From an uncultured Mediterraneibacter sp. (GTDB lineage: Bacteria; Bacillota; Clostridia; Lachnospirales; Lachnospiraceae), in contig CALWMN010000015.1 in assembly GCA_944381935.1 (NCBI GenBank), positions 1 through 64,000 of the forward strand: 64,000 bases of DNA, read 5' to 3'. Shown here in pieces: positions 1-64,000 of the stretch. Position 1 is the stretch's first letter. Each line of letters starts with the position of its first letter. Both the position numbers and the translations under genes were made by a program. The notes below the pieces were generated by a model that saw only the letters and a program-made list of their open reading frames with translations, was not told the origin of the DNA and did no database searches.

Positions 1-37
1 TCATAAACCCTTGCGGAATTGCTCTGTATTTTGCCAT
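1..37 (-). CDS. 5' end of a truncated gene, possibly a MerR-type regulator
   Basis: Only the first 12 codons are in the window (M-A-K-Y-R-A-I-P-Q-G-F-M); the rest lies beyond the left edge. The start ATG is at 35-37 and a strong AGGAGGT ribosome site at 46-52 lies 8 bases before it, so this is a real start and not chance coding. From memory, some MerR-type regulators carried on clostridial mobile elements begin with a similar Y-R-A-I-P-Q-G-F/Y-M run, which would suit its place next to tnpV. Twelve residues are too few to be sure of the family. Confidence 0.45.
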   Translation of the reverse strand, partial: MAKYRAIPQGFM

Positions 38-146
38 AATTATTTACCTCCTGACACCTATTATAAATCATTACGCAGCGTCACAAACAAGACCTTTTTG
101 AAAAAATTTTAGGCGGCAAAGATTTTTCTCTACCGCCTTTCTGTAA

Positions 147-524
147 TTATGCAAAGATGATTTCCTTTTCTATAATCTCCTTTGCACACGCCCGTATGTT
201 ATTCATTCTCTGTACCCATTCTAAGGCATTTTCCGCCTTTAGCTGTTCCGTGATACCCTGCGCCCGTTTCATCTGCTCTGTGAGCCTTTCCATGCGCTCC
301 TGTGCTTGTTTATCTATATCGGCAAGGTAAGTGTTCAGTCTGCCGCTTGTAAGTAGCGTTGTGTATGTATTTCTGCGATGTTCTTTCAGATACCGCAAAT
401 GCCGCTGCCCCCACAAACCGATAGGTTGTTCTTTTTCGGCTGGTAAGATAAGACAAGGAATATAATAATCTCCTTGCAGTTCATACCACAGACCATTTTT
501 ATCATCGTAAATATACTTGTCCAT
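147..524 (-). CDS. tnpV: TnpV-like transposon-encoded protein
   Basis: A 125-residue protein of the TnpV family, small cargo proteins of Tn4451-type and related clostridial mobilizable elements whose biochemical role is not established. The recognisable family core is the P-I-G-x-W-G-Q-R-H-L-R-Y-L-K-E-H block near residues 34-50, followed by a charged helix (Q-E-R-M-E-R near 75-80) and the C-terminal E-W-V-Q-R-M-N-N-I-R-A-C-A-K-E block. I chose the ATG at 524 because GGAGG sits about 8 bases upstream; the frame stays open to 557 but that start has no good ribosome site. No transposase or resolvase is visible beside it, so it marks the edge of an element lying mainly to the left, or a remnant of one. 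Confidence 0.75.
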   Translation of the reverse strand: MDKYIYDDKNGLWYELQGDYYIPCLILPAEKEQPIGLWGQRHLRYLKEHRRNTYTTLLTSGRLNTYLADIDKQAQERMERLTEQMKRAQGITEQLKAENALEWVQRMNNIRACAKEIIEKEIIFA

Positions 525-838
525 TGAAAAATCCTCCGTTATAATATATTCGCACATACATCACAGTTCTCCGATTGCCACACTCTGTTATATCTTGTTA
601 TGAGATTTTCTTGCCCTTGCATTTGCCCTTATGAGCAAGGAGGGAAAGAGTAAACTTGTGTGTAACCGTATAAAGAGATAAGGCGAACACATTGCGATAA
701 ATCCTTTATTTTCAAGGCTTTTGGAGGATTTTATTAAAACACTGTAACCTCTGTTGAGAGGTCATAATTTACTGATATTCAAATTGCAATTTGGGACATA
801 GTGAACTTCAATTAGGGACGCAGCTAAATTGAATTTTA
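525..838. other. Gene-free gap between the mobile-element edge and the chromosome-like region
   Basis: About 310 bases with no credible gene. It holds the ribosome site of tnpV (near 531-537), an AT-rich stretch, and two similar short phrases, A-A-T-T-T-GGGACATAG near 788-801 and A-A-T-T-A-GGGACGCAG at 810-823. The second starts the inverted repeat listed separately. It may contain the element's chromosomal junction, but no attachment core could be identified. Confidence 0.5.
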
Positions 839-852
839 CTACGTCCCCAATT
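810..852. repeat. Imperfect inverted repeat overlapping the aminotransferase stop codon
   Basis: The arms 810-830 and 832-852 are 21 bases each and match at 17 of 21 positions, with one base between them. The core is AGGGACG against CGTCCCC flanked by AATT. The stop codon of the adjacent minus-strand gene (839-841) lies inside the right arm. There is no clear U-run for a standard terminator on either strand. It could be a REP-like or element-end palindrome. Confidence 0.55.
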
Positions 853-1927
853 CATGTAGTAGGCGTGTGTTATCGGTAGGCATCATAATGCAGAAGCGGA
901 TATATTCCCCGTCCAGGCACTGGAAGGAGGAGCAGTCTCGAATCATGAGCCCTTTTTTTATGCAGCGTTCAAACAAATCGAATGAGGTCACACCGTCTTT
1001 TTTGATTTTGAGTAAAATGAAGTTGGCGTACGGCTGATATGTCTTGTAGTCTGGATTTTGTGAGAGGGAGGCGTAAAGTCTGTCTCTCTCGGAGAGGATC
1101 AGCCTCCGGGTATTTTGAATGTATTCGCTATCCTTCAGCATGACCTCTCCGGCAAAAGCGCCAAGGCTGTTTAAGGACCACGGGATCTGTTTGGCCTTCA
1201 TCTTTTTCAGGAAATCCTGATTTCCCGAAATCCCGTACCCCATGCGCATACCGGGAGCGGCGAAGAATTTGGACACGCCGCGCAAAACCATGAGATTGCC
1301 ATATTTCCGGGTCAGAGGGACTGCGGTCACGGCAGAAATATCCGGCGCAAATTCTACATATGTCTCATCGATCATGACGAAGATATCGCGTGCCTGGCAA
1401 AAGCAGATAAGACGATCTAATTCCTCCTGCATAATGGCAGAAGAAGTCGGGTTATTCGGGTTGCACAGGATCAGGAAATCATATCCCCCGTCTTTGAGCG
1501 CCTGGCAAAGATCTTCTACGTCTAACTGGAAATCTTTATCTTCTCTGAGGTGGTAGTATTCCTGAGTGCTTCCGGAAAAGGAGAGCTCCCTCGAATATTC
1601 AGAGTAGGTGGGCCCCAGAATGAGTGCATGCTTTGGGGTGCGCGCCTCGATGAGGAGCGCGATCAGCTCGCTGGAACCATTGCCCGGAAGAATATAGGAA
1701 GGCGGGATATCGCAGTATTCAGCGATCGTCTGCCGCAGGGAGGTGTATTCCCTGTCAGGATAAGCAGAGAGAAGATCAAGGTGGGAGGAGACCTCAGCCT
1801 TTACCTTCCCGGATAACCCGAGAGGATTGACATTGGCTCCGAAGTTTATAATGTCTTTTTTGTCCAAATGATAGTATTCGCAGATCTTTTCAATATCACT
1901 TCCGTGAAAAACTGGTTTTGTGTTCAT
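839..1927 (-). CDS. PLP-dependent class I/II aminotransferase, CobD/HisC-like
   Basis: A 362-residue fold-type I PLP enzyme. The N-terminal H-G-S-D-I and N-F-G-A-N-V-N-P-L-G run is typical of the group holding histidinol-phosphate aminotransferase and L-threonine-phosphate decarboxylase CobD. The PLP lysine is in S-K-F-F-A-A-P-G-M-R-M-G-Y; C-N-P-N-N-P-T-S and D-E-T-Y-V-E-F are the PLP-contact motifs. The H-G-x-D-I opening and N-V-N-P-L-G favour a CobD-like role (aminopropanol phosphate for cobamide), but no other cobalamin or histidine gene is in the window. The start is ATG at 1925-1927 with AGGAG about 9 bases upstream; the TTG just before it is less likely. It is divergent from the iron importer. 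Confidence 0.7.
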   Translation of the reverse strand: MNTKPVFHGSDIEKICEYYHLDKKDIINFGANVNPLGLSGKVKAEVSSHLDLLSAYPDREYTSLRQTIAEYCDIPPSYILPGNGSSELIALLIEARTPKHALILGPTYSEYSRELSFSGSTQEYYHLREDKDFQLDVEDLCQALKDGGYDFLILCNPNNPTSSAIMQEELDRLICFCQARDIFVMIDETYVEFAPDISAVTAVPLTRKYGNLMVLRGVSKFFAAPGMRMGYGISGNQDFLKKMKAKQIPWSLNSLGAFAGEVMLKDSEYIQNTRRLILSERDRLYASLSQNPDYKTYQPYANFILLKIKKDGVTSFDLFERCIKKGLMIRDCSSFQCLDGEYIRFCIMMPTDNTRLLHELGT

Positions 1928-2047
1928 CAAAGTAATCTCCTGTCGTGTGTGATAACCACAGAAATGCTTTCTCTTCTCTGAAAACAGTCCGGATTTTTAC
2001 GTTGTCCCCGACTTTTCAGACAGAGCCGGATACCACATATTAATGTT

Positions 2048-2076
2048 ATTATAGCATGGCAGAAAGCGGATTTGAA
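2048..2076 (-). promoter_or_regulatory. Candidate sigma-A promoter of the aminotransferase gene
   Basis: Read on the minus strand: -35 TTCAAA (2071-2076), a 17-base spacer, and -10 TATAAT (2048-2053). It would give a leader of about 110 bases before the ATG at 1927. No cobalamin riboswitch core was recognised in that leader. Confidence 0.55.
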
Positions 2077-2120
2077 CGAAGGAATGATAATTTTTCATCG
2101 ATAAGGCGGGGAAAATATAC

Positions 2121-2150
2121 TTGCTTTTTTAAAAAAGAGTGTGATATACT
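2121..2150 (+). promoter_or_regulatory. Candidate sigma-A promoter of the iron importer
   Basis: -35 TTGCTT (2121-2126), an 18-base spacer, and -10 TATACT (2145-2150). Transcription would begin near 2157, at the first GTTAG-N6-CTAAC repeat, leaving a leader of about 120 bases before the first permease. Confidence 0.55.
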
Positions 2151-2151
2151 G

Positions 2152-2189
2152 ACGACACGTTAGTGGTAGCTAACTGACGCGCGTGTCGT
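2152..2189 (+). other. Leader hairpin enclosing the first operator-like repeat
   Basis: ACGACACG (2152-2159) can pair perfectly with CGTGTCGT (2182-2189), enclosing the repeat at 2159-2174. It lies at the predicted transcript start and just before the intrinsic terminator at 2193-2232. It could be a structural part of a leader RNA, or simply the flank of a protein-binding site. Confidence 0.4.
2159..2174. promoter_or_regulatory. Operator-like inverted repeat GTTAG-N6-CTAAC, copy 1
   Basis: GTTAG (2159-2163), six bases, CTAAC (2170-2174). It sits just downstream of the TATACT -10 box, a repressor position. The same arms and spacing recur at 2242-2257. The arms resemble halves of DtxR/IdeR-type metal-repressor boxes (TTAG...CTAA), which would suit an iron importer; the regulator's identity is inference. 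Confidence 0.55.
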
Positions 2190-2192
2190 TTT

Positions 2193-2232
2193 GCCATGCA
2201 TACTCCGTTTCGCCGTATGGATGGCTTTTTTT
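2193..2232 (+). terminator. Intrinsic terminator in the leader of the iron importer (possible attenuator)
   Basis: GCCATGCATAC (2193-2203) pairs with GTATGGATGGC (2215-2225) with one mismatch, followed by seven T (2226-2232). It stands between the candidate promoter at 2121-2150 and the first permease, with no gene before it, so it should end transcripts early unless countered. That is the layout of an attenuator or riboswitch-type leader; no known riboswitch class was recognised. Confidence 0.7.
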
Positions 2233-2241
2233 AACACTGTG

Positions 2242-2257
2242 GTTAGAAAATACTAAC
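2242..2257. promoter_or_regulatory. Operator-like inverted repeat GTTAG-N6-CTAAC, copy 2
   Basis: GTTAG (2242-2246), AAAATA, CTAAC (2253-2257): the same five-base arms and six-base spacing as the copy at 2159-2174, 83 bases upstream. It lies after the leader terminator and about 10 bases before the ribosome site of the first permease, so it could serve a second weaker start or block elongation. Confidence 0.55.
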
Positions 2258-2280
2258 TTGATTGGAAGGGAGGACATAAC

Positions 2281-3342
2281 ATTAAAGGAAGACTTCTGAC
2301 ACTGGTTCTGGCAGTGAGCCTTATTATTCTGGCAGCATTGTCATTATTCGCAGGTGTTATTGATATTGATCCCGCGTCCCTTATGACAGGGGACGCCAGA
2401 CAGTGGGAAATTTTTATTCTATCGCGGCTTCCCCGCCTGCTTGCCATCCTGTGTACGGGAGTGGGCATGAGCGTTGCGGGGCTGATCATGCAGCAGCTCT
2501 GCATGAACAAGTTTGTCTCCCCGACGACAGGGGCGACGATTTCTTCCGCGCAGTTCGGGATTTTGCTGGCGCTCCTTTTCATGCCGGGTTCCACGCTGTG
2601 GGGAAGGGCGATATTTGCGTTCATCACGGCAATACTCGGGACCTGGATGTTTGTATGGTTTATCCAGAGAATCCAGTTCAAAGACGTGGTGATGGTTCCC
2701 CTGGTGGGAATCATGTTTGGAAATGTAATCGGCGGTGTGACCAATTACCTGGCGTACAAATACGAGATGACCCAGGCGCTCTCGACCTGGCTGGTGGGGC
2801 ATTTCTCACTGGTGATAAAGGGAAGGTATGAGATCGTGTGGATGGTAGTGCCGCTGGTGATCCTGGCATTTGCGTTCGCAAACCATTTTAACATCGTCGG
2901 GATGGGGAAAGACTTTTCCCAAAATCTCGGTGTGCACTACAATTTTGTCCTGATCATGGGACTGACGATCGCGGCAATGATCACAGCATCTATCGTGGTC
3001 GTGGTCGGATCGATCTCGTACATCGGGTTGATTGTGCCAAATATAGTTGCCATGTTCAAGGGAGATAAGATCAGAGGCACACTGGTGGATACAGCGCTGT
3101 TCGGCGCGATTTTCGTCCTGGTATGCGACATGATCGGAAGGGTGGTTATCATGCCCTATGAGCTGCCCATTGAACTGATAGTCGGAATACTGGGAAGTAT
3201 CATTTTCATTGCGCTGCTGCTCTACAGGCTGCAGCATGGAAGAAAAGCAGTCCGGCTGGGTGCCGCTTCTGCTTCGGGAAGCGCCGGGACATCAGGGTGT
3301 GCGGCAGCAGTCTCCCATGTGAGCGGAGGTGACAGGGAATGA
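2281..3342 (+). CDS. FecCD-type siderophore/iron ABC importer permease 1 (AUU start)
   Basis: A membrane permease of the BtuC/FecCD family, the first subunit of an iron-siderophore importer of the YclN/CeuB/FatD type, with about nine to ten hydrophobic segments. The first full transmembrane helix needs the residues starting with codon ATT at 2281. An in-frame stop (2254-2256) precedes, no ATG, GTG or TTG lies between it and GTG 2314, and a strong AAGGGAGG site (2267-2274) lies 6 bases before the ATT. I therefore place the start at ATT (353 residues); starting at GTG 2314 would cut into helix 1. The C-terminus has a small-residue tail (A-S-G-S-A-G). The stop overlaps the next ATG (ATGA), so translation is probably coupled. 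Confidence 0.85.
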   Translation: MKGRLLTLVLAVSLIILAALSLFAGVIDIDPASLMTGDARQWEIFILSRLPRLLAILCTGVGMSVAGLIMQQLCMNKFVSPTTGATISSAQFGILLALLFMPGSTLWGRAIFAFITAILGTWMFVWFIQRIQFKDVVMVPLVGIMFGNVIGGVTNYLAYKYEMTQALSTWLVGHFSLVIKGRYEIVWMVVPLVILAFAFANHFNIVGMGKDFSQNLGVHYNFVLIMGLTIAAMITASIVVVVGSISYIGLIVPNIVAMFKGDKIRGTLVDTALFGAIFVLVCDMIGRVVIMPYELPIELIVGILGSIIFIALLLYRLQHGRKAVRLGAASASGSAGTSGCAAAVSHVSGGDRE

Positions 3343-4334
3343 ACGGAAAAACACGGGGAATGGCCCTGGCATACCGGAGGAATATTAAGAAACTGGTGAT
3401 CCTGGCCCTGTTCGCAGCCATCGTGGCAGCAGCCTATATGCTGGTGGAGGTAAAGTTTGAAAACGAGAAGCTTTTTGCCTATGCGATGAAGATCCGCACG
3501 CCGAAGCTGATCGTCATGCTGATCACGGCGTTTGCCATCGGCGGGGCGTCGCTGGTGTTCCAGTCCATCATCAACAATACGATTGTAACGCCGTGCCTGC
3601 TTGGGATGAACTCGCTTTACACGCTGATCCATACAGCCGTGTACTTTGTGGCAGGATCAGCCAGCATATTCGCCTCGAACACGAATGTCGCGTTTGCGGT
3701 GGACCTGGTTCTGATGGGGATTACGGCGACCGTGATCTACAGCTATCTGTTTAAAAAGACAAAGCATAATGTGCTCTATGTCCTGCTCATCGGGACGGTT
3801 CTGACTTCGTTCTTCTCAAGCATCCAGACTACGCTGACAAGGGTCATGGATCCGAATGAGTACGATACGCTGCTCAATACATTGATTGCAAGCTTCAGCA
3901 ATATCAACACAGAGATTATTGTATTTTCCGTGCTTGTGCTGGCAGTTCTGGCCTTCGTGCTGAGAAAGGACCTGGCGCTGCTGAATGTGATCACGCTGGG
4001 AAAGGAGCAGGCAATTAACCTGGGTGTGGATTATGACAACTGCATCAGGCGGCTTTTGCTGGGCGTTACGCTGTGCATTGCAGTGGCGACAGCGATGGTG
4101 GGACCGATTTCTTTTCTGGGACTGATCATTGCCAACCTTGCCCGGCAGTTTCTCAAAACCTACCGCCACGGGCAGCTTATCCTTGGATCGGCGTTATTCG
4201 GAATGGCGGTGCTGATCGGAGGACAGCTCCTTGTAGAACATGTATTTGCCTATGCGATACCGGTCAGCGTATTCATCACAGTGGGCGGAGGAATCTATTT
4301 CCTTTATCTGCTGCTGACAAACAGGAGGGTATGA
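3339..4334 (+). CDS. FecCD-type siderophore/iron ABC importer permease 2
   Basis: A 331-residue second permease of the same importer, equivalent to YclO/CeuC/FatC. A short basic N-terminus (R-R-N-I-K-K) is followed by about nine hydrophobic helices; G-P-I-S-F-L-G-L-I-I-A-N-L-A-R near residues 252-266 is the conserved FecCD cytoplasmic loop that contacts the ATPase. The ATG overlaps the stop of permease 1 and its own stop overlaps the ATPase ATG, so the three genes form a tightly coupled block. The two-permease order (permease, permease, ATPase, binding protein) matches yclNOPQ of Bacillus subtilis and ceuBCDE of Campylobacter. Confidence 0.85.
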   Translation: MNGKTRGMALAYRRNIKKLVILALFAAIVAAAYMLVEVKFENEKLFAYAMKIRTPKLIVMLITAFAIGGASLVFQSIINNTIVTPCLLGMNSLYTLIHTAVYFVAGSASIFASNTNVAFAVDLVLMGITATVIYSYLFKKTKHNVLYVLLIGTVLTSFFSSIQTTLTRVMDPNEYDTLLNTLIASFSNINTEIIVFSVLVLAVLAFVLRKDLALLNVITLGKEQAINLGVDYDNCIRRLLLGVTLCIAVATAMVGPISFLGLIIANLARQFLKTYRHGQLILGSALFGMAVLIGGQLLVEHVFAYAIPVSVFITVGGGIYFLYLLLTNRRV

Positions 4335-5089
4335 AGATGGTCGTAGATAAGCTGACGAAAAAATATGACGGAAAAGCAGTGGTGGACGCTGTCTCCTTTG
4401 AAATACCAAAGGGAAAAGTCATTTCCCTGATCGGTCCCAACGGCGCGGGAAAATCGACGGTAATGGGAATCATATCCCGCCTGATCGCGCAGGATGCAGG
4501 ACTGGTCAACTTTGACGGAAGAGATATTTCAAAATGGAAGAGCAAGGAGCTTGCCAAGAGGCTGGCGATCCTGACCCAGACGAACAACATCCAGATGAAG
4601 CTGACAGTCCGGGAACTCGTGGCGTTCGGAAGATTCCCGTATTCGGGAGGAAGGCTGAACGAGGAGGACGAAAAGCTGATCGACAAGGCAATCGAGTACA
4701 TGGAGCTGGAAGAGTTTGAAGACCGCTTCATTGATGAACTGTCCGGCGGGCAAAGGCAGAGGGCATACATCGCAATGGTGATTGCGCAGGACACAGAATA
4801 TGTGCTCCTCGACGAGCCGACCAACAACCTGGACATTTACCACGCCACCAACATGATGAAAATCGTGAGGCGTCTGTGCGATGACCTGGGAAAGACGGTG
4901 GTGCTCGTCCTGCATGAGATTAACTATGCAGCGTTCTACTCGGATTACATCTGCGCCTTTGTGGACGGAAAGATCGCGAAGTTCGGCACTGTAAAAGAGG
5001 TTATGACGAAAGAGAATCTCTCAGAGATCTATCACGTCGATTTCGAGATACAGGAAATCGAAGGAAAACCGTTATCTATATACTATTGA
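4331..5089 (+). CDS. Siderophore/iron ABC importer ATP-binding protein
   Basis: A 252-residue ATPase of the FepC/YclP/CeuD type that powers the importer. Walker A is G-P-N-G-A-G-K-S-T at 35-43, a Q-loop glutamine follows in L-T-Q-T-N-N near 81-86, the signature is L-S-G-G-Q-R-Q-R near 137-144, and Walker B is V-L-L-D-E-P-T-N near 157-164, with a switch histidine in L-V-L-H-E-I-N. The ATG at 4331 overlaps the TGA of permease 2. A longer upstream open frame exists, but it lies inside permease 2 in another frame and was rejected. Confidence 0.9.
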   Translation: MKMVVDKLTKKYDGKAVVDAVSFEIPKGKVISLIGPNGAGKSTVMGIISRLIAQDAGLVNFDGRDISKWKSKELAKRLAILTQTNNIQMKLTVRELVAFGRFPYSGGRLNEEDEKLIDKAIEYMELEEFEDRFIDELSGGQRQRAYIAMVIAQDTEYVLLDEPTNNLDIYHATNMMKIVRRLCDDLGKTVVLVLHEINYAAFYSDYICAFVDGKIAKFGTVKEVMTKENLSEIYHVDFEIQEIEGKPLSIYY

Positions 5090-5103
5090 CAAAAGCAAAA
5101 AAG

Positions 5104-5121
5104 CCGTCCGCCGACGGACGG
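5104..5121 (+). other. Intercistronic stem-loop before the binding-protein gene
   Basis: CCGTCCG (5104-5110), CCGA, CGGACGG (5115-5121) forms a 7-bp GC-rich hairpin between ATPase and binding-protein genes, without a T-run on the plus strand. Such structures often shield the mRNA of a highly expressed binding protein from 3'-to-5' decay. On the minus strand it is followed by a T-run, so it could also stop antisense transcription. Confidence 0.5.
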
Positions 5122-5141
5122 ATACAGGAGGAATTGACATA

Positions 5142-6140
5142 ATGAAAAAAAGATTACTTACACTGATTTTATCTGCTGCTATGGTATTCTCACTTGCAGC
5201 GTGCAGCGGCTCATCTGACAGCGCTTCCGGCAATGCATCGGAGGCAGAGGCAGCGGCAGAAGAAACGCCGGATACTGTTACGATCCAGAGCCGTAATGCG
5301 GAAGGGGAGATTACCGATGTAGAAGTGCCGTATGATCCCCAGCGCATCGCGATTCTGGACATGGCTTGCCTGGACATTCTGGACAATCTGGGAGTGGGGG
5401 ACAGGGTGGTAGGCTCTGCGTCAACTTCACTTGACTACCTTCAGGACTACGTGACAAATGAGGAAACCGTAAACCTTGGAACCATCAAAGAGGCTGACAT
5501 GGAAGCTGTAATGGAGTGCGAACCGGACATCATCTTTATCGGCGGACGTCTGTCCTCTTCCTATGATGCACTCAGTGAGATTGCGCCGGTTGTTTATCTT
5601 GCGACAGACAGCGAGGCAGGTGTCGTGGAAAGTGTGCGCACGAACGCATCTACAATCGCATCTATTTTCGGGCTTGAGGATCAGGTGGATTCACTGATGG
5701 CAGATTTTGACAGCCGGATCGCGGCACTTTCCGAGTTTGCGGAAGGCAAGACTGCCATCGTGGGCATGTGTACCAGCGGAAGCTTTAATGTGCTTGGAAA
5801 TGACGGACGCTGCTCCATTATCGGAAAAGAGATCGGTTTTGAAAACATCGGAGTAGACGCGAATATAGATACTGCGACACATGGAAACGAGGCTTCCTTT
5901 GAGTTTATCGTTGAGAAGAATCCAGACTATATCTTCGTTATGGACCGGGATGCGGCGATCGGAACGGATGGCGCCCAGCTTGCACAGGATATCATGGAGA
6001 ATGAGCTGGTGATGGGAACCGATGCATACAAGAACGGAAATGTTGTTTATCTCGCTCATCCGGCAGTTTGGTATACCGCAGAGGGCGGTGTGACAGCGCT
6101 TGATCTGATGCTCCAGGATCTGGAGAGTGAACTGCTTTAA
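5142..6140 (+). CDS. Siderophore-binding lipoprotein (YclQ/CeuE-like)
   Basis: A 332-residue substrate-binding lipoprotein. The signal peptide ends at lipobox L-A-A-C with lipidated Cys21, followed by an acidic, Ser/Ala-rich linker (about 22-46). The body is a class III (helical-backbone) binding protein: P-Q-R-I-A-I-L-D-M-A near 61-70, G-T-I-K-E-A-D-M-E near 107-115, E-P-D-I-I-F-I-G-G near 121-129. The C-terminal Y-L-A-H-P-A-V-W-Y segment corresponds to the W-Y region of YclQ/CeuE-type receptors for catecholate-type siderophores. No siderophore synthesis gene is in the window, so it probably takes up siderophores made by others or by the host diet; the exact ligand is not known. Confidence 0.85.
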   Translation: MKKRLLTLILSAAMVFSLAACSGSSDSASGNASEAEAAAEETPDTVTIQSRNAEGEITDVEVPYDPQRIAILDMACLDILDNLGVGDRVVGSASTSLDYLQDYVTNEETVNLGTIKEADMEAVMECEPDIIFIGGRLSSSYDALSEIAPVVYLATDSEAGVVESVRTNASTIASIFGLEDQVDSLMADFDSRIAALSEFAEGKTAIVGMCTSGSFNVLGNDGRCSIIGKEIGFENIGVDANIDTATHGNEASFEFIVEKNPDYIFVMDRDAAIGTDGAQLAQDIMENELVMGTDAYKNGNVVYLAHPAVWYTAEGGVTALDLMLQDLESELL

Positions 6141-6180
6141 AATCAGGATTTTGACCACATATAAAACACAGTTGATATGA

Positions 6181-6218
6181 AAATCAGCCGTGGGGTTTTT
6201 GCCCCCGGCTGATTTTTT
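6181..6218 (+). terminator. Intrinsic terminator after the iron importer operon
   Basis: AAATCAGCCG-T-GGGG pairs with CCCC-C-GGCTGATTT around a short loop and is followed by six T (ending at 6218). It lies 40 bases after the binding-protein stop. Confidence 0.85.
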
Positions 6219-6460
6219 GTGGCGGAGATGAGCTGAAGTCAGAATTTGTATATTTTCACTAAAATTTTGTCAGACAGTTAAAGGCGATAAATTGTGTAAA
6301 AAAACAATACTCCAGCTTTTACAGTTTTTCCATAGTCTGCAAAAATTGTGCAAAATATATAAAAAATATTTGAGTAATTGATAAATAATAGATAAGATGC
6401 TATAATAAGCTCAATTAATATAATTCAATTAAATTAAAATAAGAAAGGAGCAAAGAAAGA
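6219..6460 (+). promoter_or_regulatory. AT-rich promoter region of the sugar-catabolic island
   Basis: It contains a near-consensus sigma-A promoter, TTGATA (6378-6383), a 17-base spacer and TATAAT (6401-6406), giving a leader of about 50 bases before the aldolase ATG. Upstream of the -35 are two direct repeats TGCAAAA at 6338-6344 and 6349-6355, 11 bases apart (one helical turn), a possible regulator site. No clear catabolite-control (cre) match was seen. Confidence 0.7.
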
Positions 6461-7327
6461 ATGGCACTAGTGACAATGAAGGAGATATTGGATGACGCCA
6501 TGCGGAAGAATTACGCAGTCGGCGCATTCGATACGATGGACAGAATTACGACAGAGGCCATTATGACTGCATCTGAAAAGAAGGGCACCCCGGTTATTCT
6601 CATGGTCGTGCCGCCCTGCGTAGAGGGACCGGATGCAGATCTGTTCATGAGCTATCTGGTAGAACGCTGCAGAAGGAGTACCGTGCCGGTTGCACTTCAC
6701 ATGGATCATGCCCCCAGCTATGAGTACTGCGTGAAGGGAATCAAATACGGCTGTACATCGGTGATGTTTGACGGCTCATCCCTCCCCTATGAAGAGAACG
6801 TGGCGATTACCAGGAAGGTGATCGAAACCGCACATGCCTGCGGGGTGACAGTGGAGGCTGAGATCGGGCATGTGGCAGGACATGAAGGGAATATGCTGGA
6901 CGGAAATGTGGCTGACCCGAGCGCCTATACGACTGTGGAAGAGGCGCTGCAGTTCTATAAAGATACCGGCGTGGACTGCCTGGCAGTCGCGATCGGGACA
7001 GTGCATGGCGTATATAAAGGAACGCCCAATATTGATTATGACAGGCTGGACGCCATAAAGGAGGAGCTTCCGATCCCGATCGTGCTGCACGGAGGTTCCG
7101 GCCTGGTGGATGAGGATTACCGCAAGCTGGTCGCACACGGCATTAATAAGATCAATTTCTTCACGGCAATGACCCTGGCAGGAGCGGAAGCGGTCAGGAA
7201 GCTGGTCGAAGAGACTCCGAAATTCCAGATGACGGATGTGATTGCAGCCGGGCAGAAGGCGGAGGAAGAGATCGTAAGCCACCATATCAATGTATTCGGT
7301 ACTTTACCAGTTCATGCTGATTTATAA
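6461..7327 (+). CDS. Class II (zinc) ketose-bisphosphate aldolase
   Basis: A 288-residue enzyme of the FbaA/GatY/KbaY family, which cleaves a ketose bisphosphate (fructose-1,6- or tagatose-1,6-bisphosphate, or a related phosphate) to dihydroxyacetone phosphate and an aldehyde. Visible active-site parts: L-H-M-D-H-A with Asp82 and zinc His83, the glutamate in E-A-E-I-G-H, a zinc His in G-T-V-H-G-V-Y, and the phosphate-binding L-H-G-G-S-G-L motif followed by K-I-N-F. It is the first gene of the island, directly behind the promoter, and is followed 22 bases later by the sugar-binding protein. The location argues for a role in the island's pathway rather than as the housekeeping aldolase. The natural substrate is unknown. 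Confidence 0.85.
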   Translation: MALVTMKEILDDAMRKNYAVGAFDTMDRITTEAIMTASEKKGTPVILMVVPPCVEGPDADLFMSYLVERCRRSTVPVALHMDHAPSYEYCVKGIKYGCTSVMFDGSSLPYEENVAITRKVIETAHACGVTVEAEIGHVAGHEGNMLDGNVADPSAYTTVEEALQFYKDTGVDCLAVAIGTVHGVYKGTPNIDYDRLDAIKEELPIPIVLHGGSGLVDEDYRKLVAHGINKINFFTAMTLAGAEAVRKLVEETPKFQMTDVIAAGQKAEEEIVSHHINVFGTLPVHADL

Positions 7328-7349
7328 GAAAAAATAAGGAGGAACGTGT

Positions 7350-8543
7350 ATGAAGAAAAAGTTCGTAGGAATCTTACTGTGTGTAACAATGACAGTCGCG
7401 ATGATAGCCGGATGCAGCGGAAGCGGCGGAAGCTCATCCACAGGTTCTTCAGAGTCCGGTGATACTGCAGCAGAAGAAAGCAGTTCGGGAACAGAGGAAA
7501 CCTCAGCGGCAGCATCAGACGGAAGCTCATTTGACGAGTTTACAAGACCTGTAATCTCAGAGGATGGAACCCTGACAGTGGTAAACCTGCATACAAAGCC
7601 GGAGGTAGAATCCCAGAACAGAAGCATTATGCAATGTGAGCTGGAGTGCAAGATGCGCGGATGGGAATACAGAGATGTGGTATGGGAGAGCGATACAGAA
7701 TGGGCAGACCTGTTCCAGAATCTGATCAATCAGGGCGTGGATGCGATTATCTTAAGCTCCACAGAATCTATGGAGGCAAAAGTGGATCTGATCGCAGAAG
7801 CACGTAACGCGGGGATCGGGGTCTACTCGAATGACAACCAGGTGGTTCCGGGCGTGATCATGAACTCGACAATGCCAAACGGTACGGCGGCAATGGAGCT
7901 GATCTACCAGATCGGAAATGACGTCGGCTGGGAAGGCGCTTTCGGATTCTCCACGATGGCATCCATCCAGGTGCACAATGAAAGAATCCTTCCGATCCAG
8001 TCAATCTGTGAAATTTACACGAACCTGTCTGTCCTGGATACCGTGGACTCTCTTGCAGGCGGGACAGACCAGGCAACCTATGTCGGGGATTCGGCAAAAG
8101 CACTGATGCAGCAGTACGGTCAGGAGATGACCGGCTGGATCGGTTCCTGTGACTATATTGCAATGCCGGTGGCGGAGGCTGCATCTCAGAACCCGGATCT
8201 TGTACCGGAAGACTTCTTTGTGGCAGGGATTGACGGAGGCTCGGATGCATGGTCGTATATCAGGAGCGGCGGTTATTTCAAATACAGCTACGCGCAGCCC
8301 TTTGAAATGTTTGTACATAAGGTATTTGAATGTATCGAGGATATCCAGGTTGACGGACTTAACCCGGGAGACGAAGGCTGTATTATTTCCGCGCCGGGAG
8401 AAGTACTTTACTCAGAGGGCATGGTAGTTACGCAGGAGAATGTGCCGGATGTAGGGGCAAATATCAACAGTGTATTTGACTACTATGATGACGACCCGGA
8501 TGCATGGTACAACTGGGAAGGAACTTATGAAATTACAGAATAA
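7350..8543 (+). CDS. Sugar-binding lipoprotein of a ribose-type ABC importer
   Basis: A 397-residue extracytoplasmic receptor. Signal peptide with lipobox I-A-G-C (Cys22), then a long Gly/Ser/Glu linker to about residue 55. The body is a periplasmic-binding-protein type I (RbsB/YtfQ-like) fold: the region near residues 118-150 (L-I-N-Q-G-V-D-A-I-I-L-S-S) is the classical family motif, and V-A-G-I-D-G-G-S-D-A-W near 288-298 the second. The C-terminus is acidic and aromatic (Y-Y-D-D-D-P-D-A-W-Y-N-W), longer than usual. It delivers the unknown sugar to the ATPase and two permeases that follow. An intrinsic terminator after it should make it more abundant than the membrane subunits. Confidence 0.85.
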   Translation: MKKKFVGILLCVTMTVAMIAGCSGSGGSSSTGSSESGDTAAEESSSGTEETSAAASDGSSFDEFTRPVISEDGTLTVVNLHTKPEVESQNRSIMQCELECKMRGWEYRDVVWESDTEWADLFQNLINQGVDAIILSSTESMEAKVDLIAEARNAGIGVYSNDNQVVPGVIMNSTMPNGTAAMELIYQIGNDVGWEGAFGFSTMASIQVHNERILPIQSICEIYTNLSVLDTVDSLAGGTDQATYVGDSAKALMQQYGQEMTGWIGSCDYIAMPVAEAASQNPDLVPEDFFVAGIDGGSDAWSYIRSGGYFKYSYAQPFEMFVHKVFECIEDIQVDGLNPGDEGCIISAPGEVLYSEGMVVTQENVPDVGANINSVFDYYDDDPDAWYNWEGTYEITE

Positions 8544-8603
8544 TCTTTAGGGCAAAAGAAGATCAGATGGTTTATGAAGCAGCATGATTGATTGGTAGAG
8601 AGG

Positions 8604-8643
8604 AAAAGGGGATATCAGTGCCATACCCGGATATCCCCTTTTT
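8604..8643 (+). terminator. Intrinsic terminator between binding protein and ABC ATPase genes
   Basis: AAAAGGGGATATC (8604-8616) pairs with GATATCCCC (8630-8638) and is followed by five T (8639-8643). It lies inside the operon, so it probably acts as a partial terminator that lowers expression of downstream genes relative to the binding protein. Confidence 0.75.
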
Positions 8644-8664
8644 GATTAAAAAGAGGTGATAAAT

Positions 8665-10194
8665 GTGTCAAATACAGCACCATTACTGAGTATAAAGGAG
8701 CTCACAAAAAGATTTACAGGGGTTACGGCAGTGGATCATGTCAGTTTTGATATCGGACAGAATGAGATCCATGCGCTGATCGGCGAGAACGGAGCCGGGA
8801 AGAGCACGCTTTGTAAGATGCTCACGGGTGCATACAGCATTGATGAGGGCCATATTGAAATTAACGGAGAGAAGATGGACTTCAAAGGGCCCGCGGATTC
8901 TATGAAGGCGGGAATCAACATGGTATACCAGGAGCGCAATCTGATCGGCTACCTCAATGCCGCCCAGAACATCTGCCTGGGAACGGAAAATATGAAAGCG
9001 GGAGTCGTGGTAGACCAGAAAGCGATGAGGAAGAGGGCGGAGGCGGTCAGAGAGCGCCTGGGGGTGGACACGCCCCTCGATGTCCCGATCGAAAAGATGG
9101 GCGCCGGGGCGCAGCAGTTGGTTGAGATTATGCGTGCTACGTCCACGGAACCGAAAATCCTGATCCTGGATGAGCCTACAGCATCACTGGGAGAAGGCGA
9201 GATTGAACCGTTTCTGAAATTCGTGAAAAAGCTTACCACCGACATTAATATCTCCGTCATCTATATTACCCATAAGTTGGAAGAAATTTTTACAATTGCG
9301 GATAAAGTGACGGTCATGGCGGACGGAAAGAAGACGATGACCGCCAATATCCCGGACATCACACAGGATGAATGCGTCAGGGCGATGATCCGCAGCGATA
9401 AGATTAAAAGCGTTGTAGTACCGCCTATGAACTATGAAGAGGCGGAAAAGCACCGGGTTCTGGATGTGAAGGAGCTTACCTACGATGGAAAAACGCATCA
9501 TGTGGAGTTCCATGTCAACAAAGGCGAGGTAGTAGGGTTCTACGGGCTTGTCGGAGCGGGACGTACTGAGACGATGGAAGTCATATCGGGGATACGCCTG
9601 TGTGACAAGAAAGAGTTTACATTTGACGGGGAGACTATCACAAGCGGTGACAGCTTTAAAATGATCCAGAAAGGGATGATTCTGACCCCAGAACTTCGCA
9701 ATAACGGTATTTTCCCCTCCCTGAACCTGGTGGAAAATGTCTGTACGCTGTTCGTCCAGAAGCTTGCGACAAAGTTTGGAATGATTAAAAACAAAGAGAG
9801 CAGAGCTTTCACAGAAGAGGTGCTCAAGAAAAACGGGACAAAGTACAGAAGCAAAAACCAGCTCATTTCCGACCTGTCGGGAGGTAATATCCAGAAGATT
9901 ATCATCGGACGGTCAGTAGAAGTGGAAAACCTGAAGCTTCTTACAGTCGACGAGCCGACGGCAGGCCTTGACCTGGGAGCAAAAAGTGAAATCTACCTGA
10001 AGATCCGCCATCTCGCAGATGATCTTGGGAAAAGCGTCGTATTTATTTCTTCCGAGCTGGAAGAGCTGATGAAAGTGTGTAACAGGATATATATTTTCTA
10101 TGAAGGGGACGTCGTGAAAGAAGTGAAGAGAGAAGAGTTCGACAATCATATGATTTTGGGGTATGCATTAGGAGGTGCAGGTGATGGCAGGTAA
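8665..10194 (+). CDS. Sugar ABC importer ATP-binding protein with two ATPase domains (RbsA/MglA/YtfR-like)
   Basis: A 509-residue protein with two fused ATPase domains that energise a ribose-type sugar importer. Domain 1 has Walker A G-E-N-G-A-G-K-S-T and Walker B I-L-I-L-D-E-P-T-A-S-L with a shortened signature (G-A-G-A-Q-Q-L). Domain 2 has the degenerate Walker A G-L-V-G-A-G-R-T-E usual in this family, the signature L-S-G-G-N-I-Q-K, and Walker B L-T-V-D-E-P-T-A-G-L-D. I chose GTG 8665 as start because GAGGTGAT lies 5-6 bases upstream; an earlier in-frame GTG (8656) is part of that ribosome site. The gene overlaps the next permease by 11 bases. Confidence 0.88.
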   Translation: MSNTAPLLSIKELTKRFTGVTAVDHVSFDIGQNEIHALIGENGAGKSTLCKMLTGAYSIDEGHIEINGEKMDFKGPADSMKAGINMVYQERNLIGYLNAAQNICLGTENMKAGVVVDQKAMRKRAEAVRERLGVDTPLDVPIEKMGAGAQQLVEIMRATSTEPKILILDEPTASLGEGEIEPFLKFVKKLTTDINISVIYITHKLEEIFTIADKVTVMADGKKTMTANIPDITQDECVRAMIRSDKIKSVVVPPMNYEEAEKHRVLDVKELTYDGKTHHVEFHVNKGEVVGFYGLVGAGRTETMEVISGIRLCDKKEFTFDGETITSGDSFKMIQKGMILTPELRNNGIFPSLNLVENVCTLFVQKLATKFGMIKNKESRAFTEEVLKKNGTKYRSKNQLISDLSGGNIQKIIIGRSVEVENLKLLTVDEPTAGLDLGAKSEIYLKIRHLADDLGKSVVFISSELEELMKVCNRIYIFYEGDVVKEVKREEFDNHMILGYALGGAGDGR

Positions 10195-11197
10195 AGAAGG
10201 AAAGAGAGTGAAACTTGCAGTAAAAAGAAAAAGTACAGTGGGAGAAAATATCACGAAATATTTCCTGTTGATTGCGGATGTGATTCTCATTGTTTTCTTT
10301 GGAATCATGCGTTCGGGATTCTTGCAGCCAAGCAATCTGCTGAATATCTTATCTACCGCGGCCCTGGTCGGTGTGATGGGCATGGGAGCCAGCATTGTCA
10401 TGATGGTTGGGGAGATGAACTTCGGCGTCGGGGCGGAGGCGACGCTGACGGCTGCTTTGCTGGGATTCATACTGGGAAAGGGTTATGTCAATGTTTATCT
10501 TGTGGCAGTACTTATTGCCCTGCTGGTAATAGGGCTTATGGGAGTCCTTGACTCTGTATTCGGCGTCATTATCGGAGTCCCGGCGTTTATCGCCACACTT
10601 GCGATCTCCAAGATCAATGACGGTATTGTCAACTGGCTGACAGAAGGAAAGACGATGTTTTACAATAACTGGCCGGATGCTTTTAAGTTCTTAGGGCAGG
10701 GCAGGATCGGACCGGTTCCGGTTATGGCGATTGCTTTCCTTATTATCGCGCTTCTTCTCTGGTTCATCATGGACAAGACAAAGCTGGGCACCTATATTCA
10801 GGCAATCGGGAATAATACAAACTGCTGTAAACAGGTCGGAATTAATGTCCGGAGAATTAAAATCATTGCATTTATCATTTGTTCCCTTGTATGCGGATTT
10901 TCCGGGATCCTTGCCTGCTCAAGGACAAGCAATGTCCAGGGGACGCTTGGAAGTGGGATCATGATGGACGCTATGGCGTCGGCAATGCTCGGGGCGACAT
11001 TCTTAAGACCGGGGCGGTATAACATCCAGGGAACCGTAGTGGCAGCGATTTTAACGGCAATTATTTCAAATGGGATTACGTTCTGTGCTTATCCGGATTA
11101 CATTCAGGATATTGTAAACGGAATCATTTTGATCATCGCTGTCGGCTATATCGCAATGAAGAGAAAAGAAGGTCTTCCTTCTGTAAAGATGGGATAG
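10184..11197 (+). CDS. Sugar ABC importer permease 1 (RbsC/YtfT-like)
   Basis: A 337-residue permease of the branched RbsC/AraH/YtfT family with a basic N-terminus and about nine to ten hydrophobic segments. The G-E-M-N-F-G-V-G-A-E-A motif near 80-90 corresponds to the family signature G-x-I-D-L-S-V-G. The A-I-G-N-N-T-N-C-C-K-Q-V-G-I motif near 205-218 is the conserved cytoplasmic loop contacting the ATPase. The start ATG at 10184 has AGGAGG 8 bases upstream; an earlier GTG (10175) overlaps that ribosome site. It pairs with a second, different permease downstream, so the channel is probably a heterodimer, as in YtfT/YjfF of the E. coli galactofuranose importer. Confidence 0.85.
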   Translation: MAGKEGKRVKLAVKRKSTVGENITKYFLLIADVILIVFFGIMRSGFLQPSNLLNILSTAALVGVMGMGASIVMMVGEMNFGVGAEATLTAALLGFILGKGYVNVYLVAVLIALLVIGLMGVLDSVFGVIIGVPAFIATLAISKINDGIVNWLTEGKTMFYNNWPDAFKFLGQGRIGPVPVMAIAFLIIALLLWFIMDKTKLGTYIQAIGNNTNCCKQVGINVRRIKIIAFIICSLVCGFSGILACSRTSNVQGTLGSGIMMDAMASAMLGATFLRPGRYNIQGTVVAAILTAIISNGITFCAYPDYIQDIVNGIILIIAVGYIAMKRKEGLPSVKMG

Positions 11198-11209
11198 GAG
11201 GAACAGTAA

Positions 11210-12193
11210 ATGACAGAGGCCAAAGGAAAAACAAAGTCAAAAAATGGCACAGGAATTTTACAAAAATACGGACTGCTGATTATCACAATTTTAGTTTGCA
11301 TTATATTTTCTGCACTGCGTCCAACCTTCCACGGAATGGGGAACATCATAAACATTGTCAGTTCCACGGTCGTGCTGTGTATTGCGGGGCTGGGGCTGTC
11401 ACTGGTCATGATCACAGGCGAGATCGACTTTGCCTGCGGGGCAGAGCTTGCGGCAGGCGGATGCATTGTGGCAGTTCTGGCAAAGAACGGCGTGAATTAT
11501 TTTGCGGCGGTTCTGGTTGCCCTGGCAGTCTGCGCTGTGATTGGGACAATCAACGGAATCCTTCATACAAGAGTGGGGATCCCGGGATTTATTGCCACAA
11601 TGGGTGTCTCCTTCGTGGTAGACGGCATCAATAAGATGATTACCGGAAGCACCCGGGTGTTCTCTTCTACCTGGGGAGATATTTTTGTCGCGATAGGGCA
11701 GAAGCGGATCGGCGGGGTGATACCGATCTCCGTTATCATTTTGATCGTTGTCGCAATTCTGATACTGGTTTATACGGAAGGCATGACGAACGGGCGTAAA
11801 CTGTATGCCGTGGGCGCGAACAGCGATGCATGCAAATATGTAGGAATAGATGCGCGGAAGGAAAAGATGAAGGCGTTTATCATCAGCGCAATCCTGTGCG
11901 GATTAGGCGGAATCATCAATTCATCCCAGTTAAACGCCGCAACGCCGTACATGGGAGATACAACGCTGGTGAGCCTTCTGACGATGCTGATGTTGGGAGC
12001 GACATTTTACAGGTCAGGTGTATTTAATGTGCCGGGAACAATCGTGGGAGCGCTTCTGGTCAACATTATCAATAACGGGATGGTGCTCATGGGAGCGAAG
12101 ACATGGCAGCAGTATGTGGTGCAGGGCGCGATCATGCTGTTTGCGGTGACGGTGATCACGATCATGAATATCAGGGCAAAACGAGGAAACTGA
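11210..12193 (+). CDS. Sugar ABC importer permease 2 (RbsC/YjfF-like)
   Basis: A 327-residue second permease of the RbsC family. Family marks: G-E-I-D-F-A-C-G-A-E-L near residues 70-80 and A-V-G-A-N-S-D-A-C-K-Y-V-G-I near 200-213. About nine to ten hydrophobic helices, basic ends (K-G-K-T-K-S-K at the start, R-A-K-R-G-N at the end). It lies 12 bases after permease 1 with its own AGGAGG. Both permeases carry the cytoplasmic coupling motif, so neither is a degenerate copy. The pair argues for an asymmetric transporter. Confidence 0.85.
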   Translation: MTEAKGKTKSKNGTGILQKYGLLIITILVCIIFSALRPTFHGMGNIINIVSSTVVLCIAGLGLSLVMITGEIDFACGAELAAGGCIVAVLAKNGVNYFAAVLVALAVCAVIGTINGILHTRVGIPGFIATMGVSFVVDGINKMITGSTRVFSSTWGDIFVAIGQKRIGGVIPISVIILIVVAILILVYTEGMTNGRKLYAVGANSDACKYVGIDARKEKMKAFIISAILCGLGGIINSSQLNAATPYMGDTTLVSLLTMLMLGATFYRSGVFNVPGTIVGALLVNIINNGMVLMGAKTWQQYVVQGAIMLFAVTVITIMNIRAKRGN

Positions 12194-12220
12194 ATAAAAA
12201 AGACAAAGGAGGATTTTACA

Positions 12221-13399
12221 ATGTCAGAAACAATGGGAAAAGTTGCAGTCAATACCGGGTATTATTCGATGGAGATCCAGGAATATCCGGTGCCGGAAGC
12301 CAGGGACGACGCGGCAGTGATCAAGATTGAAACATTCTGTATCTGCGGAAGTGACCAGCACTTTGTAAAGCTTCCGGGAACGCATAAGGGCGGGACGGAA
12401 GGACATGAATTTATGGGGCGCATCATCTCCCTGGGCAAAGACGCGAATAAGACGCTGAAGGTGTACGGCGGCGAGCTCAAAGTGGGCGACAGGATTGTCG
12501 TGTATCCGCATATTACATGCGGGAAATGTGACACATGCTTAAGATTCGGCGACGGAGTGTGCGGAGTCTGCGACGATGATTACATTTACGGGGGCGTCTT
12601 TGACATGGATACCGGCAAGGAGATGAACCATGTGCCGGAGCAGTGGCCGCATTTCAAAGGCGGGTTTGCGCAGTACTGCTATCTGTTCCCGGGAACTTAT
12701 GTGTGGAAGGTGCCGGACGACATGCCGGGTGAGATCGCAGCGCTTCTCGACCCGTGCGCAGTGGCAATGCGGGCGGTGGAACAGGTCATGACTCCGATTG
12801 GAGGAACGGGAGAAGGCTTCAGCACAACGTCAAGATGTCTCGTGATCGGGGCAGGCGCAATCAGTATCATGACGGCAATGATTCTCCGCGAGATGGGGGC
12901 GAAACAGGTCATCATCACGGATTTCTTTGATGAAAAGCTGGCAAAAGCGAAGGAAATCGCGAAAGTGGACGAGGCGGTCAACGTTGCGGACATGACCTCC
13001 GATGAGCGTGTGGAGAAGATACTGGAGCTGACAGAAGGCGGAGCCCATGTCGTCATTAACGCTGCAAACCATCCGTCCACGTGTATCGAGGGCCTCCGCA
13101 TGGTGAGGAAGTGCGGATATTATGTGGAAATCGGAAATGCGATGGATTTCGGGGCACATTACATGTCAGAGATCAATATTCCGGCGGTTGTCTTTGAGAA
13201 GAATGCACATATCACTTCGGTCGTGGCGAACACGCCCCAGTGCTTTGACCGCTCCTTTGAATTTCTGAAAAGATGGAAGGAGCTTCCGTTTGATAAGCTG
13301 ATCACGCACCGGTTCACAACCCTGGAAGAGATCATCCCTGTCATGAAGAAGATGGGCGACCGCGATTTCATCAAGGCGGCATGCACATTTGAGGACTGA
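12221..13399 (+). CDS. Zinc-dependent medium-chain polyol/sugar dehydrogenase
   Basis: A 392-residue enzyme of the MDR (alcohol/sorbitol/threonine dehydrogenase) superfamily that oxidises a secondary alcohol with NAD(P). Catalytic zinc ligands are expected at Cys42 (C-G-S-D), His62 and Glu63 (G-T-E-G-H-E). A structural-zinc cluster is present: Cys100, Cys103, Cys106 and Cys114 in C-G-K-C-D-T-C followed by V-C-G-V-C. The Rossmann motif is G-A-G-A-I-S near residues 209-214 with an acidic residue (I-I-T-D-F) after the second strand, favouring NAD. It is longer than many family members owing to an insertion around residues 76-88 and 120-150. It follows the importer by 27 bases and is probably an early step of the pathway; similarity to tetritol or polyol dehydrogenases is only general. 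Confidence 0.8.
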   Translation: MSETMGKVAVNTGYYSMEIQEYPVPEARDDAAVIKIETFCICGSDQHFVKLPGTHKGGTEGHEFMGRIISLGKDANKTLKVYGGELKVGDRIVVYPHITCGKCDTCLRFGDGVCGVCDDDYIYGGVFDMDTGKEMNHVPEQWPHFKGGFAQYCYLFPGTYVWKVPDDMPGEIAALLDPCAVAMRAVEQVMTPIGGTGEGFSTTSRCLVIGAGAISIMTAMILREMGAKQVIITDFFDEKLAKAKEIAKVDEAVNVADMTSDERVEKILELTEGGAHVVINAANHPSTCIEGLRMVRKCGYYVEIGNAMDFGAHYMSEINIPAVVFEKNAHITSVVANTPQCFDRSFEFLKRWKELPFDKLITHRFTTLEEIIPVMKKMGDRDFIKAACTFED

Positions 13400-13430
13400 A
13401 GAACGCGAAAAGAAGAAAGGATGAGTGTCA

Positions 13431-14477
13431 ATGAGTAAAAAGGTAGTAGTAATGGAAGACTTCACAACGCCGGATGGAAGGATGCATGTATATGATACTC
13501 TGGCGGAGAAATACGGCGCCGAGGTGAAATATGTCAAGGTGCAGAAGTATATCAGGGATCATGACGATTTCTCGAAGATGTTCTTAAACATGGAAAAAAA
13601 CGGACCGGATGTGATCGAGGAGGAAGAGGAGCTGCTCGCAGAAATCAAGGACGCTGATATTGTGATCTCCCACATCAGCGCGGTCAGCACGAAGGCGGTC
13701 AACAGCGCAGAGCATCTCGAGGCAGTGTGCATCATGAGGAGCGGCGTTGAGAATGTGAATGTTGAAAATGCCACGGCGCGGGGCATAAAAGTGGTCAATG
13801 CCCCGGGACGTCTTGCGGTCCCGGTCTCAGAATTTACGGTCGGCCTGATGATTGCAGAGATGAAAAATATTGCGCGCTCCCACCAGAGGATGCAGGCAGG
13901 GAACTTTGAAGACGGATTTTCCAATTCCGAGTATTCCGTCAACCTGAAAGGGAAAAATGTCGGACTGGTCGGATGCGGCATGGTAGGCTCAAGGGTGGCG
14001 AATATCATGAAGGCGTTCGAGGCAAATGTCCTGATTTATGACCCGTATATGCCGGAGGAGAAGATAAAAGAGATGGGTTACACTCCGATGGGACTTAACG
14101 ATCTGTGCAGAGAGTCTGACGTCATCTCCATACATTTCCGCCTGACGCCTGAGACGAGGGGGCTGATAGGAGCAGAACAGTTTGCTCTGATGAAGCCGGG
14201 ATGCTTCCTGATCAACACGGCGCGGGCCGGCCTTGTGGACGAGGACGCCATGATGGATGCCCTGACAAACAAGAAGATTGCCGGAGCAGGGCTTGATGTA
14301 TTTCATCAGGAACCGCTGGAGGCGGACAATCCGCTTCTTACGATGGACAATGTGACGATCACCGGGCATCTGGCAGGACACTGTGCAGATATTTTCCAGA
14401 TGACAGTAGATATTATGATGCGCGCGCTGGATCATTATTTCCAGACAGGCGAGTGGATCAATGTGGTAAACAAATAG
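13431..14477 (+). CDS. D-isomer-specific 2-hydroxyacid dehydrogenase
   Basis: A 348-residue NAD(P)-dependent enzyme of the SerA/hydroxypyruvate-reductase family, interconverting a 2-hydroxyacid and 2-ketoacid. NAD-binding G-L-V-G-C-G-M-V-G near 178-186, the catalytic Arg in N-T-A-R-A-G near 262-267, the Glu near the D-V-F-H-Q-E-P-L segment, and the final His in T-G-H-L-A-G-H near 310-316. The short C-terminus lacks the ACT domain of full-length SerA, so it is not the serine-biosynthesis enzyme by architecture. The start is ATG 13431, AAAGGA about 9 bases upstream. Its presence in a sugar operon suggests that a 2-hydroxy- or 2-keto-acid (aldonate-like) intermediate is formed, or that it reduces a 2-keto group on a sugar phosphate. 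Confidence 0.82.
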   Translation: MSKKVVVMEDFTTPDGRMHVYDTLAEKYGAEVKYVKVQKYIRDHDDFSKMFLNMEKNGPDVIEEEEELLAEIKDADIVISHISAVSTKAVNSAEHLEAVCIMRSGVENVNVENATARGIKVVNAPGRLAVPVSEFTVGLMIAEMKNIARSHQRMQAGNFEDGFSNSEYSVNLKGKNVGLVGCGMVGSRVANIMKAFEANVLIYDPYMPEEKIKEMGYTPMGLNDLCRESDVISIHFRLTPETRGLIGAEQFALMKPGCFLINTARAGLVDEDAMMDALTNKKIAGAGLDVFHQEPLEADNPLLTMDNVTITGHLAGHCADIFQMTVDIMMRALDHYFQTGEWINVVNK

Positions 14478-14487
14478 GAGATAACCT

Positions 14488-15951
14488 ATGAAAAGACAGT
14501 TGATTTTAGTGGTGGATTATGGGACTTCCAATACCCGTGTGAATGCAATTGACACGGCAAACGGCGAAATTGCATATTCTGCGTCAAGAAAATACCGGAT
14601 CCGCTCAAAGGGAAAAGGATATGCGGAAATCTCTGCAGATGAGCTGTGGTCATTTTCAGCGAGCTGCATGAAAGAGGTTGTGGACCAGATGGGTGAAGAT
14701 GATGAGCCACGGGCAATTTCCTATTCGTTTTTCGGAGATAACCTGATCCCCACAGACAAAGAAGGAAATGCGTTAAATGACTGTATTTTATGTACGGATC
14801 CCAGAGGGGAAGATGAGGCGGAATTTGTCAACAGCAGGATCCCCCGAAAAGAGCAGGTCCACATTATCGGCGATTCCTATATGCTGTATAAATTCGGGGC
14901 AAAGGTACTCTGGGTAAAACAGAATATGCCTGAGATCGCGGATAAGATTGCATATTATGATACACAGCAGCAGTATATTTTCCGCAAATTGGGAGTGGCA
15001 CCGGCATGTGATTATACGATGGCGGCAAGAAAACAGCTTCTCGATCTCAGGACGATGAAATGGTCCCCGCGCTTTCTGGAAGTGCTCGGTATCACGGCAG
15101 AATCCCTCGGGACGGATATTGTGGCATCGGGCGATATTGTCGGATATGTCCGGTCCTATGGCGAGGCAGAATTTCAGCAGCCCCTCCCTGTCATTGCGGG
15201 AGGGCATGACTGCGATGTAGCCATGATCGGCATGGGGCTGATCAATGAAGGGCAGGATATGATAGGAGATATTACGGGGACCTATGACCACGTGGGTTAT
15301 CTGGCAGACAGGATTGTCAACCTTCAGGAAGAAAATCCCGAATATCCGTTGTGCTCATACAGCGGTCCGTTTAAGAATACTTCCGTGTGCCTTGGAGCAT
15401 TTCCCACTGCAGGGGCGACTCTGGAATGGTTTATGCGGGAGATAAATGAGGGGACAGGGCAGGAAGATTATATGAAATACTGGAACCATGTCCCCTTTGA
15501 CGGACCGGGAAATGTGCTGGTACACCCGACGCTGGACAGCGAACGGGGAGTGATCGAAGGGATCGGGGTAAATACAGCGAAAACAGACATTTTTAAGGCG
15601 GTGATCGAGGCGATCACCTATGAGAACAGGAGACTGGTCGACAACTGCAGGAGCGTCAAGAAAAGCGGCGCCGACAGGATACGGATCGGAGGCGGGGCGG
15701 CAAATTCTGATGAGTGGATGCAGCTTCGGGCGGATATCTCCGGCATGACGATCGAGCGTATGAGAAATATCCAGATATCATCCGTGGGAAGCGCAATCCT
15801 GGGCGCGGTTGCCGTGGGCATTTACCCGGACGTCGAGAGCGCTGTGGGGAAGATGGTACATATAAGAGATGTGTTCAGACCCAATCCCGATATGAATAAG
15901 AGATATGAAGAGAAGTACCGGATGTATCTGAAAAAGATGCATTACGTTTAA
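14488..15951 (+). CDS. FGGY-family carbohydrate kinase
   Basis: A 487-residue kinase of the FGGY (xylulokinase/glycerol kinase/LsrK) family, ATP-dependent, phosphorylating a sugar or polyol. The N-terminal V-V-D-Y-G-T-S-N-T-R is the phosphate-1 motif, A-G-G-H-D-C-D-V-A-M near 240-249 carries the catalytic Asp, and I-G-G-G-A-A-N-S near 394-401 is the adenosine motif followed by V-G-S-A-I-L-G-A. Length is normal. It lies 10 bases after the hydroxyacid dehydrogenase. The substrate cannot be read from sequence; resemblance to kinases annotated as autoinducer-2 kinase is a family-level impression only. Confidence 0.83.
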   Translation: MKRQLILVVDYGTSNTRVNAIDTANGEIAYSASRKYRIRSKGKGYAEISADELWSFSASCMKEVVDQMGEDDEPRAISYSFFGDNLIPTDKEGNALNDCILCTDPRGEDEAEFVNSRIPRKEQVHIIGDSYMLYKFGAKVLWVKQNMPEIADKIAYYDTQQQYIFRKLGVAPACDYTMAARKQLLDLRTMKWSPRFLEVLGITAESLGTDIVASGDIVGYVRSYGEAEFQQPLPVIAGGHDCDVAMIGMGLINEGQDMIGDITGTYDHVGYLADRIVNLQEENPEYPLCSYSGPFKNTSVCLGAFPTAGATLEWFMREINEGTGQEDYMKYWNHVPFDGPGNVLVHPTLDSERGVIEGIGVNTAKTDIFKAVIEAITYENRRLVDNCRSVKKSGADRIRIGGGAANSDEWMQLRADISGMTIERMRNIQISSVGSAILGAVAVGIYPDVESAVGKMVHIRDVFRPNPDMNKRYEEKYRMYLKKMHYV

Positions 15952-15981
15952 TGAGGGAATGGATCGGAAAGGAAATGGACA

Positions 15982-16929
15982 ATGAGATATAAAGAATTTG
16001 GGAAAACAGGAGAAAAGGTATCCGCGCTCTCCGTGGGGACCTGGGCGATCGGCGGCGCAAACTGGGGAGAGGTGAACAAGACGGACTGCATCAGGGCAAT
16101 CCACGCAATGCTTGACAATGGAGTAAACAGTATAGATACTGCCCCTGTCTATAACTGCGGGGAGTCAGAGCGGATCGTCGGGGAAGCCATAAAAGGGAGA
16201 AGAGATAAGATATTCCTGACGACGAAGACCGCTCTGTACCAGAACTCCCCGGATGAGCCGAGCGTAAAGGACGGCAGAAGGGAGACCATCCTCAGGCTCT
16301 GTGACGAGTCCTTAAAGAATCTCCAGACAGACTATATTGACCTGATGCTGATCCACTGGCCGGACATTGAGCACAATGCGCCGATCGAGGAGACAATGGG
16401 CGCATTGGGCGAGCTTGTCCAGGCGGGAAAGATCCGGTATATCGGCGTGTCAAACTTCAGTGCCGGGCAGATCCGCAAGGCACAGAGATATGGAACCGTA
16501 TCCGCTTCGGAGCCGCCCTATTCTATGGTGAACCGCTCGGAAGAAGACCTGATGAAATGGTGCTGTGAAAACGGCATTGCAAATATGACATACGGATCCC
16601 TGGGGGCAGGGATTCTGACAGGGACAATAAGGGAATTGCCGAAATTTGATAAAAACGACTGGAGAGTAACCTTTTATGATTTCTTCCAGGAACCAAAGTT
16701 TTCCAAAGTCATGAAGCTTTTGAAGGTTCTAGATGAGATTGCCGCCGGGCATAACGCCCCGGTGGCGCAGGTGGCGATAAACTGGAATACGCAGAAGGAC
16801 TTTGTACAAACTGCATTGTGCGGGGTACGCAATGAACACGAGGCAATTGAGAACTGCAGCGGTTTTGAGTGGAGCCTGTCCCAGGAAGAAATGAACGCGA
16901 TTGATAAGGCGATTGATGAATACCTGTAA
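15982..16929 (+). CDS. Aldo/keto reductase, first of a tandem pair
   Basis: A 315-residue NAD(P)H-dependent aldo-keto reductase of the (beta/alpha)8 family. The catalytic tetrad is visible: Asp in S-I-D-T-A-P, Tyr in V-Y-N-C-G-E-S-E, Lys in L-T-T-K-T-A, His in L-I-H-W-P-D. The C-terminal cofactor motif is the P-V-A-Q-V-A-I-N-W and G-V-R-N-E-H-E region. It is a close paralogue of the next gene: the first 16 residues are identical and long blocks match throughout. It probably reduces or oxidises a carbonyl in the island's pathway. Confidence 0.85.
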   Translation: MRYKEFGKTGEKVSALSVGTWAIGGANWGEVNKTDCIRAIHAMLDNGVNSIDTAPVYNCGESERIVGEAIKGRRDKIFLTTKTALYQNSPDEPSVKDGRRETILRLCDESLKNLQTDYIDLMLIHWPDIEHNAPIEETMGALGELVQAGKIRYIGVSNFSAGQIRKAQRYGTVSASEPPYSMVNRSEEDLMKWCCENGIANMTYGSLGAGILTGTIRELPKFDKNDWRVTFYDFFQEPKFSKVMKLLKVLDEIAAGHNAPVAQVAINWNTQKDFVQTALCGVRNEHEAIENCSGFEWSLSQEEMNAIDKAIDEYL

Positions 16930-16954
16930 AGAGAAACGTATGAGGTGAGGCAAA

Positions 16955-17899
16955 ATGAGATATAAAGAATTTGGAAAAACAGGAGAAAAAGTGTCGGCGC
17001 TTACAGTGGGAACCTGGGCGATCGGCGGCGCAAACTGGGGTGAGGTCAACAAGGCGGACAGCATCAGGGCGATCCATGCAATGCTGGACTGCGGGGTAAA
17101 CAGTGTCGACACCGCGCCGGCATATAATTTCGGAGAGTCTGAGAGGGTAGTGGGCGAGGCTTTGAAGGGAAGAAGGGACAAGGTCTTTCTCACGACAAAG
17201 ACAGGGGTATACAATTCAAAAGAGCAGCCGTTTGTGAAAGATGCGAGAAAGGAAACGGTGATCCGGCTCTGTGAGGAATCCCTGAAAAATCTCCAGACAG
17301 ATTACATTGACCTGATGCTGATCCACTGGCCCGATATTGAGCATAATGCGCCCTTCGAGGAGACGATGGGGGCATTGGAGGAACTGAAAAAGTCCGGCAA
17401 GATCCGTTTTGCAGGGCTCTCCAATTTTGATCAGAAGCAGATCGAGGAGATCAGCAGATTTGGGGAGATATCGGCGTTCCAGCCGCCCTATTCTATGGTG
17501 GACCGTTCGCAGGAAGAACTTATGAAATGGACGGCTTCCCGGGGGATTGCCAACATGACGTACGGCTCTCTCGGCGCAGGGATCCTGACCGGGACAATCC
17601 GGGAGCTTCCCCATTTTGAACCTGATGATATGAGGCTGACCTTTTATGATTTCTTCCAGGAGCCTAAATTCTCCAAGGTGATGCAGCTTTTGTCCGTGCT
17701 GGATGAAATCGCCGGGGCGCACAATGCGCCTGTCGCACAGGTCGCAGTCAACTGGAATGCCCAGAAAGACTTCGTCGCGACTTCGCTTTGCGGCGTCCGA
17801 AATGCAGAGGAAGCGATTGAGAACTGTAAGGGATTTGAGTGGAGCCTTTCAGAGGAAGAGATGGCATCGATCGACAAAGCAATTGAAGAGTATTTATAG
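16955..17899 (+). CDS. Aldo/keto reductase, second of a tandem pair
   Basis: A 314-residue paralogue of the preceding gene, 25 bases downstream. The same tetrad is intact: S-V-D-T-A-P, A-Y-N-F-G-E-S-E, T-T-K-T-G, L-I-H-W-P-D. Differences cluster where substrate loops lie: A-L-Y-Q-N-S-P-D against G-V-Y-N-S-K-E, and the V-N-R-S-E-E-D / C-C-E-N-G region against V-D-R-S-Q-E-E / T-A-S-R-G. Both copies keep all key residues, so both should be active, perhaps on different substrates or with opposite direction. The duplication looks fairly recent. Confidence 0.85.
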   Translation: MRYKEFGKTGEKVSALTVGTWAIGGANWGEVNKADSIRAIHAMLDCGVNSVDTAPAYNFGESERVVGEALKGRRDKVFLTTKTGVYNSKEQPFVKDARKETVIRLCEESLKNLQTDYIDLMLIHWPDIEHNAPFEETMGALEELKKSGKIRFAGLSNFDQKQIEEISRFGEISAFQPPYSMVDRSQEELMKWTASRGIANMTYGSLGAGILTGTIRELPHFEPDDMRLTFYDFFQEPKFSKVMQLLSVLDEIAGAHNAPVAQVAVNWNAQKDFVATSLCGVRNAEEAIENCKGFEWSLSEEEMASIDKAIEEYL

Positions 17900-17909
17900 G
17901 AAGAAAGAG

Positions 17910-18671
17910 ATGGATTTAAAATTAGCAGGTAAAACTGTTATCGTAACAGGCGGCTCCAAGGGAATTGGAGCCGGTATCTGTACGGTATTCGCACGTGAGG
18001 GCGCGGACATTGCAATGAATTACCGCTCGGATACAGAAGGGTCAGAGCGGTTCGCGGAAAAGCTGCGCCGGCAGTACAAAGTGAAGGTGGCTGCGATAAA
18101 AGCGGATGTCACCAGGGAAAAGGAAATAGAGAAACTGTATGAAAAGGTATTCGACGAGTTTGGGACAGCAGATATCCTGGTAAATAATGCAGCCGGGGGC
18201 ATGGCATTTAAACCGTTTCAGGAATACACGGCAGAGGAGTGGAAACGGGGGGAGGAAGGTGTTTTAGACCCGGTATTTTATATGAGCAGAATCTTTCTGA
18301 GGCATTGTATCGATGGTGGACGGGGCGGACATATCATTAACCTTCTCTCGAAATCCGCGATTCTGTCCAGCAGTGTGAATAATTTAAGCTACGTTGCCAC
18401 AAAAGGGGCGCTGGTGTCCCTTACACGCGGAATGGCAAAGGAGTTTATCCCGTACGGCGTCTATGTAAACGGGATTGTGCCGGGATATGTAAAAACAGAA
18501 TACAGACATGCAGACGGGGAGGAACGCACGGAACGGGTAAGAAAGCTGCTCCCCACCGGGGAATTTGCAATGCCGGAAGAGATCGGAAATGTCGCGGCAA
18601 TTCTGGCGTCTCCCCTGTTCGGGCAGATGATAGGCGCGATTGTGGACTGCACCGGAGGGACGCTGATTTAA
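17910..18671 (+). CDS. Short-chain dehydrogenase/reductase
   Basis: A 253-residue classical SDR. Cofactor motif T-G-G-S-K-G-I-G at 13-20, N-N-A-A-G-G near residues 91-96, the active-site Tyr and Lys in S-Y-V-A-T-K near 160-165, with a serine-rich S-A-I-L-S-S-S before it. Acts on a hydroxyl or ketone of a sugar or polyol. Start at ATG 17910, 10 bases after the preceding stop with AAGAAAGAG upstream; an open frame extends upstream into the reductase gene, but out of frame with that gene's coding and without support. The lack of an Asp after the second strand (M-N-Y-R-S) suggests NADP rather than NAD, inference only. Confidence 0.85.
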   Translation: MDLKLAGKTVIVTGGSKGIGAGICTVFAREGADIAMNYRSDTEGSERFAEKLRRQYKVKVAAIKADVTREKEIEKLYEKVFDEFGTADILVNNAAGGMAFKPFQEYTAEEWKRGEEGVLDPVFYMSRIFLRHCIDGGRGGHIINLLSKSAILSSSVNNLSYVATKGALVSLTRGMAKEFIPYGVYVNGIVPGYVKTEYRHADGEERTERVRKLLPTGEFAMPEEIGNVAAILASPLFGQMIGAIVDCTGGTLI

Positions 18672-18701
18672 ACGACATGAGGAATCGAAAAGGAGGATCG
18701 T

Positions 18702-19142
18702 ATGAAGAAAGCAGGGATCTTAAATGCAGAGCTGTTGTGTGAGTTAACGAAACTGAGGCATCAGGATAAGTTTGTTATCTGTGATGCAGGATTCCCGATA
18801 CCGGAGGGGCGAAAGACCGTCGATGTATCACTGGTTGCCGGGATCCCTACATTTATGCAGGTGCTGAAAGCTGTTTTAAATGAGATGATTGTGGAAGAAT
18901 ATATGGTCTTCGATTTTATGAAGCAGTACAATGAAGAGTATTATAATGAACTGCAGCAAATGTTCTGCAATCAGGAGCATGCAGAAGTATCAATGCCGGA
19001 GTTTGTGGAAGCATCCAGGGAAGCAAAGCTTTTTATCAGGACAGGTGAACTAAAGCCTGCGTCTAATATTATGCTGACGTCGGCAACAGGGGTAAGGGAG
19101 ATGAATCAGTCTCTGGATGTGAGTTTTGAGTCGGTTTTATAA
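18702..19142 (+). CDS. RbsD/FucU-family sugar mutarotase (D-ribose pyranase-like)
   Basis: A 146-residue enzyme of the RbsD/FucU family, which interconverts pyranose and furanose or alpha and beta forms of a free sugar entering through an ABC importer. M-K-K-A-G-I-L-N at the start, His20 in L-R-H-Q-D (the catalytic His of RbsD), and C-D-A-G-F-P-I-P-E-G near 27-36 are family signatures; V-D-V-S-L-V-A-G-I-P-T-F follows. Its presence says that the imported substrate is a reducing sugar or is turned into one. Strong AGGAGG upstream. Confidence 0.87.
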   Translation: MKKAGILNAELLCELTKLRHQDKFVICDAGFPIPEGRKTVDVSLVAGIPTFMQVLKAVLNEMIVEEYMVFDFMKQYNEEYYNELQQMFCNQEHAEVSMPEFVEASREAKLFIRTGELKPASNIMLTSATGVREMNQSLDVSFESVL

Positions 19143-19173
19143 CTTGATAAGGCAAACAGAAGGGAGCTGATGT

Positions 19174-20379
19174 ATGGACAAAAGCAGCGGCAAACCAAAA
19201 AAAGATGATTCGGCCGTCCTTTTGCTGGCGAATACACTTATGTGGTCTGCTATGGGGGTGCATACGCCCTTTATCAATTCTTTTTATGCCGTAAAGGGAC
19301 TCGCAAGCTTTGAGATTGGGATATTGAGTGCGATCACACCGATCCTTGCAATATTGGTCCAGCCTTTCTGGGCGTATCTCAGTGACCGGACAGGGAGGAG
19401 GAAGGCCGTCCTTATCCTGATCACTGTGGCAAGCGCGCTTGCAATACAGGGATACGGGATGGGGAATACCTTCCTGTTTTTTGCAGCAGAAACCTTGCTT
19501 TTCGGCGCATTCAACACATCTGTCTTACCGCTTAGTGATGCGCTGGTATCAAATTACGGCAGGAGGAGCAGGATTGGGTTTGCCAGGATCAGAATGGGAG
19601 GCACGATAGGGTTTGCGGCCGTGACTTTAATATTTGGAAATGTGATCAGCGGCAATACAGACCTCATCTTTCCGGTTGCGGGAGCCGCGTATCTGATCCT
19701 GGCATTGTGTTACTCCCGGCTGCCCGATGACAGGGCGCACGGGGAATCCAGGAAGCCGTCAAAAGGCAGGATCTTTAAAGACAACAGAGTGGTCTTTCTC
19801 TTTTTCCTGGCGTTTCTTGTGCAGTTCGGCATGAGCATCAGCGGGTTTTACAGCGTCTATGTCATTGGCCTTGGGTACAGACAGTCAGTGGTGGGGTTGT
19901 CAAGCTGCGTCTCCGCGCTGAGTGAACTGCCGGTGCTTTTCTTCGCAGAAAGGATGCTGAGGCGTTTCAGGATCGACCATCTGATGGTATTCTCTGTTTT
20001 CATGAACGCACTGAGGCTGCTGCTGGGAGGAAGTGGGGCGCTGCCCCTGATGATAGGAGGTCAGATGCTGCAGAGCGCGACCTACATGATCCCGTATTAC
20101 TGCTGCATCACGTTTATCAATGAGAATGTCATGGAAGGGAAAATCTCCCAGGGGCAGACCTGTCTGACAATGGTCCAGCAGGGGCTTGCCATGGTGACGG
20201 GAAGTCTGGCAGGAGGCGCGATTTCAGGAGCTGTCGGGCTGAAGTACACATTTATGTCGGTGGCAGCAGGACTGACGCTTATGGGGGGGCTTTCGATATT
20301 AATAGGAAAGAGAATATTTTCCGCAGAACCTGGTCCGGGTCATGAAAAAGAAGGGCGCGCAGGGCGCAAAAGGAATTGA
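19174..20379 (+). CDS. Major facilitator superfamily transporter
   Basis: A 401-residue membrane protein with about 12 hydrophobic helices. The family A loop is in Y-L-S-D-R-T-G-R-R-K near residues 68-77. It resembles the LacY/nucleoside-proton-symporter-like MFS branch with short loops. The C-terminus is basic and hydrophilic (H-E-K-E-G-R-A-G-R-K-R-N). It is the last enzyme-or-transport gene of the island and adds a second uptake or export route next to the ABC importer: it might bring in a different form of the substrate or release an end-product. Substrate unknown. Confidence 0.75.
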   Translation: MDKSSGKPKKDDSAVLLLANTLMWSAMGVHTPFINSFYAVKGLASFEIGILSAITPILAILVQPFWAYLSDRTGRRKAVLILITVASALAIQGYGMGNTFLFFAAETLLFGAFNTSVLPLSDALVSNYGRRSRIGFARIRMGGTIGFAAVTLIFGNVISGNTDLIFPVAGAAYLILALCYSRLPDDRAHGESRKPSKGRIFKDNRVVFLFFLAFLVQFGMSISGFYSVYVIGLGYRQSVVGLSSCVSALSELPVLFFAERMLRRFRIDHLMVFSVFMNALRLLLGGSGALPLMIGGQMLQSATYMIPYYCCITFINENVMEGKISQGQTCLTMVQQGLAMVTGSLAGGAISGAVGLKYTFMSVAAGLTLMGGLSILIGKRIFSAEPGPGHEKEGRAGRKRN

Positions 20380-20550
20380 AAGCGGACGCAGACATGGACA
20401 TGTGATGGAAAAATCTTGCATTTTAAGCGGAACAAACGTAATATATAGGTATACCTATTCGGGCACATTTTATCATATACTTCTGGGCGGGGGGCAGCGT
20501 TTGGCTGTGAATTAAGGTATAGATTGAACAAATGAAAAGGAATAAATTTC

Positions 20551-21792
20551 ATGTCCAAAATACATACTTATGATCCACGTTTTACCAGTCTGAAGAAGCA
20601 GCAGAGAAACGGTAGAAATGCAGCATCTATGCAGAGAGACAACTGGAAACTGATTTTACAGTTGATCTATGAAAACGGTTCGATATCACGGAAGGCGCTG
20701 GCAGAAAAGACAGGATTACAGCAGGCGACCGTCACTATCATTATGAATGAACTTCTCAATCAGGGATTGATTAAAAAAAACGGGATGGTCGACGGGGGGA
20801 ACGGGCGAAAGGTACAGTCCTTTTCTATGGCGGAAAACTTTTACATAATTTCCATCCGTCTTACGGCAGTGTATATCAAGGTTGCACTGTTTGATATACA
20901 TGTGAGTGTACAATATGTCGAAAAAATTTTTTTCAAAACAGAAGACGGTGTCACAGAAGCAAAAGAAATTGCGCTGGAACATATCCGAAGGATAGAATCC
21001 CTTGTAGAAAAAAAGAAAATTCTTTGTATTATTATGGGAGTCGAACATAAATATCGTTTGATTGACGACGACTATGCAATCTGGGACGACGTCAGGGAGA
21101 GGTACTGCCACATAGGAAGAGATCTCCATGATATTACGCAATACCGGGTTTTTGTGAATCGCGCGATTAACTATGCCGCCTATGATTTCTGGGACAGGTA
21201 TAAAAAAGAGGCGAGGCTGGAAGACGATTATTTTATGATGGTGTATATCCAGTTGGGATATGATCTGGAAAGTGTTATCATTGTAAATCACGAAATTATA
21301 TATGGAAAGAACGGAAGATGCGGGCAGCTTCATGACCTGCCGGTGGACCGGGAAAGCGGATTGACGTGCAAAGAGACCATGACGGTTCCGGCTATTTTGG
21401 AACGCGTGCAGACACTTTTGGAACAATACCCGGATTCCTTTATTTCGGATATTGTGGATTTGAATATCCGTGATATCATCGTCGGTTATGAAAAGCAGGA
21501 CGCCCTGTGCAGACAGATATATCAAGAAGTGATTGAGAACATGGGATATCTGATCAGTTTTATCTTAAACTGGATGGATCCTGATGTGGTGTTTCTGGGA
21601 GATGAAATCCCGTCCAACGAAGAATTCTTTGAGTCGCTGAGGGCAGAAGTGGCAAGGTACGCCGGGGAGCAAAAGGCAAAACGTGTCGGAGGGTTTATTC
21701 TGGAACGAAAGACACGCAATGACCCGAACCTGATCGGAGCTGCAAAATATGGGTTTGATTTGATGATAGGAGAGATCGGAATATTTTCATAA
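20551..21792 (+). CDS. ROK-family transcriptional regulator (NagC/XylR-like) with degenerate sugar domain
   Basis: A 413-residue regulator: N-terminal winged helix-turn-helix (I-S-R-K-A-L-A-E-K-T-G-L-Q-Q-A-T-V near residues 48-64, wing V-D-G-G-N-G-R-K), then a ROK domain. The ROK zinc motif C-x-C-G-x-x-G-C is not present; only C-G-Q-L-H-D remains at that place, and the glycine-rich phosphate motifs of ROK kinases are also poor. It should bind DNA but not phosphorylate sugar. It sits 170 bases after the MFS gene with its own leader and is the only regulator in the island, so it is the likely controller of the promoter at 6378-6406, probably as a repressor relieved by an intermediate. Confidence 0.8.
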   Translation: MSKIHTYDPRFTSLKKQQRNGRNAASMQRDNWKLILQLIYENGSISRKALAEKTGLQQATVTIIMNELLNQGLIKKNGMVDGGNGRKVQSFSMAENFYIISIRLTAVYIKVALFDIHVSVQYVEKIFFKTEDGVTEAKEIALEHIRRIESLVEKKKILCIIMGVEHKYRLIDDDYAIWDDVRERYCHIGRDLHDITQYRVFVNRAINYAAYDFWDRYKKEARLEDDYFMMVYIQLGYDLESVIIVNHEIIYGKNGRCGQLHDLPVDRESGLTCKETMTVPAILERVQTLLEQYPDSFISDIVDLNIRDIIVGYEKQDALCRQIYQEVIENMGYLISFILNWMDPDVVFLGDEIPSNEEFFESLRAEVARYAGEQKAKRVGGFILERKTRNDPNLIGAAKYGFDLMIGEIGIFS

Positions 21793-21848
21793 GGAGTAAA
21801 CGGTAAACAGGAGCAAAAATTACAAGTCTGGCCAGAGTATTTCAGAAG

Positions 21849-21890
21849 CGCCGGGACAATGCTGTATCCGCATTGTCCCGGCGTTTCTTT
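21849..21890 (+). terminator. Strong intrinsic terminator after the ROK regulator gene
   Basis: A perfect 14-bp stem, CGCCGGGACAATGC (21849-21862) with GCATTGTCCCGGCG (21870-21883), followed by TTTCTTTT. It ends the sugar island. Confidence 0.85.
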
Positions 21891-21984
21891 TACTGTGTTT
21901 TTACGGAAGCAGAAGCAATGCAAAAGAAGATTTCTGTGTTCATCCTGTAGAAATATGGAGGGCATATGTGTTACACTGTAAAAA

Positions 21985-22101
21985 GATTATGCGGCAGTCT
22001 GCCGTGCGATCCCTTATGGAAAGGCAGCTACATACGGGCAGACCGCCCTGCCCTGCGGGAAGCCGAATAATGCCCGACAGGTCGGGTATGCGCTGAACCG
22101 G
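21985..22101 (+). pseudogene. Remnant of an O6-alkylguanine-DNA methyltransferase (Ogt/MGMT-like) gene
   Basis: Reading from 21985 gives D-Y-A-A-V-C-R-A-I-P-Y-G-K-A-A-T-Y-G, then Q-T-A, then G-K-P-N-N-A-R-Q-V-G-Y-A-L. This matches the DNA-binding helix-turn-helix core of alkylguanine methyltransferases (I-P-Y-G-x-x-x-S/T-Y-G, G-x-P-x-A-A-R-x-V-G-x-A). A stop codon (21979-21981) lies just upstream in this frame, and the catalytic P-C-H-R part is missing downstream. It is thus a fragment of a broken gene. A 16-codon open frame, M-E-E-A-M-R-F-Y-D-L-V-K-A-E-G-I (22119-22169), follows in another frame and overlaps the yaaA start; it may be part of the same remnant. Confidence 0.6.
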
Positions 22102-22165
22102 GGGGCTGGCATAATACAATGGAAGAAGCGATGCGTTTCTATGATCTGGTTAAAGCGGAGGGAAT

Positions 22166-22921
22166 ATGAGGATTATTATTTCACCGGCGAAGAAAATGAA
22201 TGTGGATACCGACACGCTTGCCCCGAAAGGGCGTCCGGTGTTTCTTAAGGAAGCGGGAGAACTCATGGAGTGGATGCGCTGCCTGAGCTTTGAAAAGGCA
22301 AAAGCATTGTGGAAGTGCAATGACAAGATTGCAGGGCAGAATTACAGGCGGTTTCAGGAAATGGACCTGGAGAGTAACCTGACGCCCGCGGTGCTCGCCT
22401 ATGAGGGTATCCAGTATCAGTATATGGCCCCCTCTGTGTTTGATGGGGCTGAGGCAGGGTATATCGGGGAGCATCTGCGGATATTGTCGGGGTTTTACGG
22501 TGTGCTCAGGCCATTTGACGGCGTTGTGCCGTATCGCCTTGAGATGCAGGCGAAAGCATCTGATGCAGGAGACCTGTATAAGTTCTGGGGTGATAAGCTG
22601 TACCGGGAAGTGGCGCGGGAAGAAACGGAAGAAGGCGTTCTCATCCTCAATCTTGCATCGAAGGAGTACTCCCGGTGCATTGAGAAATATCTTCAGCCTG
22701 CGGACCGTTTCCTTACGGTGGTCTTTGGAGAATTAACAGAAGGAAAAGTAAAGCAGAAAGGGACGCTTGCCAAGATGGCCAGGGGCGAAATGGTCAGGTA
22801 TCTGGCAGAAAACAAAGTGGAAGAGCCAGGCGGGATAAGGAACTTCGGCCGGCTTGGCTATCGCTTTGAGGCGTCACTGTCAACAGAAAACAAATATGTC
22901 TTTTTGAAACAGGAGGGATAA
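22166..22921 (+). CDS. yaaA: YaaA family protein (peroxide-stress, DUF328)
   Basis: A 251-residue protein of the YaaA/DUF328 family. In E. coli YaaA lowers free iron and DNA damage during hydrogen peroxide stress and binds DNA. The N-terminal I-I-I-S-P-A-K-K-M and the C-terminal G-Y-R-F-E-A-S-L-S-T-E are the family hallmarks; Y-E-G-I-Q-Y near residues 79-84 and I-L-S-G-F-Y-G-V-L-R-P near 103-113 are further conserved blocks. Length is typical. It follows the methyltransferase remnant and is followed 2 bases later by yccF, suggesting one transcript. Confidence 0.9.
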   Translation: MRIIISPAKKMNVDTDTLAPKGRPVFLKEAGELMEWMRCLSFEKAKALWKCNDKIAGQNYRRFQEMDLESNLTPAVLAYEGIQYQYMAPSVFDGAEAGYIGEHLRILSGFYGVLRPFDGVVPYRLEMQAKASDAGDLYKFWGDKLYREVAREETEEGVLILNLASKEYSRCIEKYLQPADRFLTVVFGELTEGKVKQKGTLAKMARGEMVRYLAENKVEEPGGIRNFGRLGYRFEASLSTENKYVFLKQEG

Positions 22922-22923
22922 AT

Positions 22924-23283
22924 ATGGGATGTCTGGGAAATGTGCTGTGGTTTGTGTGCGGCGGAGTGATCAGCGGGATGAGCTGGTGCCTTGCCGGCTG
23001 TCTGTGGTGTATTACGATTATCGGGATCCCGGTGGGGATGCAGTGCTTTAAGTTTGCGTCACTGAGTTTTTTCCCGTTTGGGAAGGAAGTCGTCTATGGA
23101 GGAGGGGCAGGTTCACTTCTGCTGAATGTGGTCTGGATCATTGTGTCAGGACTGCCGCTTGCGATTGAGCATCTGGTATTCGGAGGAATCCTGTGTATCA
23201 CCGTTATCGGAATCCCGTTCGGGCTTCAGCACTTCAAGCTGGCGAAACTGGCGTTGATGCCTTTTGGGGCAAGTGTGGTATAA
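22924..23283 (+). CDS. yccF: YccF family inner-membrane protein (DUF307)
   Basis: A 119-residue membrane protein with the internal duplication of the YccF family: two copies of the segment C-I-T-I-I-G-I-P-V-G-M-Q-C-F-K (near residues 29-43) and C-I-T-V-I-G-I-P-F-G-L-Q-H-F-K (near 90-104), each followed by a P-F-G motif. About four hydrophobic helices. Function is not established. It starts 2 bases after yaaA. Confidence 0.88.
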   Translation: MGCLGNVLWFVCGGVISGMSWCLAGCLWCITIIGIPVGMQCFKFASLSFFPFGKEVVYGGGAGSLLLNVVWIIVSGLPLAIEHLVFGGILCITVIGIPFGLQHFKLAKLALMPFGASVV

Positions 23284-23308
23284 AGGAATTGACAGACATA
23301 CTGACGGT

Positions 23309-23410
23309 ATGTTAAGCGGAGGCGGTATTATTGTCGTTTTTCTTCTTCTGTATGGAAGGATCGATCTGGCCGTGTCGGTGCTGATCGCATGGTATAGCAG
23401 AGCGGGCTGA
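23309..23410 (+). CDS. Possible small hydrophobic protein (33 residues)
   Basis: An ATG-initiated frame of 33 codons in the gap between yccF and the DUF1648 gene, encoding G-G-G-I-I-V-V-F-L-L-L-Y-G-R-I-D-L-A-V-S-V-L-I-A-W-Y, a strongly hydrophobic segment. It has no convincing ribosome site (GACGG nearby only), and the sequence could be a decayed piece of a membrane-protein gene. Reported as a candidate only. Confidence 0.2.
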   Translation: MLSGGGIIVVFLLLYGRIDLAVSVLIAWYSRAG

Positions 23411-23479
23411 TCCTGAGGCTGTCGGAACTGGGGAGGAGCTTTTCTGTCCGGGGCCCAGGTTTGGGAAGGGAGGATGCTT

Positions 23480-23947
23480 ATGGAGATAAAGAATACAAAA
23501 ACAGATACGGTCCTTGAGACTATCGGCAGGATCATGCTGATCGGAACGCTTGTTTATCTGGTTGCCGGATGGAACTCGTTTCCGGAACAGATTCCGATGC
23601 ATTACAATGCGGCCGGTGAGATTGACCGATGGGGAGGAAAAGGAGAGATTCTTGTTCTGGAAGTGGTGCTGTGGGCAGTTTATTTGGGAATCAGTGCAGT
23701 TGAGAAGTACCCCCAGATCTGGAACACGGGGGTGAAAGTGACACCGGAAAACAGGGAGAGAGTATACCGGACACTGAAGAATCTTATCAAAACGCTGAAA
23801 CTGTTTACTGCGCTGATATTCGCGTATCTGATCGTGTGCAGTACGCAGGGACTTTCCCTGCCGGGGTGGTTTACCCCTGCAGTGCTGATCCTGATATTCG
23901 GTGATATGGCAGTCTGGATGATCCGCCTGTACCGGGTAAGAAAATGA
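23480..23947 (+). CDS. DUF1648 membrane protein
   Basis: A 155-residue membrane protein. The F-P-E-Q-I-P-M-H-Y-N-A-A-G-E-I-D-R-W-G motif near residues 32-50 is the DUF1648 signature, in which the loop after helix 1 carries the P-x-H-x-N/D-x-x-G-x-x-D run. About four hydrophobic helices follow. In Bacillus, SdpI, the immunity protein against the SdpC toxin, also contains a DUF1648 domain, but this protein lacks the fuller SdpI architecture. Start at ATG 23480, GGGAGG 6 bases upstream; ATG 23474 touches that site. Role unknown. Confidence 0.8.
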   Translation: MEIKNTKTDTVLETIGRIMLIGTLVYLVAGWNSFPEQIPMHYNAAGEIDRWGGKGEILVLEVVLWAVYLGISAVEKYPQIWNTGVKVTPENRERVYRTLKNLIKTLKLFTALIFAYLIVCSTQGLSLPGWFTPAVLILIFGDMAVWMIRLYRVRK

Positions 23948-23948
23948 G

Positions 23949-23986
23949 AAAATCCGGCTTTGCACAGTGGGCAGAGCCGGATTTTT
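23949..23986 (+). terminator. Intrinsic terminator after the DUF1648 gene
   Basis: AAAATCCGGCTTTGC pairs with GCAGAGCCGGATTTTT around a 7-base loop; the T-run is at 23982-23986. It separates the plus-strand genes from the convergent superoxide dismutase gene. Confidence 0.8.
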
Positions 23987-24041
23987 GCGCGATACGCCCG
24001 GAGGGCAGACCCCGTGCTTGCACGATCGGATGCCGCTCGTG

Positions 24042-24668
24042 CTATCTGGAGATAATCCCGGTAAAGCGTTCTTCAGCCTTATCCCAGTTCACGACCCGGA
24101 ACCAGTCGTCGATATAAGCGGCGCGAAGATTATAATGCTTCAGATAATAGGCGTGTTCCCATACATCAACGGTTAGAATAAGCGCCCCGGAAGGAAGCAG
24201 AGGGGTATTCTGGTTTGCCGATGTAATAATTTTCAGGATCCCACGGTCCAGGACAAGCCAGGCATAACCGGAGCCGAAGACGGACAAAGCCGCTTCCTTG
24301 AATTGTGCCATGAATTTCTCGGGACTACCGAATCGATGTGCCATTGCTTCAAACAGCCGGGGCGAAGATGAGGGGGAATCCGGCTCCCTCATGCCGTCAA
24401 AATAGAAGCGGTGGTTATATACCCCGCCTGCGTTGTTGCGAAGCGGTGCCTGCAGGTGGCAGGGAAGACGCCGCCATAAAAGGAGAAGCTCTTCCAGGGA
24501 AAACTTCTGGAGGGCAGGGTTTTCTTCCAGTAACCGGTTGAGATTATCAATATATGTCTGGAGATGCCGGTCATGGTGGAGATGCATGGTCTTTTCATCA
24601 ATGAAAGGCTCCAGTGCGTTATACGGATATGGCAGAGGTGTGTTTACAAAAGGATAATACATATTCAT
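24042..24668 (-). CDS. sod: Fe/Mn superoxide dismutase
   Basis: A 208-residue cytoplasmic Fe/Mn superoxide dismutase, converting superoxide to oxygen and hydrogen peroxide. Metal ligands are visible in M-H-L-H-H-D-R-H (N-terminal helix), Y-N-H-R-F-Y-F (second helix) and D-V-W-E-H-A-Y-Y-L (Asp and His of the C-terminal domain). P-L-P-Y-P-Y-N-A-L-E-P-F-I-D at the start is the family hallmark. Start at ATG 24668 with AAGGAG about 10 bases upstream; the frame extends further upstream without a ribosome site. It uses F-D-G-M rather than the W-E-N-L usual after Y-N-H, and the L-L-W-R-R-L-P-C-H segment is unusual, so metal preference cannot be guessed. Confidence 0.87.
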   Translation of the reverse strand: MNMYYPFVNTPLPYPYNALEPFIDEKTMHLHHDRHLQTYIDNLNRLLEENPALQKFSLEELLLLWRRLPCHLQAPLRNNAGGVYNHRFYFDGMREPDSPSSSPRLFEAMAHRFGSPEKFMAQFKEAALSVFGSGYAWLVLDRGILKIITSANQNTPLLPSGALILTVDVWEHAYYLKHYNLRAAYIDDWFRVVNWDKAEERFTGIISR

Positions 24669-24946
24669 AGAAAGGTGGCTCCTTAATCCATTTTTAAAGT
24701 GTATGATGATAACGGGGAAAGGTATGACAATGGAATAGAGATGAGAAAATGTGTGTGGCAAACAGGACACCGCAAGTTTTTGCGCCTGTATAAATCGGAG
24801 GCAATGTGCGGGGGATAATCGAAAAAACTGTTGTAAATATCCCTCCTGCGTAATATCCTGTACTTATAGTGTGAAAATATCCCTGTCCGGCCAGGACAGG
24901 AAGACTATGAATTACAATAGAGATATGCAGAAGAGAGGTACGGGAA
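24669..24946. promoter_or_regulatory. Divergent intergenic region between superoxide dismutase and the Cof-type phosphatase
   Basis: About 280 gene-free bases. A 7-bp GC-rich hairpin CCTGTCC-GGCCA-GGACAGG occupies 24882-24900 in the leader of the plus-strand gene. AT-rich segments around 24820-24880 could hold promoters, but none is close to consensus. Confidence 0.4.
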
Positions 24947-25777
24947 ATGGGAATCAGATGTATTGCGCTGGATCTGGACAGGACGACCCTGGACAGCCAA
25001 GGGCATCTAAGCGACAGGACAAAGAGGGCGATAGGAGCTGCGATCCAGAAAGGGGTGTGTATTGTTGTGGCAAGCGGGAGAGCACTTGCTTCTCTTCCTT
25101 CAGAGATCCGGGCGATCCCGGGAATCCGGTATGCCGTCACATCCAACGGCGCAGCCATCTATGACTTACATACAGGAGAATGTTTAAGAGAATATAAGCT
25201 GACCAGGCAGTCGGTGCAGGATATTTTAAAATGTACGGAGGGAACCGGCGCAGCATATGAGGCCTTCATCCGGGGCGACGCCTATGCGGAGCGCGCCTAC
25301 GTGGAAGACCCCGTCCGTTTCGGGGCAACGCCGCACGCGGTGGGATATATCCAGAGCACGCGCACGCCCGTGGACGGCATGAGGGGGTTCATTTGGGAAC
25401 ACAGAGGGGAATTGGACTGCATTGATCTGATCGTGGGAGATGAGCGGCACAAACAGGAGCTGTGGGAAATGCTAGGGAAACAGGTGAAGGATATCTATAT
25501 CACCTCATCGGTCCGCCAGCTTCTGGAAATCTCATATAAGGATTCGGGAAAGGAAGAGGCGGTAAAATTTATCCTGGATTATCTCGGACTGGGCAGGGAA
25601 GAACTTGCTGCCTTCGGAGACGGGGACAATGACAGCGCCATGCTCTCTTTTGCAGGGTTGGGGATCGCCGTGGCAAATGCATCCCGGGCATGCCTGGACG
25701 CCGCAGACAGGACGACATCCTCCTGCGACGAGGAGGGCGTGGCAAGAGAGGTTGAGAGGATCCTGTCTGAAATGTGA
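24947..25777 (+). CDS. Cof-type HAD-superfamily phosphatase
   Basis: A 276-residue hydrolase of the Cof/HAD-IIB group, which dephosphorylates sugar phosphates, FMN or similar small phosphates. Motif I is L-D-L-D-R-T-T-L-D (Asp9 nucleophile, Asp11 acid/base), motif II V-A-S-G-R near 45-49, motif III lysine in S-Y-K-D-S-G-K-E-E-A-V near 193-203, motif IV F-G-D-G-D-N-D near 222-228. The usual Gly after the second Asp of motif I (D-L-D-G-T) is Arg here, odd but outside the catalytic pair. It is followed directly by the MATE gene, likely the same transcript. Substrate unknown. Confidence 0.85.
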   Translation: MGIRCIALDLDRTTLDSQGHLSDRTKRAIGAAIQKGVCIVVASGRALASLPSEIRAIPGIRYAVTSNGAAIYDLHTGECLREYKLTRQSVQDILKCTEGTGAAYEAFIRGDAYAERAYVEDPVRFGATPHAVGYIQSTRTPVDGMRGFIWEHRGELDCIDLIVGDERHKQELWEMLGKQVKDIYITSSVRQLLEISYKDSGKEEAVKFILDYLGLGREELAAFGDGDNDSAMLSFAGLGIAVANASRACLDAADRTTSSCDEEGVAREVERILSEM

Positions 25778-25792
25778 GTGGGAGTGTGGATA

Positions 25793-27124
25793 ATGAAACG
25801 AGATCTGACAAAAGGAAATGTGACATGGACGATGCTTCGCTTCGCTGTGCCGATGATCCTGGGAAACATATTGCAGCAGTGCTATAATCTGGCGGACACA
25901 TGGATCGTCGGACGCTTTGTCGGTTCCGGAGCGCTGGCGGCAGTGGGTTCGGCGTACACGCTGATGACGTTCCTGACGTCTGTCATTACCGGGATGTGTA
26001 TGGGGAGCGGCGCCCTGTTCTCCATCTGCTTCGGGAGAAAGGATTTTACCAGGCTCAGAGAATATATGACGGCGTCTTTTGCGCTGATACTTGGGATTAC
26101 CGTTGCCCTGACAGCGGTCTCCTTTCTGTTCCTGGATCCGATCCTGGGACTGATGCAGATCCCTGCGGATGTATACGGCATGATGTACGCTTATGTGTGG
26201 ATCATTCTCTATGGTCTGGCCTTTATTTTCCTCTACAATTATTTTTCCTTTCTCCTGCGCTCTGTCGGCAATTCTGTCACTCCCCTTGTGTTTCTCGGAG
26301 TGAGCACAGTGCTCAATATCGTACTGGACTATGTGTTCGTAGCAGTATTTCACCGGGGCGTGGAGGGAGCGGCGGAGGCCACCGTGCTCGCTCAGATGGT
26401 GTCCGGGCTTGGGATAGCGGCGTACAGCTTTGTGAAGGAACCTGCCCTGCGGCTTAGGCGGGAGGAGCTCAGAGTCAGGGCAGGCCTGCTGGGAGAAATC
26501 TTTTCCTATTCGACGGCGACAGGGATCCAGCAGTCGGTGATGAATTTCGGGATCCTGATGGTGCAGGGACTTGTCAACAGTTTTGGAACCGCAGTGATGG
26601 CTGCGTTTGCAGCGGGAGTGAAGATCGATACGCTCGCATATATGCCGGCGCAGGAGTTCGGAAATGCATATTCTATTTTTATTTCCCAGAATTACGGGGC
26701 AAGGGAGAAGGAACGTATCAGGAAGGGAACAAAGAGCGCCCTGTGTATTGTCCTGGTTTTCTGTGCCGTTGTCTCGGCGGCAGTATTCCTCTTTGCGCGC
26801 GCGCTCATGGGAATCTTCATCCTGCCGGAGGAAACGGAGATTCTTGATATCGGGGTGAATTATCTGAGGATCGAAGGAGCGTGTTACTGTGGGATCGGGG
26901 TCCTGTTTTTGCTCTACGGATATTTCCGGGCAGTGGGGCGCCCGAAGGTATCCCTGCTCCTGACGGTGATTTCACTGGGGACAAGAGTAGCGGCAGCCTA
27001 CGCGCTCGCCCCCTCCTTTGGCGTAACCATGATATGGTGGGCAATACCGGCAGGCTGGGCTCTTGCGGATATAACGGGGGCGATGCTCCTCATGAAAAAG
27101 AACCGTGCAGAGCAGGCTTTGTAA
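25793..27124 (+). CDS. MATE-family multidrug/sodium antiporter
   Basis: A 443-residue membrane protein with about 12 hydrophobic helices in two related halves, of the MATE family that exports organic cations or drugs against sodium or protons. The opening M-K-R-D-L-T-K-G-N-V, the first-helix P-M-I-L-G-N-I-L-Q-Q-C-Y-N-L-A-D-T-W-I-V-G segment (split here) and the F-G-R-K-D motif near residue 77 are characteristic. Start at ATG 25793; an upstream in-frame GTG (25778) just after the previous stop is possible. The stop lies 2 bases from that of the convergent ABC gene with no terminator between, so antisense read-through is likely. Confidence 0.87.
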   Translation: MKRDLTKGNVTWTMLRFAVPMILGNILQQCYNLADTWIVGRFVGSGALAAVGSAYTLMTFLTSVITGMCMGSGALFSICFGRKDFTRLREYMTASFALILGITVALTAVSFLFLDPILGLMQIPADVYGMMYAYVWIILYGLAFIFLYNYFSFLLRSVGNSVTPLVFLGVSTVLNIVLDYVFVAVFHRGVEGAAEATVLAQMVSGLGIAAYSFVKEPALRLRREELRVRAGLLGEIFSYSTATGIQQSVMNFGILMVQGLVNSFGTAVMAAFAAGVKIDTLAYMPAQEFGNAYSIFISQNYGAREKERIRKGTKSALCIVLVFCAVVSAAVFLFARALMGIFILPEETEILDIGVNYLRIEGACYCGIGVLFLLYGYFRAVGRPKVSLLLTVISLGTRVAAAYALAPSFGVTMIWWAIPAGWALADITGAMLLMKKNRAEQAL

Positions 27125-27126
27125 GG

Positions 27127-28296
27127 TCATCTCCTGGTTTCGGACAGCCGGGGAAGGCGGGACAGGATGAAATAGACCAGGTTTGCTGCCAGCAGGTACA
27201 GCAGGAATCGCCACCGGAAGGCTGCACTGTGCAGTCCGTTCAGATAAAACCAGGTCGGAAGGAGATGCTTGAGGGGCATCATTCCGCGGAAACTGGCAAA
27301 TACAGGGGAGAGGACTGCGCAGATCAGAATGACCAGCGGGATACAGGTCCCCAATACGGCCATATTCTGGATCAGCCGCGACAGGATGCTGCTAAATCCT
27401 GTTACTGCAAGGACGAGCATGACCATCAGGAGAAGTTCGATGTGCCATTTTGTAAAAGTGCCGGAGAACAGAAGGCCCAGAAATGCCGCGGCGCCCCCCG
27501 CAGATGTCCCGGCCAGGATACAGAGCCACTCATAGACCGGGCGGTATCCGTATCTGACCCAGTTGAACATGCCGGCTTTCTTATCTTTCAGCAGATAAAG
27601 CGAGGAGGCAAGGCCGGTCAGGAGCACAAATAAGGACAGAAGTCCCCGAAGCGGGGAGACAAGATAGCTGGCGCCATCCAGGGAGGCTGCCTCATTCCCG
27701 TCATAGGAAAACTCAAAGATGGATTCCTCCACATGAAGCTGCCCGTACAGCCCATCGATATCTGCCCGTACAGTTGCTTCCTCCATGTCGGAAAACTCTT
27801 CCTGCTCCAGGGTAAACTGCTCTGCGATCATCCGGGAAAGATGGGGGTACAAAACGCTGTAAAACTGTTCCCTGGCAAGCTGAAGCTGTACGGTATCCTC
27901 GTTTGTGACGACTCGGATCAGATGCCCGTTGTAGGGAAGGCTGCTTTTCTCTTTGGCGGCATACTGCCGGAGAAGCTCCGTCATATCAGCGGGCAGAAGA
28001 TACCCGGCGTCCGCCTGCGACAGAGAGACTGCCCGGCGCAGTTCCTGTTCGGATTCACAGGAAAAATAGTGGACGATCCCGTCAAGAGACGTCAGATCGT
28101 CAACGATCTGTCCGCCCAGTGCATCGTCAGAGGGTTGCGCATATATTGCAATGCGCAGCACATGGGAGTCCCCTCTGGCGGCGAGCATCATGCCTGCGGT
28201 CATCAGGGGGGCGAGCAGTAATACTGCCCAGAAGGAAGGTTTTTTCAAAAGTCTTTTGCTAAGAAGCAGGTACCATGTTATCAGTTTTTTACCCAT
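27127..28296 (-). CDS. ABC-2-type exporter permease B
   Basis: A 389-residue permease: one N-terminal helix (W-A-V-L-L-L-A-P-L near 24-32), a large extracytoplasmic region (about residues 45-210), then about five helices. This layout is the ABC2_membrane_3 type seen in exporters of peptides, lipids or drugs. It is the last gene of a four-gene minus-strand unit, starting 38 bases after permease A. Its stop is almost touching the MATE stop. Substrate unknown; the lack of a nearby toxin or peptide gene argues against a dedicated bacteriocin exporter. Confidence 0.75.
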   Translation of the reverse strand: MGKKLITWYLLLSKRLLKKPSFWAVLLLAPLMTAGMMLAARGDSHVLRIAIYAQPSDDALGGQIVDDLTSLDGIVHYFSCESEQELRRAVSLSQADAGYLLPADMTELLRQYAAKEKSSLPYNGHLIRVVTNEDTVQLQLAREQFYSVLYPHLSRMIAEQFTLEQEEFSDMEEATVRADIDGLYGQLHVEESIFEFSYDGNEAASLDGASYLVSPLRGLLSLFVLLTGLASSLYLLKDKKAGMFNWVRYGYRPVYEWLCILAGTSAGGAAAFLGLLFSGTFTKWHIELLLMVMLVLAVTGFSSILSRLIQNMAVLGTCIPLVILICAVLSPVFASFRGMMPLKHLLPTWFYLNGLHSAAFRWRFLLYLLAANLVYFILSRLPRLSETRR

Positions 28297-28334
28297 TATC
28301 TATGCCTCATATCAGTTTAAATTTCAGGAGAGGA

Positions 28335-29558
28335 TCACCGGGAGAGCCTGCGCCTGCGGATCAGGAAGGCGAGGGCAGGAAATCCGGCCGTCCATCCTGC
28401 CAGAATAAGAATGGCAGGTCCGTTTTGTTCTCCAAGCAGTACATTCTGCATATATTCCATCAGCGCTCCCGTGGGAAGGAGTGCGGAAAGCTTCTGGACT
28501 TCCGGAGGGAAGAAGGACAGCGGATAGAAGCATCCGGAAATATAGCCGAGTCCGAGCACGCACAAAAAAGTCAGGAGAATCCCGCTGATCAGACTGCGCG
28601 CACATTGGGACAGGAAATAGAGCAGTCCCCCCACTGCCGGGATCACAGGGAAGAAGGAGAAAAACAGCCCGATATAATCTGCTGCTGCAAAGGCAGAAAG
28701 CTCCGGGATGGCAGGTGCTGCTTTTGAAGCAAAAAGGGGCAGAAGCGCGGACAGCACGAGGTAGTTGAGCAGCAGCAGGAAGCAGCACGAAGCATATTCC
28801 GCTATTGTCTGCCGGAAGGCGCCAAATCCACGGGCCTCCAGTATGCGGTTCAGGGAAAGGTCACTGCGTATGAACAGATGGCAGCCGGAGATTCCCAGAA
28901 AGAGAAAGAACAGCAGCATCGCGGAGCAGACATAATATCCCTGCATGGAAATGACAGGGGAAGAATCCGGCGTGTCGATATCATACAGCTCGGTCCGCGG
29001 CAGCACAAACTGAAAATACCGCAGATTGATGTCATATATGTCGGAATCCAGGTCATCGACAGCACCCTGCTGAATGGAGAAGCGCTGGAAGGCGTAAATG
29101 CCGGACTGAGTCTCGGTAAGCAGTGTGGAGACAGCGTCCGCCAGTTCTCTGGCAAGAAGCGTGCCTACAGTATACTGGGATGTCCCGGTCACGAAAGTGA
29201 CTTTGGAGTTTTTCCCGGTCATGACAGACCGGATAAAGTTCTCCGGGATGACCAGGTATCCGTTTATCTGTTGCTTCTCCAGCGCGCGTCTTGCCTCATC
29301 CTCCGTCATTTCCGTCAGAGTGCATGTGAAACGGGACGAATCCATCTCCTGGATCAGCGCAACGCCAAGACCCAGATAGGAGTCCTCGGCATCCCCCACC
29401 AGGGCAAGGGTGATCTTCTGGCGCTCTTCACTATGGGAAGAAGAGAGCGCCTGTAAGTATGCGAGAAGCGCGAGGGCGCCTGCCAGTACCAATGTAGTGA
29501 GAAGGATGGCAGGGAAAGCCCTGCACACCCGTTTTAGCTGCAGGGAAAAATATTTCAT
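28335..29558 (-). CDS. ABC-2-type exporter permease A
   Basis: A 407-residue permease of the same layout: N-terminal helix (F-P-A-I-L-L-T-T-L-V-L-A near 15-26), an extracytoplasmic domain of about 190 residues, then about five to six helices, ending in a basic tail (R-R-R-R-L-S-R). Together with permease B it forms a heterodimeric channel. AGGAGG lies 6 bases before the ATG, and the ATPase stop is 9 bases upstream. Confidence 0.75.
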   Translation of the reverse strand: MKYFSLQLKRVCRAFPAILLTTLVLAGALALLAYLQALSSSHSEERQKITLALVGDAEDSYLGLGVALIQEMDSSRFTCTLTEMTEDEARRALEKQQINGYLVIPENFIRSVMTGKNSKVTFVTGTSQYTVGTLLARELADAVSTLLTETQSGIYAFQRFSIQQGAVDDLDSDIYDINLRYFQFVLPRTELYDIDTPDSSPVISMQGYYVCSAMLLFFLFLGISGCHLFIRSDLSLNRILEARGFGAFRQTIAEYASCCFLLLLNYLVLSALLPLFASKAAPAIPELSAFAAADYIGLFFSFFPVIPAVGGLLYFLSQCARSLISGILLTFLCVLGLGYISGCFYPLSFFPPEVQKLSALLPTGALMEYMQNVLLGEQNGPAILILAGWTAGFPALAFLIRRRRLSR

Positions 29559-29567
29559 ATCCGCCTC

Positions 29568-30236
29568 CTATAGCTGACCGACCAGGCGGTGATAGTTCCC
29601 GTCGTATTCATACGGGATAAGCCTGCCCTGTTTGAGTATGAACAGAGAACCGCACAGGGAAAGCTCCTGAATGTCATGAGTGGTCAGAAGAACCGTTCCC
29701 CCCTGGGCGGTAAACTGGCGCAGGTAGTTCGCGATCCGTTCCTTGCAGATGAAGTCCAGGGCAGCCGAAGGCTCATCCAGCAGAAGGATCCGGGGATGGT
29801 GCGCCACTGCACAGCCGATGCTCAGCCTCTTTTTCATACCGCCGGACATATGTGAGACGGGGACTTTAAGGAAATCAGAGATTCCCAATATGGCAAGGAT
29901 CCCGTTTTCCAGCTCCTGCTCTATCTCTCTGCGGCCGGGATACCACAGCCGCAGATTATCAAGGGCGCTGAGCTCTTCGATCAGGGGCGTGCCCTGGGGG
30001 ACATAGCCGACACAGGACGCATGCCGCCTGCGGTCTGTGAAAAGATCGACCCCCTGGCAGGAAAAGGTCCCCCTGTCCCTGGAAAGCGTCCCTGCCAGAA
30101 TGGACAGCAGCGTCGACTTTCCACATCCGTTTTCTCCCAGAATCCCGGTGCATGTGCCCTCCCGGACCTGAAAGCTTATATCATCCAGTATCTGTTTCCT
30201 GCCGAAATGTTTGGACAGGCTTTGTATCTCTATCAT
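29568..30236 (-). CDS. ABC exporter ATP-binding protein
   Basis: A 222-residue ATPase, the short form used with ABC-2 permeases. Walker A G-E-N-G-C-G-K-S-T at 34-42, signature M-S-G-G-M-K-K-R-L near 131-139, Walker B I-L-L-L-D-E-P-S-A-A-L-D near 151-162, and switch His in L-L-T-T-H-D-I. The M-K-K-R-L after the signature is typical of exporters of the CcmA/drug-resistance type. It lies 47 bases after the zinc-ribbon gene and 9 before permease A. Confidence 0.85.
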   Translation of the reverse strand: MIEIQSLSKHFGRKQILDDISFQVREGTCTGILGENGCGKSTLLSILAGTLSRDRGTFSCQGVDLFTDRRRHASCVGYVPQGTPLIEELSALDNLRLWYPGRREIEQELENGILAILGISDFLKVPVSHMSGGMKKRLSIGCAVAHHPRILLLDEPSAALDFICKERIANYLRQFTAQGGTVLLTTHDIQELSLCGSLFILKQGRLIPYEYDGNYHRLVGQL

Positions 30237-30283
30237 AGCGATTCTCCGGTTTCTTAACAGGATTTGAACATTTGCCGTTCTGA

Positions 30284-31942
30284 TCAGTAGTAGTAACTGC
30301 TGCCCCCGAACAGTACAAGGGCAAGAAATTCATTGCTTCTCAGAGTGTATTCCAGTCCTTCGAGATCCATCGTCGCCTCATATTCCATCATGTCGTAGTT
30401 GTCGGAGATATTGTAGATCTCTGCATTTTGGGGCAGGGACGGCGTATAGTCCGAGTCAGTTCTTGTTTCCATGTTCAGGGTTGCGACCGGAACGTCATTG
30501 CTTAACAGGGAAATTTTCTGCGTACTGGATTTTTTTTCTGAGCTGACCGCGATTTCCAGCCCGTATCCGGCAAGAGACGGATCCGAATCAGAGGTCAGCT
30601 TGAACGTGCCGTTGAAGAGCCCGTCCTCTGCAGATTTCGTATCATAGTCTGTCACCTCGATCTGTCCAATGGTCTGCCCTGCCGACTCCAGTGTGAATGT
30701 GCCGCTGGCAAGATTTTTCCTCATCATGCCGTCCCCTTCAATGAGAAGATAGTCGCCGTATTCGTCCTGGGGATCGCCGAAGGACAATTCATATGCAAAC
30801 ATGCCGCCGTCTTGCGAGAAAAGATAGCGGAAGACATCCATCCTCTCCTCGCCGTTCGATACGGACAGCCCTCTTCCGATAATTTTGCCGGAGGAGTCGA
30901 CCCATACTTCCATTTCGGCAGACATTTCCGTGAGGACGTCGTTATTCTTCCAGTATTCTGTCGTCCGGTCCAGTTCCTCTATAAAAGTCTCATAGGAATA
31001 GGGGCTGTATCCGTAGCCGTTCATCAGATTCATATAGTTTGCATAGTAGGAGATATACTCTTCCAGGTTTTCATCCGTGCGCATCGTCTCCATAATGTCA
31101 AGGACCATATCCTGAAGGTCGTCCCCTTTGGCAGTGACGGTCAGGAGTACAGCCTTCTGATCCACGCCTCCCACAGAGAGATCCGTCCGTTCCCGGTCCA
31201 CATCAACCATGTAATCCAGCATGATATCCGAATAGGTGGTGACGATTGTGGAGAAGTTCTCCATGTTCGCCGGCCCGGAACCTGTACCGGTAAGGGACCC
31301 CAGGTCCATGCCGGGAAGAGCTTCCGAGTCAAGAAGCAGGTAGCCGGAAGAAAGCTCCGGTACCTGGAGATACATTTCGTTGCTGTCAGAATCAACGACA
31401 GCATTTGCTGTCACAAGAGCGTCCCCGGACGATGTGTACAGTCCGGCATCAAGGCCGGTAAGGTTCCCTTTCTCCCCGGTCTGTATGCGGATTTCCAGGT
31501 CATTTAAGTCGTCAACGGCAGACTGGCTGACATAGCCGTTTATGCCAAGGAGTGCAAGACCGGCGTCCTCCAGTGTGATGTCCGCAGTCAGGGTCGTGTT
31601 TGGAGACGCGCTGTCTGCCAGATCGTCAAAGCGTTTTACGTGCTGATCTATGTATGCCTGCTCAACATATTTGTAATAGTCTTCCGGGCTGGAGAACCTG
31701 GAGCGGAAAAAGTTGGACCGGGCCATCGCGAAAACCCCGATTCCGACAACAAGAACCGCTGCAACTGACACGGCAGGAATCAGGAATTTCTTTTTGCCGC
31801 CTTTCTGCTTCACAGGGCGCCTGCCGCCCGCTGCGGTCCCCTGTGCCGCCGTCTTCTGCTGCGGGATGTGAGCTGGTGAGCCGCAGCGCGGGCAGAATTT
31901 TGCCCCTTCTTTCAGTTCTGTTCCACAATTTTTACAAAACAT
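30284..31942 (-). CDS. Zinc-ribbon membrane-anchored protein with large extracellular domain
   Basis: A 552-residue protein. A zinc ribbon at the N-terminus uses Cys3, Cys6, Cys17 and Cys20 (F-C-K-N-C-G and F-C-P-R-C-G); a basic linker (about 25-48) is followed by one hydrophobic helix (about 50-70), then an extracellular domain of about 470 residues rich in Asp, Thr and Ser, ending in G-G-S-S-Y-Y-Y. The zinc ribbon should lie inside the cell. Such proteins are common and uncharacterised in gut Clostridia. It is the first gene of the minus-strand unit with the ABC exporter, so it may sense or assist that exporter. Start ATG 31942 has GGGAGGA 7 bases upstream; the longer frame to 31996 is not supported. 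Confidence 0.7.
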   Translation of the reverse strand: MFCKNCGTELKEGAKFCPRCGSPAHIPQQKTAAQGTAAGGRRPVKQKGGKKKFLIPAVSVAAVLVVGIGVFAMARSNFFRSRFSSPEDYYKYVEQAYIDQHVKRFDDLADSASPNTTLTADITLEDAGLALLGINGYVSQSAVDDLNDLEIRIQTGEKGNLTGLDAGLYTSSGDALVTANAVVDSDSNEMYLQVPELSSGYLLLDSEALPGMDLGSLTGTGSGPANMENFSTIVTTYSDIMLDYMVDVDRERTDLSVGGVDQKAVLLTVTAKGDDLQDMVLDIMETMRTDENLEEYISYYANYMNLMNGYGYSPYSYETFIEELDRTTEYWKNNDVLTEMSAEMEVWVDSSGKIIGRGLSVSNGEERMDVFRYLFSQDGGMFAYELSFGDPQDEYGDYLLIEGDGMMRKNLASGTFTLESAGQTIGQIEVTDYDTKSAEDGLFNGTFKLTSDSDPSLAGYGLEIAVSSEKKSSTQKISLLSNDVPVATLNMETRTDSDYTPSLPQNAEIYNISDNYDMMEYEATMDLEGLEYTLRSNEFLALVLFGGSSYYY

Positions 31943-32159
31943 ATTGCATCCTCCCTCATCTGGATATTCAGCCTTTTGCCACAAGGCTGTGACCATCCTG
32001 CGTGATCAAAGTATATTTCCATTCCATTATAGAGAAAAACCAGAGCAACTGCAACTGTCAGACATCCAGATAAAGAAAAGATTACAAAATGGACGAGGAT
32101 GTCATATAATGGTGAAAAAGGAGATATGACATAATTCGACAGCTTAAGAGGTGATTTTC

Positions 32160-35100
32160 ATGTACATAGCGGATTTACACATCCATTCCCGGTATTCCCG
32201 GGCAACGAGCAGAGACTGCACGCCGGAGCACCTCGATCTCTGGGCGAGGCGGAAAGGGATCCATATCGTAGGGACTGGGGATTTCACCCACCCCGCGTGG
32301 AGGGAAGAACTAAAAGAGAAGCTTGAAAGAGCCGAGGAAGGGCTCTATGTACTCAAAAAGGAATACAGGGCAGAGGAGGAAGAGATACCGGGAGAGATGT
32401 CTCCCCGGTTTGTGGTTACAGGAGAGATCAGCTCGATCTATAAAAAGAACGGGAAAGTAAGAAAAGTGCACAGTCTGATCCTGCTTCCGGGACTGGAGGA
32501 CGCAGAGAAGATCGCGGTAAAGCTTGAGCAGATCGGCAACCTTCATTCGGACGGACGCCCGATCCTGGGACTGGACTGCCGTGATCTGCTGGAGATCCTT
32601 CTTGAGCTTTGCCCGGAAGCAGTTTATGTCCCTGCCCATATCTGGACGCCGCATTTTTCTTTGTTCGGGGCGTTTTCCGGTTTTGATTCTGTGGAAGAGT
32701 GTTTTGATGACCTGACGCCGTATATCCACGCTGTGGAGACCGGGCTTTCTTCTGATCCTCCGATGAACTGGCGTGTATCGGCCCTTGACCGGCTCCAGCT
32801 TATCTCTAACTCTGATGCACATTCGCCGGCGAAGCTGGGCAGGGAAGCAAATCTTCTGGATATCAGCCTGTCCTATGAGGGCCTTTCCCGCGCAATCCAG
32901 ACAGGTGTGGGACTTTCCGGGACGATTGAATTTTTCCCCGAGGAAGGAAAATATCATATGGACGGACACCGGAAATGCAATCTCTGCCTGACCCCGCCGG
33001 ACACGATAAAATATAACGGTATCTGCCCTGTGTGCGGGAGAAAGATCACCATCGGCGTCTCCCACCGGGTCGAGGAGCTTGCGGACAGGGAGGAAGGATA
33101 TGTCCGTAAAAATGCAAAGGCGTTTGAGAGCCTTGTGCCTTTGCCGGAGGTGATTGGAGCGTCCCTCGGAATTTCGGCAGCAGGCAGGAGAACGGAGCGG
33201 GAATACAGGAGGATGCTTCTTGAGCTGGGACCGGAATTTGAGATACTGCGCACCCTCCCGCTTGAAGAGATCAGAAAGAGATCCGGTGCCCGGATCGCGG
33301 AGGGGATCGGCAGGCTGCGGAGCGGGCGGGTAGAGAGGATACCGGGGTTCGACGGAGAATACGGCGCTGTCAGGCTGTTTAGCCCTGAGGAGCTGGACAA
33401 TACGGAGGGACAGATGGACTTCTTCGGACTGCTGCAGAGTCAGGAAACAGAGAAAGAAGAAAAAACGGCAGCCCCTGTTCCGCAAAAGCAGCCGGGGGAT
33501 CCCCGTCCGCCGCACAGAGCCGGGGAAAACAATCCGCCGGCCCAAGGGCTTAATCGGGAGCAGGAGCATGCTGTCCGCAGTATATCCCCTCGGATTGCGG
33601 TGAAGGCAGGTCCGGGTACAGGCAAGACAAAGACCCTTGTGTCCAGGATGCTGTATCTTCTGGAATACAGGAAAGTAAAGCCGTCAGAGATCACGGCAGT
33701 GACCTTTACGAACCAGGCGGCAGCGCAGATGAGGGAAAGGGTTGAGGCACAGTCCGGCAGACGGCATGCCGGGCGGACGGTTCAGATCGGAACCTTCCAT
33801 GCCATCTGTCTTAATTTCCTGAAAGAGCAGGGGGAGAATCCGACCCTCATGACAGAGCGTGAGCAGAGAAGCCTGGCAGGGGAGGCGGCAGAAGAGACAG
33901 GTCTCTGCGTGCAGCAGATGAAATTCTTGGAATCTGTCTCCCGTTACAAATCCGCAACGCCGGATGTATACGGGGAGGATGCCCTTGTGTGGAAGGAAGC
34001 ATATGAGAGATATGAGGAGAAAAAGAAGGAAAGAGGGCTCTTTGATTTTGACGACCTTCTCCTTCGGACCGCTGAAATGATCGAGGCGGGGGCTGCCGGC
34101 GCGGGATGGGAAAAGAGGTTCCGCTATCTGCTGGTGGATGAATTTCAGGATATGAACCCTCTGCAGTTTAGGCTTATCAGCCTGTGGACCCGGACAGGGC
34201 AGGAGCTGTTTGTGATCGGAGACCCTGACCAGTCGGTCTACGGATTCCGGGGAGCGGATGCAGCATGCTTTGACAGGTTGAAGGGGATGTATCCTGATCT
34301 GGAACAGATCGAATTAAGAGAGAACTACCGGTCTTCTCCGCAGATATTGACCGCTGCATCGTGGGTCTTATCCCGGGGGCGGCAGCTTCATGCGAACATG
34401 CCGGATGGGTGCCCGGTCAGGCTTGTAAGGAGCAAGGGACCAATGAGCGAGGCAGTCTTTGTGGCAAAGGAGATCAACCGGATCACCGGCGGACTCGGGA
34501 TGCTGGAGGCACACCAGGCTGCATGGGAGATGGGGAAGCGTAAGGTAAGAGGTCTTTCAGATATAGCCGTTTTGTATCGGACCCATCGTCAGGCAGAGCT
34601 TCTGGAAAAGTGCTTCAAAAAAGAAGGGATTCCCTATATTGTGGCCGGTCGCGAAGACTTCCTTCTGGACAGTGCGGTTCAGGACAGCCTCTGCTTTTTT
34701 CGGTATCTGGAGGATGACGGCAGCCTTTCGTCTGTCAGGGATTGCGCCTGCAGCATCTGGAACCTGGAGTGGAATGCGGTGGCAGAAGCGATTATCAGGG
34801 ACACTGCAGAAAAGATGCGCCCGATGTATCGCAGAAAGAAACCGCAGAAATTTATGGAGATGTGGGCGGAGGAGACGGGGAGGAAGGATCACCCTGCCAT
34901 GCAGAAATTAGCTCAGATGTCGCTTTTCTACCAGACAATGCCGGAATTTACCGGAGCGCTGGCTATGGGAGCCGAGAGTGATCTGAAGCGGTGCGGGAGC
35001 AAACGGTATATGGCGGATGCAGTCACGCTGATGACTCTGCACGGGTCAAAGGGGCTGGAATTTCCGGCTGTCCTGATCTGCGGAGTGGACCGGGGGACGA

Positions 35101-35318
35101 TTCCTCTGGAAAGGGAAAAGTATCCGACCGATACGGAAGAAGAAAGACGGCTGCTCTATGTGGGAATGACCAGGGCAAGGGAAGAACTGATCCTGTGTAC
35201 ATCAGGGGAAGTGTCAGAGTTCCTCAAGGGACTGCCGGATAATATGCTGGAAGAGGATGAGGCGGTTCTGCCAAAGAAAGAAGAAAACTGGCATCAGATG
35301 AGCCTGTTTGAGATCTGA
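32160..35318 (+). CDS. EndoQ-like PHP endonuclease fused to a UvrD/PcrA-type helicase
   Basis: A 1052-residue two-part protein. Part 1 (about 1-420) is a PHP-domain nuclease of the EndoQ family: D-L-H-I-H-S-R-Y-S-R-A near 4-14, V-G-T-G-D-F-T-H-P near 38-46, S-N-S-D-A-H-S near 219-225 as metal ligands, and a zinc site C-N-L-C with C-P-V-C-G near 273-293. EndoQ nicks DNA 5' of deaminated bases (uracil, hypoxanthine). Part 2 (about 460-1035) is a superfamily 1 helicase: Q-motif N-R-E-Q-E near 463, Walker A A-G-P-G-T-G-K-T near 482-489, L-V-D-E-F-Q-D near 658-664, V-G-M-T-R-A-R near 1000-1006. A proline-rich linker joins them. Start ATG 32160 with GAGGTG 8 bases upstream. Proposed role: lesion nicking coupled to unwinding; inference. 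Confidence 0.85.
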   Translation: MYIADLHIHSRYSRATSRDCTPEHLDLWARRKGIHIVGTGDFTHPAWREELKEKLERAEEGLYVLKKEYRAEEEEIPGEMSPRFVVTGEISSIYKKNGKVRKVHSLILLPGLEDAEKIAVKLEQIGNLHSDGRPILGLDCRDLLEILLELCPEAVYVPAHIWTPHFSLFGAFSGFDSVEECFDDLTPYIHAVETGLSSDPPMNWRVSALDRLQLISNSDAHSPAKLGREANLLDISLSYEGLSRAIQTGVGLSGTIEFFPEEGKYHMDGHRKCNLCLTPPDTIKYNGICPVCGRKITIGVSHRVEELADREEGYVRKNAKAFESLVPLPEVIGASLGISAAGRRTEREYRRMLLELGPEFEILRTLPLEEIRKRSGARIAEGIGRLRSGRVERIPGFDGEYGAVRLFSPEELDNTEGQMDFFGLLQSQETEKEEKTAAPVPQKQPGDPRPPHRAGENNPPAQGLNREQEHAVRSISPRIAVKAGPGTGKTKTLVSRMLYLLEYRKVKPSEITAVTFTNQAAAQMRERVEAQSGRRHAGRTVQIGTFHAICLNFLKEQGENPTLMTEREQRSLAGEAAEETGLCVQQMKFLESVSRYKSATPDVYGEDALVWKEAYERYEEKKKERGLFDFDDLLLRTAEMIEAGAAGAGWEKRFRYLLVDEFQDMNPLQFRLISLWTRTGQELFVIGDPDQSVYGFRGADAACFDRLKGMYPDLEQIELRENYRSSPQILTAASWVLSRGRQLHANMPDGCPVRLVRSKGPMSEAVFVAKEINRITGGLGMLEAHQAAWEMGKRKVRGLSDIAVLYRTHRQAELLEKCFKKEGIPYIVAGREDFLLDSAVQDSLCFFRYLEDDGSLSSVRDCACSIWNLEWNAVAEAIIRDTAEKMRPMYRRKKPQKFMEMWAEETGRKDHPAMQKLAQMSLFYQTMPEFTGALAMGAESDLKRCGSKRYMADAVTLMTLHGSKGLEFPAVLICGVDRGTIPLEREKYPTDTEEERRLLYVGMTRAREELILCTSGEVSEFLKGLPDNMLEEDEAVLPKKEENWHQMSLFEI

Positions 35319-35496
35319 TGCCAGTGCATGACGGATTGATTTGACGGGACCGAGGAGAATAGGCGGACGATGATATCCCATGTATCCGGGAACTTCCTGG
35401 CGCCCTTTCTGTCTGGCAGGTAAAGTGTAGCAGAATGTGTCAACAAATTTATTCATTTCTTCAAAACGCCGATTTACAATTCACGCAGAGACGTGC

Positions 35497-35540
35497 AAAA
35501 AACACCTCCCGGATTGGTTTTCGATCCGGGAGGTGTTTTT
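35497..35540. terminator. Bidirectional intrinsic terminator between the EndoQ-helicase gene and the GH3 gene
   Basis: AAAACACCTCCCGGAT (arm ending at 35514) pairs with ATCCGGGAGGTGTTTT (35524-35539), with A-run on the left and T-run on the right, so it can stop both convergent transcripts. The 178 bases before it, from 35319, hold nothing recognised. Confidence 0.88.
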
Positions 35541-35556
35541 CTGAAATCTTAAGATT

Positions 35557-37323
35557 CTACAGTTTCGTGTCGAACAGACCGCAGAAGCTGTCGATGGGAT
35601 CTTTGCCCTTAAAGGCGTCTCTGCCTTCCATGAGGTTGTTCACCAGCGCATCGAAGGTAGTATCCTTCGCATCATAAGTGTTGATGTAGGTGCGCGCCTG
35701 GGGGATATCGGCGAGCATGGTGGGCTGCCCGCATCCGATGACCACCACCGGAAGTTCAAATACATACCAGGGAATCTCTCCGCCGCCTTTGGACATGCCA
35801 AAGCTCGGTCTTCCGCTGGACACGTCACACAGCGTAATGACAAGGTCCATGTCTTTGACAAAGTCGGCAATGGCATTCTTCCCAGCAAAATAAATGTTTA
35901 GATCAGGCTTTTTCCCTTCCGACATCTGCTTTTTCATGATGTCAAGAGGGCTCTCGTAGATAAATGCGTCAAATCCTTTTGCACAGAGCTTTTCTTTGAG
36001 AAGCTCGGCAGGATCGGTTCCCCCGCCCCCCATCAGCTTCATGAGGGAGCTCATGCCGCTCTCAGCGGCTTTGATATGGACGATCATGATCCTCTTATAT
36101 TTTTCAGGCGTGAGCGGAAGCACGTCCTCATCCTTGTATTTGACGAGGGTGATGCAGTCGTCGCTGATCGCCTTCTGCATTGCCCTGAACTCTTCCTTTC
36201 CGAGCACGGCATCCGCTGTTTCCGGCTGAGGGACAAGGTCTTCCTTTGCCTTTTTGTTCAGTCCGAGATGGGCTTTTAACCCGAGGATACGCATCAGTGC
36301 CTCCGTCATGCGCTCCTCGCTGATAACGCCGTCGGTGTATGCCCTAAGCATGGTCGAGAAGTCTTCCTCGGGGTCATTGAAGAAGAGGAACATATCGCAT
36401 CCGGCGTTGATGGAGCGCGGCAGCATTTCGGCGCGGGTCATGCGGTCTGTCATGGCAACCATGTGGGAGGCGTCCGTGACGACCATTCCGTTGAATCCGA
36501 GCCTGTCTCTTAAGAGCCCGGTCATGATCTCGGGGCTTAAAGTCGCGGGCATCATGTCTTCCTCTTTGAGATCGGGATTGATTGCTTTTGCATATTTCGG
36601 GAGCATAATATGTCCGCCCATGATGGCGTCCAGTCCGTTTTCGATCAGGGTCCGGTATACCATGCCGTAAGTTGCATCCCACTCATCCACGTCAAAATAA
36701 TTTATGTTGTTAGACAGATGGGCGTCACGGAAATCCTGTCCGTTGCCGGGGAAATGCTTGGCAGCACATGCGAATCCCGGGTTGCTGTGAGCGCCCTTTA
36801 AATATGCTGCGCTCATGTCTGCGACACGCTTCGGGTCACTGCCGAAGGCTCTCATGATAATCTCAGTGTTTTCCCAGTTATAGAGGATATCGCATACCGG
36901 GGCAAACGCCATATTGCAGCCGATGGCGGAGGCCTCTTCGTTGGACATTTTTCCGAGGGCATATGCGTAGTCTTCCTTTCCGGTTGCGGCGATCTTGATG
37001 CCTGAGCCGATGGCGGTTCCGTCCGCACACGCCCCGTCCCCGCCTGCCTCTGTGTTGCAGGCGATAAAGACCGGAACCTTAGCGTATTTTTGAAGTGTCC
37101 TGTTCTGCTCCTGGATCGCCTTTCCGGGAGCCGGGTTGTAGCGGCAGCCGCCCAGATGATATTTCTCCATCAGCTCTTTTAAATACTCCTCATCGTGGGA
37201 AGCAGTGAGCTGGAAGAAGAGCTGTCCGACCTTCTCTTCCGGGCTCATGGACGCGATTGTCTCTTCTACCCATTTGCAGTCTTCCTCTGACAGGAAATAT
37301 GGATTTGCTTTTAAATCAACCAT
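35557..37323 (-). CDS. Glycoside hydrolase family 3 enzyme
   Basis: A 588-residue cytoplasmic enzyme (no signal peptide) of GH3. The N-terminal TIM barrel carries K-H-F-P-G-N-G near residues 190-196 with D-F-R-D-A-H as the acid/base His-Asp region of NagZ-type enzymes, and the nucleophile Asp in V-V-T-D-A-S near 288-293. This His pattern suggests a beta-N-acetylhexosaminidase-like mechanism, although KHFPGHG is K-H-F-P-G-N-G here. A C-terminal alpha/beta domain of about 200 residues follows (V-I-G-C-G-Q-P near 533). It is the third gene of the glucuronide locus and may trim beta-linked sugars next to glucuronate. Strong AGGAGG before the ATG. Confidence 0.82.
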   Translation of the reverse strand: MVDLKANPYFLSEEDCKWVEETIASMSPEEKVGQLFFQLTASHDEEYLKELMEKYHLGGCRYNPAPGKAIQEQNRTLQKYAKVPVFIACNTEAGGDGACADGTAIGSGIKIAATGKEDYAYALGKMSNEEASAIGCNMAFAPVCDILYNWENTEIIMRAFGSDPKRVADMSAAYLKGAHSNPGFACAAKHFPGNGQDFRDAHLSNNINYFDVDEWDATYGMVYRTLIENGLDAIMGGHIMLPKYAKAINPDLKEEDMMPATLSPEIMTGLLRDRLGFNGMVVTDASHMVAMTDRMTRAEMLPRSINAGCDMFLFFNDPEEDFSTMLRAYTDGVISEERMTEALMRILGLKAHLGLNKKAKEDLVPQPETADAVLGKEEFRAMQKAISDDCITLVKYKDEDVLPLTPEKYKRIMIVHIKAAESGMSSLMKLMGGGGTDPAELLKEKLCAKGFDAFIYESPLDIMKKQMSEGKKPDLNIYFAGKNAIADFVKDMDLVITLCDVSSGRPSFGMSKGGGEIPWYVFELPVVVIGCGQPTMLADIPQARTYINTYDAKDTTFDALVNNLMEGRDAFKGKDPIDSFCGLFDTKL

Positions 37324-37384
37324 TATGTTCCCTCCTTTACGGTGCGGATGCTGTGCACCGTGTTATATCATTTAATAGAATGAC

Positions 37385-37409
37385 AGGGGCAAAATATATT
37401 TTTGCCCCT
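37385..37409 (-). other. Intercistronic stem-loop between the symporter and GH3 genes
   Basis: AGGGGCAAAA (37385-37394) pairs perfectly with TTTTGCCCCT (37400-37409). No T-run follows on either strand, so it is more likely an mRNA-stability element than a terminator. The gap it sits in is 113 bases. Confidence 0.5.
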
Positions 37410-37436
37410 GAGACTTAATATGTTACATGAAACGTT

Positions 37437-38819
37437 TTAATTTGCTTTTTCGGCAAGAACCTTTGCATTGTTCTCCACGCGCTTTTTGCTGAGCGGATAC
37501 AGGAAGATCAGCACAAGGGCGAGAAGAAGGAATCCGATCGCCGGAACAAGGCAGGTGATATTGTAGATACCGTTTACGACGTCAGGGTTATAGGCGGTAT
37601 CAATCGTATACCCGATCATGGAAAGCAGGGCGCCGGATACACCGGAGGATGCAGCCTGTCCCAGTTTCCTTGCGAAGGAGTATACAGAGTAGATTGTTCC
37701 GTCTGAACGCTCCCCGGTCTGGACTTCTGTGTCGTCGATGACATCCGTGATCATTGCCCAGCAGATCAGGCTGAAGATTGCCAGTCCGATGTAGGAAAGG
37801 GAATACATTCCTACAAATAACCACGCGTTATCTGTGTGCAGGATAAACATGATGAAGAAGATCACTGCGCCAAAGACAGAACCGAAGACCGCGAGCTCTT
37901 TTCTTCCGAATTTCTGTGACAGCTTTACAGTAAACGCCGCGCAGACAAACGTCACGATCATTCCCACGATGCCTGCCACAGACTGTGCCTGCGTATTTCC
38001 GAAATAGTTCGGGTAAACATATGTATTCATTGTCTGTGAAGTAAGCTGAACGAGCAGCATGCAGATGGAAGCTACGACGATTCCGACCAGCGCTCTGTTG
38101 CGGACCAGGCTGGAAACCAGCTCAATAAAATTGAATTTCTCCGTTTTCTGTTCCACCTTGACACGTTCCGTTGTCAGCGTATAGCAGAGCATATAGCAGA
38201 TGACTGCCAGGATGGAAAGAACCAGCGCCATAACCGTAACCTTTGTTCCAGAAAGGACGGAGTTGCCGTTTTCATCTGTGTAATATACGATGAGCGGAAG
38301 GATGACTCCGATTACAGTACCTGCCAGTGTCGCCCCGATTGTCCTCCAGTTGGACAAAGATGCGCGGTCTTTCGGATCGCCGGAAACAGCGGAAGCCATA
38401 GAACCGTAGGGGATATTGATGCTGGTATAGAACACGCTGCCCCAGAGCAGATAAGTGAAGAACATCCAGAAGATCTTGAAGGTCATCGGCATGTCCTTAA
38501 ACCAGGAAGCATACATCAGGAAAGAAGCCACTGCGACGGGACCGCACATTCTCCTGATCCAGGGCAGGAATTTTCCCTTGGCCCTCGGGCGGCTTCTGTC
38601 TGCAATCTGTCCCATTGCAACATCTGTGAACGCGTCCACGATCCTGGCAACCATCATCATAAGTCCGATCAGTCCGACGGATACGCCCATGACGTCAGAG
38701 TAGAATTTCATCAGGATACTGCTGGAAAGGATAAAAGTACAGTCATTTCCAAAATCGCCGAACATATATCCGAATTTGTCGGCAAAACCAAATTTTTTAA
38801 CAGAGTTATTCGTTGTCAT
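37437..38819 (-). CDS. GPH-family glycoside/glucuronide:cation symporter
   Basis: A 460-residue membrane carrier with about 12 helices, of the glycoside-pentoside-hexuronide symporter family (UidB, MelB, XynB). F-G-Y-M-F-G-D-F-G-N-D near residues 17-27 and D-A-F-T-D-V-A-M-G-Q-I-A-D-R near 62-75 are family hallmarks; the Asp of the latter lines the cation site. Its place 17 bases downstream of the beta-glucuronidase points to uptake of glucuronides. The start has a weak ribosome site (GAGAAAAG), so translation may depend on coupling to the upstream gene. Confidence 0.85.
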   Translation of the reverse strand: MTTNNSVKKFGFADKFGYMFGDFGNDCTFILSSSILMKFYSDVMGVSVGLIGLMMMVARIVDAFTDVAMGQIADRSRPRAKGKFLPWIRRMCGPVAVASFLMYASWFKDMPMTFKIFWMFFTYLLWGSVFYTSINIPYGSMASAVSGDPKDRASLSNWRTIGATLAGTVIGVILPLIVYYTDENGNSVLSGTKVTVMALVLSILAVICYMLCYTLTTERVKVEQKTEKFNFIELVSSLVRNRALVGIVVASICMLLVQLTSQTMNTYVYPNYFGNTQAQSVAGIVGMIVTFVCAAFTVKLSQKFGRKELAVFGSVFGAVIFFIMFILHTDNAWLFVGMYSLSYIGLAIFSLICWAMITDVIDDTEVQTGERSDGTIYSVYSFARKLGQAASSGVSGALLSMIGYTIDTAYNPDVVNGIYNITCLVPAIGFLLLALVLIFLYPLSKKRVENNAKVLAEKAN

Positions 38820-38836
38820 TTGCTTTTCTCACTTTC

Positions 38837-40663
38837 TTAAATATCACTTTTATAGTTTAAGGGGAGGTTTTCCCAGCGCTTCTTCAGCTTATATGCAATG
38901 TCTTTGGGCTGGCGCTGGCGCGTAAACACGCCTTTCTTGTTGCCGTTGACGCGCATGATCCCCTCGGTCGTCTGGAAGTCGGCAAAATTCCAGATCTGTT
39001 CTCCCTTGATAAAATCATAGGAATCGAAAACCTTGTGGGTCATATCCAGATATTCATCCTGGTATTCCTGGCTCCACATAACGGACGGAAGCTTATGCTC
39101 AGACGCAAGAGTGTCCGCGCCGTATTCGGTGAAAAGGAACGGCTTGTCCAGGTTCAGGGCCTCCCAGGCGTCCATTTCTTTCCGGAAGAGCACTTCCCCG
39201 TTGGAGATATCATACCCGCCGGAAACATACCACCCGTAATACCGGTTCAACGCGATGATATCGCTGAACTGGTAGCATTTGCATGTCCCGGGAAGAGAGT
39301 TCATAACGAGTGTGAAGGTGCGCGGGCGTTTCTGGACATCCAGGCTGCGTGCACGGTCAAACACCTCTTTGAAATACGGCACCGCGGCCTCGTCCGTTGT
39401 CTCGGGTTCATTGAGCAGGCTCCACGCGATGACGGAGGGATGGTTTTTATCCCTTGTTATCATCTCTTCTATGGCGCGCAGATGCGCCTGCAGCAGAACC
39501 GGTGTGGTATCTTTCGCAAAGAAAGCCGTTTTCTTCCCGGTGCTTGCCTCCATAAAGTTCATCAGGCTCTCAAATAATCCCACTGCAGGGACCTCATCGA
39601 TGATGAGGAACCCTTCCCTGTCCGCCATCTGATAGATTTCCTCGCTGTACGGATAGTGGGAGGTCCGGAAGGAGTTGGCTCCGATCCACTTCATCAGCTC
39701 AAAGTCACGTTTCATAACGCCCATATTGAAGCCGCGCCCCACGACATCGCTGTCCTCGTGTTTTCCGAACCCTCTCAGATAGACCGGTTTCCCGTTGATC
39801 AGGATCTCCGTCTTGCTTACTTTCACTGTGCGGATTCCGATTTCCTGCTCATACTCGTCTACGATTTCCCCGTCGTCCATGATCCGTATGGCCAGGCGGT
39901 ACAGATAGGCGTTCCTTACTTCCCACAGACGGGCCCCCTTTACACTGAGGACCCCCTCCTTGCCTTCTGAGCGGGCGACGGAGTGTCCCCCTGCGTCGAA
40001 AAGCTCTACCGTGACAGGATGCTCTCCGGTAGTCTTTACCGTATAGGAGACTTTTGCGTCCGTGCCGTCCAGTTCGTAATCGGTGTCAATGTCGAATATC
40101 GATTCCTTCGGTACGGCGGTCAGCCAGACCGACCTCTGCAGGCCGGCATAGTTGAAGAAATCAAAGTAAGGCTTGCACATTTTTCTGCCTGTTGGGAGCG
40201 TGACGGTCTGTCCGCAGGGAATGTTTGTTACAGTGAGCTCATTGTTGACTTTTACAACGACCTTGTTGCAGGCGTTGTAGCGGACCACTTCTGTGACATC
40301 TGCACAAAACGGCAGAAAGCCGCCCTCGTGATCGGCGATCCGTATTCCGTTTACGAAGACCACTGCCCTGTGCGTGGCAGCGCCAAAGCGGATCAGGATC
40401 TTTTTCTCTTTCCACTCTTCCGGTACGAACATATCTTTCTCATACCAGAGGTCACCGGCATATTCCCGGATCTCCTTTGTTGTGTAGAAATCCTGGAAGC
40501 TGGCAGGTACAGGGATCATCTCATTGCCGGGGATCCCTTCCGGCCAGTTCAGGCTCTCGCCGGCGCCCTGCTCGTCCAGACAGAATTTCCACATGCCATC
40601 CTGGGAAACAACACGGCGCGACACGGTTTCTCTGGGATACAGCATGGAATAGTCCAGCATCAT
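38837..40663 (-). CDS. uidA: GH2 beta-glucuronidase
   Basis: A 608-residue cytoplasmic enzyme that removes beta-D-glucuronic acid from glucuronides. Domain order: jelly-roll (about 15-190), immunoglobulin-like (about 190-285), TIM barrel (about 285-600). Acid/base Glu in S-L-L-N-E-P-E-T near 417, nucleophile Glu in F-T-E-Y-G-A near 512. The N-x-K motif (G-N-K-K-G near 571-575), which binds the glucuronate carboxylate and separates glucuronidases from galactosidases, is intact, and N-R-Y-Y-G-W-Y near 480 matches. The active-site loop after A-V-G-L-F-E-S is about as long as in E. coli GUS (Loop 1 type), favouring small glucuronides. ATG at 40663 or 40660, both just after AGGAGG. Confidence 0.9.
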   Translation of the reverse strand: MMLDYSMLYPRETVSRRVVSQDGMWKFCLDEQGAGESLNWPEGIPGNEMIPVPASFQDFYTTKEIREYAGDLWYEKDMFVPEEWKEKKILIRFGAATHRAVVFVNGIRIADHEGGFLPFCADVTEVVRYNACNKVVVKVNNELTVTNIPCGQTVTLPTGRKMCKPYFDFFNYAGLQRSVWLTAVPKESIFDIDTDYELDGTDAKVSYTVKTTGEHPVTVELFDAGGHSVARSEGKEGVLSVKGARLWEVRNAYLYRLAIRIMDDGEIVDEYEQEIGIRTVKVSKTEILINGKPVYLRGFGKHEDSDVVGRGFNMGVMKRDFELMKWIGANSFRTSHYPYSEEIYQMADREGFLIIDEVPAVGLFESLMNFMEASTGKKTAFFAKDTTPVLLQAHLRAIEEMITRDKNHPSVIAWSLLNEPETTDEAAVPYFKEVFDRARSLDVQKRPRTFTLVMNSLPGTCKCYQFSDIIALNRYYGWYVSGGYDISNGEVLFRKEMDAWEALNLDKPFLFTEYGADTLASEHKLPSVMWSQEYQDEYLDMTHKVFDSYDFIKGEQIWNFADFQTTEGIMRVNGNKKGVFTRQRQPKDIAYKLKKRWENLPLNYKSDI

Positions 40664-40906
40664 ATTACCTCCTTTTCTATATGGTTTGTGTGCGGTATCA
40701 GAGACCTGGGAAGTCCTGCTGCCACATACCTTGATTGTAATTAAGTATAGGCCTGCCCCAATTTATGCGTGAGTATTTTTTTTTGGAATTTTCGTAGTTT
40801 TTTAATGAAAATTTTATAATTGACTTCTGATATTGAAAATGGAAAGGATTTGTACGATAATGGAAAGAAAAGTTTGAGAAACAAAATATTCAGAAGGAGA
40901 ATTTTT
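40664..40906. promoter_or_regulatory. Divergent control region of the glucuronide operon and its AraC regulator
   Basis: About 240 bases, very AT-rich from 40741 to 40900 (runs of T near 40768-40776). It must hold the promoters of both transcripts; a TTGACT (40819-40824) is visible, but no -10 at proper spacing was found. The ribosome site of the regulator is AGAAGGAGA (40891-40899). Confidence 0.45.
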
Positions 40907-42130
40907 ATGGCTTCATACAAAGCAGAGCTTACGTTTTTTGAAAAGCTGCTCGACAACTTCCATCTCCCGCATACGATTCTTACGCCGGAGGCGGGAGAGA
41001 TTCCGGAAGCCTCCAGGGGGATCTTCCGGTTAAAGGGGGAAGAAGGGGAAAATCTGTGGTCAATATTTGCCGGATATGAGGGCAATGTGATATACAGGGT
41101 CACTTCAGAATATATGTACCGGTACCTTTTTTTCCGCCTTCCGGATATGGAGCAGCCGTCTGTCCTTCTGATCGGACCGTATATGGTTACAGGCGTTGAA
41201 AAGGAGAAGATCCTTCATATAGCGGAGCGTATCTCGCTTCCGGAGAAGTATGTCCACCGGTTGGAACAGTTCTATACGGGGCTGACAAAGCTGAGTGAGG
41301 AGGGGGTACTGCTCTCCATTGTCAATGTATTCGGGGAAAAGATATGGGGGAGCATAGACGGCTTCCGGCTGCAGGAGATAAGCGACAGCGGGCAGGTGAA
41401 AATAGAAGTGGGGGAGGAAGCCTTTGTCAGGGACGGGATAGAAAATCCCCGCCAGATCATGAAGATCCTGGAAGAGAGGTACAGGGAGGAGAACAGGCTG
41501 ATCCATGCCGTGGCGAAAGGGCAGACACACAAGGCGGAAGCATTCATGAACGGCTTCACGGTCCAGTGGCTGGAGCAGAGATCGGCGGATGCGCTCAGGA
41601 ATATGAAGAACTATATGATCATCTGCAATACACTTTTCCGCAAAGCTGCCGAGAGCGCGGATGTGCACCCGCTGCATATTGACGATATCTCTTCCAGGTT
41701 CGCCCATAAGATTGAACGCCTCACCTCTCAGAAGGATGTCACGGCGCTGTGTAAAGAGATGGTGCGCAAGTATTGTTTCCTTGTAAAGAACCATTCCCTG
41801 AAAAATTATTCGCTTCTTGTGAGGAAGGCGCTGGTGCAGATTGATGCAGACCTGACTGCGGATCTGAGCCTGAAGGCGCAGGCAGCGCAGCTCGGGGTAA
41901 ACGCAAGCTATCTGTCCACATTATTCAAAAAGGAAACGGGAAAGACGCTGACAGAATATGTCAACGGGAAAAGGATCGAGCAGGCGATTTTTCTTTTAAA
42001 CTCGACCAATCTCCAGATTCAGACGATTGCGGGTTACTGTGGCATTCCAGATGTGAATTATTTCGCAAAAATGTTTAAAAAGGCTGTGGGCAAGACGCCC
42101 AAGGAATACCGGGACGGTATCCAGCGGTAG
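40907..42130 (+). CDS. AraC-family transcriptional regulator of the glucuronide locus
   Basis: A 407-residue regulator. The C-terminal ~100 residues are two AraC helix-turn-helix units: L-S-L-K-A-Q-A-A-Q-L-G-V-N-A-S-Y-L-S near 324-341 and I-Q-T-I-A-G-Y-C-G-I-P-D-V-N-Y-F near 372-388, ending in F-K-K-A-V-G-K-T-P-K-E-Y-R. The N-terminal ~300 residues are a less recognisable sensing region that resembles those of other clostridial sugar AraC proteins (R-L-P-D-M, L-I-G-P-Y). Start ATG 40907 with AGAAGGAGA; the open frame begins earlier at 40820 without a ribosome site. It is divergent from uidA and is the likely activator. Effector unknown, presumably a glucuronide or glucuronate. Confidence 0.83.
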   Translation: MASYKAELTFFEKLLDNFHLPHTILTPEAGEIPEASRGIFRLKGEEGENLWSIFAGYEGNVIYRVTSEYMYRYLFFRLPDMEQPSVLLIGPYMVTGVEKEKILHIAERISLPEKYVHRLEQFYTGLTKLSEEGVLLSIVNVFGEKIWGSIDGFRLQEISDSGQVKIEVGEEAFVRDGIENPRQIMKILEERYREENRLIHAVAKGQTHKAEAFMNGFTVQWLEQRSADALRNMKNYMIICNTLFRKAAESADVHPLHIDDISSRFAHKIERLTSQKDVTALCKEMVRKYCFLVKNHSLKNYSLLVRKALVQIDADLTADLSLKAQAAQLGVNASYLSTLFKKETGKTLTEYVNGKRIEQAIFLLNSTNLQIQTIAGYCGIPDVNYFAKMFKKAVGKTPKEYRDGIQR

Positions 42131-42140
42131 AGAAAAGAGT

Positions 42141-42167
42141 GTGAGGGCAGCGAAAGGCTGCCCTCAC
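42141..42167. terminator. Stem-loop between the convergent AraC and GH31 genes
   Basis: GTGAGGGCAGC (42141-42151), GAAAG, GCTGCCCTCAC (42157-42167): a perfect 11-bp stem. T-rich flanks are weak on the plus strand (GGTTTAT) and moderate on the minus strand (ACTCTTTTCTC), so it may act mainly for the minus-strand transcript. Confidence 0.65.
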
Positions 42168-42170
42168 GGT

Positions 42171-44561
42171 TTATGCAGTGATGATTTCTGTGAGCGCCCC
42201 CAGGAGCTCTCTGTCAAGGTCCATGGACTGAAGCTCTGAGAGAAGGAGCGTTTTCTCAGGATTCTCCATAATCAGCCGGTACAGCGTATCCTTGAGCGAG
42301 AAAGAGATCTCCGCCTGATTGAGGAAATCAAACGCATCCAGCCGGATATCATTTTCCGCTTCTCCGGCGTCCGGGATCACGATGCTGATCCCGGCGGATA
42401 CTGGAATACTTTCGATCGTGCAGCGCAGGGTATGCGTATCTTCGTCATACTCCTGTGATACAGCCGGCATTTGGGCAGGATTCCCCTTTGTGTTCAGGGA
42501 AACCTCGCACCGGCAGGGACGAAGCCCATGAAAGCAGAAAGTATAATCCCGGGCAGCAGGGATCAGGTCCGTGCTGCCGCCTGCCCCTTCCAGGGTGAAC
42601 ACAGCGTCCTTCTGCCATGCAAAGGACATCCGCGTCACAGCGCATCTGCCGGATTTGTAATCCTCAGAAGTATTGTCGTCCTCATAGAGGGTGAAAGAGC
42701 CGTCTGCCCCCGCATACACATGGATGCAGAGCTGCCCCGGATTCTCCCCGGCGCTGTGGATCTCATCCGTGGCAGGAATAATGGCTCCCGCGTCTGCCAG
42801 AACCGGGATGGAATTGATGTCACGGTACATTGCCATCATCCGCCCGCCCCGGTATCTCCTGCCGGTGAAAATATCGTACCAGACGCCGTCAGGCAGCCAG
42901 ACATTCACCCTTGCCACATTCAGTCCCGGTATATGGGGCGTGGTCACAGGGGATACGATCATCTGGTCCCCGAAACGGTACTGGTTCGGCACATGATAGG
43001 CGTACTCCTCTTCCGGATATTCATAATACATCGGCAGGACCAGGGGGATGTCCTCCTCGTACGCCCGGTGGTTCATCGTGTACAGGTAGGGGATCAGCCG
43101 GTGGCGCAGCCTGAGAAATTCTTCCATCATAGAGCAGATCTCCGGCTTATATCGCCAGGGCTCTTTTCCGTTAAACTCACTGCTGCTGGAATGAAGCCGC
43201 ATGATCGGGGAGAAGACTCCGAACTGGAGCCAGCGCCCTGCCATCTCGTCGTCCTTATATCCCTGCATGTGGCCGCCGATATCATGGCTCCACATCCCGT
43301 ATCCGATATTGGAAGCGGTGGCGGTAAAATACGGCTGGAAGTCGAGGGAATCCCAGGTGATAATGGTGTCCCCCGAGAAACCCACCGGATACCGGTGGCT
43401 CCCAGGCCCCGCATAGCGGGAGAAGGTCATGGGGCGGTTTCCTTTGCGCCCGTTGTCGAGATAGTGGTAATGGTTCAGCATCCACAGGGGATCCAGTCCT
43501 GGAACCTTGCTCACGCCTCCGGACTGCCAGTCAATCCACCAGAAATCCACGCCCTGCTCCTCACCGGGATGGAAGATATGCCGGAAACATGCCTCAAAGA
43601 AATCCGGGTTGGATGCGTCGAAGCTGACCGGCTGCCCGGAGGAAGGATCGATCCCCATAGACTCTGCCATCTGTGGATACATCTCCTCAAAGGCTCGCAC
43701 CCCGTCAGCGGGGTGGATGTTCAGCGTGACGCGCATCCCCCTGTCATGCAGCCATTTCATAAAACCGGCAGGATCCGGGAAGAGTTCGCGGTTCCACGTG
43801 TACCCGGTCCATCCGCTCCCGTACTTCGGATCGATATCGACAAGATGCCAGTCCATGTCAATGACAGCCACGGAAAACGGAAGATTTTCTTTCTCAAAGC
43901 GCTCTATGAGCGCTTTGTAGGAGCCCTCTGTATATTTGTAGTAGCGGCTCCACCAGTTCCCCAGCGCATAGCGCGGGATCATCGGGCTCTTGCCGCACAG
44001 ATGGAAGAAGTCCTTAAGGGCGGCGAGATAATCGTGCCCATACGCCCAGAAATAAATGTCCGTGCAGTCCTCCCTGCGCGGCTCCACCCATCCGTCGTCC
44101 CGGATGGCAAGCGAGCGGCTGTCATCCATCACAGAGAATCCGTTCCGGCTTACGATCCCGTGATCCAGGGGGATGGCGCCGTCCGCCTCATCCAGCGTGC
44201 GCGCAGTGCCTCCCAGGTCATGGAAGTCTTCCCCGTAATGCCAGATGCTGGAATAGGCGCTGTAGTCCCCGACTGCCTGGATGGACAGCCCGTTTCTGGA
44301 AAACTTCTGCTTGTCATAAATAAGATGGACGTTTGCGGTGATGATCTCCAGAGAGTCATCGGTTTCTATGCGCTGGAAATCGGTTTCAGGGAAATCCCGG
44401 TTCCATACGGACTGGGTCGCCCGGTCTTCAAAATGCCCTCCCTCAGAGTATTCCAGGCGCAGAAGCGCCGGCGTCAGGACCGAGATACGCCAGCATCTGC
44501 CCGTGATCACATTTTTTTCGTTTGTCTTAGGATGTGTCTTGATCTGTAATTCTGACCTCAT
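42171..44561 (-). CDS. GH31 alpha-glucosidase/alpha-xylosidase-type enzyme
   Basis: A 796-residue cytoplasmic GH31 enzyme. An N-terminal beta domain (about 1-215) precedes the TIM barrel; the nucleophile Asp lies in F-W-W-I-D-W-Q-S-G near 340 and the acid/base in S-G-D-T-I-I-T-W-D near 400. C-terminal beta domains follow (Y-E-D-D-N-T-S-E-D-Y-K-S near 630 is the DUF5110-like part). W-I-D-W-Q-S-G in place of the common W-x-D-M-N-E puts it in a side branch of GH31, so the linkage it cleaves is not certain: alpha-glucoside, alpha-galactoside or alpha-xyloside are possible. It lies after the ABC importer on the same strand and probably hydrolyses the imported glycoside. Start at ATG 44561, AGGAGG 11 bases upstream. 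Confidence 0.83.
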   Translation of the reverse strand: MRSELQIKTHPKTNEKNVITGRCWRISVLTPALLRLEYSEGGHFEDRATQSVWNRDFPETDFQRIETDDSLEIITANVHLIYDKQKFSRNGLSIQAVGDYSAYSSIWHYGEDFHDLGGTARTLDEADGAIPLDHGIVSRNGFSVMDDSRSLAIRDDGWVEPRREDCTDIYFWAYGHDYLAALKDFFHLCGKSPMIPRYALGNWWSRYYKYTEGSYKALIERFEKENLPFSVAVIDMDWHLVDIDPKYGSGWTGYTWNRELFPDPAGFMKWLHDRGMRVTLNIHPADGVRAFEEMYPQMAESMGIDPSSGQPVSFDASNPDFFEACFRHIFHPGEEQGVDFWWIDWQSGGVSKVPGLDPLWMLNHYHYLDNGRKGNRPMTFSRYAGPGSHRYPVGFSGDTIITWDSLDFQPYFTATASNIGYGMWSHDIGGHMQGYKDDEMAGRWLQFGVFSPIMRLHSSSSEFNGKEPWRYKPEICSMMEEFLRLRHRLIPYLYTMNHRAYEEDIPLVLPMYYEYPEEEYAYHVPNQYRFGDQMIVSPVTTPHIPGLNVARVNVWLPDGVWYDIFTGRRYRGGRMMAMYRDINSIPVLADAGAIIPATDEIHSAGENPGQLCIHVYAGADGSFTLYEDDNTSEDYKSGRCAVTRMSFAWQKDAVFTLEGAGGSTDLIPAARDYTFCFHGLRPCRCEVSLNTKGNPAQMPAVSQEYDEDTHTLRCTIESIPVSAGISIVIPDAGEAENDIRLDAFDFLNQAEISFSLKDTLYRLIMENPEKTLLLSELQSMDLDRELLGALTEIITA

Positions 44562-44625
44562 AGAATCAGCAGCCTCCTTTTCTTCTTGATAATTGTTCAG
44601 GCGCAGGGCGCCTGCCATGTCTGAA

Positions 44626-45447
44626 TCAGCCTTTCACAGCTCCGGCGGCGACACCGGAAACGAAGCGTTTCTGGAAGATAACATAAACGGCGATAACAGG
44701 GATGATCGAGATGGTAGTTGCAGCAAAAAGTCCGCCGTAATCTGTGGAATATCTTCCGTTGAAGAGCGTAAGCCCCACGGCGAGAAGCTGTTTGCTCTCG
44801 CTGTCGATCATCAGGTATGGCCAGAGGTAATCCTCCCATACCCACAGGAACTGGAAGATCGCAATGGCTGAGATCCCGTTTTTGCACAGCGGCAGGATCA
44901 GCTTGTGGAAGGTCTGGAACTCATTCGACCCGTCCATGCGCGCCGCCTCAATCAGCTCATCCGGTATGCCCTCCATGTTCTGCTTCATCATGAAGATGCC
45001 AAAGCCGCTGACCATGAGCGGGAGAACAAGGGAGATGTAGGTGTCCTGGAGCCCTGCCTGCATAAACATTGTATACCGCGGGATGATCGTCACAGACCAG
45101 GGGACCATCATGGTCATCATGACGAATCCGAAGATGATGTTTTTCCCCCGGAACTGATATTTGCCGAGCACGTAACCGCACAGGCAGCTCGTGTAAATGA
45201 CGATGGCCGTGACAATGACGGCAATGATAAGGCTGTTTGCAAAGTAACGAAGAAAATCAAATGTCTGTTGAAGATTCAGATAGTTATCCGGTATAAATTC
45301 TTCCGGGAGCAGCGACTGCGCGATGGACTGGATCTCACGGTTGGTCTTAAAGGATGAAAGGACCATCCATATGAAAGGAAAGACAGTGACCACTCCGAGA
45401 AGAGCGAGAACGATATATAGAACAATTTTCATGATTCTGTGCTTCAT
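44626..45447 (-). CDS. Carbohydrate ABC importer permease (MalG-like)
   Basis: A 273-residue permease with six helices. The ATPase-coupling EAA motif is at residues near 168-190: E-L-I-E-A-A-R-M-D-G-S-N-E. Family: carbohydrate uptake type 1, MalG/LacG-like. It is the third gene of the importer set and follows the MalF-like subunit by 15 bases. No ATPase gene is linked, so the importer probably borrows a shared MsmX-type ATPase from elsewhere in the genome, as is usual in Firmicutes. Confidence 0.88.
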   Translation of the reverse strand: MKHRIMKIVLYIVLALLGVVTVFPFIWMVLSSFKTNREIQSIAQSLLPEEFIPDNYLNLQQTFDFLRYFANSLIIAVIVTAIVIYTSCLCGYVLGKYQFRGKNIIFGFVMMTMMVPWSVTIIPRYTMFMQAGLQDTYISLVLPLMVSGFGIFMMKQNMEGIPDELIEAARMDGSNEFQTFHKLILPLCKNGISAIAIFQFLWVWEDYLWPYLMIDSESKQLLAVGLTLFNGRYSTDYGGLFAATTISIIPVIAVYVIFQKRFVSGVAAGAVKG

Positions 45448-45462
45448 ATTCTGACCCCCTTA

Positions 45463-46341
45463 TTAGCTTTCCTGTGCTCCTGTGACCCTGAAAGAGATCA
45501 CGGTAAAGATTGCGGTCAGCACAAGAATAAAGAGCGAGATGGCTGACGCGAACCCGAAGTTATACTGCTTGAACGCCTGGTCATAGACAAGATAGGAGCT
45601 CAGGTAAGTAGAAGTCCCGGGGCCTCCCTCCGTCATGACGAGTACAGGCACATATGCCTGCAGGTAGGAGATGATCGAGGTTACGACAACGAACAGCATG
45701 GTGGGCTTAAGCAGCGGCAGGGTGATATACCGGAAAGTCTGCCAGGCGTTTGCCCCGTCGATTCCTGCCGATTCATAGCAGTCGGACGGCAGGGACATCA
45801 GGCCTGAGAGGAAGAGGATCACGGCGTAACCGAAATCCTTCCACACGGTCATTGCAATCAATGCGATCAGTGCAAACTTGCTGTCGAACAGCCAGTTGAT
45901 ATCCAGTCCGAAAATATTATCTATCAGTCCGAACTGGGGATTGTACATGATCTTCCACACATAGGCAACTGCCACCAGCGGCGTTACGGTCGGCATGTAG
46001 AAGATGGTGCGGAATAAAGTTTTGTGCCGCATCATTTTGGAATTTAACGCATATGCGATTGCCAGTCCGAGAAGAACCCGGAAGATGACAACAACGGCAC
46101 AGAAAATCACAGTGTTTGCCATAGACTGCCAGAAGGTCGGGTATGAGAACATACGGATGTAGTTATCGATCCCGATCCACTTGTATGTCTCATTCAACGG
46201 GTTCCATTGGTGAAAGCTTCCGGCTATGACGATGACCACAGGGATGATGAGGAAAATCGTCATATACAGGATAAGAAACCCCATTGCGATATTCCTCATC
46301 CAGACTTCACTTTTGCTTTGAAGCGGTCTTCTTTTAAACAT
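45463..46341 (-). CDS. Carbohydrate ABC importer permease (MalF-like)
   Basis: A 292-residue permease with six helices and the EAA motif C-Y-E-S-A-G-I-D-G-A-N-A-W near 192-204. A basic N-terminus (K-R-R-P-L-Q-S-K) lies inside the cell. It partners the MalG-like subunit downstream and the binding protein upstream (14 bases). The usual EAA is E-S-A here, a common variant. Confidence 0.88.
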   Translation of the reverse strand: MFKRRPLQSKSEVWMRNIAMGFLILYMTIFLIIPVVIVIAGSFHQWNPLNETYKWIGIDNYIRMFSYPTFWQSMANTVIFCAVVVIFRVLLGLAIAYALNSKMMRHKTLFRTIFYMPTVTPLVAVAYVWKIMYNPQFGLIDNIFGLDINWLFDSKFALIALIAMTVWKDFGYAVILFLSGLMSLPSDCYESAGIDGANAWQTFRYITLPLLKPTMLFVVVTSIISYLQAYVPVLVMTEGGPGTSTYLSSYLVYDQAFKQYNFGFASAISLFILVLTAIFTVISFRVTGAQES

Positions 46342-46355
46342 TGTGTCCCCCTCCT

Positions 46356-47738
46356 TTACTCTTCATAATATGTGTAGAGGCTCTCGCTCGATGTAAAATC
46401 GATATTCGCCAGGTCGATGCTGATCGTGTCAGCGGCGGTTTTCAGAGCGTCATCTACATCCTTCCCATTATAGAGAATGTCCTCGGTTGCAATCTTCATA
46501 TTATTCTCGACAGTAGACGGCATTGCCCCGGGCCATGCATAGCGGTCGATATGGTCTCCGATGGTCTTTACGATAGGCGTATCCTTAAGCTCCTCGGAAT
46601 CCATAAGGGATGTCCTGGCAGGAATCAGTCCTCCGTCCTGGCTGAGTGCGATCTGCACCTCGTCATTTGCAAAGAAGAACCTCATAAAGTCCTGCGCAAC
46701 TTCCTTCTGCTCGTCGGTTGCGTTCCGGTTGATGCCCGGAGTGGATTCTCCGTTGTAGCGGTAATAGGCATAAGGCGTGCCTCCGTCCCGGGTCGGGAGC
46801 TCAAAAGTTCCGTATTCCAGGTCCGGCGCGTTGTCCTTCAGGTTGCCCACGAAAAATCCCCACACAAATACCATGGCGCTTTGTTCCTGGTAAAAGCTCT
46901 GCTCACAGTCAGTCCCGAAATCCTTGTCCCCGATGTGATATTCTTCATACAGGCCTGTGAGGAAGGAGACAGCCTGCTTCATCCCGTCGCTGTCAGCCAG
47001 GCAGGTCCTGCCGTCCGCTGAGAAGAGGTTGTCGCCGAACTGGTAGTTCAAACCGAGGGCAAGAGAGTAGAAATAGTTATTGTAGTTGAATCCTGCCCGG
47101 ACCATGCGGCCGTTCTCATCGTATTCGGTCAGCTTCTGAGCCACTTCAATGAAGTCCTCCCATGTCGCCGGGATATCGTTGTCTGTCAGTCCGGCTTCTT
47201 TCCAGAGATCTTTGTTATAGTAGATCATACCGGTGGACAGTCCGTAATCCGCATAATAGATGCTGCCGTCCATGATATGGGATGCTGCGGAAGGGTAGTC
47301 AGCGGTCAGCTCTTTTGTGTCGATATCATACGGTTCCATATAGTTGAGGACCAGATTCTCATAGCTGTTATGTACATTAAAGAGCGTGGGTCCCTCTTCG
47401 CCCCTCTGCAGAGCCAGGGGAAGCTTGGTAAAATACCCGTCCCACGGGTTGTTGATGATGTTGATCGTGACATTCGGATGGATCTCCTCATAAGCATCCG
47501 CTATACTCCTGAACAGCTCTTCTGACGCCCAAATCCACCAGTCTATGGTAATGGGTTCTCCTCCATTTACGAGCCGGTTCGGGTCGTATTTTACATTTTC
47601 GCCCATGATTTCAAGTCCCTTATCTGCCTGTGTGTCAGTCACCCCTTCGCTGGCAGCAGCCGTTTCTTTTCCTTTTGCACAGCCGGCGAGGGAAAACAGA
47701 AGCGTGAGGACCAGGAACAGAGACAGTATTCTTTTCAT
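46356..47738 (-). CDS. Sugar-binding lipoprotein (family 1 extracellular solute-binding)
   Basis: A 460-residue lipoprotein receptor. Signal peptide with lipobox L-A-G-C (Cys20). The body is a MalE-type binding protein (SBP_bac_1): I-T-I-D-W-W-I-W-A near residues 63-71 and many aromatic residues for stacking on sugar rings. It is the first gene of the GH31 locus, behind a consensus promoter (47798-47826) with an operator. A substrate of alpha-glucoside type is inferred from the GH31 partner. Confidence 0.87.
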   Translation of the reverse strand: MKRILSLFLVLTLLFSLAGCAKGKETAAASEGVTDTQADKGLEIMGENVKYDPNRLVNGGEPITIDWWIWASEELFRSIADAYEEIHPNVTINIINNPWDGYFTKLPLALQRGEEGPTLFNVHNSYENLVLNYMEPYDIDTKELTADYPSAASHIMDGSIYYADYGLSTGMIYYNKDLWKEAGLTDNDIPATWEDFIEVAQKLTEYDENGRMVRAGFNYNNYFYSLALGLNYQFGDNLFSADGRTCLADSDGMKQAVSFLTGLYEEYHIGDKDFGTDCEQSFYQEQSAMVFVWGFFVGNLKDNAPDLEYGTFELPTRDGGTPYAYYRYNGESTPGINRNATDEQKEVAQDFMRFFFANDEVQIALSQDGGLIPARTSLMDSEELKDTPIVKTIGDHIDRYAWPGAMPSTVENNMKIATEDILYNGKDVDDALKTAADTISIDLANIDFTSSESLYTYYEE

Positions 47739-47774
47739 TATCGCACCTCCTGAAGTGAAATGTTCGGTATAATA

Positions 47775-47788
47775 CGTTAACGCTAACG
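47775..47788. promoter_or_regulatory. LacI-type operator on the importer side
   Basis: CGTTAACGCTAACG, a 14-base near-palindrome with central CG, differing by one base from the copy at 47877-47890. It lies just downstream of the minus-strand -10 box (47798-47803), over the expected transcript start, where a bound repressor blocks the promoter of the importer/GH31 operon. Confidence 0.8.
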
Positions 47789-47797
47789 TTTGCGATT

Positions 47798-47826
47798 ATT
47801 ATAGATATATCTTGATAAAATGTCAA
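47798..47826 (-). promoter_or_regulatory. Consensus sigma-A promoter of the importer/GH31 operon
   Basis: On the minus strand: TTGACA (47821-47826), exactly 17 bases, TATAAT (47798-47803). A perfect match at both boxes, so the promoter should be very strong when the repressor is absent. Confidence 0.85.
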
Positions 47827-47845
47827 CATATTTTCAGTAAAATTG

Positions 47846-47874
47846 TTGATTATCTCTTGCTGATCGGATATAAT
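47846..47874 (+). promoter_or_regulatory. Sigma-A promoter of the LacI-family regulator gene
   Basis: TTGATT (47846-47851), 17 bases, TATAAT (47869-47874), followed at once by the operator at 47877-47890, which implies autoregulation. Confidence 0.75.
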
Positions 47875-47876
47875 TA

Positions 47877-47890
47877 CGTTAACGATAACG
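47877..47890. promoter_or_regulatory. LacI-type operator on the regulator side
   Basis: CGTTAACGATAACG, 13 of 14 bases identical to the operator at 47775-47788. The centres are 102 bases apart, which could allow a DNA loop. It directly follows the -10 box of the regulator promoter. Confidence 0.8.
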
Positions 47891-47917
47891 ATAGAGGGAG
47901 GGACAGAAGGCGGAGAA

Positions 47918-48943
47918 ATGGTTACTTTAAAGGACATTGCACAGCGGGCAGGCGTCAGCAGTATGACCGTGTCCCGTGTCATGAATGGAAATACAAAGGA
48001 TGTTTCGCGGAAGACATCTGAGCGGATCAGGAAGATTGCGGACGAGATGGGATATGTACCTAATTCATCTGCCCGTTCCCTTGCCTCCCACTCATCCCGT
48101 CTCATTGCGGCGCTGCTGCAGGAGTATGACGAGGACAGGAATCCCCTGGAGGACAGCTATACAAGCTGCTTCTTAGGTGAGCTGGCGCACCAGATCAAGG
48201 AGGAAGGCTACGACTTGATGCTCCATTATGTGAAGGACTATTCGGAGATTACATACAGCCTCAAATCCTGGAATGTTGCCGGGGCAGTGTTCATCGGGAT
48301 GTTTGACGAGAGCATACGTAAGCTCCAGGAAGACAACCAGATCCCCCTGGTCTTTACAGACAGCTACAGCACGGTCCGCAGCATTACGAATGTCGGCATT
48401 GACGATTACCGCGGGGGAGAGATGGCAGCGGAATACTTCTTGAAATGCGGCCACAGGAACCTGGCGTTTTTCGGTCCGGAGGTTCTGGATAACGGTGTGG
48501 TGACGCACCGTATCAGGGGATTTGTATCTGTGCTCAGGGAGGCGGGGATCTCACTGCCTTCGGAGAATTTCATCAATCTGGGGACGGAGAACTTAGGGGA
48601 GAGGCTTAAAGGCATCTGTGCAGGCGAGAACCCGGTAACCGGGATTTTTACCACGGCAGATTACTGTGCGTATCAGATATACTCTGAAGCGTACAGGGTC
48701 GGGCTGCGCATCCCGGAGGACCTGTCTGTGGCCGGGTTCGACGATCTGTCCATGAGTGCGCTGATGACGCCCCCTCTGACTACCATCCGGCAGGATATCA
48801 AGAAGAAGGCGTCCGTGACCTGCGACCTTTTGATGAAAAATATCAGGGAACCGGACAGCCCGGCGGAGAATATCGTACTGGGTGTGGAACTGGCAGAGCG
48901 CGGCTCCGTAAGAAAAGTTGACAATCCCTTTTCGATACTTTAG
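47918..48943 (+). CDS. LacI-family transcriptional repressor of the GH31 locus
   Basis: A 341-residue repressor. Helix-turn-helix T-L-K-D-I-A-Q-R-A-G-V-S-S-M-T-V-S-R-V near 3-21, hinge helix near 48-58 (S-S-A-R-S-L-A), then a periplasmic-binding-type sugar domain (L-S-V-A-G-F-D-D near 270-277 is the family motif). It is divergent from the importer/GH31 operon, and two matching operators lie between them, so it almost certainly represses both. The inducer is probably the imported sugar or its product. Confidence 0.88.
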   Translation: MVTLKDIAQRAGVSSMTVSRVMNGNTKDVSRKTSERIRKIADEMGYVPNSSARSLASHSSRLIAALLQEYDEDRNPLEDSYTSCFLGELAHQIKEEGYDLMLHYVKDYSEITYSLKSWNVAGAVFIGMFDESIRKLQEDNQIPLVFTDSYSTVRSITNVGIDDYRGGEMAAEYFLKCGHRNLAFFGPEVLDNGVVTHRIRGFVSVLREAGISLPSENFINLGTENLGERLKGICAGENPVTGIFTTADYCAYQIYSEAYRVGLRIPEDLSVAGFDDLSMSALMTPPLTTIRQDIKKKASVTCDLLMKNIREPDSPAENIVLGVELAERGSVRKVDNPFSIL

Positions 48944-48974
48944 GATAAATGATGAAAATACTTAAGGAGAATAT

Positions 48975-49811
48975 ATGGATATGAAGCTAGGAGAAAAGCA
49001 GGTGCTGACCGTGGTGAAAACGGTGGATTTCGGTGTGTATCTCGGAAGTGAGGCAGAGCGTGTGCTCCTTCCGAAAAAGCAGGTGCCGGAGGGGCTTGAA
49101 CCCGGGGACCCGGTAGAGGTTTTCCTGTATAAGGATTCTTCGGACCGTATGATTGCGACTACCCGGGAACCGAAAATAACCCTGGGGGAACTTGCTGTCC
49201 TTGAGGTCGCGGATGTGGGGAGAGTGGGAGCCTTTCTCGACTGGGGACTGGAAAAAGACCTGCTTTTGCCCTTTAAAGAACAGACAATTAAGGTGGAAAA
49301 AGGGGACAGATGCCTGGTAAGCCTGTATGTTGACAGGAGCGGGCGGCTCTGTGCGACGATGAAGATATCTCCCCTTCTTAGGACAGATTCGCCGTATCAG
49401 AAAAATGATATTGTGCGGGGAACGGTATATGCAATCAGCAGGGAGTTCGGAGTCTTTGTCGCGGTGGATAACTGCTTCTCTGCCCTGATTCCGAAAAGAG
49501 AGGTATATCAGAGAATGAGGAACGGACAGGAGATCGAGGCGCGTGTCATGGATGTGAAGCCGGACGGCAAGCTGGACTTAAGCGTCCGGGGACGGATACC
49601 GGAGCAGATGGATGCGGACGCAGACACCATAATGGGGCGAATCCGGGAGAATGGCGGTGCGGTCCCGTTTACGGATAAGGCGAAGCCGGAGCAGATCAAG
49701 GAAGAGATGGGAATGAGCAAAGCGGCGTTTAAAAGAGCTGTCGGGCGGCTTTTGAAGCAGGGCAGGATCAGGATCAACGCAGAGCAGGACAGGATAGAGG
49801 AAGTGGATTGA
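48975..49811 (+). CDS. cvfB: S1-domain RNA-binding protein (CvfB/YitL-like)
   Basis: A 278-residue protein with two to three S1-like beta-barrel domains (G-V-Y-L-G-S-E near residues 19-25, G-A-F-L-D-W-G near 85-91, G-V-F-V-A-V-D near 158-164) and a C-terminal winged helix (M-S-K-A-A-F-K-R-A-V-G-R-L near 247-259). This is the CvfB family; in Staphylococcus aureus CvfB binds RNA and affects virulence-gene expression. Usual length. It lies 31 bases after the LacI gene but has its own ribosome site. Confidence 0.85.
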   Translation: MDMKLGEKQVLTVVKTVDFGVYLGSEAERVLLPKKQVPEGLEPGDPVEVFLYKDSSDRMIATTREPKITLGELAVLEVADVGRVGAFLDWGLEKDLLLPFKEQTIKVEKGDRCLVSLYVDRSGRLCATMKISPLLRTDSPYQKNDIVRGTVYAISREFGVFVAVDNCFSALIPKREVYQRMRNGQEIEARVMDVKPDGKLDLSVRGRIPEQMDADADTIMGRIRENGGAVPFTDKAKPEQIKEEMGMSKAAFKRAVGRLLKQGRIRINAEQDRIEEVD

Positions 49812-49827
49812 CGCGGGGATAAATTTG

Positions 49828-49855
49828 TTGCAATCCTGCCGGAATCGGGTATAAT
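49828..49855 (+). promoter_or_regulatory. Candidate sigma-A promoter upstream of the small protein and dnaE
   Basis: TTGCAA (49828-49833), 16 bases, TATAAT (49850-49855). The leader contains a short hairpin GGGATAC-AC-GTATCCC (49874-49889) without T-run. Confidence 0.6.
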
Positions 49856-49940
49856 ATTCCATAGGGATATTCGGGGATACACGTATCCCGGTATCGGGGG
49901 CAATACGAAGGACAAAGAGCCAGGAGGGAGACAGAAGAGG

Positions 49941-50180
49941 ATGAAGGTACAGAATATAACAGACGTAGACGGGTTTTTTAAAGTGATAGATTCCTGCAAG
50001 GGCAGGGTAGAGCTTGTGACGGGAGAAGGAGACAGGCTGAACCTGAAGTCGAAGCTTTCCCAGTATGTTTCGATGGCGAATATTTTTTCCAACGGAGAGA
50101 TCCCGGAGCTGGAAATAATCGCATATGAGCCGGAAGATACGGAAAAGCTGATCCGGTACATGATCAATGGCGGAAGATAG
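49941..50180 (+). CDS. Small conserved protein upstream of dnaE (79 residues)
   Basis: A 79-residue soluble protein starting with M-K-V-Q-N-I-T-D-V-D-G-F-F-K-V-I-D. It has one alternating beta/alpha pattern and no metal-binding cysteine set. I recall very similar small proteins beside dnaE in other Lachnospiraceae, often carrying an unhelpful poly(A)-polymerase label; nothing here resembles a nucleotidyltransferase. The GAGGGAG ribosome site precedes the ATG and it lies on the likely dnaE transcript, so a link to replication is possible but unproven. Confidence 0.6.
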   Translation: MKVQNITDVDGFFKVIDSCKGRVELVTGEGDRLNLKSKLSQYVSMANIFSNGEIPELEIIAYEPEDTEKLIRYMINGGR

Positions 50181-50288
50181 AAAGCAACGGGATTACACAG
50201 TTCGGTTTTGCGAGAGAAGGATTGGCGAGGGCAGTTCCCGAAAGGGAGCCGCCCTCTTCCTGCTTTCCAAATTAAAAGAGGTGTCAGA

Positions 50289-53200
50289 ATGAGTTTTGTG
50301 CATTTGCATGTCCATACAGAATACAGTCTGCTGGACGGTTCTAATAAGATCAAGGAGTACGTTTCCCGGGTGAAGGAACTGGGGATGGACAGCGCGGCGA
50401 TCACAGACCACGGCGTTATGTACGGTGTGATCGACTTCTATAAAGAGGCGAAGAAACAGGGGATCAATCCGATACTCGGGTGCGAGGTGTATGTTGCGCC
50501 GAACTCCCGCTTCGACAGGGAGGTGACAGGGGGCGACGACCGGTACTATCATCTGGTGCTCCTGGCAGAAAATAACGAGGGGTACGCGAACCTGATGAAG
50601 ATTGTCTCGAAGGGGTTCGTGGAAGGGTATTACTACAGGCCCCGTGTTGACAAGGAGCTTCTTGAAGAGTACCACAGCGGGATCATAGCGCTGAGCGCCT
50701 GCCTGGCAGGAGAGGTGCAGCGCTATATTGTGAAGGGGTTGTATGAAGAGGCGAAGAAGACGGCGCTTAAGTACCGGGAGATCTTTGGGGAGGACAACTA
50801 TTTCCTTGAGCTTCAGGACCATGGGATTCCGGATCAGGCGCTGGTGAACCAGCAGCTTATCAAGATGTCTTCTGAGACCGGTATCGGGCTTGTGGCGACA
50901 AACGATGTGCATTATACCTATGCGGAGGACGCAAAGGCCCACGATATCCTTCTGTGTATCCAGACGGGGAAGAAGCTTTCGGATGAGAACCGTATGCGTT
51001 ATGAGGGAGGGCAGTACTATGTGAAGTCGCCGCAGGAGATGGAGCGGCTCTTTCCCTATGCGCTCCAGGCGCTTGACAATACACAGAAAATTGCAGACCG
51101 CTGCTCTGTGGACATCGAGTTCGGCGTGACCAAGCTGCCCAAGTATGATGTGCCGGACGGGATGTCGTCATGGGAATACCTGCAGAAGCTGTGCCATGCG
51201 GGCCTGGCAAAGCGGTACGGCAGCGACCCTGCGCAGGAGCTGAAGGACCGGCTGGGATTTGAGCTGGACACGATCCGCAGTATGGGGTATGTGGATTATT
51301 TCCTCATCGTGTGGGATTTCATCAAATATGCGAAAGACCACGGGATCGCAGTGGGACCCGGAAGAGGCTCCGCTGCGGGAAGTATCGTATCCTATTGTCT
51401 GGAGATTACGACGATCGACCCCATCCGCTACCAGCTTCTCTTTGAGCGGTTCCTGAATCCGGAGCGTGTATCAATGCCGGATATCGACGTGGACTTCTGC
51501 TATGAGAGAAGGCAGGAGGTCATCGATTATGTCGTGAGGAAATACGGGGAAGACCGTGTGGTACAGATTGTCACCTTCGGAACCCTTGCTGCCCGCGGAG
51601 TGATCCGCGACGTGGGCCGTGTGATGGATCTGCCCTACGCGTTTGTGGACTCCATCGCCAAAATGGTGCCGCAGGAGCTCAATATCACGATAGACAGGGC
51701 ACTGAAGGAGAACCCTGAGCTTCGGTCCACCTATGAAAACGATGCACAGGTGAAGAAACTGATCGATATGGCAAAGCGTTTGGAAGGGCTCCCAAGGCAC
51801 AGTTCCATGCATGCGGCAGGGGTCGTCATAAGCCAGAAATCCGTGGATGAGTATGTACCTCTTTCCAGGGCGGCAGACGGTTCCGTCACAACGCAGTTTA
51901 CGATGACGACACTGGAGGAGCTGGGGCTTCTCAAGATGGACTTCCTCGGACTGAGGACCCTGACGGTGATCCAGAACGCGGTTGAGATGGCAAGAAAGAA
52001 AGAACCCTCGCTGGACATTGAGAAGATCGACTACAATGACCAGGCGGTGCTGGACTATATCGGCACGGGAAAGACGGACGGCATCTTCCAGATCGAGAGT
52101 GCGGGAATGAAGAGCTTCATGAAAGAACTCAAACCCCACAGCCTGGAGGATATCATAGCGGGCATCGCCCTGTACCGTCCGGGGCCGATGGATTTTATTC
52201 CCCAGTATATCAAGGGGAAGAATGATGCGGGGGATATCACCTATGACTGCCCTCAGCTTGAGCCGATTCTGTCGTCCACATATGGATGTATTGTATACCA
52301 GGAACAGGTCATGCAGATCGTCCGGGATCTGGCAGGATATACGCTGGGCAGAAGCGATCTTCTGCGGCGCGCCATGTCCAAGAAAAAGGGGGACGTCATG
52401 CAGAAGGAGCGGCAGATCTTCGTCTATGGCGATGAGGAGAACGGCGTTCCGGGATGTGTGAAAAACGGGATCGATGAGAAGACGGCAAACAAAATTTATG
52501 ATGAGATGATCGACTTTGCCAAGTATGCCTTCAACAAGTCCCATGCAGCGGCATATGCGGTGGTAGCGTACCAGACCGCATGGCTGAAATATTATTATCC
52601 GGTGGAGTTTATGGCTGCGCTTATGACTTCTGTGATTGAAAATCCGTCAAAGGTGGCAGAATATATCTACAGCTGCCGTCAGATGAACATTCGGATCCTG
52701 CCGCCGGATATCAACAAAGGTGTGGCAGATTTCTCAGTCGACGGAGGTGATATCCGCTACGGCCTGGCTGCGATCAAGAGCATCGGAAAGCCGGTGATAC
52801 AGGCGATTGTGGAAGAACGCAGAGAATTTGGGCAATTCAAGAACCTGGAGGATTTCATCACCAGGCTCTCGGGGAGGGAGATCCTGAACAAGAGGACCAT
52901 AGAGAACCTGATCAAATCCGGGGCCCTGGACACGCTGGGAGGAACCAGGAAGCAGTTTATGAGTATTTATATCCAGATTGTCGACCATGTCAACCAGGAG
53001 AAGAAATACTCAATGGCAGGACAGATGACCCTGTTTGACATGGTGTCGGAGGAGCACAAGGAGGAGTTTCAGATCCGGCTTCCCGATGTGGGGGAGTACT
53101 CCCGCGAGAACCTGCTGGCGTTTGAGAAAGAGGTGCTGGGGATCTATATCAGCGGGCATCCTCTCGAGGCTTACGAAGACAGATGGAGAAAGACGATCAC

Positions 53201-53765
53201 GGCGACCACGCTGGATTTCCAGCCGGATGAGGAATCCGGCAGGGCGAAAGTGCACGATGGCGAGAAAGCCGTCATCGGGGGAATGATCACGGACAGGACG
53301 GTGAAGCACACGAAGACGAACCAGATGATGGCGTTTGTCACGGTGGAAGACCTTCTTGGCACAGTCGAGGTCGTTGTATTCCCGCGGGATTATGAGAAGA
53401 ACCGGGGATATCTGGAAGTGGACAACAAAGTATTTATAAGGGGACGTGTGTCAGAGGAGGACGAGCGTGCCAGCAAGATGATCTGCGAAAAGGTCATTCC
53501 CTTTGAACAGATGAAAAGAGAGCTGTGGATTCAGTTCCCCGATAAGGCCTCTTACCTGGAGGAAGAGCAGATCGTGTTCGGATATCTGGCGGATGCGGAA
53601 GGGGAGGACGAGGTGGTGATCTACTGCGCAAAAGAGAGGGCAGTCAAACGTCTGCCGAGGAACAGAAACATTCGGATCAACCAGCAGGTTTTGAGCAGAT
53701 TAATGAATCATTACGGGGAAAGCCGCGTAAAAGTGGTGGAAAAAGCTATTGAAAACCACTTCTAA
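50289..53765 (+). CDS. dnaE: DNA polymerase III alpha subunit (DnaE type)
   Basis: A 1158-residue replicative or lagging-strand polymerase. N-terminal PHP domain (L-H-V-H-T-E-Y-S-L-L-D-G near 5-16), the palm with catalytic Asp pair P-D-I-D-V-D-F near 397-403, fingers, the beta-clamp-binding and helix-hairpin-helix region (E-N-L-I-K-S-G-A-L-D near 875-884), and an OB fold at about 985-1075 ending with a short tail. No 3'-5' exonuclease insert is seen, so it is DnaE rather than PolC. Start ATG 50289 with AAGAGGTG upstream; an earlier in-frame start (50208) lies inside a less conserved leader. Gram-positives usually carry PolC as well, not in this window. Confidence 0.95.
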   Translation: MSFVHLHVHTEYSLLDGSNKIKEYVSRVKELGMDSAAITDHGVMYGVIDFYKEAKKQGINPILGCEVYVAPNSRFDREVTGGDDRYYHLVLLAENNEGYANLMKIVSKGFVEGYYYRPRVDKELLEEYHSGIIALSACLAGEVQRYIVKGLYEEAKKTALKYREIFGEDNYFLELQDHGIPDQALVNQQLIKMSSETGIGLVATNDVHYTYAEDAKAHDILLCIQTGKKLSDENRMRYEGGQYYVKSPQEMERLFPYALQALDNTQKIADRCSVDIEFGVTKLPKYDVPDGMSSWEYLQKLCHAGLAKRYGSDPAQELKDRLGFELDTIRSMGYVDYFLIVWDFIKYAKDHGIAVGPGRGSAAGSIVSYCLEITTIDPIRYQLLFERFLNPERVSMPDIDVDFCYERRQEVIDYVVRKYGEDRVVQIVTFGTLAARGVIRDVGRVMDLPYAFVDSIAKMVPQELNITIDRALKENPELRSTYENDAQVKKLIDMAKRLEGLPRHSSMHAAGVVISQKSVDEYVPLSRAADGSVTTQFTMTTLEELGLLKMDFLGLRTLTVIQNAVEMARKKEPSLDIEKIDYNDQAVLDYIGTGKTDGIFQIESAGMKSFMKELKPHSLEDIIAGIALYRPGPMDFIPQYIKGKNDAGDITYDCPQLEPILSSTYGCIVYQEQVMQIVRDLAGYTLGRSDLLRRAMSKKKGDVMQKERQIFVYGDEENGVPGCVKNGIDEKTANKIYDEMIDFAKYAFNKSHAAAYAVVAYQTAWLKYYYPVEFMAALMTSVIENPSKVAEYIYSCRQMNIRILPPDINKGVADFSVDGGDIRYGLAAIKSIGKPVIQAIVEERREFGQFKNLEDFITRLSGREILNKRTIENLIKSGALDTLGGTRKQFMSIYIQIVDHVNQEKKYSMAGQMTLFDMVSEEHKEEFQIRLPDVGEYSRENLLAFEKEVLGIYISGHPLEAYEDRWRKTITATTLDFQPDEESGRAKVHDGEKAVIGGMITDRTVKHTKTNQMMAFVTVEDLLGTVEVVVFPRDYEKNRGYLEVDNKVFIRGRVSEEDERASKMICEKVIPFEQMKRELWIQFPDKASYLEEEQIVFGYLADAEGEDEVVIYCAKERAVKRLPRNRNIRINQQVLSRLMNHYGESRVKVVEKAIENHF

Positions 53766-53894
53766 ATAAGGTAGAATATTCTCGGATTTGCAGATGCTTC
53801 CAGTATATGCTCTTATATTGGGGAAGAGAATCTGAAAGATGAGCAAATTGGGTTTGACAGTTATCTGACTTTTTAAGGAAAGGTGGAGAAAAAC

Positions 53895-54914
53895 ATGGCA
53901 GAAAACAGTTATACAGACAAAGAGAAATATCTGGATGAGATTGAAGACAGTATCCGTACGATCGGCGTCCTCACCAGCGGAGGAGATGCTCCGGGGATGA
54001 ACGCGGCGATCCGCGCGGTCGTCAGGACAGCTTTGTCTAAAGGGCTTAAAGTGCGGGGGATCCGAAGAGGCTATCATGGGCTTCTGAAGGAAGAGATCAT
54101 CGATTTGTCTGCGCGTGACGTCTCCGATACGATTCAGCGCGGAGGCACGATCCTTCAGACGGCGCGCTGTAAATCAATGCGCACAGAAGAAGGCCAGCAG
54201 AAAGCTGCTGCGATCTGCAAGAAGTACGGGATCGACGGACTGGTTGTCATCGGCGGCGACGGTTCCTTTGCCGGCGCCCAGAAGCTGGCGAATCTGGGAG
54301 TCAATACAATCGGGATTCCGGGAACGATTGATCTGGATATTGCATGTACGGACTATACGATCGGGTTTGATACAGCCGTTAATACGGCGATGGAAGCGAT
54401 TGACAAGGTGCGCGATACGTCCACATCCCACGAGCGCTGCAGCATTATTGAGGTCATGGGGCGTGACGCCGGCTACCTTGCACTCTGGTGCGGAATCGCC
54501 AACGGCGCGGAGCGTATCCTGATGCCGGAGGAGCACGATTTTGACGAGCAGGCGATTGTAGAAGACATTATGGCAAATAAAAAACGCGGCAAAAAGAACT
54601 ATATCATCATCAACGCAGAAGGCATCGGGGATTCCATTAATATGGCAAAAAGGATCGAAGAGGCTACCGGTATTGAGACGAGAGCAACGATTCTCGGGCA
54701 CATGCAGCGCGGCGGAAGCCCGACATGTAAGGACAGGGTTTATGCATCGATCATGGGAGCTATGGCAGTCGACCTTCTCTGCCGGGGCAAGACGAACCGC
54801 GTCGTAGGATATAAGAACGGCGAGTATGTGGACTTTGACATTGAAGAGGCACTTGCCATGAAGAAGACAATACCGCAGTATCAGTATGATGTGGCGAAGA
54901 CGCTGGCACTGTAA
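53895..54914 (+). CDS. pfkA: ATP-dependent 6-phosphofructokinase
   Basis: A 339-residue enzyme that makes fructose-1,6-bisphosphate in glycolysis. L-T-S-G-G-D-A-P-G-M-N near 25-35 binds ATP, V-I-G-G-D-G-S near 118-124 has Gly (not Asp) at the position that separates ATP- from pyrophosphate-dependent enzymes, and P-G-T-I-D-L-D near 141-147 carries the catalytic Asp. An N-terminal extension of about 20 acidic residues (Y-T-D-K-E-K-Y-L-D-E-I-E-D) is present compared with Bacillus PfkA. Start ATG 53895; GTG 53883 is an alternative. It lies 130 bases after dnaE. Confidence 0.93.
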   Translation: MAENSYTDKEKYLDEIEDSIRTIGVLTSGGDAPGMNAAIRAVVRTALSKGLKVRGIRRGYHGLLKEEIIDLSARDVSDTIQRGGTILQTARCKSMRTEEGQQKAAAICKKYGIDGLVVIGGDGSFAGAQKLANLGVNTIGIPGTIDLDIACTDYTIGFDTAVNTAMEAIDKVRDTSTSHERCSIIEVMGRDAGYLALWCGIANGAERILMPEEHDFDEQAIVEDIMANKKRGKKNYIIINAEGIGDSINMAKRIEEATGIETRATILGHMQRGGSPTCKDRVYASIMGAMAVDLLCRGKTNRVVGYKNGEYVDFDIEEALAMKKTIPQYQYDVAKTLAL

Positions 54915-54962
54915 GGGCGAAAAAGACTTTAGGAGAACTTTATTTTCAGGAGATTGAAGAAC

Positions 54963-55790
54963 GTGAGTATGGAGAGCAGGAAGACCGCGCCGGTCGGCGT
55001 GTTTGATTCCGGAGTCGGCGGGCTGACAGTTGCGAGGGAGATCACCAGGCAGCTGCCCGAAGAAAACATCATATATTTCGGGGATACTGCCCGCGTTCCA
55101 TACGGCAGCAAATCTCAGAACACGATCATCCGTTTTTCGGAGCAGATCATCCGGTTTTTGAAGACAAAGCATGTCAAGGCGATTGTGATCGCCTGCAATA
55201 CAGCGAGTGCGCTGGCTCTGGACGCCGTAAGGGACGAATTTGACATCCCGGTCATGGGGGTTGTGATACCCGGGGCCAGAGCTGCCGTCGAGGCGACTAA
55301 AAACCGGAAAGTCGGCGTTGTGGGGACGGATGCGACAGTCCAGAGCGGAATGTATACCAAGGTTATCCATGAGATGGCCCCGGACATCACGGTAATTGAG
55401 AAGGCGTGCCCGCTGTTCGTCCCTCTCGTTGAAGAAGGATTTAAAGAGCATGTGGTGACAGAAGAGATTATAGAGTACTATCTGGAACCCATGCGAAGCA
55501 CGGATATTGACGCCATGATACTGGGATGTACGCACTATCCTCTCCTCCGGTCAAAGATCCGGGAATATATGGGGGAGAAGATCCAGATTGTCAATCCGGC
55601 ATACGAGACGGCGCTGGACTTAAAAGCGCTCCTGCACAGGGAAGGGATGGCAAATGACGGGAAGACAGAGCAGCACAGCAGATATGCGTTTTATGTCAGC
55701 GATGCGGCTGAGAAGTTCCGAAAGTTTGCGAACACAGTGATGCCCTTTGACGTACCTACAACAAATGTAGTAAATATTGAGGAATATTAA
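54963..55790 (+). CDS. murI: Glutamate racemase
   Basis: A 275-residue enzyme making D-glutamate for peptidoglycan. The two catalytic cysteines are in I-A-C-N-T-A near residues 80-85 and L-G-C-T-H-Y-P near 190-196; F-D-S-G-V-G-G-L-T near 14-22 is the family opening with its active-site Asp-Ser. The start is uncertain: GTG 54963 has AGGAG 10 bases upstream, while ATG 54969 is 16 bases from it. It lies 48 bases after pfkA and 2 bases before the next gene. Confidence 0.93.
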   Translation: MSMESRKTAPVGVFDSGVGGLTVAREITRQLPEENIIYFGDTARVPYGSKSQNTIIRFSEQIIRFLKTKHVKAIVIACNTASALALDAVRDEFDIPVMGVVIPGARAAVEATKNRKVGVVGTDATVQSGMYTKVIHEMAPDITVIEKACPLFVPLVEEGFKEHVVTEEIIEYYLEPMRSTDIDAMILGCTHYPLLRSKIREYMGEKIQIVNPAYETALDLKALLHREGMANDGKTEQHSRYAFYVSDAAEKFRKFANTVMPFDVPTTNVVNIEEY

Positions 55791-55792
55791 CA

Positions 55793-56257
55793 ATGACGAA
55801 GGATGTACTGGTCAGCATTTCCGGGATACACGCGGATATGCCGGAAGGGCTGGAGGATGCGGATGGCGCGGTTGAAGTTGTGACTCCGGCGAGCTATTAC
55901 CGGCGGAACGGGAAACACTATATCATCTATGACGAGGTGCTTGAAGGTGTTCCGGGAACTATCAGGAACAAGATCAAGATAACCGGCGACAGTAGCCTTG
56001 AGATCATGAAGAGCGGACTGTCCAATACACATATGGTTTTTGAGAAAAATAAGAAAAACCTTACCTATTATAAGACTCCTTACGGGCAGATGCTTGTCGG
56101 AGTCAATACAAAAAAAATGGAGATTGCGGTTACGGACGACAGTATCCGTATCCTGGTTGGCTATCAGCTCGATGTCAACCATGAGCCGCTTGCGGACTGT
56201 GAGATTAAGATGGATATCACCTCCAAAAACAGCGGGAAGTTTTCAGTATTGAGTTGA
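55793..56257 (+). CDS. DUF1934 (YwiB-like) beta-barrel protein
   Basis: A 154-residue protein of the DUF1934 family, small lipocalin/calycin-like beta barrels of unknown function. Alternating beta strands and the G-K-H-Y-I-I-Y-D-E near 41-49 and N-K-I-K-I-T near 61-66 segments are typical, as is the T-P-Y-G near 92-95. It starts 2 bases after murI, so the pair is probably co-translated; in other Firmicutes the family also neighbours cell-wall or tRNA-synthetase genes. Confidence 0.8.
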   Translation: MTKDVLVSISGIHADMPEGLEDADGAVEVVTPASYYRRNGKHYIIYDEVLEGVPGTIRNKIKITGDSSLEIMKSGLSNTHMVFEKNKKNLTYYKTPYGQMLVGVNTKKMEIAVTDDSIRILVGYQLDVNHEPLADCEIKMDITSKNSGKFSVLS

Positions 56258-56259
56258 AA

Positions 56260-56298
56260 AAGTGCTTATGGAAATTACAGTCCATAAGCACTTCTTTG
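56260..56298. terminator. Bidirectional terminator between the DUF1934 gene and the small membrane protein
   Basis: AAGTGCTTATGGA (56260-56272) pairs with TCCATAAGCACTT (56281-56293), a perfect 13-bp stem, with a T-rich tail (CTTTGAT) on the plus strand and A-rich flank on the other side that gives a T-run on the minus strand. Confidence 0.8.
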
Positions 56299-56309
56299 AT
56301 CCTGCAAAA

Positions 56310-56750
56310 CTAGTCCTTTTTAAACCGGGCAAGCAGGCCTTTTTTCTTCTTGGGAGCCTCAATTGAGCCGCCTCGGACACTTTTCAGTCCGGTTATGTAA
56401 ATACCGCTCACGACAGCCTTGACTTCCTTCTTCACGGGGATGACCTCAAATACTTTGGCGTCACACATAAGGGTCATAACCTTTGGGCCGATCTTGGCCT
56501 TGACGACCGGCACCTTTGTGCGGCGCAGATATTTCGGGGTGTTCTCAAGGACGACAGAAGGAAACCCGGCTTCTTTGAGCTTCATTTTCTTTTTATCAAT
56601 AACCAGCATACTGACCGTCTGCGCAACAGCGTCCATCTGTTCCTGCTGTTCAGCCTGCTTTTTCTCGGCCCTTTTGCCGAAGATATACAGGGCAATACAG
56701 GCTGCGATCAATATGACGAGTATGACGAGCAAAACAATTGTCAATGTCAC
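56310..56750 (-). CDS. Small membrane-anchored conserved protein (146 residues)
   Basis: A 146-residue protein with one N-terminal helix (L-V-I-L-V-I-L-I-A-A-C-I-A-L-Y-I near residues 8-23), a basic-acidic coiled-coil-like linker (K-R-A-E-K-K-Q-A-E-Q-Q-E-Q near 26-38), then a soluble basic beta-rich domain ending in P-K-K-K-K-G-L-L-A-R-F-K-K-D. It begins with GTG and has AGGAGGG 7 bases upstream. No family with known function recognised; it appears conserved in Lachnospiraceae by my memory. Confidence 0.6.
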   Translation of the reverse strand: MTLTIVLLVILVILIAACIALYIFGKRAEKKQAEQQEQMDAVAQTVSMLVIDKKKMKLKEAGFPSVVLENTPKYLRRTKVPVVKAKIGPKVMTLMCDAKVFEVIPVKKEVKAVVSGIYITGLKSVRGGSIEAPKKKKGLLARFKKD

Positions 56751-56845
56751 GATATAACCCTCCTAAATACTCTGATTTCCGCTTTTACGCAACTAGTATT
56801 GTACCATTGTTTTTGGGGAAGTGCAAGCAAATTACCATTTTGGGG

Positions 56846-56874
56846 TTACTTTTCGCGGGGAAACCTAGTATACT
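56846..56874 (+). promoter_or_regulatory. Candidate promoter of the cardiolipin synthase gene
   Basis: TTACTT (56846-56851), 17 bases, TATACT (56869-56874). The -35 is weak, the -10 is good. The leader of about 65 bases holds the hairpin listed next. Confidence 0.45.
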
Positions 56875-56907
56875 GTGTATGGTATTCTTTTTTGCGGAAT
56901 ACTGTGG

Positions 56908-56928
56908 CATATCTCTGACAGAGATATG
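56908..56928 (+). other. Hairpin directly before the ribosome site of the cardiolipin synthase gene
   Basis: CATATCTCT (56908-56916), GAC, AGAGATATG (56920-56928): a perfect 9-bp stem ending a few bases before AAAAGGAG (56931-56938) and the ATG at 56946. It could help keep the ribosome site open or close it with another pairing, and is also a possible protein-binding palindrome. Confidence 0.45.
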
Positions 56929-56945
56929 GGAAAAGGAGTTTTTTT

Positions 56946-58421
56946 ATGGCAGAAATGATTTGGGACGGAGCTGTGACTGCGTTTCAGTTTGTGATGGACA
57001 ATCTTGTGGTTATCAATGTGATTTTCGCACTGGTGATCGTGTTTTTTCAGAGAAGGTCTCCGCAGACGGTATGGACATGGCTGCTTTTGCTCTATTTTAT
57101 ACCGATACTTGGATTTATCCTGTATCTTGTGATCGGGCAGGACTTTCACAAAAGCAGGATGTTCAAGGCGAAAGAGATAGAGGGAGAACTGAAATACGCA
57201 GTCAGGCGGCAGGAAGAGACGATCTACCGCAAAAAGCTGCGCCTTGCAAATCCAGAGATGGCAAGATTCAAGAACCTGATCCTGTATAACCTGGAAGCGG
57301 GCGAGGCAGTTCTGACAGACAACAATGATATCCGCATCTACACGGATGGGAAAGCAAAATTCCGTGCGCTGATTGAAGAGATGAAGCAGGCGCGCAGATA
57401 TATCCATCTTCAGTATTATATCATCAGAAATGACGAGCTTTGGCAGGAGATAGAGAAGGTACTGGTACAGAAGGCACGGGAGGGCGTAGAGGTCAGGGTT
57501 CTCTTTGACAGCATGGGGTGCAGAACCATGCGCAACAGGGACTGGGAGCGGCTGGAAAAAGAGGGGATTCAGGTCGCAGAGTTTTTCCCGGCCCTTTTAG
57601 GGCAGCTTCAGCTCCGCGTGAATTACCGCAACCACAGAAAGATTGTGGTCATAGACGGCAGGATCGGTTTTGTCGGCGGGTTCAACGTAGGGAGGGAATA
57701 TCTTGGAAGAGACAAGAAATTCGGATACTGGCGGGATACCCACCTCTGCATAGAGGGGGCGGCTGTCACATCTCTTGCGGTCCGGTTTGTGCTGGACTGG
57801 AACTATGCGGCGAAGGAAAACCTGTTTGTGGAGGACAACCTGTTTGAGATCCCGAGGTATGTAAGGGGAGGAAGGGATCCGGTGCAGATCATATCCAGCG
57901 GTCCGGATTCTCAGACCAAGACGATTCATGACAATTATCTGAGGCTGATCCACAGTGCGAGGGACCATGTATATATTCAGACGCCGTATTTCATACCGGA
58001 TGACTCCATTCTCGACGCGCTCAAGATCGCAAGCCGTTCTGGCATCGATGTGAGGATCATGGTTCCCTGTAAACCGGACCATCCGTTTGTGTATTGGGCA
58101 ACCTATTCCTATATAGGAGATATGGTCGCGGCAGGCGCACGGTGCTATGTGTACAACAACGGATTCCTGCATGCAAAGACGCTCAGCATAGACGGCATGG
58201 TGGCGTGTGTGGGGACTGCCAATATGGACATCAGAAGCTTTGGGCTTAATTTTGAAGTCAATGCAGTCATTTACAGCGAGCGCACAGTGCAAAGGCTGGA
58301 GAGGGCGTTTGAAAATGATATGACACAGTGTACACATGTGACGAGGAAAGTATACGATGAGAGAGGGATTGTCATTAAGGCAAAAGAGCAGTTTTCACGG
58401 CTTCTGTCGCCGCTTCTGTAG
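56946..58421 (+). CDS. cls: Cardiolipin synthase (phospholipase D family)
   Basis: A 491-residue membrane enzyme that joins two phosphatidylglycerols into cardiolipin. Two N-terminal helices (F-A-L-V-I-V-F-F near 24-31 and W-L-L-L-L-Y-F-I-P near 42-50) precede two HKD catalytic motifs: N-H-R-K-I-V-V-I-D near 227-235 and H-A-K-T-L-S-I-D near 408-415. Length is usual for Cls. The ATG follows AAAAGGAG. It stands alone between a divergent small-protein gene and the lipoprotein gene. Confidence 0.9.
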   Translation: MAEMIWDGAVTAFQFVMDNLVVINVIFALVIVFFQRRSPQTVWTWLLLLYFIPILGFILYLVIGQDFHKSRMFKAKEIEGELKYAVRRQEETIYRKKLRLANPEMARFKNLILYNLEAGEAVLTDNNDIRIYTDGKAKFRALIEEMKQARRYIHLQYYIIRNDELWQEIEKVLVQKAREGVEVRVLFDSMGCRTMRNRDWERLEKEGIQVAEFFPALLGQLQLRVNYRNHRKIVVIDGRIGFVGGFNVGREYLGRDKKFGYWRDTHLCIEGAAVTSLAVRFVLDWNYAAKENLFVEDNLFEIPRYVRGGRDPVQIISSGPDSQTKTIHDNYLRLIHSARDHVYIQTPYFIPDDSILDALKIASRSGIDVRIMVPCKPDHPFVYWATYSYIGDMVAAGARCYVYNNGFLHAKTLSIDGMVACVGTANMDIRSFGLNFEVNAVIYSERTVQRLERAFENDMTQCTHVTRKVYDERGIVIKAKEQFSRLLSPLL

Positions 58422-58478
58422 ACTGCGGGGCAGACGGAAGGCTTCAAAATAAAAGAACAGTTATGGAGGAAATCAACC

Positions 58479-59549
58479 ATGGGAAAGAAAACAGCAGGGA
58501 TTCTGGCTTCAGTGGCATTATCGGCAGCAGTGCTTGCAGGATGCAGCGGGGAGCTGTCCAATGAATACGTGACAGTTGAACAGTACAAAGGCCTGGAGGT
58601 GCCCCAGGCCGTATCAGCGGAGGTCACAGACGAACAGGTGGAGCAGGCGGTCCAGGGCAGCCTCAGCGCCGCAGCAGTCAGGGAGACGGTTACAGACCGC
58701 CCGGCACAGGATGGGGACTGGGTAAATATCGATTATACCGGATATATTGACGGCGAGGCCTTTAACGGCGGCTCTGCGTCAGGGACAGACCTGGAGCTGG
58801 GATCTGGGTCGTTTATCGGGGCGACTGACGACTATGCCGGATTTGAGGAACAGATCGTGGGGCACAAGGCAGGGGACGAGTTTGATATTACCGTGCAGTT
58901 CCCGGAAGCCTATCAGGACCCGAACCTGTCAGGCGTGGTCGCGGATTTCCATATTGTCCTCAATGAGATATTCACCCAGACTGTTCCGGAGCTTACGGAT
59001 GAATGGGTTGCCGAGAACAGTGAGGGATCCTCCACAGTGGAGGAATACAGGGAAGAGGTCCGGTCGCTTCTGGAGGAGAGCAACGAAGAATCCGTCAATG
59101 CAGAGCTTGAGAGCAGTATCCAGGACGCGCTTCTTGCCAAGAGCGAGATGAAAGAATATCCGGAGGGTTCCGTGAATGAGCAGGTGCAGATGGCAAATGA
59201 GTATTACACATCTATGGCGTCCATGTATGGGGTGGGGCTTTCAGAATTTATCACAACTTACCTGCAGACAACACAGGAACAGTTCGACAGCAGGATAGAA
59301 GAGGCGGCAAGGAAGACCGTGCAGCTCAACGAGGCAATCAAGCTGATTGCAGAAAAAGAGAACCTGGAGCCTACGGAAAAAGAATATGAGGAAGCAGCGG
59401 CGCAGTATGCAGAGGATGCGGGCGCAGAGGATGTGGATGCCTTTGTGGAGCAATATGGAGAAGATGCGGTGAGGGAGACGATACTGAGGGATAAAGTTCT
59501 TGAGTATCTGGTAGAGAACTGCATCCAGGTGGAGGATTCAGGAGAATAA
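58479..59549 (+). CDS. Secreted FKBP/trigger-factor-like peptidyl-prolyl isomerase lipoprotein
   Basis: A 356-residue lipoprotein (lipobox L-A-G-C, Cys22) acting outside the membrane. Layout is like trigger factor without its ribosome-binding domain: an FKBP-type domain at about 70-165 (D-W-V-N-I-D-Y-T-G-Y-I-D near 74-85, G-F-E-E-Q-I-V-G-H near 123-131, F-P-E-A-Y near 144-148), then an alpha-helical C-terminal domain (about 175-350) with glutamate-rich helices, as in the SurA/trigger-factor chaperone arm. It should help fold exported proteins. The last ~30 residues are strongly acidic (E-D-A-G-A-E-D-V-D). The gene is 57 bases after cls. Confidence 0.85.
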   Translation: MGKKTAGILASVALSAAVLAGCSGELSNEYVTVEQYKGLEVPQAVSAEVTDEQVEQAVQGSLSAAAVRETVTDRPAQDGDWVNIDYTGYIDGEAFNGGSASGTDLELGSGSFIGATDDYAGFEEQIVGHKAGDEFDITVQFPEAYQDPNLSGVVADFHIVLNEIFTQTVPELTDEWVAENSEGSSTVEEYREEVRSLLEESNEESVNAELESSIQDALLAKSEMKEYPEGSVNEQVQMANEYYTSMASMYGVGLSEFITTYLQTTQEQFDSRIEEAARKTVQLNEAIKLIAEKENLEPTEKEYEEAAAQYAEDAGAEDVDAFVEQYGEDAVRETILRDKVLEYLVENCIQVEDSGE

Positions 59550-59578
59550 GGGACATTGTGAGAAAAGGAGGTATTTTT

Positions 59579-60448
59579 ATGATTCTGGAAAATGAGAGGC
59601 TTCGCGTGGAAGTCTCTGAGATGGGAGCGGAGCTTATCCGTATCTGCGATAAGAAACGGGATACGGATGTCCTGTGGGAGGGAGACCCCACGTATTGGAA
59701 GAGACATTCGCCTATCCTGTTTCCCAATGTGGGGAAGACCTATAAAAATACCGTACTGATTCATGGGATACAATACCCGACTTCCCAGCACGGATTCGCA
59801 AGGGACTGTGCCTTCCAGTGTATCCGCTCTTCTGCCGCATCGGCGTCCTTCCTGCTTGCGTCAGGGGAGGAGACGAGGGAGGTATACCCCTTTGAGTTTG
59901 AACTGGTGATTACATATACGCTGGAAAAAAATGAGGTGAAAGTGTCCTGGGAGGTGAGGAACCCCTCAGAGGAGACGATCTTTTTCACGATCGGAGGGCA
60001 TCCGGCATTTCGTTTCGCACAAAAAGAAGAGTGCAAAGCAGATTATCTCCTGAAATTCCCGGGAAAAGAGAAACTGCAGTATGTCCTCATCGACCCTTCA
60101 GAAGCCGCAGTCGACCCGCAGAAGGTCTACGGTCTGAATCTGGAGGACGGGTACTGCCCCGTCACAGAAAAGCTTTTTGAGCATGATGCGCTCATCTTTG
60201 ACGGAGGGCAGTTTGATGAGGTGTGGCTGTGCCGCAAGGACAAAACGCCTTACGTCGGAATGAAGTGCAAGGGTTTCCCAAGCTTCGGAATCTGGTCAGT
60301 AAAGGATGCGCCGTTCGTATGCCTGGAGCCGTGGATGGGAAGAGCGGACGACATCGGATTCGACAGAGAGCTGTCTGAAAAGCCGAACGTGAACAGGGTG
60401 GACGCAGGAGGCTGTTTTGAGAAAGAATATGTAATCGTGGTGGCATAA
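59579..60448 (+). CDS. Aldose 1-epimerase family protein (LacX-like)
   Basis: A 289-residue galactose-mutarotase-like protein. S-Q-H-G-F-A-R-D near 71-78 carries one of the two catalytic histidines, G-G-H-P-A-F-R-F near 140-147 the other, and W-S-V-K-D-A-P near 238 is a further family block. LacX-type members interconvert anomers of sugars or sugar phosphates. Start ATG 59579 with AAAGGAGGT 6 bases upstream; the in-frame GTG at 59558 is less likely. It is followed by a bidirectional terminator facing the V-type ATP synthase operon. Confidence 0.85.
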   Translation: MILENERLRVEVSEMGAELIRICDKKRDTDVLWEGDPTYWKRHSPILFPNVGKTYKNTVLIHGIQYPTSQHGFARDCAFQCIRSSAASASFLLASGEETREVYPFEFELVITYTLEKNEVKVSWEVRNPSEETIFFTIGGHPAFRFAQKEECKADYLLKFPGKEKLQYVLIDPSEAAVDPQKVYGLNLEDGYCPVTEKLFEHDALIFDGGQFDEVWLCRKDKTPYVGMKCKGFPSFGIWSVKDAPFVCLEPWMGRADDIGFDRELSEKPNVNRVDAGGCFEKEYVIVVA

Positions 60449-60451
60449 TAC

Positions 60452-60484
60452 AGAAAGGATAGAGTGCAGAACTCTATCCTTTCT
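60452..60484. terminator. Bidirectional terminator between the LacX-like gene and the V-type ATP synthase operon
   Basis: AGAAAGGATAGAGT (60452-60465) pairs with ACTCTATCCTTTCT (60471-60484), followed by TTTG. The last codons and stop of subunit D (60474-60484) lie inside the right arm, so the hairpin begins within the coding sequence. Confidence 0.75.
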
Positions 60485-61097
60485 TTTGTTTCATCCGCTT
60501 GATCACTTTCAGCCTGGTAAATTCCTCACGGTCCTTCTCTTCCAGTGCATTGGTGATTGTATACACAAGAGAAGAATACATGGGGATCGTGATATTCTGT
60601 AAAGCGTTGGCACGCTTCTGTGTCTTTTTGATGTTGCTTGCAAGACGGTAAGCGGCGTTCTCAACCATAGAAAGCTTTACCGTAAGGTCTTTCACTTTCC
60701 GGAACGCCTCGCGCGCCTTGTCGATCGATTCATGTGTGGAGCTGAAGGCGTAAGTGGGTTTCCCCGCATCGGGCACATATTTCACGTGCGGAATTTCAGT
60801 CCCCATGATGCTGCGCGTCTGAATGGTGATCGAGTTCTCGATCGGGACAGTGTAGGCGAGAAGCTCTACCGTACTGATACCGTTCTCGATGTTGGCGCGC
60901 TGCAGGCACTGATACGCATAGGTGAAAGTCGAATCGATCTCATCCTGGATATTGCGCGCCTCGTCGATCAGGTCCATCAGCTCCCGGATCAGGATGTTTC
61001 TCTTCTTATCCATCAGGTCGTATCCCTGTCTGGCAAGCGCAAGAGAATTTTTCGCCAGCATCAGGTTGCCCTTGGTAGGAAATGTACGTGGGTCCAT
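60474..61097 (-). CDS. atpD: V-type ATP synthase subunit D
   Basis: A 207-residue central-stalk subunit of the V/A-type ATPase. The protein is a long helical hairpin: the first helix (L-M-L-A-K-N-S-L-A-L-A-R-Q-G-Y-D-L-M-D-K-K-R near 12-33, split here) contains the conserved D-L-L/M-D/E-K-K-R, and the second begins near residue 120. It couples rotation of the membrane ring to the A3B3 head. It is the third of the A-B-D genes, 12 bases after subunit B. Confidence 0.93.
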   Translation of the reverse strand: MDPRTFPTKGNLMLAKNSLALARQGYDLMDKKRNILIRELMDLIDEARNIQDEIDSTFTYAYQCLQRANIENGISTVELLAYTVPIENSITIQTRSIMGTEIPHVKYVPDAGKPTYAFSSTHESIDKAREAFRKVKDLTVKLSMVENAAYRLASNIKKTQKRANALQNITIPMYSSLVYTITNALEEKDREEFTRLKVIKRMKQKKG

Positions 61098-61109
61098 AGA
61101 ATCCCTCCT

Positions 61110-62498
61110 TTATTCGTCCTCCGGCTCCGGTTTATAGTACTTGTCGAGAATCTTCGTGTCAACCCTGTCAAGCTCTTCGCGCGGAAGCTTGCCAAGGAGC
61201 TCCCAGCCGAGATTCAGCGTCTCTTCCATGCTCCGGTTTTCGTTGACGCCCTGCCCGATGTATCGGGATTCAAATTCTTTTCCGAACTCAAGATATTTTT
61301 TGTCAATCGGGGAGAGCTCATCCTCACCGATAACGGATGCGAGGTTCCTTGCGTCTCCCACTTTGGCATAGGCGGAAAAGAGCTGGTTGGCAAGATCCTG
61401 GTGATCCTCCCGCGTAAAGCCTTCCCCGATGCCGTCCTTCATCAGACGGGACAGAGAGGGGAGAATATTAATCGGGGGATAGATAGACTGCCCGTGGAGC
61501 GGCCTGTCAAGCACGATCTGCCCCTCTGTGATATAACCTGTCAGGTCAGGGATGGGATGGGTGATGTCATCGTTGGGCATCGTCAGGATCGGGAGCTGTG
61601 TCACCGAGCCGTTTACGCCCTGTACGATACCTGCGCGCTCATAAATTGTGGCAAGCTCGCTGTACAGATACCCCGGATATCCCTTACGGCTGGGGATTTC
61701 ACCCTTCGAGGAGGAGACCTCGCGCATCGCCTCCGCGAATGAGGTCATATCCGTCAGGATGACAAGGATATGCATGTTCTGTTCAAACGCGAGGTACTCG
61801 GCTACGGTCAGCGCGACTTTCGGCGTGATAAGACGCTCGACAACAGGGTCGTTTGCGAGGTTTAAGAACATTGCAACATGATCCGCAACCCCGCTTTCCT
61901 CAAAAGTATTGCGGAAGAAATCCGCAACGTCATGCTTGACGCCCATAGCGGCGAATACAATGGCAAATTCTTCATCCGAACCCTCTCCCAGGGAGGCCTG
62001 CTTTACGATCTGGGCCGCAAGCTGGTCGTGAGGAAGCCCGTTCCCGGAAAAGATCGGAAGCTTCTGCCCACGGATCAGGGTCGTCAGTCCGTCGATGGCA
62101 GAGATGCCGGTATGGATATAGTTTCTCGGGTATTCGCGGCGTACCGGATTGAGCGGAAGGCCGTTCACATCCCGCTTCAGCGATGAGACGATCGGACCGA
62201 GGTCATCGATCGGCTGCCCGATTCCGTTGAAGGTCCGTCCCAGCATATCTGGCGAGAGTGTGATTACCATAGAATGTCCGGTCAGTTTCGTGTGTGTATT
62301 CTTCAGGGACATGTTCTCAGAACCCTCAAAAACCTGGATGACGGCTCTGTCCTCATAGATCTCCACAATGCGTCCAAGCTTGCGCTCTGTGCCGTCCACA
62401 ACAAATTCTACGATCTCATCGTAGAAAGCGTCCTGTACACCCTCCAGCGCGATCAGAGGGCCGTTGATGCTGCTTAAGCCTAAATATTCTATTGACAT
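61110..62498 (-). CDS. atpB: V-type ATP synthase subunit B (non-catalytic)
   Basis: A 462-residue subunit of the A3B3 head. [10 protein letters not shown] near 2-11 starts the beta barrel; the non-catalytic nucleotide region has [10 protein letters not shown] near 152-161 in place of a Walker A lysine loop, as is normal for [12 protein letters not shown] near 250-260 matches the family. The last residues are acidic (Y-K-P-E-P-E-D-E). It lies 15 bases after subunit A. Confidence 0.94.
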
Positions 62499-62513
62499 GA
62501 ATAAACTCCCTCC

Positions 62514-64000
62514 TTATGCGTTTTTCTCAAGTACACGCTGATAGAATGAATCAATGTCACGGCGGTACTGTGCGAACATTTCCAGTCTGTCGTTTGGCAC
62601 ATCGTATTTGATGGCGATAATGCGGTCAAAGATATTTTCCGCTTTCAGCACAGACATGGGATGCCCCATTGTCACAAGGGTCCGCGCCTGCTTATACAGA
62701 TACAGGATGGTGTCCATCATCAGAAACTGCTTTTCCATGGATACGCAGGTGTCATCTTTATGGAACGCATTCTGCTGCAGAAACCCCAGACGGATCACCC
62801 GGGCGATTTCCAGCACGAGCTTCTGGTCGTCCGGGAGCACATCGCTTCCGATGAGTTTTACGATTTCAAGGAGGCTGCTCTCCTGGTTGAGAAGTGCCAT
62901 CAGCCGGTTCCTGTAATCTACAAATTTCGGGGACACATTGTCCTGGTACCAGTGGCTTAAGTCCGTCAGATATTCGCTGTAGCTGGTAAGCCAGTGGATC
63001 GCAGGGAAATGCCTGGAGTAGGCCAGGCTCTTGTCCAGCCCCCAGAAGCAGCGCACGAAACGTTTGGTGTTCTGGGTCACAGGCTCAGAGAAGTCACCTC
63101 CCTGGGGGGAGACAGCTCCTATAATTGTAACAGACCCGTTTGTTCCGTTTAGATTCTGCATCATGCCCGCCCGCTCATAAAATGCGGAGAGCCGGGATGC
63201 CAGATATGCAGGGAACCCTTCCTCCGCCGGCATTTCTTCCAGACGGCCGGACAGCTCACGCAGGGCTTCTGCCCAGCGGGAGGTAGAGTCTGCCATAATT
63301 GCCACGTCATACCCCATGTCACGGTAGTATTCCGCCAGTGTAAGACCAGTATAAATACTCGCTTCACGTGCAGCGACAGGCATGTTGGAGGTGTTGGCGA
63401 TCAGGGTCGTGCGGTCCATCAGAGGATTGCCGCTGCGAGGGTCGGTCAGTTCGCCGAACTCTTCCAGGACCTGCGTCATCTCATTGCCTCGTTCCCCGCA
63501 TCCGATGTAGATGATAATGTCCGCATCCGCCCATTTTGCAACCTGATGCTGCATCATGGTCTTGCCGGTTCCGAACCCACCGGGGATCGCAGCAGTGCCG
63601 CCCTTGGCGATAGGAAACATGGTATCCACGATACGCTGTCCCGTAATCAGAGGCACAGACGCCGCAAAGCGGCGGCGTGACGGACGGGGCGTGCGTATGG
63701 GCCACTGCTGGGTCATGGTCAGCTTTTTCTCGGACCCGTCTGAGAGGGCGATGGTGACAAGCGTTTCGTCAATCGTGTAGTCGCCGTCAGGGACTGTCTT
63801 TGTGACCTTCCCCTCCACGTCGGGCGGCACCATACATTTATGGGTGATGGCAGGAGTCTCAGGCACCTCGGCAATGATATCGCCTCCGTGCAGATATTGC
63901 CCCGGTTTGACTGTGATGTGTGTGCTCCATTTCTTCTGGCGGTCCAGGGAATCCACGCTGACGCCCCTTGTGATAAAAGCGCCGCCGGATGATTCCGCAA
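62514..64000 (-). CDS. atpA: V-type ATP synthase subunit A (catalytic), 5' end outside the window
   Basis: The last 495 codons of the catalytic subunit; the coding frame is open to the right edge of the window, so about the first 90 residues (the N-terminal barrel and part of the bulge domain) are missing. The Walker A is G-G-F-G-T-G-K-T, close to the G-A-F-G-C-G-K-T usual in V-type A subunits, preceded by A-I-P; V-Y-I-G-C-G-E-R-G-N-E (here I-I-Y-I-G-C-G-E-R-G) and A-D-S-T-S-R-W-A-E-A-L-R follow as catalytic blocks. It hydrolyses or makes ATP, probably driven by sodium or protons; the ion cannot be told from this subunit. Confidence 0.94.
   Translation of the reverse strand, partial: AESSGGAFITRGVSVDSLDRQKKWSTHITVKPGQYLHGGDIIAEVPETPAITHKCMVPPDVEGKVTKTVPDGDYTIDETLVTIALSDGSEKKLTMTQQWPIRTPRPSRRRFAASVPLITGQRIVDTMFPIAKGGTAAIPGGFGTGKTMMQHQVAKWADADIIIYIGCGERGNEMTQVLEEFGELTDPRSGNPLMDRTTLIANTSNMPVAAREASIYTGLTLAEYYRDMGYDVAIMADSTSRWAEALRELSGRLEEMPAEEGFPAYLASRLSAFYERAGMMQNLNGTNGSVTIIGAVSPQGGDFSEPVTQNTKRFVRCFWGLDKSLAYSRHFPAIHWLTSYSEYLTDLSHWYQDNVSPKFVDYRNRLMALLNQESSLLEIVKLIGSDVLPDDQKLVLEIARVIRLGFLQQNAFHKDDTCVSMEKQFLMMDTILYLYKQARTLVTMGHPMSVLKAENIFDRIIAIKYDVPNDRLEMFAQYRRDIDSFYQRVLEKNA

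Follow-up and report, generated by a model that had tools for sequence, protein, structure and literature searches.

A predicted 14-gene operon with redox, kinase and aldolase enzymes in an uncultured Mediterraneibacter sp.

The substrates of many bacterial sugar operons are not known. A group of genes in a 64,000-nucleotide stretch of DNA (the window) from an uncultured Mediterraneibacter sp. raises the question of which compound such an operon degrades, and by what route. We show here that its set of enzymes recurs in other loci, which is the new element of this study. Together with sequence marks in the aldolase and the D-2-hydroxyacid dehydrogenase (HADH) and a candidate regulator site, this recurrence provides a testable pathway prediction, which would be of use in annotating about 16 loci, one of them a further locus in the genome studied.

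Gene content and control region

The locus comprises 14 genes, all on the forward strand (6461-21792), with a strong promoter-like site before them and a terminator-like hairpin of 19 pairs after them (Table 1). All 14 reading frames are open and the intergenic gaps range from -20 to 31 bp, except for those between the genes of the sugar-binding protein (SBP) and the ABC ATPase (112 bp) and between the MFS and ROK genes (171 bp). For the short-chain dehydrogenase (SDR), the list of open reading frames gives a start at 17703, within the second aldo-keto reductase (AKR) gene; we preferred the ATG at 17913. The set is predicted to be a bacterial operon. An earlier note had described a single-strand island of named gene families with redox enzymes, a kinase and an aldolase, and both the open, closely spaced frames and the Pfam assignments, which agree for 14 of 14 proteins, bear this out; the genes actually cover about 15.3 kb, not the 14 kb given there. 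Its term "class II aldolase" holds in the sense of the class II fructose-bisphosphate aldolase fold (PF01116), and not in that of the fuculose-phosphate family (PF00596). When 10 operon proteins (of the two AKRs, AKR1) were scanned against NCBIfam, an equivalog cut-off was reached by RbsD alone (NF008761, 112.4 bits, cut-off 93).

Table 1. Coordinates of the genes and signals of the locus in the window
Feature	Position	Strand	Basis
Sigma-70 promoter-like site TTGATA-N17-TATAAT	6378..6406	+	11/12 consensus score
AT-rich operator-like element, proposed ROK site	6421..6443	+	22/23 identical in L006
PF01116 class II DHAP-type aldolase, without bisphosphate Arg	6461..7327	+	Pfam, alignment
Sugar-binding protein SBP (Peripla_BP_4), probable lipoprotein	7350..8543	+	Pfam; lipoprotein by inspection
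mRNA hairpin between SBP and ABC genes	8603..8643	+	Folding vs shuffles
Double ATPase (double ABC_tran), ribose-type ABC importer	8656..10194	+	Pfam
Permease 1 (BPD_transp_2)	10175..11197	+	Pfam
Permease 2 (BPD_transp_2)	11210..12193	+	Pfam
Zinc-dependent (MDR) dehydrogenase ZnDH, ADH_N/ADH_zinc_N	12221..13399	+	Pfam, NCBIfam
D-2-hydroxyacid dehydrogenase HADH (2-Hacid_dh), subfamily with E-x-x-G-P insertion	13425..14477	+	Pfam
FGGY carbohydrate kinase	14488..15951	+	Pfam, NCBIfam
Aldo-keto reductase 1 (AKR1, Aldo_ket_red); top NCBIfam model YdjG, under cut-off	15982..16929	+	Pfam, NCBIfam
Aldo-keto reductase 2 (AKR2), tandem copy, 78% identical to AKR1	16955..17899	+	Pfam
Short-chain dehydrogenase SDR	17913..18671	+	Pfam, NCBIfam
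RbsD-type sugar pyranase (RbsD_FucU)	18702..19142	+	NF008761 passed, Pfam
MFS_1_like transporter, accessory	19174..20379	+	Pfam
ROK-family regulator with winged helix	20551..21792	+	Pfam
Intrinsic terminator-like hairpin, 19 pairs	21844..21888	+	Stem search

Of the 32 sites found in a search of both strands (shuffled sequences: mean 20.1, sd 4.3), the promoter-like site scored best, and a comparable pair (TTGACA, TATGAT) lies at the aligned place in L006, a locus in an Oscillospiraceae MAG. Bases 6422-6443 of the operator-like element gave a single match within the window and a single match in the genome with up to 2 mismatches allowed (reversed control: 0), and a perfect 20-bp palindrome overlaps the element in L006. 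Its conservation is known from two sequences, and it touches the ribosome-binding site. No similar sequence was found upstream of the ROK genes. The one promoter and one ROK regulator claimed earlier have their counterparts in a promoter-like site and an operator-like element at the 5' end and in the ROK gene. The hairpin between the SBP and ABC genes has a z value of -1.66 (12 of 200 shuffles fold equally well), while that at the corresponding place in L006, partly different in sequence, reaches -3.16 (1 of 200). The terminator-like hairpin is one of 14 such stems found in the search (shuffles: 12.8, sd 3.7).

A yaaA match was present in 52 of 58 genomes of the genus, including the genome studied. 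Comparison of 29 congener yaaA loci (the other 22 matched congeners gave no locus) revealed no clean empty site, the ROK gene lying beside yaaA (1.5 kb either side) in none of the 29. The same was true of the flanking siderophore gene.

Recurrence of the enzyme set

L006 keeps the gene order of the window, minus the MFS and second AKR genes, at identities from 50% (ROK) to 83% (ZnDH). A truncated Clostridia MAG (L005) keeps it from the ABC to the ROK gene, the position of the MFS gene excepted, since a different MFS gene is found elsewhere in the order. With the exception of MFS and the second AKR, the window therefore matches the conserved operon type of L006 in genes, order and operator-like element. 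The earlier note held that its reading would fall with a characterised close homologue of the same order; we sought one and found none, the same-order homologues (50-83%) sitting in unannotated MAGs.

Five enzymes (AKR, HADH, FGGY kinase, PF01116 aldolase and ZnDH) are all present in both the window and L006, and were followed in two samples: six relatives picked on the binding protein alone, and seven other loci picked on the kinase alone. In all, the searches took in 1607 genomes, repeats counted. Four of the six SBP-selected relatives (G727, G085, G148 and G1126, termed type B) contain all five together with the ABC genes. HADH and FGGY were found in five of the six; the sixth (G693) stops at a contig edge. 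The fifth, G013 (SBP 32%), has HADH and FGGY, with no AKR, ZnDH or PF01116 match within 20 kb. In the FGGY-selected loci HADH was present in 7/7, the PF01116 aldolase and ZnDH each in 5/7, and AKR in 4/7; as for the aldolase exceptions, L026 carries a PF00596 aldolase instead, and for L020 no aldolase gene turned up within 20 kb. The genome of the window itself contains a second operon, with the order HADH-SDR-aldolase-SBP-ABC-permease-FGGY. The loci L024 and L025 are near-duplicates belonging to a single cluster type; their HADHs lack the E-x-x-G-P insertion and reach only some 30% identity.

No other enzyme accompanies the kinase as regularly as HADH does, and an acid intermediate is therefore likely, which strengthens a suggestion made earlier from the presence of HADH. 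The presence of this enzyme set in related bacteria gives it the look of a real pathway; since it occurs there with other importers and regulators, the operon is not one of a kind. The conserved order supports the earlier reading of the locus, which the recurrence of the enzyme set refines.

The type-B operons resemble the window in SBP (41-43%), ABC (51-55%), AKR (51-55%), HADH (36-42%) and aldolase (41-46%), whereas FGGY (20-23%) and ZnDH (26-27%) are much less alike; ZnDH of G727 gave no BLAST hit and was recognised as a Zn-dehydrogenase by model. Given these 20-27% identities, the window and the type-B operons may act on different sugars. By inspection of the three type-B operons whose region was read, the regulator is SorC-like instead of ROK. 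No match to RbsD or SDR was found in the four type-B operons. Two observations would fit an operon with two functions: the type-B operons gave no SDR match, and L006 and L005 either lack MFS and the second AKR or have different ones. In such an operon, an importer-kinase-aldolase sugar route would be combined with detoxification genes (AKRs, SDR, MFS exporter) that have no relation to it. We consider such a combination improbable, because an AKR gene accompanies the importer in four of the six SBP-selected relatives (not in G013; G693 is cut by the contig end).

Sequence marks of the enzymes and comparison with known systems

In the alignment, the zinc ligands of the aldolase are kept (H83, H182 and H210, equivalent to H111, H227 and H265 of FbaA), and the three histidines are conserved in 20/20 rows. 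Position 332 of FbaA (counted with Met), which we take to be the C6-phosphate position, is Arg in FbaA, GatY, KbaY and L035, the fructose-bisphosphate aldolase-like paralogue of the same genome, whose function is assumed. None of the remaining 16 rows, that of YdjI among them, has Arg; the residue is Thr in the window and Met in L006. The lack of this Arg suggests that the enzyme, like E. coli YdjI, probably acts on a monophosphate. YdjI is the sole known non-bisphosphate control in this comparison, and 8q58, a ketose-bisphosphate aldolase by its depositors' naming, is also without the DPR motif. In NCBIfam the aldolase scored 267 against TIGR01859 (cut-off 343) and 213 against TIGR01858 (444), and passed for the broad subfamily TIGR00167 alone; on the missing Arg and these scores, an identity as fructose- or tagatose-bisphosphate aldolase was rejected.

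The kinase scored 166.9 as xylulokinase (cut-off 380), 135.6 as fuculokinase (471) and 114.3 as gluconokinase (649), and these standard assignments were rejected. Searches of plasmids (tblastn) gave no informative context among the best 20 of 677 records for the kinase (top identity 27.5%) or the best 15 of 2944 for HADH (32.6-42.3%). For the SBP, AlphaFold gave a model of mean pLDDT 59, whose best 50 of 1629 Foldseek matches are sugar-binding proteins of 12-19% identity, so the ligand cannot be read from it.

Single components resemble members of described pathways (ribose, tagatose/galactitol, autoinducer-2, inositol, sulfoquinovose), from one of which the operon might have diverged. This is highly improbable, given that among the 10 proteins scanned only RbsD reached an equivalog cut-off, that hallmark genes are absent from the operon's Pfam families and that the aldolase has lost its Arg. 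The E. coli cluster ydjEFGHIJKL (octuluronate 1-phosphate aldolase cluster) shares an AKR, a PF01116 aldolase without Arg, zinc dehydrogenases, a sugar kinase and transporters, but no HADH, RbsD or ABC importer is annotated there, and its kinase YdjH presumably belongs to PfkB and not to FGGY. Membership of this cluster was rejected, as the aldolase is 30% identical to YdjI and AKR1 scores 188 bits against the YdjG methylglyoxal reductase model NF049922 (cut-off 550). The E. coli lsr operon likewise has an ABC importer with two membrane subunits and an FGGY-type kinase; no LsrF/LsrG-type family occurs among the operon's Pfam matches, however, and autoinducer-2 processing was rejected on a score of 118.3 against the LsrK equivalog NF008187 (cut-off 528). 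Ribose catabolism was rejected because, despite the RbsD pyranase, no PfkB ribokinase is found among the 14 proteins, the sugar kinase being FGGY. In the sulfo-EMP2 pathway, SqiA, likewise an aldolase of PF01116, has a ketose 1-phosphate as its substrate (PMC9594981). The kinase of that pathway is of PF00365, and sulfoquinovose was rejected, with no PF00365 kinase, SqvD isomerase or sulfoquinovosidase among the operon's Pfam families. The result lists of literature searches for the enzyme combination or its parts contained nothing on this operon. No fitting standard sugar was found, as the earlier note had also held for standard pathways, and the substrate does not appear to be assignable from sequence.

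Proposed route and its alternatives

We tentatively propose, with a probability of about 0.45, that the locus is an operon for the inducible breakdown of a monosaccharide or sugar acid, with a redox-kinase-aldolase route ending in dihydroxyacetone phosphate (DHAP) and a short (acid) fragment. From the observed gene content, conserved order, conserved element, aldolase Arg loss and recurrence of the enzyme set, we infer the nature of the substrate, the order of the steps, the phosphorylation site and the roles of single enzymes as follows. The ROK protein would repress at the AT-rich element just 3' of the promoter, the ribose-type ABC importer would bring the sugar in, and RbsD would accelerate its ring opening (mutarotation). 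With no isomerase involved, AKR and ZnDH, together with SDR as an epimerising partner, could then reduce and re-oxidise the aldehyde sugar to a ketose or keto-aldonate. The FGGY kinase would phosphorylate the CH2OH adjoining the new ketone, and the aldolase would split the resulting monophosphate into DHAP and a short fragment. This fragment or its precursor may carry a carboxyl group, as do glyoxylate, tartronate semialdehyde/hydroxypyruvate or similar acids, and would be reduced by HADH. D-glycerate could be taken by a glycerate kinase, whose gene lies in another part of the genome.

Loss of the Arg removes an obvious anchor for a charged aldehyde, and the second product could therefore be neutral. 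An unusual aldose might then be converted to an alditol (AKR), a ketose (ZnDH/SDR) and its C1 phosphate (FGGY), and be cleaved to DHAP and glycolaldehyde, lactaldehyde or glyceraldehyde; the second AKR would reduce the aldehyde, and HADH would have a side activity on 2-oxo acids. RbsD, which implies a reducing sugar, the methylglyoxal reductase YdjG as top model of AKR1 and the aldolase without a second anion site are consistent with such a neutral isomerisation. It is nevertheless unlikely, although worth bearing in mind, since an enzyme with a mere side activity would be expected to go missing more frequently than HADH has, in comparison with AKR and ZnDH, in the FGGY- and SBP-selected loci.

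If the acid-forming route is preferred, HADH, FGGY and the DHAP-type aldolase might even represent an undescribed and much varied catabolic core of Lachnospiraceae and related Clostridia. In this still speculative scheme, keto-aldonates derived from sugars would be phosphorylated and cleaved by a PF01116 aldolase without a second phosphate site to DHAP and a two- or three-carbon oxo-acid, reduced by a distinct HADH subfamily, with the upstream redox enzymes swapped according to the sugar.

A more specific form of the acid-forming route, starting from an uncommon uronic or aldonic acid, is rather doubtful. Here AKR would convert a uronate to an aldonate and ZnDH this to a 5-keto-aldonate, kinase and aldolase would yield DHAP and tartronate semialdehyde, and HADH would form glycerate. 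The matches of ZnDH include RspB (4ilk) and NF007489 (96.8 bits, cut-off 376), which we take to be relatives of aldonate 5-dehydrogenases, but they are not its best matches and lie far under the cut-off. The genome also encodes UxaC, and ordinary hexuronates therefore already have a route, which counts against the broader proposal too. On the other hand, YdjI, also without the Arg, is annotated as an octuluronate-1-phosphate aldolase, and the genome contains the glycerate kinase gene.

Gene content and conserved order

The operon encodes an aldolase, a sugar-binding protein (SBP), an ABC ATPase, two permeases, a Zn-dehydrogenase, a D-2-hydroxyacid dehydrogenase (HADH), an FGGY kinase, two aldo-keto reductases (AKRs), a short-chain dehydrogenase (SDR), RbsD, an MFS protein and a ROK regulator, in this order. 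Pfam agreed with the families named in the earlier note for all 14 proteins. In an NCBIfam scan of ten of them (the ABC ATPase, permeases and AKR2 were left out), RbsD alone passed an equivalog model (NF008761, 112.4 against a cut-off of 93), and the aldolase passed only the broad subfamily TIGR00167.

L006, a locus from an Oscillospiraceae MAG, repeats the order aldolase-SBP-ABC-permease-permease-Zn-dehydrogenase-HADH-FGGY-AKR-SDR-RbsD-ROK, with 50% protein identity to the window for ROK and 60-83% for the others. The MFS and second AKR genes are absent from the L006 operon. L005, from a truncated Clostridia MAG (contig cut at both ends), has the ABC-to-ROK stretch in window order except for MFS placement: its MFS_1_like gene, which differs from that of the window, lies between SDR and RbsD, and the window's lies after RbsD. 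The two AKR genes (15982-17899) are a tandem duplication (78% identity), and L005 and L006 each carry a single copy. D52, Y57, K82 and H125, which we take to be the catalytic tetrad, are invariant across four aligned AKRs; for the other enzymes, active sites were inspected visually.

No description of this gene combination was found among the papers listed from open-licence PubMed Central, although one may exist elsewhere. In its mode of working the operon is closest to ydj and to sulfo-EMP2 (PMC9594981), but it is a member of neither.

Features of the operon and of related clusters (window positions unless a locus is named)
Feature	Position	Strand	Details
Promoter-like site	6378-6406		best of region; motif scan
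Sugar operon	6461-21792	+	14 genes; window ORFs
Terminator-like hairpin	21844-21888		19 pairs; hairpin scan
Gene remnant	21997-22139		decayed, internally shortened; between operon and yaaA
Second operon of the same genome (G000)	C2 ~96-105 kb (L060 10047-19205)		HADH ~42%, SDR, PF01116 aldolase, probable SBP, ABC, permease, FGGY kinase
SBP-selected relatives with full set	G727 (L018, L040); G085 (L051, L055); G148 (L052, L056); G1126 (L053, L094)

Recurring enzymes and the proposed route

Among six relatives selected by SBP only, four carry the full set of AKR, HADH, FGGY kinase, PF01116-type aldolase and Zn-dehydrogenase beside an importer (type-B operons). The contig of G693 ends at the SBP; in G013 (SBP 32%) HADH and FGGY were matched, and AKR, PF01116 aldolase and Zn-dehydrogenase were unmatched within 20 kb. 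Seven further loci, L020-L026, were selected by the kinase only, L024 and L025 being close copies of each other and non-independent. All seven contain HADH, and five (L021-L025) a PF01116 aldolase, which is replaced by PF00596 in L026; no aldolase was found within 20 kb at L020. Zn-dehydrogenase occurs in 5/7, AKR in 4/7 and RbsD in 2/7. The importers vary (ribose-type ABC, other ABC types, MFS_2 symporter). A second set, HADH-SDR-aldolase-SBP-ABC-permease-FGGY, is present on contig C2 of the same genome. HADH was thus the steadiest companion of the kinase, which argues that the route involves an acid. An E-x-x-G-P insertion is shared by nine of 11 aligned HADH rows (it is lacking in L024 and L025), and all 11 keep the Arg of an xRxG stretch.

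The aldolase was aligned with FbaA, GatY, KbaY, YdjI, four own-genome paralogues and 11 sequences from other clusters (n=20). The three zinc His are kept throughout. The window enzyme has Thr at the position of FbaA Arg332, which we assume to be the C6-phosphate Arg; Arg occurs there only in FbaA, GatY, KbaY and the own-genome paralogue L035 (labelled FBA-like, function assumed), the other 16, YdjI included, being without it. With this Arg missing and the zinc His kept, the enzyme probably acts on a monophosphate whose phosphate group is next to the ketone, yielding DHAP. The DPR motif is kept in four of five PDB relatives listed; its absence from 8q58, named ketose-bisphosphate aldolase, calls for caution with the Arg argument. 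The aldolases of the window, L006, L021B, L024 and L025 form one group (95/92).

The ribose-type importer and RbsD suggest a reducing sugar. AKR and Zn-dehydrogenase together could stand in for an isomerase, the SDR possibly serving epimerisation, before phosphorylation by the FGGY kinase and cleavage by the aldolase. If the second fragment were glyoxylate or tartronate semialdehyde/hydroxypyruvate, HADH would have an obvious role; a glycerate kinase gene was found in the genome. Alternatively, this fragment is possibly neutral, which leaves HADH unexplained. Since UxaC is also present, the common hexuronates are not the best substrate guess.

Several other clusters were also seen. In the one at G000:C11 (~18.8-28.7 kb; L062 8813-18700), read mostly by inspection, a PF01116 aldolase lies with AKR-like genes, probable genes for an ABC importer and a sugar kinase, and a probable glycyl-radical enzyme with its activase. 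Near a type-B operon, L040 14202-19654 holds a rhamnosidase, HADH, a PGDH_C protein and a transketolase piece, a set suggestive of apiose catabolism. At L042 8873-13037 and L024 11897-18526, close to the HADH-FGGY-aldolase set, a PTE-family protein (identified by Pfam in L024) is encoded together with a Zn-dehydrogenase and a ribose-type ABC importer. A xylose-isomerase-like TIM barrel was confirmed in L042, and another (PF01261; L018 15804-16763) adjoins the type-B importer of G727.

Candidate regulatory elements

The 23 bases shortly 3' of the promoter-like site (6421-6443) differ by one mismatch between the window and L006, their flanks diverging more, and the L006 copy is overlapped by a perfect 20-bp palindrome. 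A 22-base pattern of the element had a single match in the window, against none in 100 shuffles, and, with ≤2 mismatches, one in the whole genome (reversed control 0). The element, which touches the ribosome-binding site, is a candidate ROK operator inferred from two sequences; the regions preceding the ROK genes showed no such element. An SBP-ABC intergenic hairpin occurs in both: in L006 (z -3.16) one of 200 shuffles folds equally well, and in the window (z -1.66) 12 of 200 do, so that the hairpin is weak there taken alone.

Rarity and possible acquisition

The FGGY kinase was detected at E≤1e-60 in 6/299 family genomes including its own (seven other places, 32-40% identity) and at 1e-90 in 1/391 class genomes, its own. 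Counting its own genome, SBP occurred in 3/58 genus genomes, at 1e-30 in 5/397 family genomes and at 1e-60 in 1/398 phylum genomes. This type of operon is therefore rare and scattered. The remnant, presumably alkyltransferase-like by a motif, matches DNA upstream of yaaA at 15 of the 29 congener loci examined. At none of the 29 does the operon's ROK gene lie within 1.5 kb of yaaA, but a clean empty site was not encountered. The remnant and the congener loci fit acquisition of the operon in its own lineage. Base composition is undistinctive (GC 0.493 in the operon, 0.509 in the window). Upstream, at 3339-6140, lie genes resembling an iron-siderophore ABC importer (ORFs by inspection), separated from the sugar operon by a terminator-like hairpin at 6191-6207.
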